Assembly (NCBI GenBank): GCA_037367355.1
Contig: CM074696.1
Coordinates: 2,728,001-2,792,000 of the forward strand
Origin: Neoscytalidium dimidiatum
Lineage: Eukaryota; Ascomycota; Dothideomycetes; Botryosphaeriales; Botryosphaeriaceae
Reading direction: 5' to 3'
Length of the DNA stretch: 64,000 nucleotides
Below the pieces are notes generated by a model, which saw only the letters and a program-made list of their open reading frames with translations, had not been told where the DNA came from and ran no database searches. Position 1 is the first letter of the stretch; every line of letters starts with the position of its first letter. The translations under genes and the position numbers were made by a program. This document shows, piece by piece, positions 1 through 64,000 of this stretch.

Positions 1-1683
1 ATCGCGAAAGGATGAAACAGCGCGCCGCCGAGGAGGTGCAGAAGAAGATGTCAGTTGTAACAGCGTCGGCGAGCGAAAGAGGTGGTTTGAAGAAAGTAGT
101 GTCGGGTGAAGTGGTGGAGCGGGAGGGCGGCGCGCTGTTGTAGGCATGGCAGCCAGCAGGGTAAACATCGGGCGGCCCGCCTTCATGCCTCCCGCCGCTA
201 CTGCGTTTGCACCTCACCCATCTCACATGGTCAGACACAAAGAACTCCGTTCCAAGATCCTTGGGCGGACTCACGCGTACCGGAGAACTGTCATAGTAGA
301 GCCGTTACGACCTAACCCGCACACAGGCTGACCAGCAGGCTTCTTTTCTCCATGGGTGAACGGCCTCCCGGGTACCTCTTGTCCGTGTACTACCGGCCAG
401 TAAGATGTCGACGTCTGCGGAGTGGAGACAATCAACCTTGACACGACCGATATAGAAGTATACCGATTCCACAAGGCGGCAAACAGAGGCATCACCACCG
501 GCTGGCGGATACGGATACGACCCTCTCGACAAGGCAGCCACCTTGCTTAGCAAATCACAAAGACACGCGGGAACGCCTTTGCTTATCTCATCAGGTCATG
601 AAGATGAACATTATTCCAAGAATGGTAGTAATAGGAAGGAAGAAACAAAGAAATATTGAAAGCTCGTGATGTAACATCATCTTCAGCGTAAGGAAACGAA
701 AGAAAACTGATCTTCGTGCGCGAAGCCGCTCACTCATGCGCATAGCGCCTGCGTGGGTCAAAGCATGGAGAAGGCTGCAAGCACCTTGGAACAGCAGTGT
801 ATGGCTCAACACGGCATCGCCGACGGCTTCTCATGGGACCCGAAGGATTTTACACCCTCGTCTTCTCTCAAATGAAAAGAACAGTACCTGTGCAATTGTT
901 CTGATCCAGCATGCTATTCGCGGTCTTGTACAGGTATGGAAGTACATGTCACGGAAGAGAGAATACTTGAATATCTTCACTCAGAGCCTGCTGAAGTAAG
1001 TTTAAGTGAGTGAAAGTGGTGTGTTGAAAGGCAGAGAGGTGGAGAGCAGAGGTGAAGTGAGGGGGCTCGCCGATAGACAGGCGCATCGCGTGTCGGTTCA
1101 ATTGTCGGCCCGATCTTGGTTGCGCGCTGTTGTGGCCTCTGACGCGACGCGTTCGCGGCCAGTTATAGGCTGTTTCATTCCATCGTGTCGCGTCTTTGGC
1201 TTGATCGCTCGGGAAGAGCAATCGACCAGGCATCACCTGCATCGATTTCGACACCTGCCAAGGCGACAAAGTTCGAATTGAAGTCAACTTCAGCATTCAA
1301 CCTCATATGTTAGTGCCAACAGTTCTTCGTTCAGCTTTGGGAGCGATGACTTTCACGATCAAATGTCGGAACCACACCCAAGAAAGCCAGGTTCGGCGCT
1401 CACTGAATGAAATCAGACACACTGCTTCTAGGTGCCAACCGCTGCGGATGGAAATTGCGCTGCTTATTGGCTTGCTCTGCCTGCATCTCCTGCCAAGGTA
1501 CTCACTAATGTCTGTACTACCGATCGTTCCGATCAAGATTTCCAAAGGCAACCTTATGAATATTTGGGATTGTAGTCATGGCGAAATGCCATCTCTACAT
1601 ACGGATCCGGAAAGGAATTTGCAGACTATTCATCTCCTGTTTTGCAGCGCTAACTTGTACGCTACCGTCACCGCCGCTGTCAC
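1..1683. other. No gene seen; left-edge spacer
   Basis: Only short overlapping open frames on both strands, none with protein-like composition or plausible splice partners. The right end probably holds the 3' untranslated region of the minus-strand gene that ends at 1684. Confidence 0.5.
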
Positions 1684-2623
1684 TCACCGGCGAATTTCAT
1701 CCCGCAACACCTGGATCATCGCAACTCGGTACTGTTCGGCAATCTCCATTTCCTTCTGCATCTCTCGCGCCCAGCTTGCGCGCGCATTTTCTGCTGCGTT
1801 TTTCAGTCTCATCATGTCCCTTGTTCTGACATTTTCCGCGTACGCCGGCTTTTCAACCTCCTTTGCAAGTGTCTCCGCGCCGGATTGCTGAACATTCGCA
1901 ATCAACCGGCCCAGCCGACATATCGTCACAGAGCTGTACAACACGTGCATCTCTCGAGTGCCTTGGAGTCTTTGGCCGCTACTTTCTGTCAACCGTTTAT
2001 CCATCGCTTACGGGCGGCTTTGAGCGGATACTTACCTCGACCCATCTGACTCAGAGCTTGCAAACTTGTCTTCCGCACCATCGGTTTCGTCAAGCTCTGC
2101 ATCCGACTCGTATTCTTCTTCCTCTTCTTCATCCGATTCCCCTGAGTCTGTCATCTTCTGATCTCCTTCAGAATCCGCCGATGAGGTCGTACTGCGGGTA
2201 CCTAGCACATCTCAGCATCCCCCCATGAACTAACCACAACGCAGCTTCCATACCGGCCCTTTCCCACTGCACTTTACCGAAGGGTACGTCACCGGCTTTC
2301 ATCCGTGTGACTTGCATCATGATTCCCCCACTTGACTCCTTCATGGATTTTCGGAATCTGACGCGAAGGTCTGAGAGCTGTGTCTGAGAATTGCTCAACG
2401 CTACCCAGCTCTGAGCTCCTCTCATATTCTCCGTAATGGCTAGCATTTCGAGGCGACATTGGAGTAGGAAAGCAAGTGGTGTTAGAATTGCGTCGCATGG
2501 AGGTTGACCCGCATTAGACGGCCTTGAAAAGGTGGTCGAAATATTTCCCAGAGCGTGTCGAGACGGATTCTCTACGAGCCGTAACCAGGAGCCAGTCCGC
2601 AATTCGGGGCTCGAAGATGCCAT
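1684..2623 (-). CDS. Hypothetical protein, three exons, acidic middle and helical C-terminus
   Basis: I do not recognise this protein. Three minus-strand exons join in frame: 2623-2235, 2191-2036 and 1981-1684, about 280 residues. The introns are 43 nt (GTTAGT...CCGCAG) and 54 nt (GTAAGT...AAAG). The ATG at 2623 is the first true ATG of the frame; the frame extends further up only without an ATG. The middle exon encodes a strongly acidic run (a string of Glu after TDSGESDE, then Asp/Ser-rich residues). The last exon is Ala/Glu/Arg-rich, probably a long helix or coiled coil (AKEVEKPAYAENVRTRD, then Met/Lys/Arg/Glu). There is no signal peptide or membrane segment. The 43-nt intron is at the short end for fungi, and the last acceptor (AAAG) is weak, chosen because other acceptors meet a stop. 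A nuclear or scaffold role is only a guess. Confidence 0.5.
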
Positions 2624-2766
2624 TGCGGTTGCGTGAGGGGTTGACAACGATTCTAGCCTGACCTATCGAAGCGGTGGGAATGTTCCGGAGTGAGGCGCGG
2701 AACGATTATTTATATCGTTCAGCTAGGTCAACGCAGACAGCCGAATCTTGAGAAGTTCTTCGCTTG

Positions 2767-3413
2767 CTACGCCGTGAGGAGCACCACATGTCCCGGTTCA
2801 TCACGGCCTCCCACAGCGAGGTCATTAATCACCTGGATGGCTCCGCTGCATGATACGATGATGCTGCGCTCCGCGCCTAGTTCCTGCACATGTTCACGAG
2901 TCCACAACCCTGGAGCGTGTCAAGCGCTCAGTGACCGTGTGGTCACTTGCTCAGACCACCACGCTTGACTCACAGGGATCTTAAGAGCGTCTCTTTTGAG
3001 ACTTCGTCTGCAGGTGTCCATCTCGAGATCGACGAAGGCGCATGCAACTCTGACGAATCGCAGCCCACGGCGCTATGCAGCGACGCCATGCAGTGCGACA
3101 ATGATGATCCTTGAATGCGAACACTACGCACAGACGTCGCCGCACGGCCTCTCAGGGACTATGCGCCGAACTGTCCTTTGACGATAAATTCGAGCATTAA
3201 TATTGATGGCGTTCCCCACGCCTCCGGCGTATGCGAATACAACACATGTTCAGCGAACGACTGCCCCCTTTCTAAGCTTGCCACATTCCGCTCAGTTTCG
3301 CGCCAGTGGATATCGGAATATTCTTGGCGAGTCATCCGCGAGGCAAGCTTGAAATGCCGTGACCAAGGTGTGAGCGGTTGCCTGTGTCTCACTGGCCTGC
3401 TTGCAGCATGCAA
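2767..3413 (-). pseudogene. Decayed gene of unknown function with in-frame stops
   Basis: Three minus-strand open stretches read like real protein but do not assemble into a clean gene. The stretch 3413-3162 contains HWRETERNVASLERGQSFAE and ends at a TAG (3161-3159). The same frame then continues for 62 codons (SSELHAPSSISRWTPADEVS) to a TGA at 2972-2970. A third stretch, 2919-2767 in another frame, contains SIIVSCSGAIQVINDLAVGG and ends at TAG. The first piece faintly resembles an EthD-like domain (M-x-x-x-E-[FY]-x-x-x-HW), which I would not rely on. The GTGAGT donor at about 2973 does not pair in frame with the acceptor before the third stretch. A decayed gene is likelier than an intact one; unusual splicing is the alternative. 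Confidence 0.3.
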
Positions 3414-6178
3414 GCTGGGTTGTGTCGGCTTATTTCATCCCACCTCTGGATAGCAGCATGGAGAATCCAAGCCCCGGCCAGTTTTCAAATCTACGGCTCA
3501 TTCAATGGCTCGGGCCGGTCCCCTTTCCTGTTTGGGACTTTGAAGCATGGATGACGTTCCCGCCAATATCCTTGCTCTTGTAGGTCCCTGTAACGCAAGG
3601 AAAGCTCGTAGCCGAAGCATGGAGATATCCGCCTTGTTGGCAATTTGCGCAGGCATCCTGTCCATGGAACCTGTCCGAGCTGGGATCAGTCCATTCATGC
3701 CAGTTTCGATCACAGACGCCACTGCAACGGCCTTAACCGAGCCACGTTACACAAAAAGCAATGGCCATACATTCGTCCCCGGTTCCATCACTGCTGATTC
3801 AAGCGTGTCCGCTGCGTGCTAACTTTGTACTGAAGGCGCCCCAGGATTTTCATTCCGAACAGCGTCGACCTGAGGCCGCTGAAACTGTGCTGGATGTCGC
3901 TTGAAAAACCGTGCCCTCATAGAAACGACTCAGCCCTTTTCCGGGAAATAACAGAAATTTTGGACCATGTCGGCTATTCAGCATGCACGCAGCACCCAAG
4001 TGCCTTTTATGGCGTTCCTCACATGCAAAGCACCAACGCGAATGTGCAGAGCCTCCGCTTTCCATCGCAGCCTGAACCTGCTGCCTTTCGACTCATGGGA
4101 CGAACATGTCTGTGGTCCGCAATACCTCCGCCGCTAAGCGCCCTCAGCTGCGCCCTTCCGTCGCACAATCACGCCGGCCCATCTAGGTCCCCCTGCCCAG
4201 TCCACAGTTTCACGAGCGGACACTTTCCCGCTCTCCGCGCTCGCTGCTGTTCCGATCAGCATCTCTCCACCTGCAACTAGCCCCGCGCGGGGCTCCTTTC
4301 TGTGCCACCCTTGCGTTATCAAGTACGGCCCAACACGTATACCCCCGTCGACAATACCCTCGCACGCCTCGATCGCGTCTCTGTCCTTGCGGCCCGCGGC
4401 TTGCCGTTGCTATTGCTTGCCGTGCAACAACTTCGAAACATGAACCCCCTCCCAACCGCGCGAGCGCGATCGAGCTACACTGCGGAGGGACGAGCTGTGC
4501 ACGCTCGCGCTCCTCCTGCCGCCGCTCCCGCTGTTGGTGAACGTCGCACGGCAAGAAGACTAAGCCCACCATATTTGGACGTCCGGCTGACATTGGTGCT
4601 GGGTGGGCTGGCGTCGGTCCACTGTGATCGAGACATACGGATCGAGTCGTAAATCTCCTCTTTGAAGGTTGTCCGCGGAGGTAGCCGCTCCGAGCATGGA
4701 TGTTGGCACGATGACCTGGCGGCTACCAGGGCAGATACCTGCTTTGGCAAGAACGCATGGCCGGGGAATTTGACTTAGTCGATAGGAGCATGGTCTCTGG
4801 ATGACGCATGTAATAATGCCGGGACACTTAGACTGGGAACCAAACTTCCCTCCGCACATTTGTGAGCAGTTTCTCCGTGATACCTCGGTAGCGCCACGGC
4901 CAGCCTGATTTGTGAAGAGGCAGCTTGAAGTCTCGTCTACCCCACCTTGAGGGGTCCCCAGTGAGCCTTCCAGAGAATAGCCGTTTCGTATTTACATGGA
5001 TAGATCATCATCATCCCAACGGGATATGTTCCATAATGCATAATGCGTTGAGAAAGCCTGGGCTCCACGTATGACCTTCCTTTCACTTTGGTCGATCCCG
5101 CGATTTTCGTGTGACAGCAGTAACTCGACGCATAGTCCGTAGAAAATTCCAAATAGCCACCATGTTCAGACGGTCCCTTGCACTGAGAATTATGTGCTTA
5201 CACCGCCTACCATAGCGGACGCTATACTTTTTCCCCTACCGTTGCCTCGACATCAGTTCTGCCCGGCCTTCTCAACTTCGTCTAAAGCTGTCGTTAGCGC
5301 ACCTAGGCTTCTCCTGACCCTGCTTCATCTCTTATCCAAACTCACCTGTCTTCAATTTTTCTTCCCACCCCTCTCCCCACGGGGTGCTATTCGCTTATCA
5401 ATTACCTGCTACCATACAGTGTGTGGACAGGCTTATTGGCCAGCGGCATCGCTCTATCTCACTGTTTCCTACGGCCACACCCTAATTCACCGGAAACGCG
5501 CCCACAATGGACTCAGACTTCCTCTGTGCTGTAATATTCCTATTTCTTGAGCGCCGTAGCGAGAGTTGAGGCTCATCCGCCCATGTTGAGAGTAGTGACC
5601 TTCCCAAACGAACGTTTATTGGAAGATGGTGCGGCATTGTGCTCTCAGGGCGCGCAACTGGGATGAGTGCGGGTGTGACGCTCGGGTGACCGTGCCCGGC
5701 CAATAATCACGCCGTAAATTGAACGCTATCAGCACGCCAAAGCGGCAAGTAATCTTCGAATCCGGCCAGTCATTCTAAAGAGGCCGTGCCGCTTCTGCCT
5801 GGTGGCTACTTCCAACAATCATGCCATGGGGTCGATTTCCGTATTTGGTCGAAATTGAATCCGAGATGGCTAGAATTGCTACTTTATATATGGAATCAAT
5901 TCCTCTTAGACGTAGTTGTTTCGATTCCTTCTCTCACATCTTCGACCATCTCGTCGGCTACAGCCCCCAAATTTGTCTTGAGATTACGTGCGTACCTTGC
6001 GCGTGGATTCGTTGCGATTGCGTTACCACGATAGCATTTCACCAGGCATCCGCCTTGGCAATCCTTCAGTACGAAATGGCCCGCTTGCCGCAACAACATA
6101 AGGCCAACCACATCCTCAGCGTGTGTATCCCAATGGCGACCGCTTTTTCGTATCTCGACCCTGTCTATCTCAAAGCAA
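3414..6178. other. Gene-poor stretch
   Basis: No gene can be supported. One minus-strand open stretch (3722-3498, containing NKADISMLRLRAFLALQG) looks protein-like and may be a further exon remnant of the decayed gene just downstream. From about 4100 to 4650 the GC content rises and long frames open on both strands at once. That is typical of composition rather than coding, and no frame stands out. Confidence 0.4.
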
Positions 6179-7156
6179 ATGCCAAACCGCAACATTCTAA
6201 AAGACCTCGAGAAGCTTCCCTGCGAGCTCATCGAGCCCATCCTCGCCGACCTCAACCTCGAGCAAATCATCCGCCTCTCTCAGCGCGGCGGCCACCGCGT
6301 CTCATGGTACATCGAGCACAGCCCAACATGGAGTGAGTACTTCCAGCCCGCCTCCCGCAAACAGACCCTCCACACCCTCCTCACCGTACCCGACCAAGTC
6401 AACGCCCTCTGCTTTAAGCCCACCAAACGCCAGACCCGCGCCTACTTCTCGCGCAGCCGCACCGGCCACCCCTGGGCGCTCCCCTACCGCTACGGCCACG
6501 ACCGGCCCTACAGCGCGCGCGAAAGCTACAGCGACCTCTCCTTCCTCCACCACCCTCCCCCCCACCCTCCGCAACACCATCACCACTAACCCGGCACCCG
6601 ACCCCCATCACCGCCATACACACCCGCTGGCACCACGAGCTCTGGAAGCATCTCCGCCGCACCGCCCAATCCATCGCGCAGACCACCGCCCACCTCGCCG
6701 CCCTTCACCCCTTCCTCCCCAGCGCGCCTGTGGGAGGTTGTGGTGGATGAGGCGCGTGGGGAGGATGCGTCGTCAGGGATGGGAGTGGGGCGCTTGGTGA
6801 GGAGGACGAAGGGTCGTTACTATCCGCATGCGGAGGCTGAGTTTGAGTGGTTGGAGGCGTTTGTTAAGCTGGTTGCGTGGATGGAGACGCGGCCCCCAGA
6901 TATTGTTCGTGAGGTAAGGACAGAGGAGTGGGAGGATGGTAACGAGGAGAAAAGAAGGCGCAGGGCGGAGTGGCGGAAGTCGAAGAAGCTTAGACTGGAC
7001 AAGAAGCCACGGAGGCGGAGAACACAGAGCTCGGCAACCATGGCTGGACCGACACCGAAGCGGAGCCGTCAGTGGGTGAATTTTTATGTTTCTCAACCCT
7101 TATTTAAAGTATCATCCATGGGACAATTTGAGAGATTGACAAAAGCACGAAGTTAA
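6179..7156 (+). pseudogene. F-box-like protein gene with frameshifts
   Basis: The frame from the ATG at 6179 begins with a motif typical of a fungal F-box: LEKLPCELIEPILADLNLEQ, within the first 30 residues. F-box proteins recruit substrates to SCF ubiquitin ligases through Skp1. The frame reads well until a run of seven C at about 6557-6563, then collapses into Pro/His and a stop at 6587-6589. Protein-like sequence resumes in another frame (AIHTRWHHELWKHLRRTAQS, about 6625-6710). It returns to the original frame at about 6720 (LWEVVVDEARG) and runs to 7156 with a Lys/Arg-rich tail. No GT-AG intron explains the two frame changes. Either the gene is broken or the sequence has small indel errors, the C7 run being the obvious place. 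The substrate is unknown. Confidence 0.5.
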
Positions 7157-7746
7157 AAGAGAAGGGAGGAGGGAATACGGAAAGCGTAAATTTACCGTTG
7201 CAAGGAAGCGCTGGAGAGAAAAAGTCAATTTTGTATCAACAAGACTTAAAGCTGCACGCCAATGCAGTAATAAGGGTCCTCAAGAAAGTTGTCCGGGTCC
7301 TGTCGATACCCAGCACGTTCTGTCCTTCAAACGGCATTGCTTCCACTACTATGGGAATTGTCAAATTTTAGCTTTGACATAATTGCTTTCATTTTGGTAC
7401 CATCTTTAATTGTGAAGACACTATTTCTTTGATTAGTATGAGACGTACGCAATACTCTCTTATCGTGTGAGACCCCAACCGATTGATGAAAGGCCGTGGA
7501 ACGTGACACCGGATAGAAGTGCCGAAGACCAATGAGTTCGCAGGGCATGGAGGGTCCGTATCGGAATTAAAAATTGATAGATCAAAGAACCTTCCCATAG
7601 GCCTGGAACAGTCAAGTAGTGATTATTAGTGTAGGAGCCGAAGCAGCAACCCAGTAAGCATCGGTATTCTGGGCATAATACAGCCGACTTGAAACTACCA
7701 AACCACGCCAGTTACCAGTGCATATGTCACCCAGACATCCGTAATC
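7157..7746. other. Spacer, nothing seen
   Basis: AT-rich sequence with no open frame of protein-like composition on either strand. Confidence 0.5.
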
Positions 7747-8250
7747 CTAATTATCGAGCGTCCTCTGCCATCGCTCCTTCCATCCGAGCCTCGTGCGTGT
7801 CTTCGGACTCTGCAATACAAAGTGCAGTGCCAGCGCCTGCTTGTACTGGTTCAGCTGGGGCAGCAAGCGCTGCAGTTGCGCTGCCTTTACGAACATTCGT
7901 AGCGCCCTCCGTACGAGCTGTGCCTTTGTCGCATCGACGGTGGGTAGATGCCTGGTAAGCAGTTTCTCCGTCTTCACGATGTACTTCTCCAGATCACGAA
8001 GCACAAAGATGAAGGCGATGTCGCCGTGGGTACTCTCGCCATTGATTTTTCGTAGCTTTTTGTTTTTGGCGTGGGGAGCACTGATGGAACGGATGTCGAG
8101 CGAGACTAACTGAAGTTGATGTAGTATGTCGTCAAGATCCATTTTCCCGAGAGACTCCTAGATGCAGCGAACGAGGCGGTTGCAGGTGTCAGCTACTTGG
8201 ATGACAGAGGCGCCGAGGCCGAGCAGGGTGACAATCTCCACACCCGCCAT
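7747..8250 (-). pseudogene. Broken N-terminal domain of a fungal NACHT/ankyrin-type protein
   Basis: From the ATG at 8250 the frame reads AGVEIVTLLGLGASVIQVAD, then C-N-R-L-V-R, and hits TAG at 8160-8158 after 30 codons. The same frame continues without other stops (SLGKMDLDDILHQLQLVSLD) to TAA at 7747, about 135 more codons. This layout resembles the N-terminal domain of many fungal NLR-like and ankyrin proteins (the PigL_N/'fungal N' type): a hydrophobic first helix, then amphipathic helices including LVRRALRMFV and LLPQLNQYKQAL. Full-length members carry NACHT, ankyrin or other effector domains downstream; none is visible here. So the copy is both truncated and interrupted. A related decayed copy lies at 30390-30831. 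Family assignment rests on pattern memory. Confidence 0.45.
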
Positions 8251-10596
8251 GGCGGAAGGCGGGAAGAATGTCAGAGCGTCAGGGAGAGAACTTGAAAAGT
8301 AGTCTCATGTGGAGAAGAAGGAAATGTAGAAGGGTGCAGATAATGAGGGTTTTCAAGATACTATGTGCAGTGCTGGTGGTGCCACGACATATGCGCCGGA
8401 GACTAGCATACTGCATGCTGACGTGTCAATAAATAGCTACGTCCCGATCCTGCTGATCGAGGCAGTTTGCATGTGATGTTTGGCTCCGCCACTCAAGCTG
8501 ACGTTCGGGTCATGAGTCTGTGTAACGTGTATGTGTTTATTCGGGGGGCTGAGAAAACTCAGCCTTCATGGAGAACAGAGGGGAAAAAAAAGCTGGACAA
8601 AGCATGAGACGGACGACTCACGTGGAAAACAAAAGCGATCGTACGACCAAAGCCGACATGAGAATTTGTCTAATAGTCGCACGGGCCCAGGTCGGTGCTG
8701 TTGAATGAGCCTCATCGAGTCAAACGGAGTATAAGTGGAAGTCCAGTATTCTGAGACAGTGGGGGATCCCGGGGCGCAGCAAGGAACGACCCAGAGCTGG
8801 GAGGGCTTTTAAAGCGACAAAGAAGCACGCCCGTGGAGGAGACCCACGAACGTTCATATAAGACAAGCTGAGCCCTATTCCTATTTGAAGGGCTGACTAA
8901 CTCCTTTACAAAAAGATGTTGCCTGACCAACAAGGCATTGAAAAATCTTAAGCCTCATGCCTTTTACCAGAATTTTTCCTCAGCTCCAATCCACTAATAT
9001 CTGCTTTGTTAAAATCTATAATCGAGCTGAGGATGCCCACTCCAAAATGTGGACGTTCAGAACCGAATTAACATCAATCTGTGGCCTAAGTTCCGCTGAA
9101 TGGTTAGACATATTTCTGATCTACTCTTGAAATGATCCCGGTATACTTGTTCTTCTCCTGAAATTTTTCTTTAAGCTTGCGATACCGCTCTATTAAGCTT
9201 TTGGGATCTTTGCTACAGATATCTTTGATTGCCTCACTTGCACCAGAGGCTAAAAATCAATGATCTAAGTAGTGGGAAAAGCACAATCAAACAGATACTG
9301 ACAAAATGAAGCCTGTTGAGGTAGCGTATTAAAGTTTCGTCACACGAAGTTTGCTCTACCAGCAGTGCCGACAACTAATTCCAGATTACATTACCGCAGA
9401 CTTTACTAAGTGCAGGGACATGGGCTATGATGACGATACAATTAATTCACGCGGCAATACACCTTTGAATGGTCAGTCATCTGGTTGACTGCTACATCTC
9501 TGTTGAGTGGCATTTCTGAGGGAAGTGTTATTCACTAAAGTTGTTACAAGGATATGCTTGGGGCTGTCGTGCCCACATCATTTAGGTCCTCGTTCGTGCG
9601 TCGAAGTATCCTTGCGGTGATGGCTGGTTGAAACCCATTCGGTGATCCCTTTGGCCGACTCCGAACATTCGGGGTTGCAGAAAGGCAACTTTACAAGTCA
9701 TATTGAGTTTCGGTACTTCGGCATATTACGAATGACAAGAACCCAGACATGGATCTGCTTTGATGTCCCCTTTCCCCTAATGCAAAAGGGAGTAAAATTC
9801 GGGTAGGTGTTATCCGGCACACATTGCGAACATCAGTGGCTCCAGCGCTCGGTCTGATTCCTCGGCCGAGCAGGCCGGTGGGATAGCCGATAATTGAGTT
9901 TTCAGGCGGGTGCACCCTGGCGATCTTCACTGCGCCTGCGGGTGAGGCGTACCTAATCTGCTGCCTTTCTTGGAAATCGAACAACGACAGAACGGCGCCG
10001 AAGTGTATGAACGATAAAGCTAATTATACTAGCACCAGCAGTGCCGGAGGCCAGCGCCCTGCTGCGTACGTCATTGCACTGTACCTGTTGGAAAAACGAC
10101 TTGGGGTTAAGAAATGGATTGTATATTCCGCATTCACGTTGGTGAGCGCTTATATGACGTACGCAATGCGGATCGAGAATATGATGCAGAGACATCGTAC
10201 GAGGTTGCCTCGATCGAACGTTAGCAGAAGTTCATATCAAGGGTCTCGAAGCGATCTGAAACGAAGGGCATATTTACAACTTCCAACATAAAACCTCCAG
10301 CAATTACCTGCGAGATCGAAGATGACATTCGCGATTCATACAGCCCCTCCACAGTCAATGATATGCAAGCATACGCGGAGATGTGGGCAGGTCTCACTGA
10401 TCTGTTCCAATAGTGTTCGCCCTCTTAGCTGCAAGAGACATCACGAGCTTCTCGGCTACGTTAGCCAATGCACGGAGCAAGGATACGCGATGAAAAACGT
10501 CCATGAGGGGTAATGTGGGGACGGCTGCCTCTATATCCGCGGACGAACAAACAATATTCGACCGAGCCAGACCGTCTATGAGGTTTGCTCTCCGGG
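8251..10596. other. Gene-poor stretch with one short coding remnant
   Basis: No complete gene. On the minus strand, 9249-9104 is a 47-codon open stretch ending at TAA, very rich in Lys and Glu (IKDICSKDPKSLIERYRKLK), preceded by a good acceptor (TTTTTAG). A possible upstream exon around 9370-9300 is out of phase with it. I read it as a remnant of an unidentified gene. The rest shows only scattered short frames. Confidence 0.35.
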
Positions 10597-10603
10597 TATA
10601 AAT
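10597..10603 (+). promoter_or_regulatory. TATA-like element upstream of the P450 gene
   Basis: The sequence TATAAAT lies about 130 nt before the P450 start codon, a reasonable distance for a fungal core promoter with a leader. No binding site for a specific regulator was recognised. Confidence 0.35.
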
Positions 10604-10733
10604 GAGGCCACGGGAGATGATAGGTCTAGCAGCGCCACTTTCAAGTCTTTCAACTGTCTGATACCTCAGACACCTTTGCTCCGCCCTCCCCTTATCGTCA
10701 TTCTGCAAAGGGATAACAGAATTCCCCCTCGAG

Positions 10734-12825
10734 ATGGCTATGCTTTTTGAATTTCAACCCCACTCTGGTGGGCTGGCTCTGATCCTTGTCGGAGTTGTCA
10801 GCATTGCTTTGGCAGCATTTGCCAACGTTGTCTACCAGCGTTTCCTTTCCCCCTTGGCCAAATATCCCGGGCCATTCTTTGCAAGCTTGACAGGAGCGTG
10901 GTTTGCAGTGCAAAGTCGGCGCCCAGATTTTCACCGCTTGGTGATTAATCTACACCAAGAATATGGCCCGGTTGTACGAGTCAAACCAAACAAGCTGTGA
11001 GACTCTCGGCCACACCAAGGAACGAAACACCCACGTCTCATTCCCCACTAACTGAAGAAAATGGATCAGGAGTATCGCGTCTCCGGAGGCCTTCAAAATT
11101 ATTTACGGTAAGTCAGTTTATTCAACCCCTTGTTTCTAAGGTCGAAATGAGACAAATCACATTGACCTGTTCGCGGAACAGGAGCTGGAAAGAACTTCGT
11201 CAAAGGAGATATGTATGAGATATTCAAGGGCAAACGTACTTGGGACATTTTTGCCGAGCGTGACGAGCGCATACACGGCCAGCAACGTCGTCTCGTCAGC
11301 CGCGCATACTCGATGGACACAATGAAAAGCCTTGAACCTTATGTCACCTCCACCATCAAAGTATTCCTTAACAAGTTTGCCGAAGCTACCGCGAAGGGCC
11401 AGGCCGTTGATTTCTCGTACCTAATCCAGCTGTTCGCTTTCGGTTTGTCTTCCAATTTCCCCTTTCTCATTCACAACTTCGCCCTCGATTCCCCCTTCAT
11501 TTTCTCTACAGTTCACTGTTTTCCCATGTACAGAATACTTCCGTCCCCCCTAACACGTGTCAACTATAGACGTCATCGGCGAAGTAACCTTCGCTCGACG
11601 CTTTGGCTACGTCGACGCGCTCTCCGACTTCAACCTCTTCGCCTTGCTCATCTCGGTCTTCCGCTGCGGCGCCTGGATCTGCGAGGTCCCCTGGCTGTAC
11701 CACCTGCACCAGCGCCTCATGCCGCTGATCGGGAACCACCTGGCGTTCAACCTGCGCAACACCTCGCTCGTCGACTTCACGAAGAAGGAAATCGCCGCGC
11801 GCAAGGACCGCATGGGCGCGTCCGGTGACCACGGCGGGGACATCCTGAGCAAGTTGCTGGCCGTGCAGCGCGAGAAGCCGGAGCTGAAGGAGAGCGATAT
11901 CGGGTTTATGCTGACGAGCAATGTGACGGCGGGGAGCGATACGACGAGCGTGTCGTTGTGCTCGATCGTGTATCGGTTGCTGACGACGCCGGCGGCGCTG
12001 GACAGGCTGCTGCGGGAGTTGAGGGAGAAGGTGGAGAGCGGTGAGATTGACGAGGACGGCGTCGTGACGCAGAAGCAGGCGGAGAGCTGGCCGTACCTGC
12101 AGGCGATTATATATGAGGGGCTGCGGCTGCATCCAGCAACAGGTGGGCTGCTGCCGCGCGTGGTACCAAAGGAAGGGTTGCGGTTTGAGGATTACTTTAT
12201 TCCGGGCGGGGTAAGTTGTCAATGCGGCATGGCTGGGTTCTCGTGGATGTTGGCTAACGCTGTGCATAAAAGTATGAAGTTGGTACTTCTCCTTGGGTCA
12301 TCCACAGAGAAAAGAGCATTTTTGGGGAAGATGTCGAGGACTTCCGGCCGGAGAGATGGCTGGACGAGGAGCGGAAACATGATATGCGTAAGCAATCTGG
12401 ACATTAAATCCCCGAAGGATGCACCGGCTTGACTAACTGGCTGTCTCAGATCGGTTCTTCTTTTCTTTTGGCGGTGGATCGAGAACCTGCATCGGCAAGA
12501 GTGAGTGAATTTATAACATTTACGGGATTGACGTATGCTGATCATATTTTTATCTTAGATATCAGTCTGCTTGAAATGGGAAAGGTATGGTCTGCTCCCC
12601 TGAATGTAGAGCCTCCCTTTGACAGTTCACCAGATACTTCCCACCCTTTTCCTGCATTTCGATCTCCGACTTGCCACTTCGGAAAAGCCCCAGGAGTACT
12701 ATGGGTACGCAAAATACATCACCGAGAGAATTTCAACCACGAAACTCACTATTTGCAGGGTTCTGGTCCATCTGAAGCCACTTTTCATCATTGCGCGGAG
12801 AAGATCCATCTTGGAAACGCAGTAG
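10734..12825 (+). CDS. Cytochrome P450 monooxygenase, pisatin-demethylase-like group
   Basis: This is a membrane-anchored haem monooxygenase using O2 and electrons from P450 reductase; the substrate cannot be read from sequence. Nine exons join in frame to about 510 residues, normal for fungal P450s: 10734-10996, 11070-11107, 11182-11442, 11570-12210, 12273-12387, 12450-12500, 12559-12584, 12634-12704 and 12759-12825. A hydrophobic anchor at residues 10-30 is followed by the proline-rich hinge KYPGPF. The I-helix reads AGSDTT (about 308-313), the ExxR motif is EGLR (370-373) in a LRLHP context, then FRPERW. The haem loop [13 protein letters not shown] places the ligand at about Cys453. All key residues are present, so it should be functional. 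The last intron (54 nt, 12705-12758) is open in frame and might be retained. No biosynthetic partner genes lie beside it. Confidence 0.88.
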
Positions 12826-13094
12826 TCATTGAAGACCGAATTAATCTACAAGAACTACAATAGTCGTCATCGATAATTGAGAGATATTGTGGACGCCGAA
12901 AAGTTAACATCAGGCGCCGCAAGAAATCAACGTGTATACGACATGTGGTACATATAGTAGACGCAAATTTAACGCAAATTTCTTTGAACGCCATCTTCGG
13001 AATCAGACTTGTCATCCGAATGTAAATGTTCAATATCATTGGCAAAATCTGCATCCAGCCAGACTTTCCAAGGCCCCTGTGAGCCCCTTAAAAA

Positions 13095-13608
13095 TCAGAA
13101 CTGCCGTTGCAAAAGGTTGTGTTGGTTTCGTTCATGAACTCTTCGATAATTATCCCGCAAAAAGTTCTTTGTACAATATCTGTAGCTGTAACGCTCGTTC
13201 TTGTGCTTCGGTCCGCGCATGTGCTTGTGAAAATTAGATGAGCTGCTGAAGACTTTCCTGCACTCATTGCAACTGAATTTTCTCTGAGGCCGGGTAGGAG
13301 TCCGAGATGATGTGCATACCGAAGGCGACTGGGTACTGCTGAGGGAGAAAGTTCTGTAAGCATATATCACAGCTGTCGATGTCAACGGCAGGGAACATTC
13401 TCACTTGGATGTATTCCATTGCTGAACCGATCCTGGTTCAATGCCCGTGCTCGCGTCTGTTTTTCCATACCATGGGCAATTTGACTGCACCCTTTTCAAC
13501 GATCCGGGCTGAGGACGAGGTCGGCACCGAAGGGATCTGTAGAGGAGATGCTCGGGCCACGGCTTCTTCCTCGCAACAATTCTTGAAATCCGGGAAGTCT
13601 GCTATCAT
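13095..13608 (-). CDS. C2H2 zinc-finger protein, partial model
   Basis: The 3' exon (about 13385-13095) encodes one good C2H2 finger, FSCNECRKVFSSSSNFHKHM followed by RGPKH (C-x2-C-x12-H-x5-H). A second finger-like unit lacks its first cysteine (YSYRYC... ending HERNQH). An upstream exon probably starts at the ATG at 13608 (MIADFPDFKNCCEEEAVARA) and runs to about 13470. The joining intron is uncertain: several donors and acceptors exist and none is clearly best in phase. Proteins of this kind are usually small nuclear DNA-binding regulators. The loss of a metal ligand in finger two suggests either a degenerate finger or a decaying gene. It lies about 270 bp downstream of the P450 and convergent with it, which does not show a functional link. 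Confidence 0.4.
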
Positions 13609-13755
13609 AAAAATCCGGACTGTTCCTTGCTAAAGCAATCCCTTAATCAGAACAGAAGACAAGTTCAGTTGAAGTGTATGATATTGTCGGTCGCACTCTG
13701 AGATCAGCGCCTCTCGTGCCGGCTTGAACTAGCAGTAGTCAGCTCAAAATCTTTC

Positions 13756-15747
13756 TTAATCAGCCATAGATATAACTACAAAACCCTCTGCCCCTATTTC
13801 GAGGCTTAGCTTTAGCGAGGCGAAACTATTAACGTGGCCGGCAGAAATCATTGAAGATACGAAATTTCGGATGTTCAACAGTGCCAATGCTCCGAATAAG
13901 GACACTGTGAGCAGTAGTTGGCAGGATACAGTCTCCACGATGCGTAGTACACAATCTTGGAGGACATCTTCTTGGCGAGGACCGATATCACTCAAGGTTG
14001 CTAAGACATTGTTGTTAGTCTTGAATATCCAAAACGAGATTCTGGACAGATGGTAAGATTTGGAGCTTACATTGCAGAAATAATACGGCACAGGCAAACA
14101 CAACGCCTGCCATGAGGATAACGACGACTGTTCGAGACGAAACTGGGCAATCAACTTCCGACGTGTGCCCGAGAGGTTCAAGAAACATGGTACAATGTTT
14201 GCCACTGTGCTGGGTAGTAAGTGGGACGTGACTACCAGGACTACTGTTCGAGTTCTCGTGGTTGTCAATTCTTGAATAATCGACTTGCGCATGTTGGAAG
14301 GGCTGCTCCGTGGTATTCGCATGAGTTTCCAATGAACTGACAGAAGGAAATTCACCCAATGCGTCAAGCCCAAAGGTCTCCCTAGCTCGTTCTAGTAGTC
14401 CGTGAGCTAAGCGTTGAAATTCTTCCAAGTGCTCCGTGTCAGGCGTAGGTCGTGATGGGTGGTTCTGGATATCGACACACCATATGTCCACAGCATCGGC
14501 GAATAACTTGCAGGTTACATCGTCGAAAAGAATTTGCCAGCGGCTGATGTCCTTATGGAAATCGATCAAAACGCCTTGAGTATCTTGCTCATTCATGATC
14601 ACTGCCATAGACCTTGCCATAGCTAAGAACATGATGACTTCGTCCAGTCTCTGAGGCTTTGTCGCCTGGCAAAGCTTCCAGATTGTACCAATACCTAATT
14701 TCCAGGCTCTCCGGGGCTCTTGATCAAATCCTCTTGACCATTCTTTTCTCACGTCTTCACCTCTAATATCGCGCTTCAATCCCTGGGTTTTGAGACCGCC
14801 GTCAAATACGTAAGCCCGTGCAGCCTGCATGATGCGCGAATGTTCGTCGGAGAAACCCAGATGAAGACGTGCTAATCTGATAGCAGACAATTCCGTCTCT
14901 TCAACTCTCGGTTATCGTATTGAGAAGCGATTTCTGTAAGAAAGCTCACAGCTGCGTAGTTCGGCAACTTAATAGGACGGCTTCTCAACAGGATAAAAGC
15001 GATGTGAGGGTCTGCTCCGTGGTTCAAAAGAAGTCTGATCATTGGTCCATTTCCAAGCTCAGCTGCAACGCTGAGTGGTGTTTCACCACTTACTAACACA
15101 TTAATGTCTATGCCAGAATCAAGAAGCAATCGTACGGCACGGTGGTTCTTCTGCCGTAACGCCTCGAAAAGAAGAATTGTGTTGCGTATGTCGGGCTTCG
15201 TATCCGTATTGGGTTCGGTCTGACTCAGAGTGTCCACTTGTAAACAAGATTCGGATTGGGCAGACGGAGACGTGTTGTAAGTTCTGTCGTTCTGGTCGGC
15301 CAGTGGTGTAGAGGTATCTGAAATAATACGGACGTGGGCGGGCAGAGCTTTATCTTCAAGAGATCGGTGTTGCGAAGTTTCGTATTTCGGGTACAGAAGG
15401 GTGCTTTCCCGAGTCTTTAGAGACTGCGTGGCAGTCAAAGGAAATGTTACCTGCTCTGGGAATGCATGGCAGAAACAGGAATGTCTACAGGGTAGAATTA
15501 TAGGGTAGTTGCACATTTGGCAGTCGTACGTGCCACGGATAGCTGGATCATGACTGGGAAAACGGAGCGAACCACATGGCGTGGCCGTCATGTCGATGCC
15601 GAAGTACGGCCACTCCAAGAGCTCCATGACATTGGGGCTTCGCGGGAAGGGTAATCCTCGAGGATAAACTTTAAGTGTATTCTTGTCGATCCCATCGAGG
15701 GTTGTAGAGGGTGCGATAGAGATGACGAATCCGGTGAATGCGTCGCG
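13756..15747 (-). pseudogene. Ankyrin-repeat protein with C-terminal membrane segments, one-base frameshift
   Basis: The 5' part (15747 down to about 14907) follows an acceptor CTTAG; the true start lies upstream and was not resolved. It has a Cys/His-rich patch (CNYPIILPCRHSCFCH) and about two ankyrin repeats (NHRAVRLLLDSGIDINVLVS and GPMIRLLLNHGADPH). At about 14905 the frame shifts by one; the continuation reads ETELSAIRLARLHLGFSDEH down to 14071. A GTAAGC intron (14070-14001) then joins a last exon ending at 13756. The C-terminal part has a conserved-looking helical region (WKLGIGTIWKLC...EVIMFLAMARSM) and two hydrophobic segments (VVVILMAGVVFACAVLFL and LLLTVSLFGALALL). Restoring a single G would reopen the frame, so this is either a young pseudogene or a sequencing error. 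Ankyrin repeats bind protein partners; the role is unknown. Confidence 0.6.
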
Positions 15748-17064
15748 CTAAGCGAGTGAATTAATGACGTCAAATATAAGAGTAAAACGAAGACGAGCTC
15801 AATGATTCCCCTGTGAATTAGATTGGAAGCAGGTTGAGAAGATGGAATGAACCTGATATACACGAGGCCAGGCGGGCTCTTGGCTTACTAGAGGAGAGGC
15901 TCCCACTTTCCACTACCGGCAGAATTTGCGAAACAGCCAATAAAATTCCAAGAAAATTGGGAATCCGTGGCATGAGCATTGTGGGGTCTGCAGCTGGACT
16001 GCTACCTCAGCTTTGCAGCAGTCGCTAAGCCATCCACGTGTCGCCAACCGGTGGGCCAATGAGATCGGCACAACCAGTTCGACCATAAATTGGGAATTGC
16101 CTCTTGATAGTGTTGTCGTCGCCAGTCTAACTTCGTCCTGCAACACGCTGTTAGTTACAGTGTTGTTCTCGGAGTAGTGGGAATCACTGCGTTTAATATT
16201 GGGACTCCGACATGCTCATCAATACCGTTCCCAGTTTTTGTAAGGTATTCTGGGAATTTCTCAAACGTAGTCATGTTATGATCCGAATATAGAGAGTAGA
16301 TGAGATTGAGGGGGTATAAATTTATGCGGCTAGACGACGCTGTCTTTAGTGGTATGAGTCCAAAATACGTCTTCGGTTTGAGTTGCGACAATGCCAACCC
16401 AACAAAGGGGAAGTCCATCAACAGCAGAAATCCTCAAGCAGACGGCCAGAACATCTTGCTTCGGGGGCTCGGCTCTTGGGCTGACGGGCAGAACAATCGA
16501 GCAGGCATCACAGACATCAAATACCATCAGAGCGCCATGAAAGACGAGAGAGAGCCTGTTAGTACAGATCTATTAAAGCGATACCTTGCCGAATGTCCTC
16601 TGGAGTCAAGCCAAGCCATGCTTTGGCTGGGGGAGCGCAGAAGGTATGCTCAAGACAGTTGAAAAGATGTATGTACTTGGATTTGTTGTTCATATATTTG
16701 GCGACTTTTCATTCAATGTATTGTCATCAACTGTTAAGTACCCTCGAGGAGTCATTCTCATATGTGACAAAGGTGAACTGTGATGAGCTGTACTGTATTG
16801 GAAAGGCCGAGCCTTCGCTCTCCGCAGAAGCCTCGGGGCTCCGCATGGCCCATGCACCACCGGGCGTCCAAAAAAATGACGCAGCGGGACCTCTTCCTTT
16901 CCCCCCCCTTCACCGCCCAACACATCTCAGCACGCACCAACCAATCCTCCCACAAAAAGTTCCCCGTCAGCAGTTTCCACGCTAACCCGTCCTCAACTAC
17001 CCTCAATTCCCCCTTCCGACCTTTCTCCTCCCTTCCTAATCGACCGCCCCCTAAAACCACCACT
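15748..17064. other. Spacer with unresolved open stretches
   Basis: The first exon of the ankyrin gene should lie here, but no ATG exon with a matching donor is convincing. Minus-strand frames 16421-16155 and 16146-15913 (containing LSRGNSQFMVELVVPISLAH) look partly protein-like but do not splice together or into the ankyrin gene. The right end is the promoter of the next plus-strand gene, with a long C/T-rich tract at about 16898-17063. Confidence 0.35.
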
Positions 17065-18252
17065 ATGCGGCCAACCACCCTCCTCCTAGCCGCCGCAACG
17101 ACCGCCGGCCTCGCCTCCGCCGCGCGCCCGATGCGCAAAGACATGCTGATCTCGCCGCGCGAAGAGCGCCCGCTCGCGGACCTCCCGATCCGCGTCGCGA
17201 CCGCGGGCCAGACGGGCTTCCTGCACGTGCAGTTCCCGATCGCGTGCGCGCGGTGCTTCCCGGCCGACGCGGCGCGCCCGACGAAGAACCTGCGCGACGG
17301 CTTCCTCGAGATCGACTTCCGCATCACGCGCACGCTCGGCCTGGACGGCGACCCGGGCGCGCAGCTCAACGGCTTCTCCGTCCTGGAGAGCGAGTTCCCG
17401 GTGCGCCGGGCGGGCGGGGACGACGGCGTCGCGAGCGCGCTGCGGCTGTTCGTGGACGGGCCCGCCGAGGGCGTCGCGCCCAGCGTGCCGGTCGAGGCCG
17501 ACGTGCTGTTCGATACCGTGTGGGCGAACGGCACGCACGATGTCAAGGGCGTGTCGTTCAATTTGACAAAGGTCGGCGAGGTGACGCCCGCGGCGAGGAC
17601 CGGGTTCCGGCTGTCGTACATTCGCGCGCCGCAGAACAGCATCCTCCGGATCGAGCAGGGCGTCGAGAACGTTGATGGCGAGAAGTGGCCGTTTGAGAAG
17701 CCCGAGGTGTGGGTTGCGGTGGGGAGACACGATGGGGACACGGAGCACTTTGCCTGGAAGAAGGAGCTGGATTGGTTGAATAAGCCGCATGCGAAGGTGT
17801 ACCCCGGTTGGGATCAAGAGTTTGTCAAGTGCAAGACAACGGCGTGCCGGGTCAACAAGATGCACACGAAGGTCAGCAAGGCGTACGATGAGTGCGCTGA
17901 GAGGGTCGAGCATCCGGACCAGTTTGAGAGTGGCGTCATGCCGCCGGGCTGCTACTTGCTGCTGTCTGGGTACTATGCCAGGAAGAACATCATGTGGGTC
18001 GGCTGCGGCATCGTCTTCTTGATCACCCGGCTTCTCCACTGGAACCTGAACAGGCAGAAGGTGAAGGTCGAGAAGGCGAAGAAGCAGCAGGAAATGGATG
18101 AGCAGATGCTGGAGCGTTTGGAAGACGATGCGGTGTCGTATCTTATGGAAGTGCAGAGCAAGGCTGCTGCTGCTGCGGCTGGGACGTCGGCGGATGCTGA
18201 CGAGGACGAGAAAGTGAAGTCGAGAAAGGGTTACCAGGGTGCGGAAGAGTAA
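17065..18252 (+). CDS. Predicted secretory-pathway protein with signal peptide and one C-terminal TM segment
   Basis: Single exon, 395 residues. I chose the ATG at 17065 because it opens a clear signal peptide (MRPTTLLLAAATTAGLASAA), although the frame is open further up, and because a C/T-rich leader precedes it. The lumenal or extracellular part (about 21-305) has a possible disulfide pair early (CARC, about 61-64), N-glycosylation sequons (ANGT, FNLT) and more cysteines before the membrane (CKTTAC, YDEC, PGC). One transmembrane helix lies at about 308-325 (MWVGCGIVFLITRLL), followed by a charged, Lys/Glu-rich cytosolic tail with an Ala run. So it is probably a type I membrane protein of the secretory pathway. 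The first two thirds are extremely GC-rich, with C or G at almost every third position. I recognise no family; a fungal-specific ER or plasma-membrane protein is the broad expectation. Confidence 0.75.
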   Translation: MRPTTLLLAAATTAGLASAARPMRKDMLISPREERPLADLPIRVATAGQTGFLHVQFPIACARCFPADAARPTKNLRDGFLEIDFRITRTLGLDGDPGAQLNGFSVLESEFPVRRAGGDDGVASALRLFVDGPAEGVAPSVPVEADVLFDTVWANGTHDVKGVSFNLTKVGEVTPAARTGFRLSYIRAPQNSILRIEQGVENVDGEKWPFEKPEVWVAVGRHDGDTEHFAWKKELDWLNKPHAKVYPGWDQEFVKCKTTACRVNKMHTKVSKAYDECAERVEHPDQFESGVMPPGCYLLLSGYYARKNIMWVGCGIVFLITRLLHWNLNRQKVKVEKAKKQQEMDEQMLERLEDDAVSYLMEVQSKAAAAAAGTSADADEDEKVKSRKGYQGAEE

Positions 18253-18573
18253 ATTTAGCGATGTTCACGTTGGGTAAACGAAAAGTCATGTACCTAAGGG
18301 AGCTGTAACGACTCATTCGTACGGAAATGGCAGCATGTATGCATAATGTAAATATAGACATAGACTTGGAAATAATAGACTAATACCGCTCAGATGCAAA
18401 TTGGCTTTAGTATGACGCCAGGACAAACTGTCGTTCATCGTAACATTTGATACACAATCCCCATTTGCCAGTCTTACCGCTTCGCCCAACCTGCTCAGCC
18501 CTTTCTTTCCACACCAGTCATTCCTTCCCCTCAAATGTTGATTCAAGCCCGGGCAGTTCAACCTCATCCATCC

Positions 18574-19122
18574 TCACTCCGCCAAAATCCTCCTCCGCTC
18601 CAACCACCACCCCACGGCCACCATCCCCAACAACACCACCTCCAACTTCGCCTGCCACCAATACCCAGGATCTACCCTCCCCGGCACGGGATCGAACGAC
18701 CAGCTCCCGGGATAGACGTACCCGCTCGCCTGCGTGACCCAATACAGCGTATCGAGCAGGACGACCGTGCGCAGATTCTGCAAATCCGCGGCCCTCTTCA
18801 CCTCCACAGCCTCCTCTGATTTTATGTTCGGCGAGGGAGGAGAAGAAGAAGAAGAGGTGCTGGGCGCGTGCAGGTACCACAGCGCGGCGACGCCGAGCAG
18901 TGCGCCCATGGACATGGTCTGCCCGTTGTGGAACTTGGCGTGCGCAGGCCAGGTCGGGTTGTAGATGTGCGTCTCGTTCCAGTCGGCGAGGAAGCAGCCG
19001 GTGGAGGTGACGAGCGCGACGAGCGTGAGGAGCGTGCGGCCCGGGCTGGGGAGCGCCGAGGACATGTTGGCCGGGGTGCTGGGGCTGGTGGTGGAGGAGG
19101 TGATGTCGTCGAGGAATTTCAT
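18574..19122 (-). CDS. Small multi-pass membrane protein, possibly DUF6640-like
   Basis: Single exon, 182 residues. The ATG at 19122 is chosen over the longer open frame because it gives the short polar N-terminus usual for such proteins, and a TATAAA lies about 190 nt upstream (19315-19310). Four hydrophobic segments are visible: TLLTLVALVTSTGCFLADW, GALLGVAALWYL, LRTVVLLDTLYWVT and VVLLGMVAVGWWL. Between the first two is the block NPTWPAHAKFHNGQTMS, which I associate with a widespread uncharacterised fungal family of small four-helix proteins (DUF6640, from memory). A Ser/Pro-rich loop separates helices two and three. Its biochemical role is unknown. It converges with the preceding gene, sharing about 320 bp for both 3' ends. 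Confidence 0.7.
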   Translation of the reverse strand: MKFLDDITSSTTSPSTPANMSSALPSPGRTLLTLVALVTSTGCFLADWNETHIYNPTWPAHAKFHNGQTMSMGALLGVAALWYLHAPSTSSSSSPPSPNIKSEEAVEVKRAADLQNLRTVVLLDTLYWVTQASGYVYPGSWSFDPVPGRVDPGYWWQAKLEVVLLGMVAVGWWLERRRILAE

Positions 19123-20340
19123 GGGCTTTTCTTTTCTTTTGTTTCGTTTTTTTTTTCTTCTTTCTCTGATCGCGTTGCGCTGGAGAGCTCGGTGTCTGCT
19201 GGAAGAGCTTTGGTTGTTCTCTTGGCTGCGGTGGTTGCGGGGTGTTTTATAGGTTTTTGTGGCGTCGGTGAGGCGTTGTGGGATCCCTGGGGGCGGAATG
19301 CCCTTTCGATTTATAGCTGCTGATGCCTGGTATCGCGGTCTGATGGATGTGGAAAGAAGGTGCGGGGGGCCCAGAAAAACAGGCAACAGATGACAGCTGA
19401 GTATCACGGAGCGGGGCAAGCTGAGCTGACACCGAGCGTTCAGCCCTGCGAAGGAAGAGTAGCTGAACGTACCCTGGGTAACCGCAATGGCCAAGGGATC
19501 AGATCAATGGAGCCGGGCAAATTGAGAAATGCGGAGGGTATCCGCACTTGGCCGCTTTCTAACGGGGATAGCGAACAGATATATACATGTGGGTAGAGGA
19601 AGGCTCGTCCCAATAAAAGTCCCGCACTAAATACGTCCTGGTAGTCTGCTGCTTATCCATTTCGGCTGTTGCGCACCATCTTCCCCCGCTCCGAACTCCG
19701 TAGACTGCGTGGATGGGAAACGGAAGAAGCGACATCCACCATCGGTCCGCACTTTAGGGCTGACAGAAAAAGATAGAAACGGTGACGGGGAGGTCCTGAC
19801 TGAGACAAGCGAATCGTGTGGCTTACCTTGTCGTGGTCCGTTCGGTTGGCGTTGATTAAGGTTCGGTGTGGATAACATCAATCGGGAATGATGCAACTGG
19901 CCCAAGATGCGAAAGTTGCCGGAAGCACGTGAAAATTGGACCCTGAGGTATGCTCGACTTAGGACGCCAAAGAAATAAGAATCGGTGAGGACCCCCAAGC
20001 GGGGTCTGTTGGGTTAAGCATTAGTTCCATTCGGCTCTCCTTATCTGGACAGCCTTCGGTATCATACAAGCCAAATCCCCCTAGGTCCTTCTCGATAGCA
20101 CAATAGAAAGTCTAATAGAGAGGTGTGTGTGGTCATCATAAAGCCGTGCATCCATTTCTTTGACACAGTGCAATCACAAGACTGCCATCCTCGCCCGTCC
20201 TTCACCGTGAGCTCAATCTTTGTCTTGAAGTTGACCTTGCCACCCAACGCCTAACAGGTGCCAACAAATTCTCAGATTATAAAAGCGCTCTAGATTTGCG
20301 AAATGAAAGTCTTTCAAGCTCTTGAAGTGAGTGCCCTGCT
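19123..20340. other. Spacer
   Basis: The left part is the promoter of the small membrane protein, with a T-rich tract at 19132-19160. The right end is the 3' untranslated region of the diacylglycerol kinase gene. No additional coding stretch was found. Confidence 0.5.
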
Positions 20341-21560
20341 TCACGCGGAGCCGAATGATTTGAGAAAGCCCCAGAGTCCACCAGCGCAGAGAACCGGGAT
20401 AGTGACGTTGTCATCCCAGCCGAACAGGTCGATAGCCTCGCTCACGCTGGCAACAACTCCAGCCACGAAGCTCATGATGCCAAGCGCAAGGTTTCCGCCG
20501 ATGGTACCTTGTCCGTCGCCTAGTCCGAGGTAGCCCTTAACAGCTGCCGGAAGTCCTAGCTGGCCCTGGAACGCAAACGCGAATTCGCCAGAATCGATGG
20601 TCGGATTCTGCGCTTCCACGGCGGGTGCAATCCAGCCATAGAACGCTGCGGCCGTAGCAACGCCCATCAACAGCGCGGCTAGGCTGCCGGCCAGGCTCTT
20701 GCCTTGGCGCACCTTGGGGGTGTATTTGCCCCACCTCCTGCCTGCGGTGCTGGCGGCCGTGTCGCACCAGCTGAGAAGCATGACAGCCATGACGCCAATG
20801 TCCTTGGGGAAGAAGCGGAGAGCGGCCCACGCGCCCAAAAGGTACCAGATGACGCCGTTCCACCCGTCAACCTCGGACTCGCGCATCAGAGCGCCCAGAC
20901 AACGAATGTAGAAGCGATTGAAGGAGGGGTAGCGGTGCCGTATTATGTCTGTTGTGAAGATCGGTATGAGGAGGGCGAGGAGAACGGGGTGGATCTGAGT
21001 GGGTTGCGCGTACGAGGCGTACAGGCCGAGGGTGAGGAAGCCGATGGATGTATGGAGGATTTTGCGCGGGATTTCATGGCGATGGATCTAGAGGCTGTCA
21101 GCTCGGTGTCGGAGGCCTGCAGATCACAGAGACATACAAATAAGCGCCATTCCTGGTGGATGGGAATCAAGCCAAGCGGACTCGGGCTCCTGCTCAAGCT
21201 CCGCCAGTAATCCTTGTTCGACGACGCAGTATGCGGCGAGAGGTGGCCGTTCGATGCGCCGTTTGGCAGGGACAGGTCTTTCTTGTTCCGCGTTGTTTTC
21301 TGCGCCACGGCGGCATCGTTTAACCTCTTCTTGACAGGACTTCTGCTGCGTAGGCGCGGGCGTCTGCCTAGCTCGTCAGAGCCGGAACTGCTGTCGTGCT
21401 CGTCGATTGGCGGCGGCGACACGATATCGCGGTTGCTATTCATTCGGCGCGCAGCGGAACGCGTGAAGTAGCCGCTAGCGCTGCCAGCCTCCGAGGGAGT
21501 GGGTGACGGGCTGATAACACGCGGGGTGCTAGGCACCTGCGCCTGCGCGGAGACGGCCAT
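20341..21560 (-). CDS. DGK1: CTP-dependent diacylglycerol kinase (Dgk1-like)
   Basis: Dgk1 enzymes phosphorylate diacylglycerol to phosphatidic acid using CTP, at the ER/nuclear envelope, and oppose the Pah1 phosphatase. Two exons, 21560-21138 and 21087-20341, are separated by a 50-nt phase-0 intron (GTATGT...CTAG) and give about 389 residues. I start at the ATG at 21560 rather than further up, where the open frame overlaps the divergent promoter. The first about 130 residues are disordered and Ser/Pro-rich with basic patches (RSRSPVKKR). The second exon opens with HRHEIPRKILHTSIG, the family's signature start, followed by six or so membrane helices. The motif WCDTAAST-x-GRRWGK followed by KSLAGSLA matches the CTP-transferase core of Dgk1 and dolichol kinases. 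All of these are present, so the enzyme should be active. Dolichol kinase is less likely because the protein is much shorter than that family. Confidence 0.85.
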
Positions 21561-22331
21561 GGCCGGGTACCAGCAGTCGGAGAAGGGTGGCAGCAGAGGC
21601 GAGCGGACGCAGCCGGAGAGCGATGAGCGGGCGCGTGTCCACAGAGAGGAGAGGACGTGCAAGAAAGCAGTTGTGTCGCGCGGGCCTGAAGGTGTCGCAG
21701 ATGCGGGCGGATCTGGCGAGTGGTCTCGTGCCGGATGAATGCGCACTAGAGGAACAGTCTGGGTCGTCGTCGCTTTGGTTGCGCGTGGAGCCGGCGCATG
21801 TTCTGGGGCGTCGGACTCGGCGGCCAGCGTGGTGGTTTATGAAGAACAAGAACAGGCGGCGGAGCGTGGAGAAGGGACGCAGCGACCTGGTCGGACAGAG
21901 GTAAGATTGCGAGCTGGAAGTCGGCGGCTCCGGGCAGCCTGAGACCTGATTTTTTCCTGGTGAACCGCCAGGCCCGGCCGACTCGGATCGAACATCATCG
22001 CGCTTCCGGCTGGCCAGTCACACTGCCACTTGCACCCTGCATGCGAAACACATCATCGCCCTGCGCACCGGCCAGCCCATCACCGCTCGCGCGACCGCTC
22101 ATCCTGGGACTCGGCCGCCTGACGTGCCTGGACCCAGTTCGTCGATGAATTGCCTGTTCCGAACCGGGGTTCACCCAATCACGTGTGCGTGATTCAGGCC
22201 ACCTGCTTTATCGATAAGGTCTGACTCGAGCTCGAATTTTTTCGATTCCCTCTGCGACGTGAGCGCTTCTCCGCGCGCCGCATCCTCTGCGTGCTGCCAA
22301 CACCCACCACGACGGCCTCTTCCCTCTCGTC
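21561..22331. other. Divergent promoter between DGK1 and SPB4
   Basis: A 771-bp intergenic region serves genes on both sides. It is GC-rich near DGK1, where several overlapping frames are open but unconvincing. Near SPB4 it carries a CCAAT box (22174-22178) overlapping an inverted repeat, described separately. Confidence 0.5.
22177..22194. promoter_or_regulatory. Perfect inverted repeat around a CACGTG core
   Basis: AATCACG, a four-base spacer TGTG, then CGTGATT: a perfect 7-bp inverted repeat containing an E-box CACGTG and overlapping a CCAAT sequence. It lies about 140 nt before the SPB4 start. CACGTG is bound by bHLH proteins in fungi (for example Cbf1-type). The symmetry suggests a dimer site, but this is inferred from sequence alone. 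Confidence 0.4.
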
Positions 22332-24283
22332 ATGGCTCCCGAGAAGCCCAAGAATCCGCGGGCATGGGATGCCCTTACTCCGCCGCTTTCGGAATGGATT
22401 CTCGATGCTGTCTCCAGCATGGGCTTCGAGCGCATGACGCCTGTTCAGGCCAGCGCAATCCCGCTCTTCATGGGCTACAAGGACGTGGTTGTCGAGGCTG
22501 TGACCGGTAGTGGCAAGACATTGTCGTTCCTGATTCCCGTAGTTGAGCGCCTGCTTCGCTTGGAGGAGCCTTTGAAGAAACATCATGTCGCCGCCATCAT
22601 CGTCTCGCCCACCAGGTTCGCTCCACTGTCTTCCACCTGTTGATGACCTGCTAACCGTCGTTCTGCAGAGAACTTGCGATCCAGATTTACACAGTCCTTA
22701 CCTCCCTTCTCGCATTTCACGCCCCCTCTGCTGCTGCATTACGAGCTCTCAACCATACTTCAGGCGACGAGGATGCCGAGCAGCCCTCGTTCCCCTCCTC
22801 TACACTCAAAGTGATACCCCAGTTGCTCCTTGGTGGAAGCACTACGCCTGCACAAGATCTCAGCACCTTCATGAAGACCTCTCCGAACCTTCTCATCGCT
22901 ACTCCTGGCCGCCTGCTGGAACTCCTCTCCTCTCCACATGTACACTGTCCGCAATCCTCATTCGAGGTGCTGGTCATGGACGAAGCGGACAGGTTACTGG
23001 ATCTTGGGTTCAAGGACGACCTACAAAAGATATTGCAGAGACTACCGAAGCAACGGCGTACCGGTCTGTTCAGCGCGAGCGTGAGCGAAGCTGTTTCCCA
23101 ACTTGTGCGCGTCGGTCTGCGGAACCCTGTACGCATTGCCGTCAAGGTCAAGTCTGCCTCAGGTTCTGTTGATAAGCGTACTCCCGCATCCCTGCAAATG
23201 ACCTACCTTCTTACGCCTCCGTCACACAAGCTTCCAGCGATCGCAAACCTTCTCTCAACTCTCTCTCCCACCCCACAAAGGTCTATAATATACGTCTCTA
23301 CCTGTGCTGGTGTCGATTACTTCCAGCATGTCCTTCCGACACTACTTACCACAACCACAGTAGTCCCTCTGCACGGAAAGCACCCTCAAAACGTACGGGA
23401 AAGAAACTTTAAACGTTTCACCGAAAGCGTCTCTCCCACAGTCCTCCTCACCACCGATGTTGCCGCCCGTGGCCTTGACATCCCTCTTGTAGACCTCGTC
23501 ATCCAAATAGATCCCCCCTCCGACCCAAAGACCTTCATCCACCGCTGTGGACGGGCAGGCCGCGCAGGACGCCGTGGTCTGGCAGTCACCTTGCTCACCA
23601 AGGGAACGCACGAAGAAGACTACATTCCCTTCCTCGCAGTGCGACAGACGCCCATCACGCCGTTGACGACACCGAGCATAGAGACCACAGAAGTGGAAGC
23701 CCGGGAAGCATCAAGAACCATTCGCGACTTGGTCCTGAAGGATCGGGCCATCCACGACAAAGCCCAGCGCGCCTTCGTCAGCTGGGTGCAGGCTTATAGC
23801 AAGCACGCTGCCAGCAGCATCTTCCGCGTCAAGGACATCGACTGGAGAGATCAGGCCGATGCATGGGGTCTCCTTCGGATGCCGAAGATGCCGGAGCTGA
23901 AGAAGTGGGACGGCGACCGGTCGTTGGGGCTGTCTATTGACTGGGAAAATTACCGGTATGGCGACAAGGCGAGGGAGAAGCGGAGGAGGGAAGAAGAGGC
24001 GAAGGCGAAGGAAGCGAGGGAGAACGGGGCGGAGGAAGAACATCATACAAAGAAGCGGAAGAGTGGGAGGGAGAATGCGTGGAGCGAGCAGAAGGAGGCA
24101 AAGGAGGTCAGAGAGAAGAGACGGGAGAAGAGGGCGAAGAGGAGGGATGCAGAGCGCAAGACGAAGATGACTGAGGAGGAGAGGAAGATGGAGGATGAGT
24201 TGCAGTCGATGATTCGGAAGGTGAGGGAACAGAGGAAGGCGAAGGGAGATGAAGAGGAAGAGTGGGAGGGGTTCGATGATTGA
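22332..24283 (+). CDS. SPB4: ATP-dependent rRNA helicase Spb4 (DEAD-box)
   Basis: Spb4 (human DDX55) is a nucleolar DEAD-box helicase needed for 60S ribosomal subunit assembly and 27S pre-rRNA processing. Two exons, 22332-22615 and 22669-24283, flank a 53-nt intron inside the PTREL motif and give 632 residues, the normal family length. Motifs in order: Q-motif MTPVQA; motif I TGSGKT (58-63); PTREL; ATPGR; DEAD (about 199-202); SAS in place of the usual [13 protein letters not shown]; and [13 protein letters not shown] (from about 385). The region after the helicase core ([15 protein letters not shown] ... WENYRYG) is diagnostic for Spb4 among DEAD-box proteins. It is followed by a long Lys/Arg/Glu-rich coiled tail ending [10 protein letters not shown]. 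It is divergent from DGK1. Confidence 0.95.
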
Positions 24284-24790
24284 GAAACTCTGAATGGGGG
24301 TGCTGTCGTTTCTTGAGCAACCACGGCAACGTTCACGAATAACATTGTATCCTCGTCTGACTGCCTGCGGAAATTACCCTCAGGGCGCTTGGAGTAACTT
24401 TCGTCCCGGAGCAGTGGAAAATGTAAGGTCAAACATCCTCAATCCCGAAGAAAGGCAATATGACCTTCTCACAAGGGGACCAGTAACGATCTGATTGTAT
24501 GCACTGTGACGTCCGTTGCAATTACGCCACGGGTGTCCTCGCTGTGCAGTCACCTAGTAACCTCCAGGATCAGCGCTCACGTATGCCTTTTATACCCATA
24601 GCTTAGACATCGAGACAATATCAGGTAATAGCCTTCTAAAAACTTCGTTCCTCGGGTGCGAGGCTGACGATTCTACGCGCCTGATATGCCGTGGCTGAGT
24701 GTCTACCTCGTCTGCGAGTGATCTGCGGTTACACGAATCTCGCTCCACAATGCTTATTACTTCTTCAACCTCATAAACATACCTATACTC
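24284..24790. other. Spacer
   Basis: 3' region of SPB4 and the probable leader of the next small gene; nothing else seen. Confidence 0.45.
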
Positions 24791-25457
24791 ATGTTCCTAC
24801 GATTGCATCCCCTCAAACTCAGCATCTTGAAAGGGAAAGTCTTTACAGATCGCAAGACATGTGCTCCATGTCTGCGGACGAGCTCAGATTCGATGCTTTT
24901 ATTAGATAAATCGTCGGATAACTCCCCAGAGCCTTTCTATGTGGTTCCCTCATCATCCGACCAACGCTTTGGGCCTGATCCTATCCATGTGAGTTGCTCC
25001 AGGGATGAGGCTAAGAATATCTGGTTTCTCTTCCCGTTTCGCGACGCCGAGGTAAGCGAAGAGGGCTTCTTCTCTAGGGCTTAAGCGCTAGTGAAATCTA
25101 CAAAGACCGTATTTGGTGCTACCTTAGTCTTTCGGTAAGAATGATTCCTTCCTCGAGCAAGGAGCTGCATTCGAAAAACACATGCTAACCGTACCACTGC
25201 AGTGTAAGTATCATTGGCACGGGAATTAAATTAGGCTGAGACATAGAGATTTGACCGACGATTTCCTCGACTGTAGAGCGGATTCGTTCGTCCGATTCAG
25301 ACACGAGGGGGATGCCCTTACGATGGAGGATTTCATGGCAGAGCTCATTCCTAGGAACATAAATTTGCTCCAGCTGTTACGGAGGAAGGATGAGGAGGCC
25401 GGGCATGAAGAGGTGGAGACATTGACGATATATATGGCCCAAACGCTGGAACTGTGA
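24791..25457 (+). CDS. Hypothetical small protein, three exons
   Basis: I do not recognise this protein. Exons 24791-25051, 25106-25134 and 25235-25457 join in frame to 170 residues. Introns are 54 nt (GTAAGC...AAAG) and 100 nt (GTAAGA...TTAG). The later two thirds read as globular protein: EPFYVVPSSSDQRFGPDPIH, then NIWFLFPFRDAE, then FLDCRADSFVRFRHEGDAL and an acidic C-terminus. The 29-nt middle exon is small, and the first acceptor is weak. The ATG at 24791 is the first in frame; starting at the in-frame ATG near 24893 would give about 136 residues. No signal peptide or membrane helix is evident. The main support is that three separate open segments are held in one frame by acceptable splice signals. 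Confidence 0.45.
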
Positions 25458-27199
25458 AGTTACTGAAGTAGGTCTTTCATGGCGAGGAATAGCAGAGTAG
25501 TGGCATAGCTGGAGATCTCAGCATCCTCGATCTAGAACGCGTGGAGAAACTCACGCGCCGCTTCGTCAAGACCTGGACTGCAAAGTAAATGTCAGCTGAG
25601 CTAAGAGCTAGAACAATTGGTAATGCGATAAATGGGTTGGCCGAGATCTTGACTGAGGACTCCCAAGGCTTGGGTTGCTTAGACGCGGGTGGTACAAGAG
25701 GAGCCGATGGTGAAGACAACCACGTGCACGCCGGGTGGGCCGGATGATCGTCACGCACTGTTCGAAGTCAAAACCAACGCTCGCCAACCCCTCCCGCATT
25801 CTTCCAAGACCGCTCTTCAATCTGCGACGGCGGTTTCCCGGCACACCGTCATCGTCCTCGGCTACCCTTTTTCGGCCCGGCTCCACCTCAGCGCGAAAAA
25901 GGGAGATTATGGCGGGTGATCGCTCGCGAAATGCCGACCACTACGGCACCTTCCACGGTGTTGCGCTCTCAGCTATCGTCCTCCATGGTGTCCTATCAAC
26001 GTCGTGACCGCGTTGCAGAGTCAGGCGGTCCGCCGCGAGTCGCCCACGACGCTCCTGCTACTCCGAGTCCCGTTTCGGTATCGGAGCTGTGCAGTCAGAG
26101 ATACAGTCGCTCGAAACGGCGCGATCTGCGATGGGCACAGAGCTTCTTCAGCTCCCCCGCCGTTAGAGTTTACCAAACACCTCGTCCATGGGCCCGGGTC
26201 TTCGCGCAGTATTCAGCGCCTGCTATACCGGAGATTTGGTGTCATGTTCGCATAGATGCGACGATGGGAAGCCAGGGTTTTGAAGGTGCGATTCTCATGC
26301 ATTTGATGCACCCGCCAAGCCTCAGCCTCGCATCGCCACGAGCGCCTTCTCCGTCTACCTCCTCTCGTCATGCTGCGGCCCGATTACAGACTTCATCGTC
26401 TATGCCCTACAGAGCAGCTGCAAGAGGCGAGGCTGATGTACGATTCAGTCGTCGTGCTGGAATGCAAATTCTCCGCCTGATAAAACAATGCGCCTCACCA
26501 CCGGATCGTCCGATTTGCTCCCCGCATGCGACCAGCCAAGACCTTGCGCGAGCTGAGTGATGAGATTGCCCATTCAATTTCACAGCCCTGGACGCTGACT
26601 TCATCGCTGCCGCCCCATTGGGCCGGCCGAAGTGTGTTTGCTCGCAAGAAAATGAGTTCCGGATCAAGCCGTGCAGGCTAACATTAGCACGCCCAGGAAA
26701 CCGTTGCTCCGTCGCTATTTTTGACGAACTTGCGGCAAGCAAGGACGGGTAGGGCCTTCGCTACTCGCCTGCCGCGAGGCCTCAATCTGGGGGAGCATGC
26801 GGCTGCCCGGCACAGGCCACCGCCAGTTCCTACTCAAGCTCCGCGCACCTACCTATCGTCAGAGACACACCTGGGAATCCCACGCGCTCAAACGTTCCGA
26901 GCGTGCGCATCTTCCGACCTGTCCTGCCGATCCGCGGGGGAGGCCTTTGGTGATTAAGCTTAGGAACTTGGCGACCGCCGTGGCTGAGTTGCCGGGATAA
27001 CCCTTCAGGCGTTCACTCCATCTGTCGCTTGCCAAGCCGCTCTGTTCCTGAAACTAGACACAGACGAGGTAAGCGATGCATAACGGCGTCTTCGTATATG
27101 AGCCGCCCCGTGCCCTGACCCTTTACCACCACCACACGCCGCCAACGTGAGGGTCACCTCGCTCCCTTCCCTCCCCCCTTTTGCCGCCGAGCGATCAGG
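25458..27199. other. Unresolved stretch between two plus-strand genes
   Basis: Several frames are open but none could be assembled. On the minus strand, 25886-25608 begins with a plausible N-terminus (MEPGRKRVAEDDDGVPGNRR) and fades into low-information sequence. On the plus strand near 26095-26165 and 26370-26480 short frames look helical (SEIQSLETARSAMGTELLQL and LQEARLMYDSVVVLECKF), which may be exons of an unresolved small gene. The last 200 bp is the promoter of the GPCR gene. Confidence 0.35.
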
Positions 27200-29140
27200 A
27201 TGGCCTACGATGAGCTGATCGCGACGATCACTCTCGTAGGCAGCCTACTCTCCTTCGTTGCGACTTCCTGTGTGCTGGTGTCATACATTATCTATCGGGA
27301 ACAGCAACGGTCGTTTCGCCATGCTCTGGTTTTGAATCTCGCTTTGGCTGGTAATCCTCCCAACTCGCCGGGTCAATTTTGCGCGAAGCTGATCACTGAC
27401 TATTCCCAACAGAATTCATAAATTCGATGAATAATTCCATATCAGGCATCATATACGTGAAAACGCATAAACTCACACCGAGCCCCGCGTGTACGTTCAA
27501 TGGTTGGATAGGACAGTTGTCTGTGCAGGTGAGCTATAGCACTGTATTCACCTCTTAACTTTCACATGCAGCCGGCGTTAACCTTAGTTCACACCCAGGC
27601 CGCGGATTTCTCCATCCTGGCGATAGCATTGGTGACTGTCCTCACCATCACTAGGAAAACGTACATGCCAAATGCCTCTTTGGGTAGGAAAGTTGTCATC
27701 TGCCTGTCGGTTTGGATTATTCCGCTCATCACAAGTAAGTAACTACGATTCATAGCTACCTAGAAATAGCTCTAATGGAGATTGCCGAAGGTATCACCGC
27801 AACCGCAATGGGCCAAATGGTACCCGTTAGCGGTAATTGGTGTTGGATATCCTCCAAGCGCACTGACCTGCGGTACGCGCTCACACATGGTTGGCGCTTC
27901 GCCATCATCTTCAGCACCATCAGCATCTACGCCTACGTATGGTGGTACATGAGTCGGCACTTCGCAGAAATGGCGAGCACGAAAGGCAAGAACTCATATG
28001 GACTGGATCCGAACTCCAATAGCACTGGGGCGACCGGCACAACAACGAGTAGCGGAGGACTTCAGAAGCAGAAGAAAAAAGGTGGATTCGAGGCTATGTA
28101 TGACGAAGAAGTGGAACTGGGTGACATGCAAAGACGGCGCGTCAGTTTCGCCGCAACCCCCGCAAATTTCCCCGGACGGCCAACACAATTCCCCGACCAC
28201 AGCCCGCATGCCGAATTCACGTTCGACATTCGCAATGACAGCGTCACCAAGTCTGCCGGCGCGCAGGTGGTGGAGGAGGTTGCACCACATGAGACCGTGG
28301 CTACCAGAAACAGCGACGCAATCTTCGAAGACGAGGATCTGCGTTTGCCAATGCAGGGTAAGCCTAAAAGTTTCTTACTATTTCCTCTTTGTCATCTTCC
28401 GTTGCATTTAAGCTTCCGAGCATCCGGACCGGGTTCCTGATCCTTGAATTTTAATAAGCATTCTCTGCACATACACAAACCTTTACACACAACCAACTGA
28501 CCTGAATTCGTCTTCCCCTCCCTCAGGCCCACGAGTCTCCGAGAACGAAACCGCCGCCGCCGCCTCCGCCTCCCCAAGGCACCCCGACCCCATCCACCAC
28601 GTGTACGGCCCTCCCGTCCGCCCCACCTCCCCGCTCGACAGCCCCGATCCGTCCGTGCCGACCTACCACCCCATCTCCACCCACCACTACCATCGCCCCT
28701 CCGCACCCACCCTCCCGACCGCCTTCCCGCCCACGACATCCCCCCGCCCCGCTACCTCCGCCGGCGCCACCGCCCCTGCAGCCACGTCCACCGCGTCCCT
28801 CAACCCGCTCATCTTCTCGCCGACCTCCAACGCCGACAACCCCAACCGCATCTCCCTCGCCTCCGTCTCGTCCGTCGCCCGCCGCCAGTCGCGCCAGGTC
28901 GAGCGCGAGATCAAGCGCATGCTGCTGCTCAACGCCTACCCCATCATGTACGTCATCCTCTGGCTGCCGGGCCTGACCAACCGCCTGCTGGAGGCGACGG
29001 GGCATCAGAGCAAAACGCTGGCGGTGCTGCAGAGCAGTTCGCAGTATGTCGGGTTCGCCAACGCGTTGACGTATGGGTTCAATGAGCATTTGAGGGAGCG
29101 GATTAGGGGAGATCTGGGGAGGTGGGTTAGGGGGGAGTGA
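27200..29140 (+). CDS. Git3/cAMP-receptor-like seven-transmembrane GPCR
   Basis: A plasma-membrane receptor of the fungal class with homology to Dictyostelium cAMP receptors and Git3 (GprH-type); by family it would signal through a G-alpha protein to adenylate cyclase in nutrient sensing. The ligand is unknown. Five exons (27200-27350, 27413-27528, 27599-27734, 27791-28357, 28527-29140) give about 527 residues. Helices lie at about 7-29, 40-60, 90-107, 120-135, 172-191, 456-477 and 488-508. PVSGNWCWI before helix five is the extracellular-loop signature of this family. The third intracellular loop is very long (about 195-450), with a basic patch, RRRVSFAATP and a Pro/Ser/Thr-rich low-complexity part. 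It ends in RQSRQVEREIKRMLLLN, the usual entry to helix six. For the third intron I chose the acceptor giving 56 nt rather than 35 nt; both keep frame. The 169-nt fourth intron is long for this window. Confidence 0.85.
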
Positions 29141-30389
29141 CTGAGGATGTGCTTTTCTTTTTTTTTTTTTCGTTGCCCTGTGTGTATGCGCAAGATGCAT
29201 CTCGAGCGTGTGATGGTGCAATTGCGACGGCTGTTCTTATCTATTTCCTGTTTCCTTTTTCTCTTTATTTCTTTCATTTGTTTTTGCTTGATACCACTTT
29301 GTTCTGGGACAGCGTTCGGAGAGGCCAGGGAATGTCGAGATACCACACAGCGCACTTACATGCATATCATGATGGCGGAGATACCGGTTTAGGCGGATCG
29401 ACTGTACATACATACATACAAACATACGATGATGAGGTCCAGACTCAAAATACGCACTTTGGCGTTCCTGATATCAGCCTAAATAGATAACGCTGTACCA
29501 GCGAACACGCTGGCCGAGATCCATAGGTTTTGTCCGTAATGGTATCGGCGAAGATGATTAAGCTTTTTGGATCCTGGACGCGCGTCGAAACCTTGTTCTG
29601 CCCGTCCCTTCCGCCCCGTTGTGAAGCGAAAACTGTCATCTTCGAACAGTCATTCGGACGTAACCTTCTTTAACATCTTCTCCCTTGCCCGGTACTGGGC
29701 TCGGATACATCATGCCGATATGTGATCAACAGTGAAAGTTTGGCATTGCGTGATGGGAGAGTATCCGGAGAGGCAACCTTGCCTCATGGGACGCGAGCTT
29801 TTTTTTTTTTTTTTTTCTGAGTGTCGACCGGTACTTGCAAGGGGGCTGCGCGAGACCCGGCTGAAAGGTACAACAATACAGGGCTGGGGAAGCAGAGTTT
29901 CGGAGCTCGTATTCGGGGCGGGACGCGTTTGGTCCATTCGTGGGTTTTTTGGAATAGGGTGACCGGGGACGTGGTAGAGACACGTAGATAGTCGTTCTAG
30001 AAGCGTTTCATCAGCAGAGGGGATGAGGAGGAGAGCAGTCACATTTGCTCAGCTGAAGATCATAGTCGTGGCCAAGCTATTCGCTGTTGCTCCTGTAAGC
30101 CGTGAACAGCATGCACCGACTGATTCTCGTGATCGAACTTCTACCTCTTGATTGCACGGAGAGTAGGCTAAAAGTTGCTTTCTGGCACCCCAGGACGTCT
30201 GCTGATCGTGACGAAGCTGCATATCGGGTCACGGAATGGAATATGCTGTCAGCACACACGCGAGGCTGCTGGTAGCCGCCCTGCTGTACAAAGTAACTAT
30301 ATGTCCACATCTTCCCCGGCAGCCTCGTGCATCAATCCTTTCTTTTTTCTTCTACAAGAAATACCCTACCTCAAAGTCTTCTGTTCCGA
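29141..30389. other. Spacer with homopolymer tracts
   Basis: The GPCR 3' region includes a T-rich tract near 29156-29171. No coding stretch is supported. The second half includes an 18-base T run, listed separately. Confidence 0.5.
29799..29816. repeat. Homopolymer run of 18 T
   Basis: Uninterrupted T18 in non-coding sequence; its length may be inexact because such runs are error-prone. Confidence 0.8.
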
Positions 30390-30831
30390 TGTCTTTTCTC
30401 ATATCAGGAGCTGAACTCATCGCCGTTGTCAACCATGCCACATCCGTCATTAAGGTTACTGATGTATGCAACAGGCTTATTAGACGAATCCAGCAATCTT
30501 GCAGTAACGCTGGTATCGTTGAGTTGACTCCCTAGCTACGATTACTCGCGGGGACGTCTCTGCCATCGAATTTCTTCACCACAGCCAAGGAGATGACTAC
30601 GAGATGGAGGCGGTCCTGGTGGAGGTTCGGCAATGCTGTAAGAAACAGACCAAGAAGATTGAATGCCTAATCACGAAGCTCGTACTTGCTATGAGTTATA
30701 AGGGTGCTGAACATACACAGCGAAGCTTCAGAGCTTTCGCTAAAGACAGGGAGGTACAGCGGGTTTTAAGCCAGCTGAATCAGTACAATCATCAATACTT
30801 TTGCCGTTTACATGGCGAATCTCATGAATAA
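30390..30831 (+). pseudogene. Second decayed copy of the NACHT-associated N-terminal domain
   Basis: The frame from the ATG at 30390 reads SGAELIAVVNHATSVIKVTD then CNRLIRRIQ before a stop at 30535. This parallels the 7747-8250 copy (GVEIVTLLGLGASVIQVAD then CNRLVR). After a frame change, 30604-30831 reads FRAFAKDREVQRVLSQLNQY, matching that copy's MFVKAAQLQRLLPQLNQY. So two separate blocks of similarity occur in the same order and spacing, which makes the relationship firm even though the family name is not. At least one frame disruption separates the blocks and no downstream NACHT or ankyrin domain follows. The two copies are too different to be a recent duplication. Confidence 0.45.
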
Positions 30832-32805
30832 CTACATGAAAATTGAAGCATTCCAAAGCTTTACAGCTAACATGGCACATGAATCGCTTCTATGGGGCGA
30901 TTGCAGTAGCCATAAGGCTCTTGGTTGCTTGATTGACTCTGGAGGTAATCGCGACTCATTGGCTAAGCGGGGTGATTCTCTGTAGCATCTACATTGACCG
31001 GCAATATGCGAATTGATCCGCTACTTCACTAGCTCAACTTGAGAAATGAAGATAGCCTTACTTCCTTAATAGTAGTCTCTATGTTATCTAAACCATGTCT
31101 GATACAGGGAGCTTTTGACCGCGGAGCGGAGCTAAGTTGCCTCGTATAACCACCAATACATTCTGTTGTACTTTTCCATCATCTCTTCAAGTCGGTTCGG
31201 GGTTAGCAAGAAGTAGAATATGACCGCTTAAAGGATCTTGGCTGCAGGCGTTTTGAGGTCAGCTAGATAAGCATTTTACACTTATGTCATGTATTTGCTG
31301 CATCGGCAGATGCACTCCGTTGAGTAAAATCTTATTTCTTAAGTTTAGAGCCTCAATGGACACTTCAAATGCACATCTCTATGATTCTGTTAGATCTGAA
31401 GTGGTATCCCGTGCTTCTCCATATGCACAAGCCCGATGTCACAGCTACGACAATCACATCCTGGAACCGAATAAAAGGCTTTGATGAGCTTGAAATACTA
31501 CATACGTGTTGTAAAACAAACTATTTTGTTCACTTTGACCATCCTTTCTATATCGAACTAGATGCTCTAATTGATGAATGGCAAGGTGCTTCCGTACGAT
31601 CAACAAGAGCCGCCGACGACGTCGACGAAATCGGCAATGAGAATCGGAGTTTTACGAGTCTTGTTAATGAGGTATACAAGAGCTTCTTATAGGATGTTAC
31701 CACGATGCAAGCTCAGCCTTTGCTTGCCGTCCCAGCGCGCCGTGGGCCATTGTCGCGGAAGAAAGTATCCGGGATGACGCGGATTGCAAAAGACAGGGCC
31801 CCTTGACCCATATGATGTGTTCGTAGGACCAGTTAGATATAAATGCAACAACATAAAGAAGATAGCTGATAACAGGAGTAGCACTACACAAAGTAGTCAC
31901 CATGGTTCCGTTTCGCAAAAGACAGAGAGTACGTAGCCCACTTAACATCGAGAGATTGCACATCCCAATACTAAATTAACGACCTTTTCCTTGCCGCGGG
32001 AATGCCTTCGGGACGCTCGAATAAGTCATGTAATCCGCGCCCGCGTAGCGACCAGCCTTAGTAATATAAGCTTCTATTGAGCGAGGGTTTTCCGAACAGA
32101 AATCTGTCTGATCCCCATGACCCAAAGTTTCTTCCTCCGTGATTCAAACATCCTTCTAAGTCCCTTTCACTTTCCATTATCCATGTATCACATGGAAATG
32201 ACTGACTTTTTGTCTCTTTCCTATGTAACAGGTTTTGAACCTGCATACTAATCCGGAGCCCCCATGCGAGGTCAAAACCAGTCACCTCGGTTTCCTTACG
32301 CTCTGTTCGCGAAATCTATCTTGAAGTTCAGCAACACCCTTTGAAGATAGTATAGATCTGTTGTGACACTATTGTGTGTGATCTTCGTGCTGTTTTGAAT
32401 TTTCTTTAGGCTTCCGAGTCTTTCCGTTCTCGGTCGCCGGGCATTTTCTAATCCACGCCCGATTCGGCCGCAAATGCGGCTTTGAACTTTGCGCCTTAAT
32501 GGTTACCTCCACATTCTCTAAAAATAAAAAATAAAAAAAAGTTCCTAGGTTTGAGTCTTTTATATGATTATTCGTGCTCGATTAGCAGCGGTGCTGAGTT
32601 CTAAATTATGGTTCTACGTCCGGACCAGCAGTAGAAATGCTGCGGCATAATTAGGTACTGTACACGGACTACCTTAAAACGAACAGCAAACCTAATTTGT
32701 GTACGGTACACACTACTCTGTATACAAACTTTCAATACTTAATTCTATGATCGTTTCAATTCTAGACCGCTCGAACCATATAAATAAAGTCCATCGCTTA
32801 GAGGA
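30832..32805. other. AT-rich gene-poor stretch
   Basis: One plus-strand frame at about 31430-31692 (TSWNRIKGFDELEILHTCC, later ALIDEWQGASV) reads like protein and could be a remnant of the decayed gene upstream, but it has no start or splice partners. The rest is AT-rich with no protein-like frame. Confidence 0.4.
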
Positions 32806-32812
32806 TATAAAG
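32806..32812 (+). promoter_or_regulatory. TATA box of the secreted-peptide gene
   Basis: TATAAAG lies 75 nt upstream of the start codon and is followed by a C/T-rich leader, the standard layout of a highly expressed fungal gene. A second TATA-like sequence lies about 25 nt further up. Confidence 0.5.
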
Positions 32813-32886
32813 GCTCGTGGACTCGGTCTCTGGACACCTGCTTTACTTTCATTTCAAACCTCTACCATCGAGAGCTTACTTCTTCC

Positions 32887-33150
32887 ATGATGAACTTCTC
32901 TCTGACTTGTGCGATTTGTTTCGGAATCTTCGTTCTTGGTTCTTCTGCGGCTCAATGCAATTGTAATTGCATTGCACGAAATGCGCAAAATCAGTGTACC
33001 GTCTTCTGTTATCAGCCGCAGCTCTGTCCTCCTGTAGGTGCAAGGGCAATCCATTAAATAGCTATTCGATTCAATGCTTAAAGTATTAAGGGTCAAGCCT
33101 GCCGCCCCGGTCCGATTCGGTGCGGTACTGTTTGTCCAAACATTTGTTGA
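32887..33150 (+). CDS. Small secreted cysteine-rich peptide (10 Cys), two exons
   Basis: The exons 32887-33033 and 33091-33150 join in phase 0 across a 57-nt intron (GTAGGT...TTAAG) to give 68 residues. The first 22 residues form a strong signal peptide ending GSSAA, so the mature peptide is about 46 residues with ten cysteines (positions 24, 26, 28, 37, 41, 47, 53, 60, 64 and 68). The chain ends on a cysteine. Without splicing the frame would end after 56 residues with only six mature cysteines. The spliced exon adding four more in frame is the main argument for the intron, although its AAG acceptor is less common. Small cysteine-rich secreted proteins of fungi are often host-interaction effectors, antimicrobial peptides or surface proteins; no family was recognised. 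A TATA box and C/T-rich leader precede it, and it sits in an AT-rich, gene-poor stretch. Confidence 0.65.
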
Positions 33151-34335
33151 ACAATAAGAAGTGGTGTCAGCAGGCTTTCATTTGCCGCCAGCTCTTTTCA
33201 TCCTCCACTGCAGCACCCCATATATCAGCAAGAAACGAACGTGTCCGGCTGCGCAGTTGTTGGGTCTGCTACGACATTGGAACGAGCTGCCTTCCGCACC
33301 GGAGTTCGTGCGTCACATTCTCTCGATTGTTGATGTTACTCCCTCGGGGGTTTTCCTTTGACACTCGTTCTAAATTTAGTCTCTCGAATGCTAAGTTTTA
33401 TCTGGAGTCTATTCATATGTGATCTGAAAATCGTGCAAGCCGGGGGATAATTTATATATCAGAAGCTGATTGATGAGCATCTAGCAAAAGATGTTAGGCT
33501 ACCACATATTTTTAGCCTCACTAGCAGCTTCTGCCGTGCTGGAGCAAAAAGAAAAAAGAAAAAAAAAGGCGAAACTCTGGCTCGTTTCCTCCACCACGCC
33601 AGTATATTACTCTTTTTCAGCACCTTTAAACTCGACAAAGGAACTCAATGGCCGCGAGACATAATGCGAAAATTATTTGGAAGTAGCAATAGAGGATACT
33701 TAACAAATGCACGTACATTTATATAACTACAGTGCCTCATAGGATTTGCATTGTACCCTACTTAATAAGAGGGAATGGGCTTCAGATGACGCTGACTTCA
33801 AGTAGAGCTCATCGTCGGAGGAAGCAAAGCTGACATCGTCATAGGTCCTTCCATTAGGCGCTGTAAGTCCCAGGCATGCTTGTTGTGTATAACGAGGTCT
33901 TCACGATCTTACGTGATGATATTTTCCCCGTGGCGTAGGTGGTAGATTTTCTCACCTTCCGGCTAGAAGTCGAGGAAATCTCCTGTGCGGAGGGAGAAGC
34001 CGAGGCGGAAGGAGCATTCGGCAAATAAAATGGTGCTATAAAGGAACCGTGAGAAGTAAAGAGTGAGGGCTAATCATAAGGAGAATTTGATCTGTTCAGC
34101 AACTTTTGGTAAGTCCTCGCAAGGCTAATGCTCAAAGCCGAATGCTCTCTCTACATAAGTTCCTTGGGAAGTAAAGCAATCCGTAATGTCCCCCCGAAGC
34201 TACCCATTCGTCCCATCAATTGAGTGAATCCGTTTTCCATTACCCATGAAAATTGCAACAATCAGAATTCCGCATCCCCGAACAACTCTCAGCCACCATC
34301 GACATTATCTTCACCCTCCCCGTCTCTAGTTTTCT
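33151..34335. other. AT-rich spacer before the tandem array
   Basis: Mostly non-coding. A 57-codon frame at 33491-33664 begins with a hydrophobic, signal-like segment (MLGYHIFLASLAASAV) but continues into a Lys-run encoded by poly-A and lacks cysteines, so it is not claimed. The region near 33780-34100 shows no protein-like frame. Confidence 0.4.
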
Positions 34336-35781
34336 CTACTTCGCCGTCTTCCTGGCCTTGAGGCTGTCCGGATACAGCTTCTTCCTCAAAATCTCAGCCT
34401 GCAGCGAATCCTTGGTCCTGGGCAGCCTCTCCTTCCCATCAACCGCGGCACCGGCCCACCTCTCGTTGAACTCCCTCGCCTGCCTCTCCTTCGACCACAG
34501 CTCGCCCTCGGCCTCCATCCTCCTGCCCAGCTCCCGCAACCACTCCAGCTCCGCCTCGCTGTACCGCACCATCTCCGCGCGCCCGGTCGCGGCCCCGTGC
34601 CGCTTCAGCACCTGGTTGCTCCACCTGTTCAGGACCGCGACGTCGTGCTTGGAGCGCCAGTCGATCTCCGGGATGTGATTGGGGCCGCCACGCCCGGTGT
34701 ACGTGTGCGTCTGCTCGACGCCCGGGTGCGCGTCGTCGACGTAGCGCATGGCGAGGTGCGCGGACTGGTCGGTGCCGTCGGCAACGAAGCGGTGTTGCGG
34801 GTGCAGCAGGCGGAAGCCGTTGGCGCCGGTGATCGGCTGCTGGTTGCGCTGGCGCTGCGCGATGGCGGCGGCGCTGCGCGTGCCGTCGGGCTTCGTCTGC
34901 CCGGTGGTGGATGGGGCGGCCCGCGGCGACGATGCCGGTGGCGCGACGCTGAACATGGGGCCGGCGTCGGTGATGGTCGTGAAGGAGCCGTCGCTCGTGG
35001 TGTTGTCTTCGTCGTCGGCGTCAGAGGCGACGTCCGATGCGGCGTCTTCGAGGATCTCGGGGTCGGCTTCGTCCTCAGTGTCGGCGATGCTGTGGCTCTC
35101 GTCGGTCTCGACTGCGAAGTCATCGTCATCGTCCTCCACCTGAGAGTCTTCATGTCCGTCCGCAATCTTGGAACTATCCTCTGTGCTATCGTTTTCCTCG
35201 GGCTCCGCGCCATCGTTACCCTCCTTGGAGCTGTGAGTGGAGGTGACTCTGGTGCTGGAACGTGCCGCAGCGATGCGCTTGCTAGATTGCGTGCCCTCCT
35301 TCAGTGAGGCCGGGGCCTTGCGCTTCACAAGTGGACGCGGGGAATCATCGCTGGCAAAGCTGTCCTTTTGATGCTGCGACTGCGCCTTGGGCGGCATGGC
35401 AACGCCCATCAACGCCATGTCTGCAAGGAATTCGTCCTCACTGATGGGCTGGAAAACATCAAAAACGCCAGGGTTGCCTCTGTGCTCGTAGCTCTTCCTG
35501 CTTCGCACGTTGCGCAAGAGCGTCTGGACGGACTTCTCCTTCTCGCGCTCCTCGGCCTCCATCCTCTTGATGGCGGCGAGCTCCTCTGCCTGTCTGGCAT
35601 CAACAACTGGCGGTGGCTTGGGAGCTCGAAGTCTCGGGTCGCGGCGCCTGTCTGTGTTGGGATCCATAGATTCGGACCTGACTGCAGTGTTGGAGCTCGA
35701 CAATGTCTCCGCGTCGTAACTGGAGGACATGGGCATGGATGGCGGAAGACCGGCGCTGCGCGTAGTTTTCCTGTTCGCCAT
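34336..35781 (-). CDS. Tandem-array family member 1, unknown function
   Basis: Single exon, 481 residues, starting at the ATG 35781 (MANRKTTRSAG). Residues 1-315 look disordered: a basic N-terminus, a Lys/Glu helix near 65-95, and a long Asp/Glu/Ser tract at about 195-265 (QVEDDDDDFAVETDE and similar). The conserved module occupies about 319-470. It begins GANGFRLLHP and has DQSAHLAMRYV, then IDWRSKHDVAVLNRWSNQ followed by a basic helix. The second half starts YSEAELEWLREL and has FNERWAG and LPRTKDSLQAEI. This second half resembles a diverged Myb/SANT fold: three helices with aromatic residues and a final basic helix. A nuclear, DNA- or chromatin-binding role is inferred from the acidic tract and this resemblance. 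It is closest to member 4, sharing G-x-NGF-x-x-LHP-x-x-RF and IDW-x-SKH. It has the most 3' position in the array. Confidence 0.75.
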   Translation of the reverse strand: MANRKTTRSAGLPPSMPMSSSYDAETLSSSNTAVRSESMDPNTDRRRDPRLRAPKPPPVVDARQAEELAAIKRMEAEEREKEKSVQTLLRNVRSRKSYEHRGNPGVFDVFQPISEDEFLADMALMGVAMPPKAQSQHQKDSFASDDSPRPLVKRKAPASLKEGTQSSKRIAAARSSTRVTSTHSSKEGNDGAEPEENDSTEDSSKIADGHEDSQVEDDDDDFAVETDESHSIADTEDEADPEILEDAASDVASDADDEDNTTSDGSFTTITDAGPMFSVAPPASSPRAAPSTTGQTKPDGTRSAAAIAQRQRNQQPITGANGFRLLHPQHRFVADGTDQSAHLAMRYVDDAHPGVEQTHTYTGRGGPNHIPEIDWRSKHDVAVLNRWSNQVLKRHGAATGRAEMVRYSEAELEWLRELGRRMEAEGELWSKERQAREFNERWAGAAVDGKERLPRTKDSLQAEILRKKLYPDSLKARKTAK

Positions 35782-36720
35782 GGCTGTACTGCGCTGTTGT
35801 CCGCGCGCAGAATGAGTGTTGGAGTACGATGTGCGTGTTTGTTGGCGGTGGACGCAAAGCGCGGTGCGGAAGTAGTAGCAGGTGCCGGAGGGGTGTGGGC
35901 GACTCAGGTTTTAAGCAGCCAGTGTGAGGCGGTAAAAATAAATACCGAGCGCTGTGTCTGTGAATGGGTACATTCAGTAAACATAGTACGGAGTGTCACG
36001 GGGCAAGAAGGCTTGATGGAAGGCCACGGAAAATCGCAACGTGCCAAGCAATTCACTCTCCTTCCAAACCCGTGCGCACCGCATCACGGCCTTTCAGATC
36101 GAGGTCGTCTCTGAAGAAATGGATGACTCTATCTGTGAATCCATGCACAGAGATTCTCTTAGAGAGTCCACCTCTAATTCTGTGGGAACTGTCTTGCACG
36201 AAAATGGAGCTCTCTGTGCTTGCTTTACTCGGATAATGGACATAGAGTAATGGCGATGGAGATCCTTCTTGTTGATTAAGTCGTTGTTCTAACCTTTTCA
36301 ATAGCACATGTATTTAGCTTGTGCCTTTCTGTCTCTTCGTTGCTTTAAGAGTGAGATGTTGAAAATATGAACCTATCTGCTATTGGAAGAGAAGAGTTAA
36401 ACTAGCCGCGTGTGAGTTTCTCCTCGAATGGCTATTACAAAGCAATCATCGCTTGTTGCTGCCAGCAAAAACGTTCCTCCAGTACAGCAAGTCTGAGATA
36501 CTGCAAATAGAATCCTCCTATCTCTTAGACACACGCCGCAGTAATTCCCTTAGTCGTTCACATTCGCGTCGAGCAAAACCACATGTTCTTAAAGTCTGCC
36601 ATCTTCGCCTGTTTCCCTCCGAATATCGAATGTTTCCAGCAGCGGAGCAAACGACGCTCTGATGAGCGAGTTTGCCACATCCCTCACCATGTGTGAGCGT
36701 CCACACGATTCCTCACTCTC
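35782..36720. other. Spacer within the array
   Basis: Promoter of member 1 and 3' region of member 2; no coding stretch recognised. Confidence 0.5.
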
Positions 36721-37662
36721 TCACAGCTTCTGTCCCCTCGTCCTAGTCTTCATCGTCGACCCCATCTTAGGGCCAGGCCTGTTGTTCCTGCCCCAATTCC
36801 TACCAGCCTTGATATCTCCCCACAGCTTGTTGCGGCGAACGAACGAAGTGATGGCCGACTTGGTGCGCTTCGGGCGCGGCTCGGTGAGGACACGCTTGCC
36901 GTTGGCGTCTTTGAACCGCAACACCCTACCCTCGAACCGCGCATTGAACTCGTCCACAAGGAACTGGTCCTTCGGCATGTCCTTCCGCTCCAGGCCCTTG
37001 AACATGTCGTTCAGCTGGCTCAAGAACGCCACTTCCTCGTCGGTGTAGTATCCGTCCCTTTCACCCTGGATCTTCCCGTCCGAGTCGGCCTTCTTCGCCC
37101 GCTGCTGCTTCGACGCGACCTGGGGACTCTCCCGCGCGATTTCCTTGCGCGACGCACCGCCATTCACCTTCTTCTGCTTCCCCTTATGAGCTGTAGTGCC
37201 CTTGTGCCACGGATGGTCCGGCTGGTCGTGCGCGAACGTGCTCTTGTCCAGGTCTGTGATGCGCGTGTACCGCTCGGTGTACAGCGGGCCCATCTGCTGA
37301 CGCAGCTTGTCACGCTGTGGCTGGCGTGCGGCGTCGACGCGGCGGACGAGCTCGTCGTAGCTGAGGGTTACGCGTTCATCGGGCGGGACGACGCAGTTGC
37401 TGGTGACGAAGTCGTCGGGGATGATGAAGCCCTGAGGATCGGGGAATGGCGTAGGAGGGGCTGCGCCACCGTTGCTGAGAGAGAAGGGGGTATTCAGCAC
37501 GCTGTCATCGCTGAAGGTTGAGGCGAGAGTCGTCTGGGGCGGAGGGTGTTAGTGGCTTGATCACCGAGTGAGAGCGAGTGAGGTGCGTACCTTGGTGTCG
37601 TATGAGAGTGGGCTGTGGCGTGCGGCGCTCGCCTGCGGCACTGGACTGTGGCCGTAGGACAT
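36721..37662 (-). CDS. Tandem-array family member 2, lacks the first half of the module
   Basis: Two exons, 37662-37591 and 37533-36721, flank a 57-nt phase-0 intron after DTK and give 294 residues starting MSYGHSPVPQ. The first half of the shared module is not clear: there is no DW...LNRW, although DQPDHPWHKG may be its remnant. The second half is well preserved at about 183-275: YYTDEEVAFLSQLNDMF, FNARFEGRVLRF, then PRPKRTKSAITSFVRRNKLW. It ends with a basic Gly/Arg/Lys tail (NWGRNNRPGPKMG). The intron lies at the same codon context (DTK followed by a phase-0 break) as intron 2 of member 3, its neighbour, which supports common descent. Its final helix is the most basic of the family. Function unknown. 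Confidence 0.72.
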
Positions 37663-38628
37663 GATTGCGAACGACAGAGACCCAAAAAGTGGGATCTTGG
37701 AACTTTGCGAGGGCGTGCGATATAAGGCGTATAGTGTTGGCTGGTGAACGCGTGGAGAACGCCGTCTGGGGTGTTGTGCAGCTAGTTTTCAAGGAGCTGT
37801 CCAAGAAGACAGGCTCTCGTTGTTTCGCAGAGGGTTGGAACAGGAAAAAGAAAATATCTAGATCCGCCTACGGCAAAAAAAGGAGATTGTGGATGCGTTG
37901 TGTGGCTCAAGGAGCTAGTGGGGTTGGTAGAGGAACTGCGATGGAGGAGCCGGCGAAAGAGGCAATGGCAGCGACATTTCGGTACCACTGCCCTAACACA
38001 ATTATCTTGGGATTTCAGGCAGTCACAACCGCCAGGTTTGACGAAAGAGCTATATATGTAGGCCTGCAATGGTTAAACTATCCTGCTGATCGTGTCCTGT
38101 TCACTGGCAGGCATTATCCAGCCATGGAAGCTGTGTTGCCACATGGCTATCCACTAGGTATGGGAGTCCACTATGAAATAAGGTCCGAAATTACCACCGC
38201 TACGAAGTACTAATGGGAATGCGCACCATAGCATATGCCCATTAGTTACTTTAGCATATGCTGAAGTTAACATCGTAATCTCACCGGCCCTTGAAAGTTA
38301 GCGGCGATAGACCCTGCAAGAGACGAACAGAATAAGGAAAAGGAGGGAGCAAGAAAGCCGCTTCGTGGGAAGAGTAAAAAGGAATCTTCCCTGTGTTGAG
38401 GGTGTCCATGATGTCTACACCTGTATATCCGCACCATGATGAAGAAACAAAACCAGAAGCGCATGTGATGGTGATGTGCGCCGGGCCTCCCAGATCCCTT
38501 GCTGTAGCACCATGCCATCCGTACCTGATGCCAGGCGTCTAACGCCTGTACGAACCGCTCATGTACCCTCCGTGATGGTGTCCTAATATCCTCCATTCCA
38601 CCACCCCTTCCTTTTCTCCTCCTCTCCT
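37663..38628. other. Spacer within the array
   Basis: No protein-like frame. The right half holds the 3' region of member 3, where an AT-rich palindrome-like sequence (gcatatgc repeats, about 38230-38262) occurs. Confidence 0.45.
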
Positions 38629-40752
38629 TCACACCTTCCTCTTCTTTAAAGCGGATCCACCCTGAGATCGACCCTTGCGCTTCTTGCCGCCTGCGCCCTT
38701 CACGGTCCCCTCCTCCTTCTCCTTCTTCTGCGGCGACTTGCGCTTCTTGGGCTTCAGCACAGGACAAAGGTTCTCCCTGTCGATGAACGACATGAGAGCC
38801 TCCCTCGTCCGCGCAGCGCGCGGTGCGGTCTTCGCCGGCTCGCCGTCCTTATTCGTGATCGGGATCTCCTTGCCCACGAACTCAGCGTTGAACGCCTCCA
38901 TCAGCTGCGACATGGTGGGAGGCGGCTTATCGTCCTTATGAGCGCGCTCGTACTCGCGGATCCACTCGATCTCGACCTCGGAGTACTTGCGGTCGTTCAT
39001 GTTGTCGCGGAAGCGGGGGAAGTCCCAGCGGCGCAGCCACTGCTTGTACCACTTGTTGAGGTTGTGGATGACCTTGCGGTCGTTCCAGTCGATCTCGCTG
39101 AGGTCCTTGCCGTCCTTGAAGCCGTACACGTGCTCGTAGCGGGCACGTTGGCCGTTCTCGTCGTTGGCGTAGTACTGGATCCTGAGCATCTCCGTCTGGT
39201 CCTTGCCGACGACGAAGTTGGCGATCTCGCTAATCAACTGGAAGCCGTTGCGCGTGCCGCTATGCTGGGTGATAGGGGTGGGAGAAGCGGCATCGCTGCC
39301 AGCGGGCGAGGTGTCGACAGCGGGAGACGACGAGGGCTCAGCGGAACTACTGGACGCAGAGTCGCTGCTGGCAGAGTTCGGCGGGACAGCAACCGGCAGC
39401 TTGACCAGCAGAGACTTGCGTCCAGACACGCTGGTGCTGGCCTCTGCAGCTTCAGCTGCGACGCGGCGACGTTTGGAGGGCTGCTGGGAGGCCTCCTGAC
39501 TCTCGCCAGCCGCAGCAAGCTTGCGCTTGTTGGCGTTTCTGCCAACAAACGCAACGCTGGGGCTGGACGAGAGACGAGCAGTGGCGTTTCTGCCACTGCT
39601 GTATTGGGGCTCCTGCTGGCTGCCGTCAGAGGACTGAAGGGAGCCGACACGAAGCTTCTTGCCAATACGAGGTTCCTCAGCAGTGTCCTCGGTGGCGACC
39701 TTGCGCTTGCGAGAGAGGCCACTGGTGGTGATCGGAGATGAAGCGGGAACGCGGGGTGGGCGGAGAATAAGACGTGGAGTTTTCCTCGGCAACTGGGCTC
39801 TCGGAGTGATGGTGGTGGTGCTGGGAGCTGATGGCTCAGTGGCCAAGGGAGCGTTTTCTCCAACAATAGAGTTCGCAACAACAAGCGTATGGCGGGGGCT
39901 CCCACGCGTGCGCGGGGCAACAGGAAGGCGGACGGGTTGAGGCTTCTTCACAAGCTTCCGAACCGGGGTTTTGGATTTCGGCTTGTGCAACTCCTGGTAG
40001 GCGGGAGTGCCAGGGATGAACGCGCCGGCTTTGACCTTGCTGTGAATATCTTCTCCCATGGTTTTGTTGTGCCAAACTTGAATTCTTTCGTCATGCTCAG
40101 CCTTCTGGCGCTTCATCTCCTCGACAGTGAGCTGGGTGGAGGATGAGGCATCAGTGATATTAGGACCGGCAGGCACCACACGCTGAATCTTGCCGAAAAC
40201 GAAAGCGTACTCTACCTTGGGCAAGGGAGCCTGGAGAGCCTGCTGATAGACGTGGCCGAGCTTCTTGCCCGTGTCGCCAAGAAAGAGGCGTGGTGCCATC
40301 ACGTCGTACTGGCGGATCTCGTAGCTGTAAGGGTACAGCAACGTGTCTTGAGGGGATGCAGCGGGATGGCGAGCATTAATGCGCATCAAGTTCTTAATGT
40401 TGATGCTACCATCAGGCTTGCGGAGCGGTGCAGGAGCCTTAGAGAGCGATATGCGTCAGTACTGAAGATCAAGATTGACATTATGTTGAGGCACTTACTT
40501 TAGTGTCACTGCCGTCAGCAATGCGCTGTTTGATCTTCTCAAAGGCATGCTCAACCTTGAGGCGGAAGGGAGAAGGCGGGCTGGAGGCCTTAGGAGCGGC
40601 GAGCTTACGCTTCGCTGCACCAGCTAGGATCCGGCCTGTTAGTGACAATTGTGAGTTACCAGTGTGGGACACTACGTACTATTGCCGGAGCCCGTGGAGA
40701 GCGGCTCAGCGAGAACACCGTCAGCGCGGCGAGCAGCACGAGTTGTAGGCAT
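38629..40752 (-). CDS. Tandem-array family member 3 with basic C-terminal tail
   Basis: Three exons, 40752-40680, 40635-40499 and 40437-38629, give about 672 residues (start MPTTRAARRADG). An in-frame ATG 15 nt up is equally possible, and the first acceptor could be 40623 instead; both keep frame. Intron 2 is phase 0 after DTK, as in member 2. The N-terminal third has a structured-looking stretch (LLYPYSYEIRQYDVMAPRLF, KVEYAFVFGKIQRVV) not seen in the other members. A Ser/Ala/Arg-rich linker follows. The module lies at about 465-630: RNGFQLISEI, IDWNDRKVIHNLNKWYKQWL, RKYSEVEIEWIREYER, FNAEFVGKEI, RAARTREALMSFIDREN. The last about 40 residues are Lys/Arg clusters (KPKKRKSPQKKEK, KKRKGRSQGG, LKKRKV), a convincing nuclear localisation signal. 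This is the best evidence in the family for nuclear location. Confidence 0.75.
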
Positions 40753-42294
40753 ACTGATACTGAACATTGATGAGCGTGTAGACAGGTTGGGTGTGCTAAA
40801 GCGAGGCGTCGAGGTGTCGTGCGGGAGTGTCGTGCTGTGGTATGAAGACGATACAAGGCGCAGGAATAGGGAGCGAAGGAGGATTGAAAAAGGCAGAGTC
40901 GGGAAGAGGAGCAGATCAAACGCGACGCGTACAGCAGGAACCAGGCAAGTCCGTTGAAGGACCATACCGCGTGTTAATTTGGCCTCCCGACGCCTATGCA
41001 CAGTTATGCGCGTCATAATGCCCGTTGTGACTGATAAGACAAATGCAGTGATTGAACTATAAGCAAATCCCTGCTTGCACCGCGCGGTACGCCCCTGAGC
41101 TCATTTTACAAAATCTCAGCGTCGAGTGATCTAGCTCAGAGGAGCTTTGGTTTAGACTTCGTCTTCAACCTTTTTTGTATGCGATAGAAGAGAAAGTGTA
41201 CATAAAACACAATAAGACTTAACAAAGTAGGCACAGTCGTTGTCACATGAACAACAAGGCCATTGAATGTATAGATATTTGTAAGATGAGAAGAGAGCGT
41301 GGGAGGGTTTCTTGTCAGAAATCTGGCTAGTTGATCAACAGCGGAGACTACTTGAGCGAAGAGTAAAGTAGCGAATAATAGACATTAGTTGTTGTGTGAG
41401 TCATAGCGGTGACCAAGTAACTATAGTACACATATAAAAAATACTTACAACTCAAAGAACCTGCATAGATAAAGGCGGTGTGAGAAGATATTGGGATTTT
41501 ATACGGGCTGTGCCCTGTATGGAGCCTTCATAACGAGTAAAGTAAGTCGTTGCTTTGCAATATTCAGATGGCATTCCGCAGCATATTTAGAATAGTAACA
41601 GCATTGTGCCTGGACAATGAACAATGTCACCACCATGGGACTAAATTAAAATCATCAACGCTATTTTAACACGGAAACACAATAGCAAGGGCATAGTATC
41701 TGGATAATTAAAAGACAGTAGCAAGGAGTAACAATAGTACAGCGTCCAAACAGAGCCTTAGTACTGCTATTCACCGCCACCTTCGCATAGTTCATTGCTC
41801 CTCGTGTTTGTACGAGCGTACACTGGCAGTTGCATACTTGAAGACAATTACATATTTACATATCAGTTTCCCATCCGTAACTGATACTTGCGAGGTTTGA
41901 AATACTATTGCTAGCGGCGAGGAATTAACCGCGAAACACTTCCTCTACTTGCTGACTGAATTGGCGTCTATACGGATGGTGAGTTGCTTGTCAGAAGGCC
42001 CTACAGGCGGCTCCACAGACTCTCCTCTATCATTTTGAAGAATCAAAACTCAAATGATTATCGGATCAACACCCGCTTCGAATACCTCTTCTCAAATTAC
42101 CATGAGTGCCAGCAGTGGATGGATCAAAAAAGGTTGAACCAGTATTCATAATCAATCCAGGACTCCCATCCGCATTGCCAATAAGAAAGGAAATTCCACA
42201 TCCCCTCCATCGTGCTCTCGTTTGAACTTCACAAATCTCCCTATCCGTCGTCCCTTGAATGTATGGATGCCATATCAGCAGGTGTATAAGCTGA
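40753..42294. other. AT-rich spacer within the array
   Basis: From about 41030 to 42050 the sequence is AT-rich with no long frame on either strand. It contains no recognisable family remnant. Part is presumably the promoter of member 3 and the 3' region of member 4. Confidence 0.5.
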
Positions 42295-44688
42295 TTACTG
42301 GTGTTCGATCTGTTCGGCGACTCCATCAGCCATGGTGTTATCGTGAACATCACTGTCGAGCTCAACCTCGACCTCGGCATCGTCCATGCGGACATCTTCT
42401 CCCTGGACGTTCGACACTTCGCCGTCAACCAAGTCCTCACCGTAGCCATCCTCTCCATCCTCCATAGTATATTCCTCAACATCCTTCAATACACTCCTTA
42501 CCGCCTCTTCAGCAACCTCCTTGACGGTCTCGCTCAACGCCTTGCTCATCGTGCTGGTAGTATTACCGTCAACAGCTCCCTCCTTCTTCGTCTTCTTCGC
42601 TGGACGGAAGTTCTTCTTGCCCTTCAGACACGCAAACGCACCCGAGCGGGTCACAAAGGCGCTCAACGTCTCCGTCGACCTCACCAGCTTCCTCACAACC
42701 TTCTTGCCAGTCGGCAGTGTGACCTCCCTCTCCTGTCCCCCAAACCACTCATTGAACATCTCAAACAGCTTCTCCCTCGTCACATCCTCATCATCCGCGT
42801 ACTTCTCCGCAAGTCCCTTCAAGAACTCCTCCTCCTCCACCGTCCACATCCTCGCCCGCATGTCGTCGCGCGCCGGCAACGCGCCGTTGCGTCCGACCAC
42901 CTGGTTTGGCCAGCGATTCAGGTTGAGGATGTGGTGCTTGCTGCTCCAGTCGATGTTGCGCATCTCCTGGCTGCGGGGCATGTAGTGGTGCGTCCACAGC
43001 TTGCGCGTGCCGTTGCGGTCGTTCTTGTAGTACTGAATCACGAGCTTGGCCGACTGGTCGATGCCGTTGGCTTGGAACCTCGGGAGCGGGTGCAGCGTCT
43101 TGAAGCCGTTGGGGCCGTATATGATGCCCTTATTGTCGCGGTAGATGCCGTTGCCGAGGTGCGAAGGGTTGGCGATTTTGGAGACGCTGGAGGCGGTGTT
43201 AGGGGTCTGGAGTGTGGCAGAGAGTCCAAGCTGCGTGCGAGTGCTGTTGTCGGCCGAGTTAGGGGCTTTGGTGGCGAGCTTGGTGGTGCTGCGCTGCGCA
43301 GGGGCAGAGCTTTGCGGGACGGTGGCGCTGAATATATTGCGGCCAGCGGTGCTAGTTGAGGGATGTAGAGCGGGTCTGGAAGTCTTCTCAGAGGCACCAC
43401 TCTGCGCGGTATTGATGTGTCGGCGCGCGAAGTTCTCGATGAGCGGCTCGACGTCAGGGGCATCAGTGTCGGAGTCGTGGTCAGCGCCTTCGCCCTTATC
43501 GAGCTGTGGGGCAGGTATCACCTCTTCAGCCCGCTTATATGTTGCCGTGTCACGCATGGTTTCCACGGTGTTGAGAGGCTGCCACTGCACATGGAAACAA
43601 GGATGCCTCGGAACACGGGTCGTCACGGTAGAAACGGACTCTGTCGGCTTCCCACTGACCTCACTGTCTAGGCCGGGGCCACTATTGCGGAAAGGATCAC
43701 GTTGAGTTAGGAGCTTAGCCCCTCGTGGCTGGGCAAACAGAGGATGTTCCGAAAAGGCAGGGATTGGTGGGTTCGAGGATGCCGATAATGAGACAGCCTT
43801 GCTATGCGGAGTATCTGTCTGCGTACCGGGATCGCGCAGCACCTCAGCAAAGCTAACAGGGATCTTCATCTTCCGGTGCGGGCGAGTGTCGTTCTTCTCC
43901 GAAATGGCTGCAATGCTCCTGATGTTGGTGTCACGCACAGGGCTGCTTCTGGTATTGTTCCCATGAGATGCCTCATCCACGTAGCTCTGAGCCAGCTGCA
44001 AGGGCGAGCTGGTGGAATAAGGCCTAGTGGTATTGGACGAGTTGTCGAAGGCAGTGGACGCAGTACGCTTACGGCGCTGCTGAATTCGCTCGAGATGGTC
44101 GGCGAGTTCGCTTCCGCTCATGCGCAGCATTTCAAGAACATGCTCACGAGTCTTGGCTGGAAGAGGTTGGCCCTCATAAACTGCCAGCATCATGGAAACA
44201 ATCTGCACAACGTTGATGTCCTCAGTGGCAGTCGGATTGTATTGTGCATGTCCCGGAACAGGCACTGGAGGATTGTAGAGGTGGACGCGGTCATCAGTCC
44301 CAACGAACATGCTTGCATTACCTGGATCGTGATCGAAGACTTCGCCGTTGCTGTTAGGAACGAAAAATGGACGGTCTCCACGGCGCTCGTCGATACAAGC
44401 ACGAATATATAGGAGATGAGTTAAGTCGTGGTCAAGGTTGAAGACAGCGCTGGCATCGTATAGGCCGTTGACTCTTGCAACCGTTATCTCATTCTTCATA
44501 GAAAGAAACCTTTCCTCAACACGGTCCATGTACTCTTTCATCTGATTCTGTCGTGTATGCTGGCTGGAAATTGTATTTGAAGGCTCAAGGACTACATAAA
44601 GTCCGGTCAGCTGCGGTACCGGAATATTCTGGGATTAGATCTTACCATGTGGAGCACGCCCATCATGATTAGGGCGTTCGTCTGCCAT
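42295..44688 (-). CDS. Tandem-array family member 4, largest member
   Basis: Two exons, 44688-44646 and 44591-42295, with a 54-nt phase-1 intron give 779 residues, starting MADERPNHDGRAPH. The first about 150 residues look folded and helical, unlike the disordered N-termini of its relatives (YMDRVEERFLSMKNEITVAR, DHDLTHLLYIRACIDER, then a helix rich in Met, Leu and Glu). A disordered Ser/Thr/Pro linker follows. The module lies at about 505-670: GPNGFKTLHPLPRF, DQSAKLVIQYYKND, IDWSSKHHILNLNRWPNQ, MWTVEEEEFLKGL, FNEWFGG, LVRSTETLSAFVTRSG. It ends in a Lys-rich patch and a long acidic tail (VEVELDSD). It is the closest match to member 1 across the first half of the module. Confidence 0.77.
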
Positions 44689-46096
44689 GACGGCACTGGA
44701 AGCAAGAACGGAGAGTTTTTGAAAATGAAGGTGCACACGGAGCTGCGCACAAAGGTTGAGGAAGGAATTTCGCGAGTGTTTGTGGGTGCACCGTGGGTTG
44801 AAGATAGGGAGGGCATTAGAGGAGTCGTAGAAGTAAATAGCTGAAGGCGGAAAGAACATGTCAATCACGGGCAGGGAAAAAGCGCTAAATTTAGGCGCTC
44901 GGACCATCAAGTCAGGTCGTAATCCTGACTTTTTGTGATCATTTGACTTTGCCCGAGAATGATCGTGCTGCTTGTCCCGCCTGCGAATTTCGCTGCGTTC
45001 CTCCGATAGTGAGAATAACACAATTTGCCAGATTAGGCTATGTGGTACACGGACCACTCCGATGCTTACCTTAATCGCCTACTAATGTACCATGATAACT
45101 GGGAGCGGAGCAGACGGTAGAAAAGCTAAGTTCTCGAAGTATGAAAGTCAACGACCGACCCATAGAGTCACGGCGGCCTTCTAACTATCATCATCATACA
45201 TTATTCATTATGATACGTGCACGGTGGCGTCCACTTTTTGGAATGCTACATATTGCCTTCAGTATATTTTTTCTAAGTGCTTGGATCACTGTTAGGTAAT
45301 CCTACATATCAAAGGGTATTTCCTTTTGCCCTTTCGTAGTAGACACCTCCGGCTTTTAGAGTGTGATAGCGCGCTTAGTCGATAGGTAATTTACAACGGG
45401 GACTGCCATGCTCATTCGGACATTGATTATGTTCCAATGAAGTTGATTGTGTTTCCTAAGTATGAAGGACGTACCACCCCAGTTTTTACTTTTATTATCT
45501 ACTATTGGTTTCTTAATTGAGGAGCGGGGCAGTCATGCATCTTTTCCTCTCGAAATTATATTGAAAGGTATCGGGTCATATTGCAGAACGCTCAGGTTTC
45601 CAAGTGCGAGTTCATGTTGTTAATATGATGGCGCATGATGATTTACTTATACACTTGGGAATATAGGGGTACAGAGCTGATATTTACAGACGAAGAAGTT
45701 ATTTGGGTGTTAGGCTATTCCATACGATTAGTATTGGATACTTTGTTGGAATTTCTGACATGGTTGACGACCTTGCCGCTGTTGTAAAAGATTGAACATC
45801 TTTCCCATTAACACAGAGGCGTTCTTATAAGCACCATTGCGTTCGCACAAATGTGTAATTTGTTCTCTTATACATTAGACTCGTCTTTTCATTACCTACA
45901 CCATGAATAGAGGGCAACACCTGATGTTGCAATCATCGCCCGAAGTGACCATACCATAATCCAGATAAAATTGTCGAAGCCTTAAAGGCTTCGCACAAGC
46001 GCCCCGAGCCAGAAACACAATGGTCCTGAGCAAACAGCACAGCGCCAATACACGTAGCCATCCCAGACCAGTCCCCTCTTACTCTCCGTCCTCCGT
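44689..46096. other. AT-rich spacer within the array
   Basis: About 1.4 kb of AT-rich sequence with no protein-like frame on either strand and no recognisable family remnant. Confidence 0.5.
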
Positions 46097-47884
46097 CTAT
46101 GCATCCTCATCTTCTCCCCACCCGTAAGCCGTGAACCCACCACTCGCAAAATCCGCTACCTTCCTCGCAACCGCCTCCTCAGAACGGAACGGACACGTGA
46201 TAGTCTTCCACACGCCACCCACCCTCACATAGACCCTCCTCCCGGCCCACCTCTCATTCCACTCCCGATACAGCCCCTCGCCCTCCAAACCCTCCTTCAT
46301 CAAATGCCACAGTGCCTCCTCCTCAACCCACAGCAATCGCGCCCCCTCCTGACGCGCGTTGTAGCAGCCCATTCGGCGCAGGAACCGCATGACCCAGTCA
46401 TTGCAACTCTGCACGTCGGTCTCCTTGTTCCAGTCAGGTATCACGCCGTCGTAAGCCTCATAGGCGACGCCTTCGCGCCCGTTGATCGTGTACGCGATGG
46501 TCAGCATGTCGGGAGCGGGGACGCCGATCCGGAAGACGGGAAGCGGATGCGCGAGGACGAAGCCGTTGGCTCCGGTGACAGGCTCGACGGCGCAGGTCCG
46601 CGCGTTTGCCGTGCCGGAGCGGGTTGTTGGAGCGGTAGAGGCGGGTTCATTGCGCTTGAGGGAGCGGTGGAGGAGCGGCATGGTGGTGGAGGTGGTGGGG
46701 TGGGGGTAGTCGCGGAGGATGTAGGTCCGGGTGGATAGATTGGAGGCGAAAGGGTTGGGCGCCATGCTCTGAATGGTTGCTGGAGACGGGGCTGCCTTGG
46801 GGGCGATGTTGGAGTTGGTGGATTGGTGATCGCTGACGTGATCGGGTAATTGTCCAGCGGCACGGGCGAGTTCATGCGCAGTGGCTGGCTCTTCGCTCTC
46901 CAGCGCAGGCGAGGCGTGCACAGAGGTCTGATGTTTGGATGGCGGAGAAGCAGAGCCTGCCTGCTCGCTAGCAGGGTGTTTAGGGTTCCCCAAATGGTTC
47001 TTTCCTACTTGATGAGTTTCCTCAGTTTCAGTGCCTTCCATCACAACATCCTGAGGAAGGTACTCCTCTTCTTCATCCGCCTCAGTATCGCTTCCGGAAG
47101 AGCTTGTACTAGGGAAATTGTGAGGCTGATATGCCACAGCGTCATCCTCGGTCTCCTTCTGAGAGTATGTAATCCACGTTGTATGCCTGATGGGATGTGG
47201 TGTAGCCTGGACAGGCAGCTCGATCGTCTTCAGTATGGGACTCACTGCATCTGATTGCTTCGGCCTGAGTATTTTAGGTTTCTTCTTGTCCGCCTCCTTC
47301 TGTTTCCTCTCCTCTGCCATCTGGGCCCTCGCAGCGCGAGCTTCCTCCATCTTCTTCCTGTTCCAAGCCTTCGTACCGACAGCTGGATATTCCCGAAGAA
47401 ACCTCTCGTATCCATTCTTCATATGCTCATGCCACTCCTCCGCAAGTTCAATATCCTTCTCGCGCTCGGTACGAACATCGGTGCCAGCCTCGTCGCGCCT
47501 CGCCGTCCTGGCTAGAGTCTTGGTCTCGCGCTCATCAGAGCGGCGGATCTGCGTCTTCATGCGAGCAAATAGGTTAGGAATGCCCTCATACTCCACCTCT
47601 GCTGGATCATCGGAATCGACGGCAATCGGATGCTTCGGTAAGCGTGATAGCATCGCCTTGACCATATCCTGCTCGACGTCCGCCATCTCGGGCTTGCCCG
47701 TAGGATGGATGTCGCCGACGAGCGGCGTGCGCAAGTAACTCTCCACTGGCATTTCAAAGCTTCGACTGGCAGTATTTAGCTCCGGCATCGTTTTGGGGAG
47801 CGGGTTGCGGTCGCTGTGCGTGTTTCTGCTGCTGCGGACATAGCCGGAAGTCCGCCTTTTGGCTTCGGGCTCAAGGATTCCCAT
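46097..47884 (-). CDS. Tandem-array family member 5
   Basis: Single exon, 595 residues, ATG at 47884 (MGILEPEAKRRTSG). The N-terminal half is highly charged, with a predicted long helix (KKMEEARAARAQMAEERKQK, about 180-205) and then an acidic stretch (SGSDTEADEEEEYLPQD). A Ser/Thr/Pro linker leads to the module at about 438-580: GANGFVLAHPLPVFRIG, IPDWNKETDVQSCNDWVMRF, LLWVEEEALWHLM, WNERWAGRRVYV, then FRSEEAVARKVADF. The LNRW of other members is CNDW here and the FN core is WN. So this copy is more diverged but all landmarks align in order. It ends with a short acidic tail rather than a basic one. Role unknown; nuclear by analogy with member 3. Confidence 0.75.
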   Translation of the reverse strand: MGILEPEAKRRTSGYVRSSRNTHSDRNPLPKTMPELNTASRSFEMPVESYLRTPLVGDIHPTGKPEMADVEQDMVKAMLSRLPKHPIAVDSDDPAEVEYEGIPNLFARMKTQIRRSDERETKTLARTARRDEAGTDVRTEREKDIELAEEWHEHMKNGYERFLREYPAVGTKAWNRKKMEEARAARAQMAEERKQKEADKKKPKILRPKQSDAVSPILKTIELPVQATPHPIRHTTWITYSQKETEDDAVAYQPHNFPSTSSSGSDTEADEEEEYLPQDVVMEGTETEETHQVGKNHLGNPKHPASEQAGSASPPSKHQTSVHASPALESEEPATAHELARAAGQLPDHVSDHQSTNSNIAPKAAPSPATIQSMAPNPFASNLSTRTYILRDYPHPTTSTTMPLLHRSLKRNEPASTAPTTRSGTANARTCAVEPVTGANGFVLAHPLPVFRIGVPAPDMLTIAYTINGREGVAYEAYDGVIPDWNKETDVQSCNDWVMRFLRRMGCYNARQEGARLLWVEEEALWHLMKEGLEGEGLYREWNERWAGRRVYVRVGGVWKTITCPFRSEEAVARKVADFASGGFTAYGWGEDEDA

Positions 47885-48764
47885 GACTTTGAGTCTGTCG
47901 TTGAGCTGATTATTTGCACCAATCTGGAAGCTTTAGAATATAGGGTAGCGCGGGTGCTAAGTAGCCACCAATGAGCGTCTGAGTTGGGCGTCGCGTCCGA
48001 GGCACGGTCGAAATGGAGTTGAGGAGACCTTTAGAATAAGAGTGCGGCGAATTAGCCTCATACCATTCGAATCTCAGAGAGCTGTAGTGACAGTGATTGT
48101 TGCAGCGGAAGCTCACAAGAATTGTTGCAGTGTTTCTCTTTGCGCAGCTGCCGAGTCGCATCAGGCGGGCCGTGGGCATGGTCTGCCACTGTGATAGTGT
48201 TAATCGCGTAGCGTACGATGTGTGGGAAATGAAATCGCGTGATGCTATCAGATGTAGAGATATATATGTTTTATGCATGACCTTTTACGAGCGAGTAAAA
48301 CGGAGCGGAGAGCAAGGGTAGGCGGCGGCTGAGCTCGAAAATGTTAGCTAATGGTACTGGCCACCGGGAAATCAGAAGAGTAGTCATTGTAAAGATGTTC
48401 TTTCGCATCGGCATAGATGTTCTCAGCAAATTTAGCAAGATGTTGACCTAGGCAGAGTTGCATCGTCAGAGAACAACGCAGTGATCTCAGCTCACATTCC
48501 ACTAATTTAGCCCGATTGATAGAGTAGTCAATTCATGATTATGGGATGATTCTGACAAGTAGTAGTCAGTAAAGAAGTGTGAAGACGGATGTCAACCATA
48601 CTTCGTCTTTTGCCGTAGCAGGGCACGATCTTAAGGGCCCAGTATTGAACTCGCCGTCGACCGCACGTAGTTTGAGCTTATTAAATGCCCCAGGCGGCAA
48701 GACCCCGCGACGCCCAACTCCCCCTCCCCCCCCACCACAATGTATCGAGTCATACGCAAGCTTC
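47885..48764. other. Spacer within the array
   Basis: Promoter region of member 5 and 3' region of the next gene; nothing recognised. A run of C at about 48720-48731 occurs just beyond the stop codon of the next gene. Confidence 0.45.
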
Positions 48765-49394
48765 CTAGAGACGCGGGTTGTCCTCTGGCTCCTCGTCCCA
48801 TTCATCCGACATGTCATCCTCATCCTCATCCTCATCCTCATCCTCATCCTCCTCCATGTATGGGACCCCACAGCACACATCGCCGTACTTGGCTTTGTAC
48901 TCCGCAAGCTTCGCCTTGTATTCCCTCCGCTTTGCCTTGTACTCCCTCCGCTTTGCCTTGTACTCTTCCAGCTCCATCTCGTACACCTCCCGCCTGCGCC
49001 TCCACTCCGCAATGCTCACCACCTCCTCCTTTCTGTCCACGGCACTGCTGACCTCGTGAGTCTTGAAGTCCTCGCTACGCTCATACCATCCAACCAGCTG
49101 CTCGGCTGCGGCGCGTTTGCGGTTCTTCTCCTCCTCGCCCAGCTCGTTGCCGTCCTCATCGGTCTCGGACCAAGGGCCGAGCTTCTCCTGCTGCATGTAC
49201 GCGATGTGGTTTGGCAGCTGGCCAGGAGTGTGCGTCGCGGCGGTGTTCGGGACGTGCGTGGTGGCCCGACGCTGGAGGTTCTGCTCCCAGTGCGCGTACG
49301 AGGTGAGGGCGCGGGAGGCGATGGCGTTGGCGGAGTCGGCAGCGTCCGTGGCGGAGGCGCTGGTGCCGCCCGGATCCTGAGCGGAAGAGGACAT
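48765..49394 (-). CDS. Acidic coiled-coil protein inside the array, without the module
   Basis: Single exon, 209 residues, ATG at 49394 (MSSSAQDPGGTSASATDAAD). It shares strand, size of spacers and acidic character with the flanking genes, but I see no DW...LNRW or FN-x-x-F-x-G landmarks. The C-terminal half is a helix made of a seven-residue repeat: YEMELEEYKAK, then three units of EYKAK(R/L)(R/A)E. After CCGVPYM it ends in an Asp/Glu repeat encoded by six copies of a hexanucleotide (48814-48849), and then DEWDEEPED. The 7-residue period is what a coiled coil needs, so it may be a partner protein that oligomerises or binds a basic protein. It could be an unrelated gene captured in the array or a member that lost its module. 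Confidence 0.65.
   Translation of the reverse strand: MSSSAQDPGGTSASATDAADSANAIASRALTSYAHWEQNLQRRATTHVPNTAATHTPGQLPNHIAYMQQEKLGPWSETDEDGNELGEEEKNRKRAAAEQLVGWYERSEDFKTHEVSSAVDRKEEVVSIAEWRRRREVYEMELEEYKAKRREYKAKRREYKAKLAEYKAKYGDVCCGVPYMEEDEDEDEDEDEDDMSDEWDEEPEDNPRL
48814..48849. repeat. Hexanucleotide microsatellite, six perfect copies of TCATCC
   Basis: Six uninterrupted copies inside a coding exon; on the minus strand they encode alternating Glu and Asp. Copy number changes would keep the frame, so the length of the acidic tail may vary between strains. Confidence 0.9.
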
Positions 49395-50119
49395 GGTGTC
49401 TTTGATGGAATGTACTGATTTGAGGAGGTAGTCTCGCGGCTGTGCGCGTGGTGTCGTGCGAAGCGTGTGTTGTGGAGACGAGCGCGCTTGTGGAAGGCGA
49501 AGAAGATCTGGTAGGCGCTGGGGCGAGGCATTTCAGTGGATCGGCGATTATCACACCGGCTGCACTTGACACAGATGCATTTTTTCGCCGAGTTAGGCAT
49601 TTATTTTTTTTTTATTTTCTACATAATGATACTTATCAAGCTACCGAAAAAATGAAAAGCAGTCGTGGCCCATGATGCAGATCTTCAGCAGAACTGTGTA
49701 CATCATACACCACAGCTGGCAATGTCAAAATTAATTTCCGGTCCTATCGCTTGCCGGATTGACGTTCCGAATGTGGAAGGGCATCGCAGCCGTGAAACAG
49801 ACAAAAGGAAATTCAAAGCGGAGTCAGTTGCCAACATCCAACTTGGGGGCTAGCAGAGGCAAGCCAATGCTGCAGGTGATGAAGGCTAATTAGTCCGCCA
49901 GTGTCCTTAGACACTAGAGTGACAAGGAGAATGGAAACCGTAATAAAAGGACAAGTAGAGGTTGCTACTCGTCAAGGCCGTATCGAACAGGCAAAAAGAA
50001 GAGAAGAAGTTGCCGACGCTGTTCGTCTAAATATCGTGATGCTGTCTGAAGAGTGAGCGAAGTGGCGTACCGCTACTAGAGCCATCCGCGATTAGCAGCA
50101 GAGAGAAGGTGACCTGCGC
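49395..50119. other. Spacer within the array
   Basis: Promoter of the coiled-coil gene, a T-rich tract at 49601-49617, and the 3' region of member 7. No further gene seen. Confidence 0.45.
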
Positions 50120-51619
50120 TTAGATGGACCACTCCTCCATCTTGATGGTGCGGTAGAACTCCTTTGTGTTGACCTTGCCGGGGCTGCTGAAGAGAGACGA
50201 GTGCTGCACATCATCCGAGTCAATCTCCTGCTTGCCCTCCTCGTCTTCCATCTCGTCATCTTCAGATTCCAAGACGCTATCGACATCGATGTCCTTGTCG
50301 CCGCCTCCGAACATCATCTCCTGCAAGTTCTCCTCCTCCCATTGCTCACGGAGGTTCTCCGCACGCGCACGCAGCATATGGTTGTCGATCGCACAAGTCA
50401 CTGCATGCTCGGTGCGCTTGACCTTGAAGCGCCTCGTCACGTCGACAGAGAGATCGTGCTTGATGACACTGGGGTCGCGGGCCAGGCGCTCCACTATGTA
50501 GTTCAGGGCATCATCGCTCCACTTCAGGCGGGCCTCGCGCGAAGTGATGCCCAGCTTGCGCTGACGGAACTGGGAGCGCCAGCGGTTGAGCGCAGAGATG
50601 CTAGCACCATCGTTCCAGTCAGCAGGAGGAGCATGAACGTTCATGCGGCGGCGCATGGTGCCATCGGGGCGCTCCTCGTCCTCGATCAACATGAGGAGGC
50701 GCGCCTGGTCCTGCTCGCGAGACGTCATGCACTGTGCGCTGGGCGGGCGGTGTGCCATGCGGCCCTTAACGAACGGGGCGTTGTAGACGCGAAGGCCGGT
50801 CACGGGGAAGTGCGCGCAAATCGGGACAGAGCGCTCGGCGGAGAGGTGGGCGCCACGCTCTCCAGCGAGGTAGGCCTCCCTGGTGATGGTGATGGGCTGG
50901 AAGATGTCTTTGCCATCGATCTGGAAGTGATGGAATGGAGTTGCCAGAGAGGAGACGCCAGCGGCCTTGTACAGGCCTGCAGTCATTGTGTTAGTGTTTT
51001 AGAGGACGTGGAAGTGGGAAGAACGTGGCTCACCTTTCTTCTCATCGAAGACGAACTTGGGACCCTTGTACTCGTAACGCTTGGCGTAACGTTGCGAAAC
51101 GCGCATGCCGCCCTTAGGCTTGCCGCAGATGCATTTAGAGTTTACGTTGGGGATGCTGCCAGTGTCGGTAGTCTCCTGAGCTGGCTTGGAGATGGGGCGG
51201 GCCTCGCAGTTGAGCTTGGTGTCCCAGTAAACGCCGTTACGGATCGGGAGATCAGGAGCTCCGAGGTCCATCTCATTGGCCTCGCGCTTGGACATGTTGT
51301 AGGCCTCACTGCCGCTGGTGTTGGTGTTCACCGGGGCGGACTCGCTCAGCTTATCGCTGAGAGAAGGTGAGAGACGAGACGTGTCACCCGTAACGGGACT
51401 GGCGCGTTCATAGGCGCTCAGCTTATTGAGGTAGGCAGGAAACTCAGGAAGGTCAGAGGAGCTGCCGACAGCGGCAAAGCGCTGCGGAACCGGAGGGGAG
51501 CTGGGAGGAGGTGAAAACTTGGAGCCAAGTCCAGCGGCCGGAGCCTTCGAAACGGCCTTGCCATGCTTGCGGATGGCTGACTGAGCCTTCTTGACGGTGG
51601 AATGCTTGCTGGAGGTCAT
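50120..51619 (-). CDS. Tandem-array family member 7
   Basis: Two exons, 51619-51034 and 50976-50120, with a 57-nt phase-1 intron in FDEKK|G give 480 residues, starting MTSSKHSTVKKAQS. The N-terminus is basic and Ser/Pro-rich. A Cys pair (KCICGKPKGG) and RYAKRYEYKGPKFVFDEKKG precede the intron. The module (about 300-410) begins MNVHAPPADWNDGASISALN, continues RWRSQFRQRKLG, then LKWSDDALNYIVERL, VTRRFKVKRTEHAVTCAIDN. It is more diverged in the second half: the FN core is RRF and the RT helix reads RTEHAVTCAI. The C-terminus is acidic (SEDDEMEDEEGKQEIDSDD). The intron position, the block R/K-MN-(V/I)-HAPPADW and the spacing of LNRW are shared with member 8 next door, making these two the clearest sister pair. 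Confidence 0.75.
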
Positions 51620-52973
51620 GATTGATGGACGTTGCTACTGTCGCTAAATGCTAGGGAGAGTTGCAAGAGGCGGTGATCCGAGCGAGACCAAAAGCTGTAC
51701 GAGAAAAGATCTTTGTCAGTTGGAGAAAGAAAGATGACATGAGAGAAGGGCCATACGAATTGTTGAGCGACCAGCAATGTCGCAATTAGGGTTGCAGCTA
51801 GAGAGCTTGAAGTCACTACACGCCGTGTGCGAGAGTTGTTGAGTGACGAAGAGAGAGTGAGGGTCGGTGTGAGGTTTTGGATTCAAATAGGCGGGGCTAG
51901 GCAGTGAGCGCGAGAGAGCAGAAACGAGGCGCGCGACGGCGACAGCCCGGGCTAGTGCACAATAGGGAAACTTGAAAATAAGCTGGTAGAGGAAGTGTGA
52001 ATGCAGCTGCGGCTCCTCGCAAAGCTCGGCAACGAGCGGCTGCGCGAATATCTGCAAGCTGCGCACTCGCGCCCAAATTCTGTGCTCAGGGTTCACGGAG
52101 ATGTAGAGACGACGTCTCCAAGATGCAATAAGTGTATGGCTTCCTCAGGAAGTGCTATATCTATCATGTAGCCATCGCAAGGCGGCCGAATGCCTCACTG
52201 CGGGCTCAGTAAAGAGGATCGCGCGTAGCTTCAGCGCACTTCGCACTACCCACAGCAGCTCACGTTCTTCTCGCTCAGAGCCTATTGACAATACTTATGC
52301 TAATTCATGGCTTCTCGACGTGTTTCATAACTTGTCTAGGTGAGGTTGAGGTGAAGTTACTACCAGCTTTATCAGATACTGTCCGACAGATTCGGCGTCT
52401 ACTTGCCGCTACTCGTGACGATGTATCAAATTGTACGCAACTCAGCAGTCATTTAGAGTTACATTATAGAACTTTTCTACCTTACACGCACCATTAAGCT
52501 CCTCTATCGCTGATCTACAATGTGAATCGTCGGTGGCGTTCATACTCAGTACTATATTCGTGACGATCGCGTAGGCTGAGGGGACTTGACTGTGTCAGCA
52601 AGTTGCGTCCACGCTTACAACAAATTTCTATGACGGCATAGAGCTTTTGATGCACTAGTACTCATTCCATTCTCTCAGGACTTGCTAAATTAGGCACGTA
52701 ATCTTTCCATTCTTAAGAGGAGCTTCCTTGAGAGTTGTCACCGTGATGGCAAGGAATCACGACCAGAAACATTTAATTTAGTAAGAGACCTACTCAACTT
52801 TTCAGCTTTACATTGATACTTTAATCTACGGCTCTACCACATCGAAGGTATACTTTGAACCCTACTGCCTGCTATCTGCACGTACAAATGCTTAGTCATC
52901 GTGGAAAGCCAAAACGGTATCTTCCAGGCTTCGCCAAACAGCCAACAGAGTGAAGATCGCCTGCTTTTTCCTC
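51620..52973. other. Spacer within the array
   Basis: The first 500 bp is the likely promoter of member 7. The rest to 52950 is AT-rich with no protein-like frame. Confidence 0.5.
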
Positions 52974-55192
52974 TCACAGATGGAGACTTCCGCCGGAGAC
53001 GAAGTGCTGTTTCGTGCGCTCCTTCATCTGCTGGACTACGTTCTTGTAGTCGCTCTCCTTGATCTGCACACCACCTTCAGACTCGTCCATGTCGTCGACA
53101 GTATCCCCCTTCCGGCCTCCACGTTGGGTGACCACGTTGCCTTTATGGACCGCCATGTCGAGCTCTCGGCCGACATCCTTGCTCTCGCTATCAGATGAAG
53201 AGTAATTCACAAGGATCTTCTTCAAGGGGTGGCGATTGACGGTAATCTTCGGGCCCAAGGAGTCTCCATCGTCGCTGAGCGGTCCAATGTCCGATAGCTT
53301 CCTCTTCTTGCCAGTCGCCTGATTCCCGTGAACGTCGCGAGATGCCAGCACGTTGGCAATATCCATCTGGCCACGCTTCTGCATTCCTTGGTTGCTCATC
53401 TTCGTGTTGACATCCTCCGTCGTAGTGTGAAAGTCGGCAGCGTTGGCAGCCAAGCCAACAAAGTTGCCGCTCTGGCGCTGAATGTGCTCTTCCACAGCGC
53501 CACTCTTGTCGGGGCCCTCCTTCTCAACGTCCTCAGAAGCCTCCTCATCGTTGTCTTCCACATCCGCCTCCCCGTTCTCCGCCTCTTCAATGCTCTGCTC
53601 CAGAAGACCATCCTCTCCCTCGACCTGCACCAACGCAGTACCACCGCCCTTCGCCTCCCCCAACAGCCGATAACGCCCCACAGCCATCACAACCGCGGCA
53701 TATGTCCTCTCGCTCTGCGGCCACCGCTCCGCCAGAACCTCCAAGACATCACGATACACGACCTTGCCCCCCTCCCGCAACTGCCTGCCCACCTCCTCAC
53801 GCAAGCACGCCACCTCCTCCTCGGTCCAGGCGTTGCGCCTGCCCGGCAAGCCCGCCGCCCGACGCTGCCTCTCGCGGAACGACGCGAACCAGCGGTTCAG
53901 CTTGCGCACGCTCGCGCGGTCGGCCCAGTCAGCGGGCGGCGCGTGGATGTTCATCTTGCGGACGTTCTCGCCGCCGTCCTGGCCGCTACCACCCGGCGCG
54001 ATCAGGCGCAGCGAGAGCGCCTGGTCGGTGTAGTGCGCGGTCGCCATTTCCTCGACGCCGCTGTCTTCTGCGGTGGAAGGGGGCTCGTCGTCCGCGCCCT
54101 CGACGTCCGTCTCGGTGACGTGGTCGATCGACATGGCGTCGTCGTCGTTGTCGTTGTCGGCGTTGCGGATGAGGGAGGGGCCGGACGCGCGGGGCGTGAT
54201 CTCGCGCGTGCGGATCGTGCGCTTCAGGAAGCGCGCGCCGGCGGTGAAGAGCGAGCCCTCGTCGAGGATGCCCGGCGAGACGGGGTAGTGGCGGTCGCAG
54301 GCGGGTACGGGTACTTCGACGCTCAGCGTGAGGGGCGCCGCGTCGGCGTTGGAAGACGCGATGGCAGCGGCTGCGGTGGCGTCGTTTTGTGGAGCGGCGG
54401 CGGCGGCGGTGGCTTCCTGCTGGCGCTGCTTGCGCTTGTCTTTGGTGGAGTTGGGGTTGAAGGGGAAGGTCGAGCGCTTGGGGTCGCGCGCGCCTGGGTC
54501 GTACCAAAAGCCTATCATTTTGGAGCGTGTCAGTGAGCTTTATCGAAGACTGAGGATATGGATGTACCTTTTTCGTGATCGAAGTAGGGAGGGTCGTCAG
54601 AGGCGCGAGTCAGCGAGCTGGAATTGCAAGTGCACTCCATCGCGTTGGCGCTCGCGCTCTCCAGGTCGAGTTTGGTCATAGCGGCTGCGACGTCTTCCTC
54701 ATCGGCGCGGATAGGCACAGACACACCGAAGTCCTCCTCGTCTTCATCATCCGAGCCCTCATCGCGGAAGATCTGGCCGGGAAGGAAGACCGCGGGAGGG
54801 CCACGAGGGCCTGGATTCAGCGTGGTCCAGTGTTCCTGAGGATACCAAGTCTCTTCATGACCGTCCGGGTGGATGTAGCCTGCTTCAGTGAGCTGTCCAT
54901 AATTGGGCGCGCTGCTGGACGATTGCTCTTCTTGGTCAACGGCATCTGCGACGGAGATAGACTCGCCTTCAGACCCGTTGCCAAAGGTAAGTACGTCATC
55001 GTTTTCGTTAAAGTTATCGCCGTCGGGCGGGCAGGAGGAAGAGGACGAGGAGCTCATCGAGTCATCGCTACCCAAGTCGATGTCGGGACCCTCTTCATCG
55101 TCAGCGGTCTGCATGAATTCGTTCAATGCAGCAGCAGCAGCAGCATCAGCGTCGCAGCTGAGACGGGGGTGTTGAAGGTCCACGTTAGACAT
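52974..55192 (-). CDS. Tandem-array family member 8
   Basis: Two exons, 55192-54568 and 54511-52974, with a 56-nt phase-1 intron in FDHEK|G give 720 residues, starting MSNVDLQHPRLS. The first exon is acidic and Ser-rich, with an Ala run from a CAG/AGC repeat near 55128-55147. It also has a tidy block PDGHEETWYPQEHWTTLNPG. The second exon starts GFWYDPGARDPKRSTFPFNP and continues into an Ala-rich helix. The module is at about 395-500: RKMNIHAPPADWADRASVRK, LNRWFASFRERQ, NAWTEEEVACLREEVG, LAERWPQSERTYAAVVMAVG. WTEEE with the downstream RTYAAV helix is the closest in the family to a canonical Myb repeat. A long charged C-terminal region follows, with basic patches (GKKRKLSD, RGGRKG). Sister of member 7. 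Confidence 0.77.
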
Positions 55193-57590
55193 GGTGGTGA
55201 CGTTGATGCGGACGAAGATGTTGTGGTAATGGAGAAGAGTGCACAGGCGATAATGGTGTACGCACTGCTTCGCACGCAGCAACGTAATATCAGATTGGCG
55301 AGACCCTGAAAATCGCCTGTGACATATGGCCAATATCGATTAGCTCTTATGCTCGGTAAAGAAGCTCTTCTTAGTAACACTTAGACATTACATTCTTTTC
55401 TGCGTACTCGATTCGTTTTGCAACAGACCCAGCGTCTTGTACATCTATGTGTTAAGCTGACGGGTACAGCTATCGCGATCGAAGTAGAAAATCTTTCCCA
55501 TTGTGGCTGATTTGCAGACATATAATCTCATCTTTGACAAGCTATGCTAACACTTCCAGTATCACAACACGCCCTAAAGAGCCACAAAACGGATTAAACC
55601 GCCATGCCGCCCGCATCAGTTATGCTCGATGCCAGCAGCCCACGCGGCCTGGAGGAACGCTGAATCAGACAGTAGCGCGCAGTCCAGCTGGCGGAGGTAT
55701 GCACCGTATAGGTAAAGAAGCCCCACAGTACGAGAAGCTCAGTTCGCTAGTTTACATAGTATACAGTAGTGTGAAGAAGTGTTTCTCAAACGACAAGGTC
55801 ATGCGCGGCCGTTCAGTGCAGCACTACCGTCGCCAACGCTTGCGGCGCGAGACCGCAATCACCAAGAGCCAGACAGCCGAAGGCTACATATTGCGCACTG
55901 ATAACTAATTTTTAGCTATTTTCTCCTTAATTAATGTACCGTTCTAGCCATACGATGGAGAAATCAGGAAATCCTGCGACGAATCTCCAGTTGCGACGTA
56001 CAATTAATACGTTACACAAGGCCGTTGATCAGTAGCTGGCGGACTGCGGTGACGGCCGGCAAGACAGTGCTACCAGCGCTCCCCATCTACACTCAGGCTC
56101 CAGATAGCACAAGTTGAGTGGACCCATTTTGCGGATAGGTCTTGAACATGTAACGTCCGATTGCTTAAAGCGAAGAAGGCCACGGCTCGCATAACACCGT
56201 TACGGGCGACGTCTAGGTGCAAGCTTGTATAAGCATCAATCTACTCTAGCATTTGAAAGCGTCTGACCGAGTAGATTTGCAAGCGGATGAGAAGCAGTCC
56301 CTTCAAATAGCACAGCAATCGTGCACGGCGCCGACGCTTTCCAGGGGATTGAAGTCACCGGTTATGTGCTGCTCACGTATATCAGCAGCACTCTCATAGC
56401 GCACCATTCATATTTCCGTCTGCCTCACCAAGCGGGAAGTGAACGTAATAGTACCGTTTCAGCCACAAGCTGACGTCCCAAGGCGGGTGGCGCCAATAGC
56501 AGGGATCATGTCGCTTGCAGACGCGGGCCCGATGCCAGACGAAGCAGGAGAAAACGGCTGTTCTCCGGCATTGGCCATGCTTCGCATTGTGCCACGAACA
56601 ACTCCATTATCCATCATCTCCATGAAAATAGAGCCGTGGCCCAATTTTCATTGCCAACAAACCTGCTAAATCTCCGCGATGCCTTTTTTGTAATGCTACC
56701 TCGGAATCATTCACTTTGTTGGCAGCGGCGCACACCATATTCGGTATCCACACGTATAACTGCTCCGGATGTCGATTCTCATCATCATAGAGTCCAGTAA
56801 GTGACAGCAAGTTATTAAGGACTCTCGCTCTCCTGTTGAACTTGAATCCGCTATCATGCAGGCTCGTCACTAGTGTCTGCAGGTCTCTTCTTCCGCTTGT
56901 CGTCAGGGCGGTTTCCCCTCGAGCTCGGGGTTCTTCGTAGTGTTCTGAACCTGTCCGCGGGCATCATAGTGTATATTAGCGACTTGCACCTATTAGAAAG
57001 CCAGGAGTTATCTGTCAACTTTATGTCTAGTAACATGGAGTGCTACTGTTGCCTTCTGGATGTATCGCTACCTGCGCTCGGATATAATCAACTCTTTAAC
57101 GCTTCCTGCGTCACAGGGGCTATCCGCGCGCGGCCGAATATGAGCCACGGAGGTGCACCCCATACTTCTGGAGTATTTCCCATCAAGAGTTAGAATTAAT
57201 CTTGTCAAAGTTAGAGGTGTGGCCAGAAGAAGAACAACAGCAGGTACGCAAGGAGAGAGGGTTGGGGAGCAAAGAGCGTGCCGTCGCTCGCGCTCTCGCA
57301 GTGAAATGGCAGAAAGTAGTATCGTTTGCAGATTCTTACTGAAGAGGCATAGAGCAGGGAGTGAAATACATGCGGGTAATCGGCCCAGGCCGCTGACAAG
57401 TGAGCAGGAGCATTGCAGAAGAGCTAATCAACCAGCCCGTCCTATAAGCTAGCCATCAGCCATTTAAGATAATTAGTACATCGAAACCATCTAAAATTAA
57501 AGGATGTCTTTCCCTTCCCATCTCAATTATGCTATTTTCCTGCTGTCTGCCGCAGAACCCCCTCCCTGTCTCATCTCTCAGAGAGCACTC
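55193..57590. other. Spacer within the array, with possible relics
   Basis: The minus-strand frames 57036-56854 and 56870-56607 read partly like protein (NRRARVLNNLLSLTGLYDDE) and overlap in different frames, as in a decayed gene. No start, stop or splice model is convincing. The rest is non-coding; the first 300 bp is the promoter of member 8. Confidence 0.4.
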
Positions 57591-58565
57591 CTAACGACCC
57601 CGTCCCCTTCCACGTCCACGTCCCCTCATCATATCCTCCTCCCACTCCCTATCCCACAACGCCCTCCTCTCAGGCAACAGGCCCTTCTCCCTGACCATCG
57701 CCCTCATCCCAGCAACCCCCCTCTCCCTAAACGCAACCTCCCGCCCATCCTCCAACGTCACGTTCCTCCCCTCCAAATACTCATTCAACGCCCTCACAAT
57801 ATCCAAATCGTGCATGTTAGGCTGCGCCTCGCACATCGCAACCACGTAGTTCCTCTCCTCCCTGCCCCACGCCCCCGTATGCTCCCCGACCCCGGCGTAC
57901 CCGTTCCTCGCCATCCAGTACCCCCACACGCGATTGAGGTTCGCCACGGTCGCCGGGTCGGCCCAGTCGCGCGGCGTCATGGGCCACGCGTACGGGAAGG
58001 GGCGGGCCTCGCCAGCCGCGCGGCTCCAGACGGAGCCCTGCAGGCGGGCGGCCTGGTCGAAGGCGGCGGCAGCGGCGGCACCTCCGCCGAGGAAGCGGCC
58101 GCCCGGAGTGAAGGGGAGGGTGTAGAAGGGGCGCGGGTCGTGCAGGTCCGCGGAGACGCAGGGGGCGGCGGGGAGGTCCGTCGCGAGCGTGTAGGCCAGC
58201 TCCAGGCATGCGTCGTGCAGGAGCGTCGTGAAGCAGGAGCGGACGACGGGGATCGCGGCGGAGAGGGTCGGGTCGGCCGTGTGCGAGAGGGTGGCCGAGA
58301 TGTGCCCGCGGATCGCGGCGGCAAGGACGGTGGCGGGGGAGAGGTCGTGGCGCGTGTGGAGGGTGTGGATGATGGTGGTTTGGATGGTGGGAGGGCCGTG
58401 GGTGTAGGCGTGGAGGGCGGCGCGCTCGAGGTGCTGGGCCAGGCGGACTTGGGCCGGGTCGCGGAGGTGGGCGAGGGTCAGGGCGAAGGTCTTGGTCATC
58501 GTGGCTTGGATGTGGGGCTCAAGGGCCTGGAGGAAGACGGTGACGTTGGTAGCCGTGGTGGTCAT
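57591..58565 (-). CDS. Tandem-array family member 9 with RG-repeat tail
   Basis: Single exon, 324 residues. The ATG at 58565 (MTTTATNVTVFLQALEPHIQ) is the first real ATG; the frame is open further up only with non-ATG codons. This is the most compact member and the only one whose N-terminal half looks folded throughout: amphipathic helices such as LRDPAQVRLAQHLERAALHA and a block rich in Ala, Thr and Cys. The module is at about 200-310: MTPRDWADPATVANLNRVWG, then YWMARNGY, WGREERNYVVAM, LNEYLEGRNVTLEDGREV, FRERGVAGMRAMVREKG. LNRV replaces LNRW and NEYLEG replaces FN-x-x-F-x-G. The C-terminus is a run of Gly-Arg dipeptides, which in other proteins binds RNA or DNA. Coding GC content is the highest of the array. 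It has the most 5' position. Confidence 0.7.
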   Translation of the reverse strand: MTTTATNVTVFLQALEPHIQATMTKTFALTLAHLRDPAQVRLAQHLERAALHAYTHGPPTIQTTIIHTLHTRHDLSPATVLAAAIRGHISATLSHTADPTLSAAIPVVRSCFTTLLHDACLELAYTLATDLPAAPCVSADLHDPRPFYTLPFTPGGRFLGGGAAAAAAFDQAARLQGSVWSRAAGEARPFPYAWPMTPRDWADPATVANLNRVWGYWMARNGYAGVGEHTGAWGREERNYVVAMCEAQPNMHDLDIVRALNEYLEGRNVTLEDGREVAFRERGVAGMRAMVREKGLLPERRALWDREWEEDMMRGRGRGRGRGR

Positions 58566-61500
58566 GGTGCGATGTATTGAGTGGTGTTCAGGAGGATGAT
58601 TCGGATGGCTCAGGGGGGCTTTCGGTGTCAATTTGTTCGCAAAAGGTTAAAGGGGACGGTGCTTGAGGAGTACGAAGCGTTTGATGAAGACAGATTGAGA
58701 AATAATAAAGTGGGAGGATTAGGTCAGTCCTTATATTGAGTAAGTTCTCATCAATGCATATTGTAGAGTTCGGGCCAGTAGAACTTTCACATCAAATAGT
58801 GGGTATTTCTACAATTGTACTTATAAAATGGCAAATGTCAGCCGGTCATAATCCCAGTAATTCTCATTTATGAGTCCAGACTACGCCGTTCTGTCTCATT
58901 TTAATACCACTCGTGCATGTAATTGAACCAGGTATAGATGCGATATACTAAAAGAGGCGTGCACAGTAGAGTAAGCTCTTTTCTCCATTACAATTCAAGG
59001 TTACTTTTGTGTTAGTAAGTGGCATTTCATAGAACAATATGCCTTCCTAAGTGTTCCATACTAAGATAGAGCCTGTCACGAATGGCTAGTACAATATACG
59101 ATCACTGAAGTTGCGGCGTGTCTGGTGGAGCTCTCACCGTCTGCCCGTAACAATGATGATGAAAAATCCTTCTCATAAGGAATAGAATGCTAAGGCTGCA
59201 GATTATCTGCAGCATAAAATAGCAATCACAGGCAGAAGCGCTAACCCCACATGTGGACTTCGTCCAACCAGTCACAAATGCAGCAGATCGCCTGGTTTCA
59301 TTCCACGTGATTCGATTCCATTCATCGATGTTTACTCCAGCCTGTTGCCAGGCACGAAAACCCACCTCGGTGTGTATTCAAACGCATATCCTAAACCCTT
59401 TGCGGCCTAGGTCATGCCAGGCTAATGGCTGCAAACCCCAACGTGATGAAAAAAACCTGGCATCTCTCATGCAGGGTCCACAGCGTCCGTCACGCGCTGC
59501 TCCAGCAGTCCTCCTCCTCGTCAATATTTAAACCTCCCCTCCCCCTTCCACGCTTCCTCTTTTTCCTCTTCACCCTGCGGTGAGTCCCCATCGCAACCAA
59601 CCCATCAGTACTAACTTCAAAAAGGCCTCCAGGGCAAAAGCAGCCCTGGTTGTAACTTCTTTTCGTTGATGACTTGCCTTGAGCTGGCCATTGAGGAAGA
59701 GATATTGAGGACTCTGCGCAAAACTTTCTAGTTTGTTGCTTTACTGTCAACGTGGTATGTTTCGTCTGGCTGTGTGACTGCGCAATAGTAATGATGGTGG
59801 TGAGCTTCTCGCGCGCTGCCCCTCATCGACTTGCGTAGTGGCGCTGGCGGGCGTGTGTCTACCTATCGCATGCCATCTAAGTCTCCCCTCCACATATCAC
59901 GATCAGCTACTCGTTTCAAGATGTCCAAACCGGCGTCGCGGCGGCACTTGAGGGCGGCGTGTCTCCGTAAGCATGTCACACGCAAGCAGCCGCGCCGAGG
60001 ACGTGCTCTCTCACCTTGAGTGCGGCAAGTCGCGTGCCTTACTACATCCTTCTGGTCCGCAGACTTTTTCTAGCGTTTACATCCCATAGCCGCTCCGTAC
60101 GCTATCTTCGCGTCACACTCCTGTCCGATTCTGAGTGGGGCTGTTTCGGCGGCTACGGGATGGTCTGCTCTTGATTGCTCGCTAAGGCAATACTTTTCCA
60201 TGTCGCATTATTTCCTATCAGGGCGGTATGTACCGACTCTTAGATACGCCACTTCGTGGCGATCATGATCTTCATATCGAGAGAACAATAAACAGCCACG
60301 AGCTTCGTATGAGCACTTCTAAATACATGTAGAGGCAAATCATAACGCTAACTTCGTCAGCTGAGAAACTAGGATACTCTTACGACTGATACACCGCCCT
60401 CCATCCCAGCACATATCCTGGTCTTGATTAAAGTCTTCTCGGCTCACACGCTCTTGTAATGCAGATGCATTTTCACTATATGTTCTATTAATACTGCGTC
60501 CGCTATCTGTGCTTCAGTCACAGCTACAAACAGCTTGTACTCAAACAAAGTAGGCAGCAAAGAGAGTTCAGTATTTAACGAGATCTGGGTTTAGAATTTA
60601 GACGAATCGGGGTATCTATCCTCTCTCCCGTCCTTGCTCCTATCTTAGAAGCACAATCTCAGCTCTGGAATAGAGTAATGGCCATAGGTTTTCGTACATA
60701 ATGTTTATCGAAGTGATGACAGAAGAGGTGGAAGGAACAGCAAAGCTGACTTAGTATCCATTCTACAAAACATACAGCGACCCTCCTCTTAAATCGCCGC
60801 TCTTTGTCTGATTCATACGAGGAATGAACCCTCCTCCTGAACTTTCATATGCTGACTTCGACTGACACAGTGCAAGTCTTCCGGCCTACTATGGCTCCGC
60901 CACCGCCGGTTAACTCGTTCACGTCGAAAAAGTTATGGCAGGGCTACGCGCATTTGATTAGCAGGATTCGACGCAGAAACAAGGATAATAACTCCAGTGC
61001 AGTTGGTATCTTTGATAGCCAGCCGCACCTAAGGCTACGATACCGGCCTGTGCCACCTGTTCGTCACCACTAGAGTCAACCCCGACATCGAGGACACCTC
61101 TGTCAGATCCACTCCCTAAGAGGTCAGCATAGATGTCAGCGCCTCTACTACTAAGACCATTAATGGCGACTCAATTTATTCACCAATGAGATTCTTTATA
61201 CATATTTAGAAGAACTGCGCTGGAGTAGATAAGGAATACGCCGACTTTCAGATGAGCGTCGATACCATAACCTGGAAGTACGATGCTTGGGGTTCGGTAG
61301 CAGAGCCTTTGAAAGCGATCGCCGGCATCCAGTACAAGATATGTATGGGTACTGGAGGCTTTCTGCATAGTATTACAACAGAGAGTACTTAATGCTGACC
61401 TTAATTCAGCGACTGCGATAATTCCAGCGTAACTGAGGAATTAGGCTCGAAATTCGTAACACTATCAGGATACGACAAACAGCAGTTCCATACTATTTTC

Positions 61501-64000
61501 ATTTCCTATATCATCTTTTAGTGACGAGCTAAGCTCTACAATCTTCGCTGTTAAATGGCTTATATGAGTAGCTCGGAACGTAGGGCGTTGCGTAGGAGTA
61601 TGGCATTTGCAGATCTCAGTCACTGCTGCATCAGGAGCACACTATAGTGGTGACCTCGTAAAAATGTTTCCGGCCTTCAACAGGGACGCGTCTTCTCCAG
61701 TGACTATCAGTACCAAGCCGAGATATGGCAGCGGCGACGGATTCTCACGGCATAGCTCAGATCCAAGAAATCAGCTGAGTAGTGACTGTTTTGCATGCCA
61801 CCACGGTGACTGCTCTGCTGACCCTAACTGCCTAGGCAGCAGGCAAAATGCTTCCATGAGCGCCTCCAGTTCAAGCGGGGCTTGCTCGGCACGACGGCTG
61901 AATCCATTCACGCGCAGTACTTTCCTGCCTCCATCTGGTTTTCCCGCGCCGACAATCAGGATCGGAGGGCCTATCAGCTCTAGAATCCCTGTTTTCCAAC
62001 TTGCTTGTCTTAGTCAAAAATGGGCGCTCGGGCAGCCGTAACACGAGGCACCCGGCCAACGGTCCTCCCCCCAACCTATATAAGTCCCCATCCTCCTCGA
62101 CCCAACGCTCCTCTTTTCTTCTTCGCCTCTCTTTGCCATTTGGCTTAGATATTGAGCAGTGAGTTCTTTCCTGGGGTGGCGCCCTTGCAAGGGGTCTACG
62201 GGCCTCGTAAACATCACCAACTGTTTAGAATCAGCCTACGGATGGCTCTGAGTTTCTCATCCTCCTTGGCACAGTGTCGCTAGTATTGCACTATATCTGG
62301 CTGACGCGAATTCTGATATTACCTTTTCGTTAAGCCATTCGCCTTGTCTTGCGGGTGTTTGAGGAAGAGGAAGATCTGAGTTGGCGACGCAACTAAGGGT
62401 AGTGTGCGCGGAGTTGAGGCTGGCCCGTTACTGCTCAACTACGTCTGGCTACGCAAGCATACAGCTCTGTGGACACAGCTTATCCGGCTGCTAGCTTTGG
62501 TGTTGCCCATCGTCTAATGCGCTAGTGCAGCATCCCTCGGCATGCGAGTAGATGTGCACCGTCTGCCACCGCCGCGGCCACTCTTCATGCTCAGTTCTTG
62601 AAGAGCAGATAAACCGCAACTATGTCGCAACCACAAACAACTACGATGCCAATTTGCCAAAATAATTCCTAAGCATGAGCGCACCGTCCCTCGCAATTCC
62701 TTGGTCCTATTCTTCCAGCAAAATAGACTCCTCACACATCAGCGCGCAAACTCCCCCGCTACGCGGCGCATTCCGCACGTGTCCACAAACAATGCATAAA
62801 TCCTCTCCATCATACTGCTGCAACAATCTCGAACAGCAGTTTACCTCTAATATACACCGCGCCACGGGTGGGCCACTTTCGCCTGTTGGAATCATTGAAA
62901 CACTACGTACAAGCATCACAAATACCCATTGTCCTGCCCACATCTTTTCACAGCCTCAGAAGGGACGCCACGCTTCCAGTTTCAATCGACATAGTCAGCG
63001 ACTGACTGCAATTGAACCAGATAGCCAGCAGGCAACCGCGACAACTCATGCAGAGCTTACTTCGTGCCGTCACTCTACAAGAATTTACAACTCTGCATCT
63101 GAATCATTAGAATGAATCTTCGAATTAGTATACTGTGCGTCAGGATACGCTTCCTATATCCGACAATACGGAGGGGGCTGTGCTTTATAAGCAATGGAGC
63201 CTAAGGTTTACAAACCACGACAACGAGACTGATCGCTGTGCATGCACGGAGGCGGGATATACCATATGCTCGGTGGTTTGAATACGAAGTCCTACCTTCT
63301 ATACACAGAGAACAATTTGTGCTTTTACACTTACATACCGCTCACCGAGTGCGGCCGAACTATAAAACTACAAAGCGTGGCCGTAGCCAATCAACGGGGA
63401 CGACTCTTTTCTGCTCTTTCGCCCACCGCGCACCACTGCTAGCTGGGTGAATAGCGCCCAGCCTTCATCAATCTTGTTGTTTGAGAGGTTATTATGTGTT
63501 AAGCCTTTAGGCTCATTTGAATTGTTTGCTGTGGCTGCGTTTTAATAGCTGTTCCTTTGTTCTCCCCAGTCATGCCGCCTCAGTCTCGTGTTCGACGTTT
63601 GTAATAAACTAGGACTTGTACCACTATAGTAGTGTTTCTGCTTTAAAATAGGATCGGAAAACAAGTGTTGGGCTCCAATACCGCCAGGTTTGCGGGCCCA
63701 CAGACGGCAAGACCGGCCCGCGAGCCAAGCAAGTGGCAAGGCTGGCTCATGGGCTAGCCTTGCGCCTTGCGGCTCCGAGGGAGACCCCTTCACTGAGAAG
63801 AACTCCCTTTCTCAGCTAGGACAATTGCCCTTCGGCCTCGCTCTGTCCTTTCAGCATTGACTTCCCCCGTGAATTTCCACCATAAAAGCCACGCCCGAGA
63901 GCCCAGCCCACTTAGTGAAGGCTGTTCCCGTATCGTACACGTAGGTGCGAACTGGTAGGCTCACTCCTCCAATAAGTGTATGCAGCTCTTCGCCGTTTGT
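58566..64000. other. Gene-poor right end
   Basis: No gene can be supported in 5.4 kb. Two places look like fungal core promoters without a following reading frame: TATTTAAA plus a C/T tract at 59522-59580 and TATATAA plus a C/T tract at 62076-62140, each followed by a GTGAGT donor. Small frames such as 60849-61073 (containing SFTSKKLWQGYAHLISRIRR) and 59365-59102 are isolated. No transposase, reverse transcriptase, terminal repeat or tRNA was recognised. Confidence 0.45.

Follow-up and report, generated by a model that had tools for sequence, protein, structure and literature searches.

The described systems most like the protein module considered here are the Myb/SANT domain (PF00249) and, taken together, the homeodomain-like HTH_32 (PF13565) and the helix-turn-helix of the Tc1/mariner type. 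With Myb/SANT the module shares a predicted three-helix fold, a W/Y-T/S-x-x-E at the start of helix 1 in most members and an R-T/S ahead of helix 3, but in six members 10–20 residues separate helix 2 from helix 3, and an extra hairpin and DW/LNRW helix stand in front. The likeness to HTH_32 and the Tc1/mariner type consists of sub-threshold HTH_32 matches and of the presence of Mos1 and Sleeping Beauty among the structural matches to the three-helix unit of one member (g6), whereas ten open reading frames of the window show no transposase domain among their Pfam matches. The closest proteins bearing a name are four homologues of g6: MPH_05985 of Macrophomina phaseolina, BKCO1_5000061 of Diplodia corticola, SLS55_009975 of Diplodia seriata (480 aa, equal to the length of the g6 model) and GTA08_BOTSDO04247, with the record name Neofusicoccum parvum. 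All are close homologues and probably orthologues, are recorded as hypothetical or uncharacterised with no Pfam domain, and were compared here as proteins. A literature search listed no paper treating the module family by its title or the start of its abstract, and these four names occur in none of the papers searched.

The array and its gene models

The window, that is, the whole stretch of 64,000 nucleotides analysed, is C2:2728001-2792000 of a genome of 43.76 Mb in 40 contigs. Within it the array, bounded by the g1 stop (34336) and the g8 start (58565), contains nine coding-like genes, all on the minus strand; g1–g8 carry the module and the ninth, ORF x, does not.

34336..35781, minus strand: g1, 481 aa, single exon; module at 34369-34818
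36721..37662, minus strand: g2, 294 aa, predicted exons 37662-37591 and 37533-36721; predicted intron of 57 nt with a CTAAC branch-like site
36817-37062, minus strand: module part of g2, three-helix half only
38629..40752, minus strand: g3, 665 aa, predicted exons 40752-40680, 40614-40499 and 40437-38629
38758-39252, minus strand: module of g3; tail with basic clusters
42295..44541, minus strand: g4, 748 aa, single exon; module at 42625-43113; leads AlphaFold2 model m3660542ae8ec
46097..47884, minus strand: g5, 595 aa, single exon; diverged module at 46139-46570
48765..49394, minus strand: ORF x, 209 aa, ninth same-strand gene, no module
50120..51619, minus strand: g6, 480 aa, predicted exons 51619-51034 and 50976-50120; module at 50366-50719
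51101-51226, minus strand: second conserved block in exon 1 of g6, containing cysteines
52974..55192, minus strand: g7, 720 aa, predicted exons 55192-54568 and 54511-52974; module at 53655-54032
57591..58565, minus strand: g8, 324 aa, single exon; module at 57669-58133

A reading made from the letters alone had placed nine same-strand genes here with no other between them, and codon usage agrees. Among 69 ORFs tested (at least 60 aa, between 34000 and 59500, with less than 30% overlap with array exons) ORF x was the sole clearly coding-like one; two more were marginal, one of them antisense to ORF x. The exact limits of the array are those of that sequence-only reading, but g2, g3, g6 and g7 gain predicted introns, in models built from intron signals and open frames that have 2, 3, 2 and 2 exons, respectively. 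The ORFs at 50999-51619 and 54530-55333 become the first exons of g6 and g7 rather than genes of their own, and the g7 splice junction falls at an FD..KG motif, similar to the junction in g6. The product of ORF x has tandem EYKAKRR repeats and a long acidic run. The window also encodes an SPB4-type rRNA helicase that exceeds its Pfam cut-offs, and it has receptor-like ORFs whose matches to Git3-type models stay below cut-off; with the predicted introns, these mark the window as fungal. The array lies between this SPB4/receptor-like side and a TBC-like gene.

Within 264 kb only g1–g8 were significant, the next match having an E of 0.15, and genome-wide, with the six modules of g3–g8 as queries, all matches at E ≤ 0.001 fell in the array; as the genome searches were pairwise and six-frame, an intron-split remote member could be missed.

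A module common to eight genes

The homology of the eight modules is borne out by leave-one-out HMMs, in which every member came out ahead of all 878 decoys (879 sequences with the target) with E values of 8.7e-8 to 2.2e-30, the best decoy reaching 0.07. Two subfamilies also match profile to profile: hhalign of g1, g3, g4 and g5 against g6 and its seven homologues gave a probability of 92 and a score of 45.6, compared with a maximum of 17.9 in 60 column shuffles. When the HMM was built from just the g6 group, g7 and g1 stood well above the decoys, g8, g4 and g3 less so and g5 barely, and g2 was absent from the matches at E ≤ 1. Pairwise scores are uneven; g8 has no significant score with g1, g2 or g5, nor has g2 with g5 or g6, and g1–g2 is marginal (5 of 300 shuffles score as high), so the membership of g2, g5 and g8 is mostly profile-based.

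The same ordered landmarks had been described in all eight modules. The module is indeed common to the eight by HMM, but the motifs are not literal in every member, slightly relaxed patterns finding DW...LN in six modules, FN..(F/W).G in four and RT..A(L/I/V) in four. Literal motif matching, considered as a definition of the family, understates it and was replaced by the HMMs. The C-terminal module is real but longer than first described, as an upstream segment with a conserved G...DQ...L belongs to it. The absence of its first half from g2 stands, and the modules of g5 and g2 are eroded.

The module had been described as belonging to no named family, and no Pfam family reached its cut-off for the ten window ORFs or the seven g6 homologues. 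Matches of single modules to an AlkZ-like Pfam model (E 0.0067) and to five more Pfam models, each by a single member, were taken as chance, as was one NCBIfam match (E 0.034). Membership of the Myb family was considered first and rejected. PF00249 has 48 matches at E ≤ 10 across the genome, none of them in the array, and hmmscan listed none. An alignment of the paralogues compared with 15 of these 48 Myb domains scored above all 100 local and all 60 global shuffles, but locally only helix 1 is matched; for helices 2–3 alone 12 of 60 shuffles scored as high, and for the g6 profile 6 of 60.

HTH_32 (PF13565) matched the three-helix region below threshold in five of the seven g6 homologues (best 16.6 bits, cut-off 33.7) and its profile found nothing in the module's own genome at E ≤ 10; membership of this family was rejected on both counts. 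These sub-threshold matches, together with Mos1 and Sleeping Beauty, are what recommends an origin of the module from a captured transposase-type helix-turn-helix (Tc1/mariner-like), duplicated after domestication. Such an origin seems to us very improbable given the missing PF13565 match, the Pfam results for the ten window ORFs and an array that is same-strand and partly has predicted introns.

The conserved anchor and the age of the array

Seven close homologues of g6 were found in the protein collection; the four with names all come from genera of the Botryosphaeriaceae, in line with the lineage restriction proposed earlier, and three are unnamed. Over the searched region g6 is 58–70% identical to proteins recorded under Macrophomina, Diplodia and Neofusicoccum, which points to a Botryosphaeriaceae source distinct from those strains. 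In the seven homologues the module core (QDQAR to LR) is 62–76% identical and the CAHFP block just before it 62–70%; the first 115 residues are 25–33% identical (in four of the seven, one over 16 residues only) and the tail 24–42%. Thus, no part of g6, the one among the eight members for which constraint was measured, is more constrained than the module. What is new here is the finding, on protein comparison, of these close homologues in Botryosphaeriaceae (by record name Macrophomina, Diplodia and Neofusicoccum), by which one member of the family is seen to be well conserved in other genera.

In exon 1 of g6 a block with three cysteines (WD.KL.C.ARP.S ... KC.CG...GG.R) is kept in the three full-length homologues. 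The block at 51101-51226 lies in a region 49–58% identical in these three, and the cysteines are a possible metal site.

That g6 is the only member found in other genera could mean that it alone is a working conserved gene, the other seven being slowly decaying or neutral tandem copies. In the same collection, whole g3 had no relative among the 8000 candidates sharing most words and residues 325–470 of g1 none among 832; since the search needs shared 5-residue words, these results are weak evidence, and they concern g1 and g3 only, the members searched there besides g6. The erosion of the g5 and g2 modules would fit such decay, but all eight genes, deeply diverged as they are, still have long open frames and a codon usage like that of coding sequence, and we consider decay of the seven copies distinctly unlikely.

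The farther apart two genes lie in the array, the less similar their modules tend to be (r = −0.42, with 1.6% of all 40320 gene orders as extreme), supporting the tandem duplication that had been suggested. The idea that the family is now expanding locally fares differently. In all 28 pairs the paralogue modules are 15–37% identical in protein and 36–56% in DNA, and their third-position identity, 33–56%, compares with 33–45% predicted from composition alone. With such low protein identity and near saturation at third codon positions the array must be old, not freshly expanding. The g6 module is 33% identical to that of g7 and its core 62–76% identical to those of the other genera; rates being comparable, the g6–g7 duplication is therefore older than the split of those genera.

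Strong RIP-like dinucleotide indices were found in 4 of 66 4-kb blocks (264 kb); these are AT-rich and lie 44–64 kb to the left of the window start (C2:2664000-2684000), and no block of the array has them. Copies as different as these paralogues would be expected to escape RIP. RIP has been reported for the Botryosphaeriaceae (PMC8336260), and the locus would be an example, in such a fungal family, of a tandem array with a single conserved copy and several diverged ones.

Predicted fold and possible function

The AlphaFold2 models led by g4 and g6 both have a hairpin, the DW/LNRW helix and three helices.

50381..50515, minus strand: predicted three-helix unit of g6, helices at 50477-50515, 50426-50461 and 50381-50410; candidate DNA-binding part
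42643..42840, minus strand: predicted three-helix unit of g4, with a beta-hairpin at 42691-42732 between helices 2 and 3

The module is predicted to comprise a beta-hairpin, the basic DW/LNRW helix and a homeodomain/Myb-like three-helix helix-turn-helix. The sequence between helices 2 and 3 is 10–20 residues long in g1–g5 and g8 and only 3–4 in g6 and g7; six of the eight members would thus have extra residues at this position, modelled as a beta-hairpin in g4. Structural comparison of the g6 unit gave a weak resemblance to helix-turn-helix DNA binders, which form the majority of the closest folds among the matches listed. For the g4 model Foldseek returned 339 matches at E ≤ 10, none at E ≤ 0.001. 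A sequence search of the PDB with two family profiles gave no match at E ≤ 10, and with g7 alone two weak ones (E 0.21 and 0.81).

The three-helix unit might instead be a SANT-type protein- or chromatin-binding domain, the proteins being nuclear-complex adaptors that do not read DNA sequence. The Myb-like resemblance is clearest in helix 1 (W-T/S-x-E-E), there are acidic stretches in the arms and the net charge of the modules is low, all of which would suit adaptors; however, most of the closest folds listed for g6 are DNA binders, weakly matched, and the LNRW helix ahead of the unit is basic and shows strong conservation among the homologues. We regard the SANT-type alternative as unlikely, if worth keeping in mind.

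Our best reading is of a nuclear helix-turn-helix family, restricted to a lineage, in which one member is a conserved anchor and the other copies have diverged; DNA binding is suggested by the predicted fold. With somewhat more confidence than doubt, we take the locus to be an old tandem array, with one small gene of a different kind inside it, whose eight paralogues encode nuclear DNA-binding regulators of a family so far seen only in Botryosphaeriaceae. As one member is well conserved in related fungi, the genes are probably an old, fast-diverging set of regulators. Going by fold, composition and constraint, helix 3 (the RT-x-x-A helix) would read DNA, the basic DW/LNRW helix would add DNA contacts and the divergent low-complexity arms may recruit partners; g6 would retain the ancestral role, the other copies having diverged. 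The nuclear role proposed earlier is plausible on the helix-turn-helix-like predicted fold and the basic clusters seen in six of the eight members. If this is correct, the array encodes a family of DNA-binding-like proteins that has no name, is apparently restricted to a lineage and carries an unusual insertion in its helix-turn-helix. A family profile would then make a testable regulator family out of several proteins of plant-associated fungi now labelled "hypothetical".

A more speculative version, to which we give very little credence, is that these nuclear proteins, which diverge fast around one conserved anchor and carry a new variant of the helix-turn-helix fold with an inserted hairpin, have been kept for a part in internal genetic conflict (over the silencing of mobile DNA, centromeres or nuclear incompatibility) and not in ordinary regulation; the divergence of its copies beyond recognition would then be the sole reason why the array lasts in a genome that has RIP-like mutated repeats.

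The N-terminal arms had been described as unrelated and disordered. Among 36 pairs, counting those with ORF x, none shows similarity (z nowhere exceeds 3.5), but the arm of g8 is not disorder-like by composition: its N-terminal 144 residues are more hydropathic, unlike the low-complexity arms of the other members.
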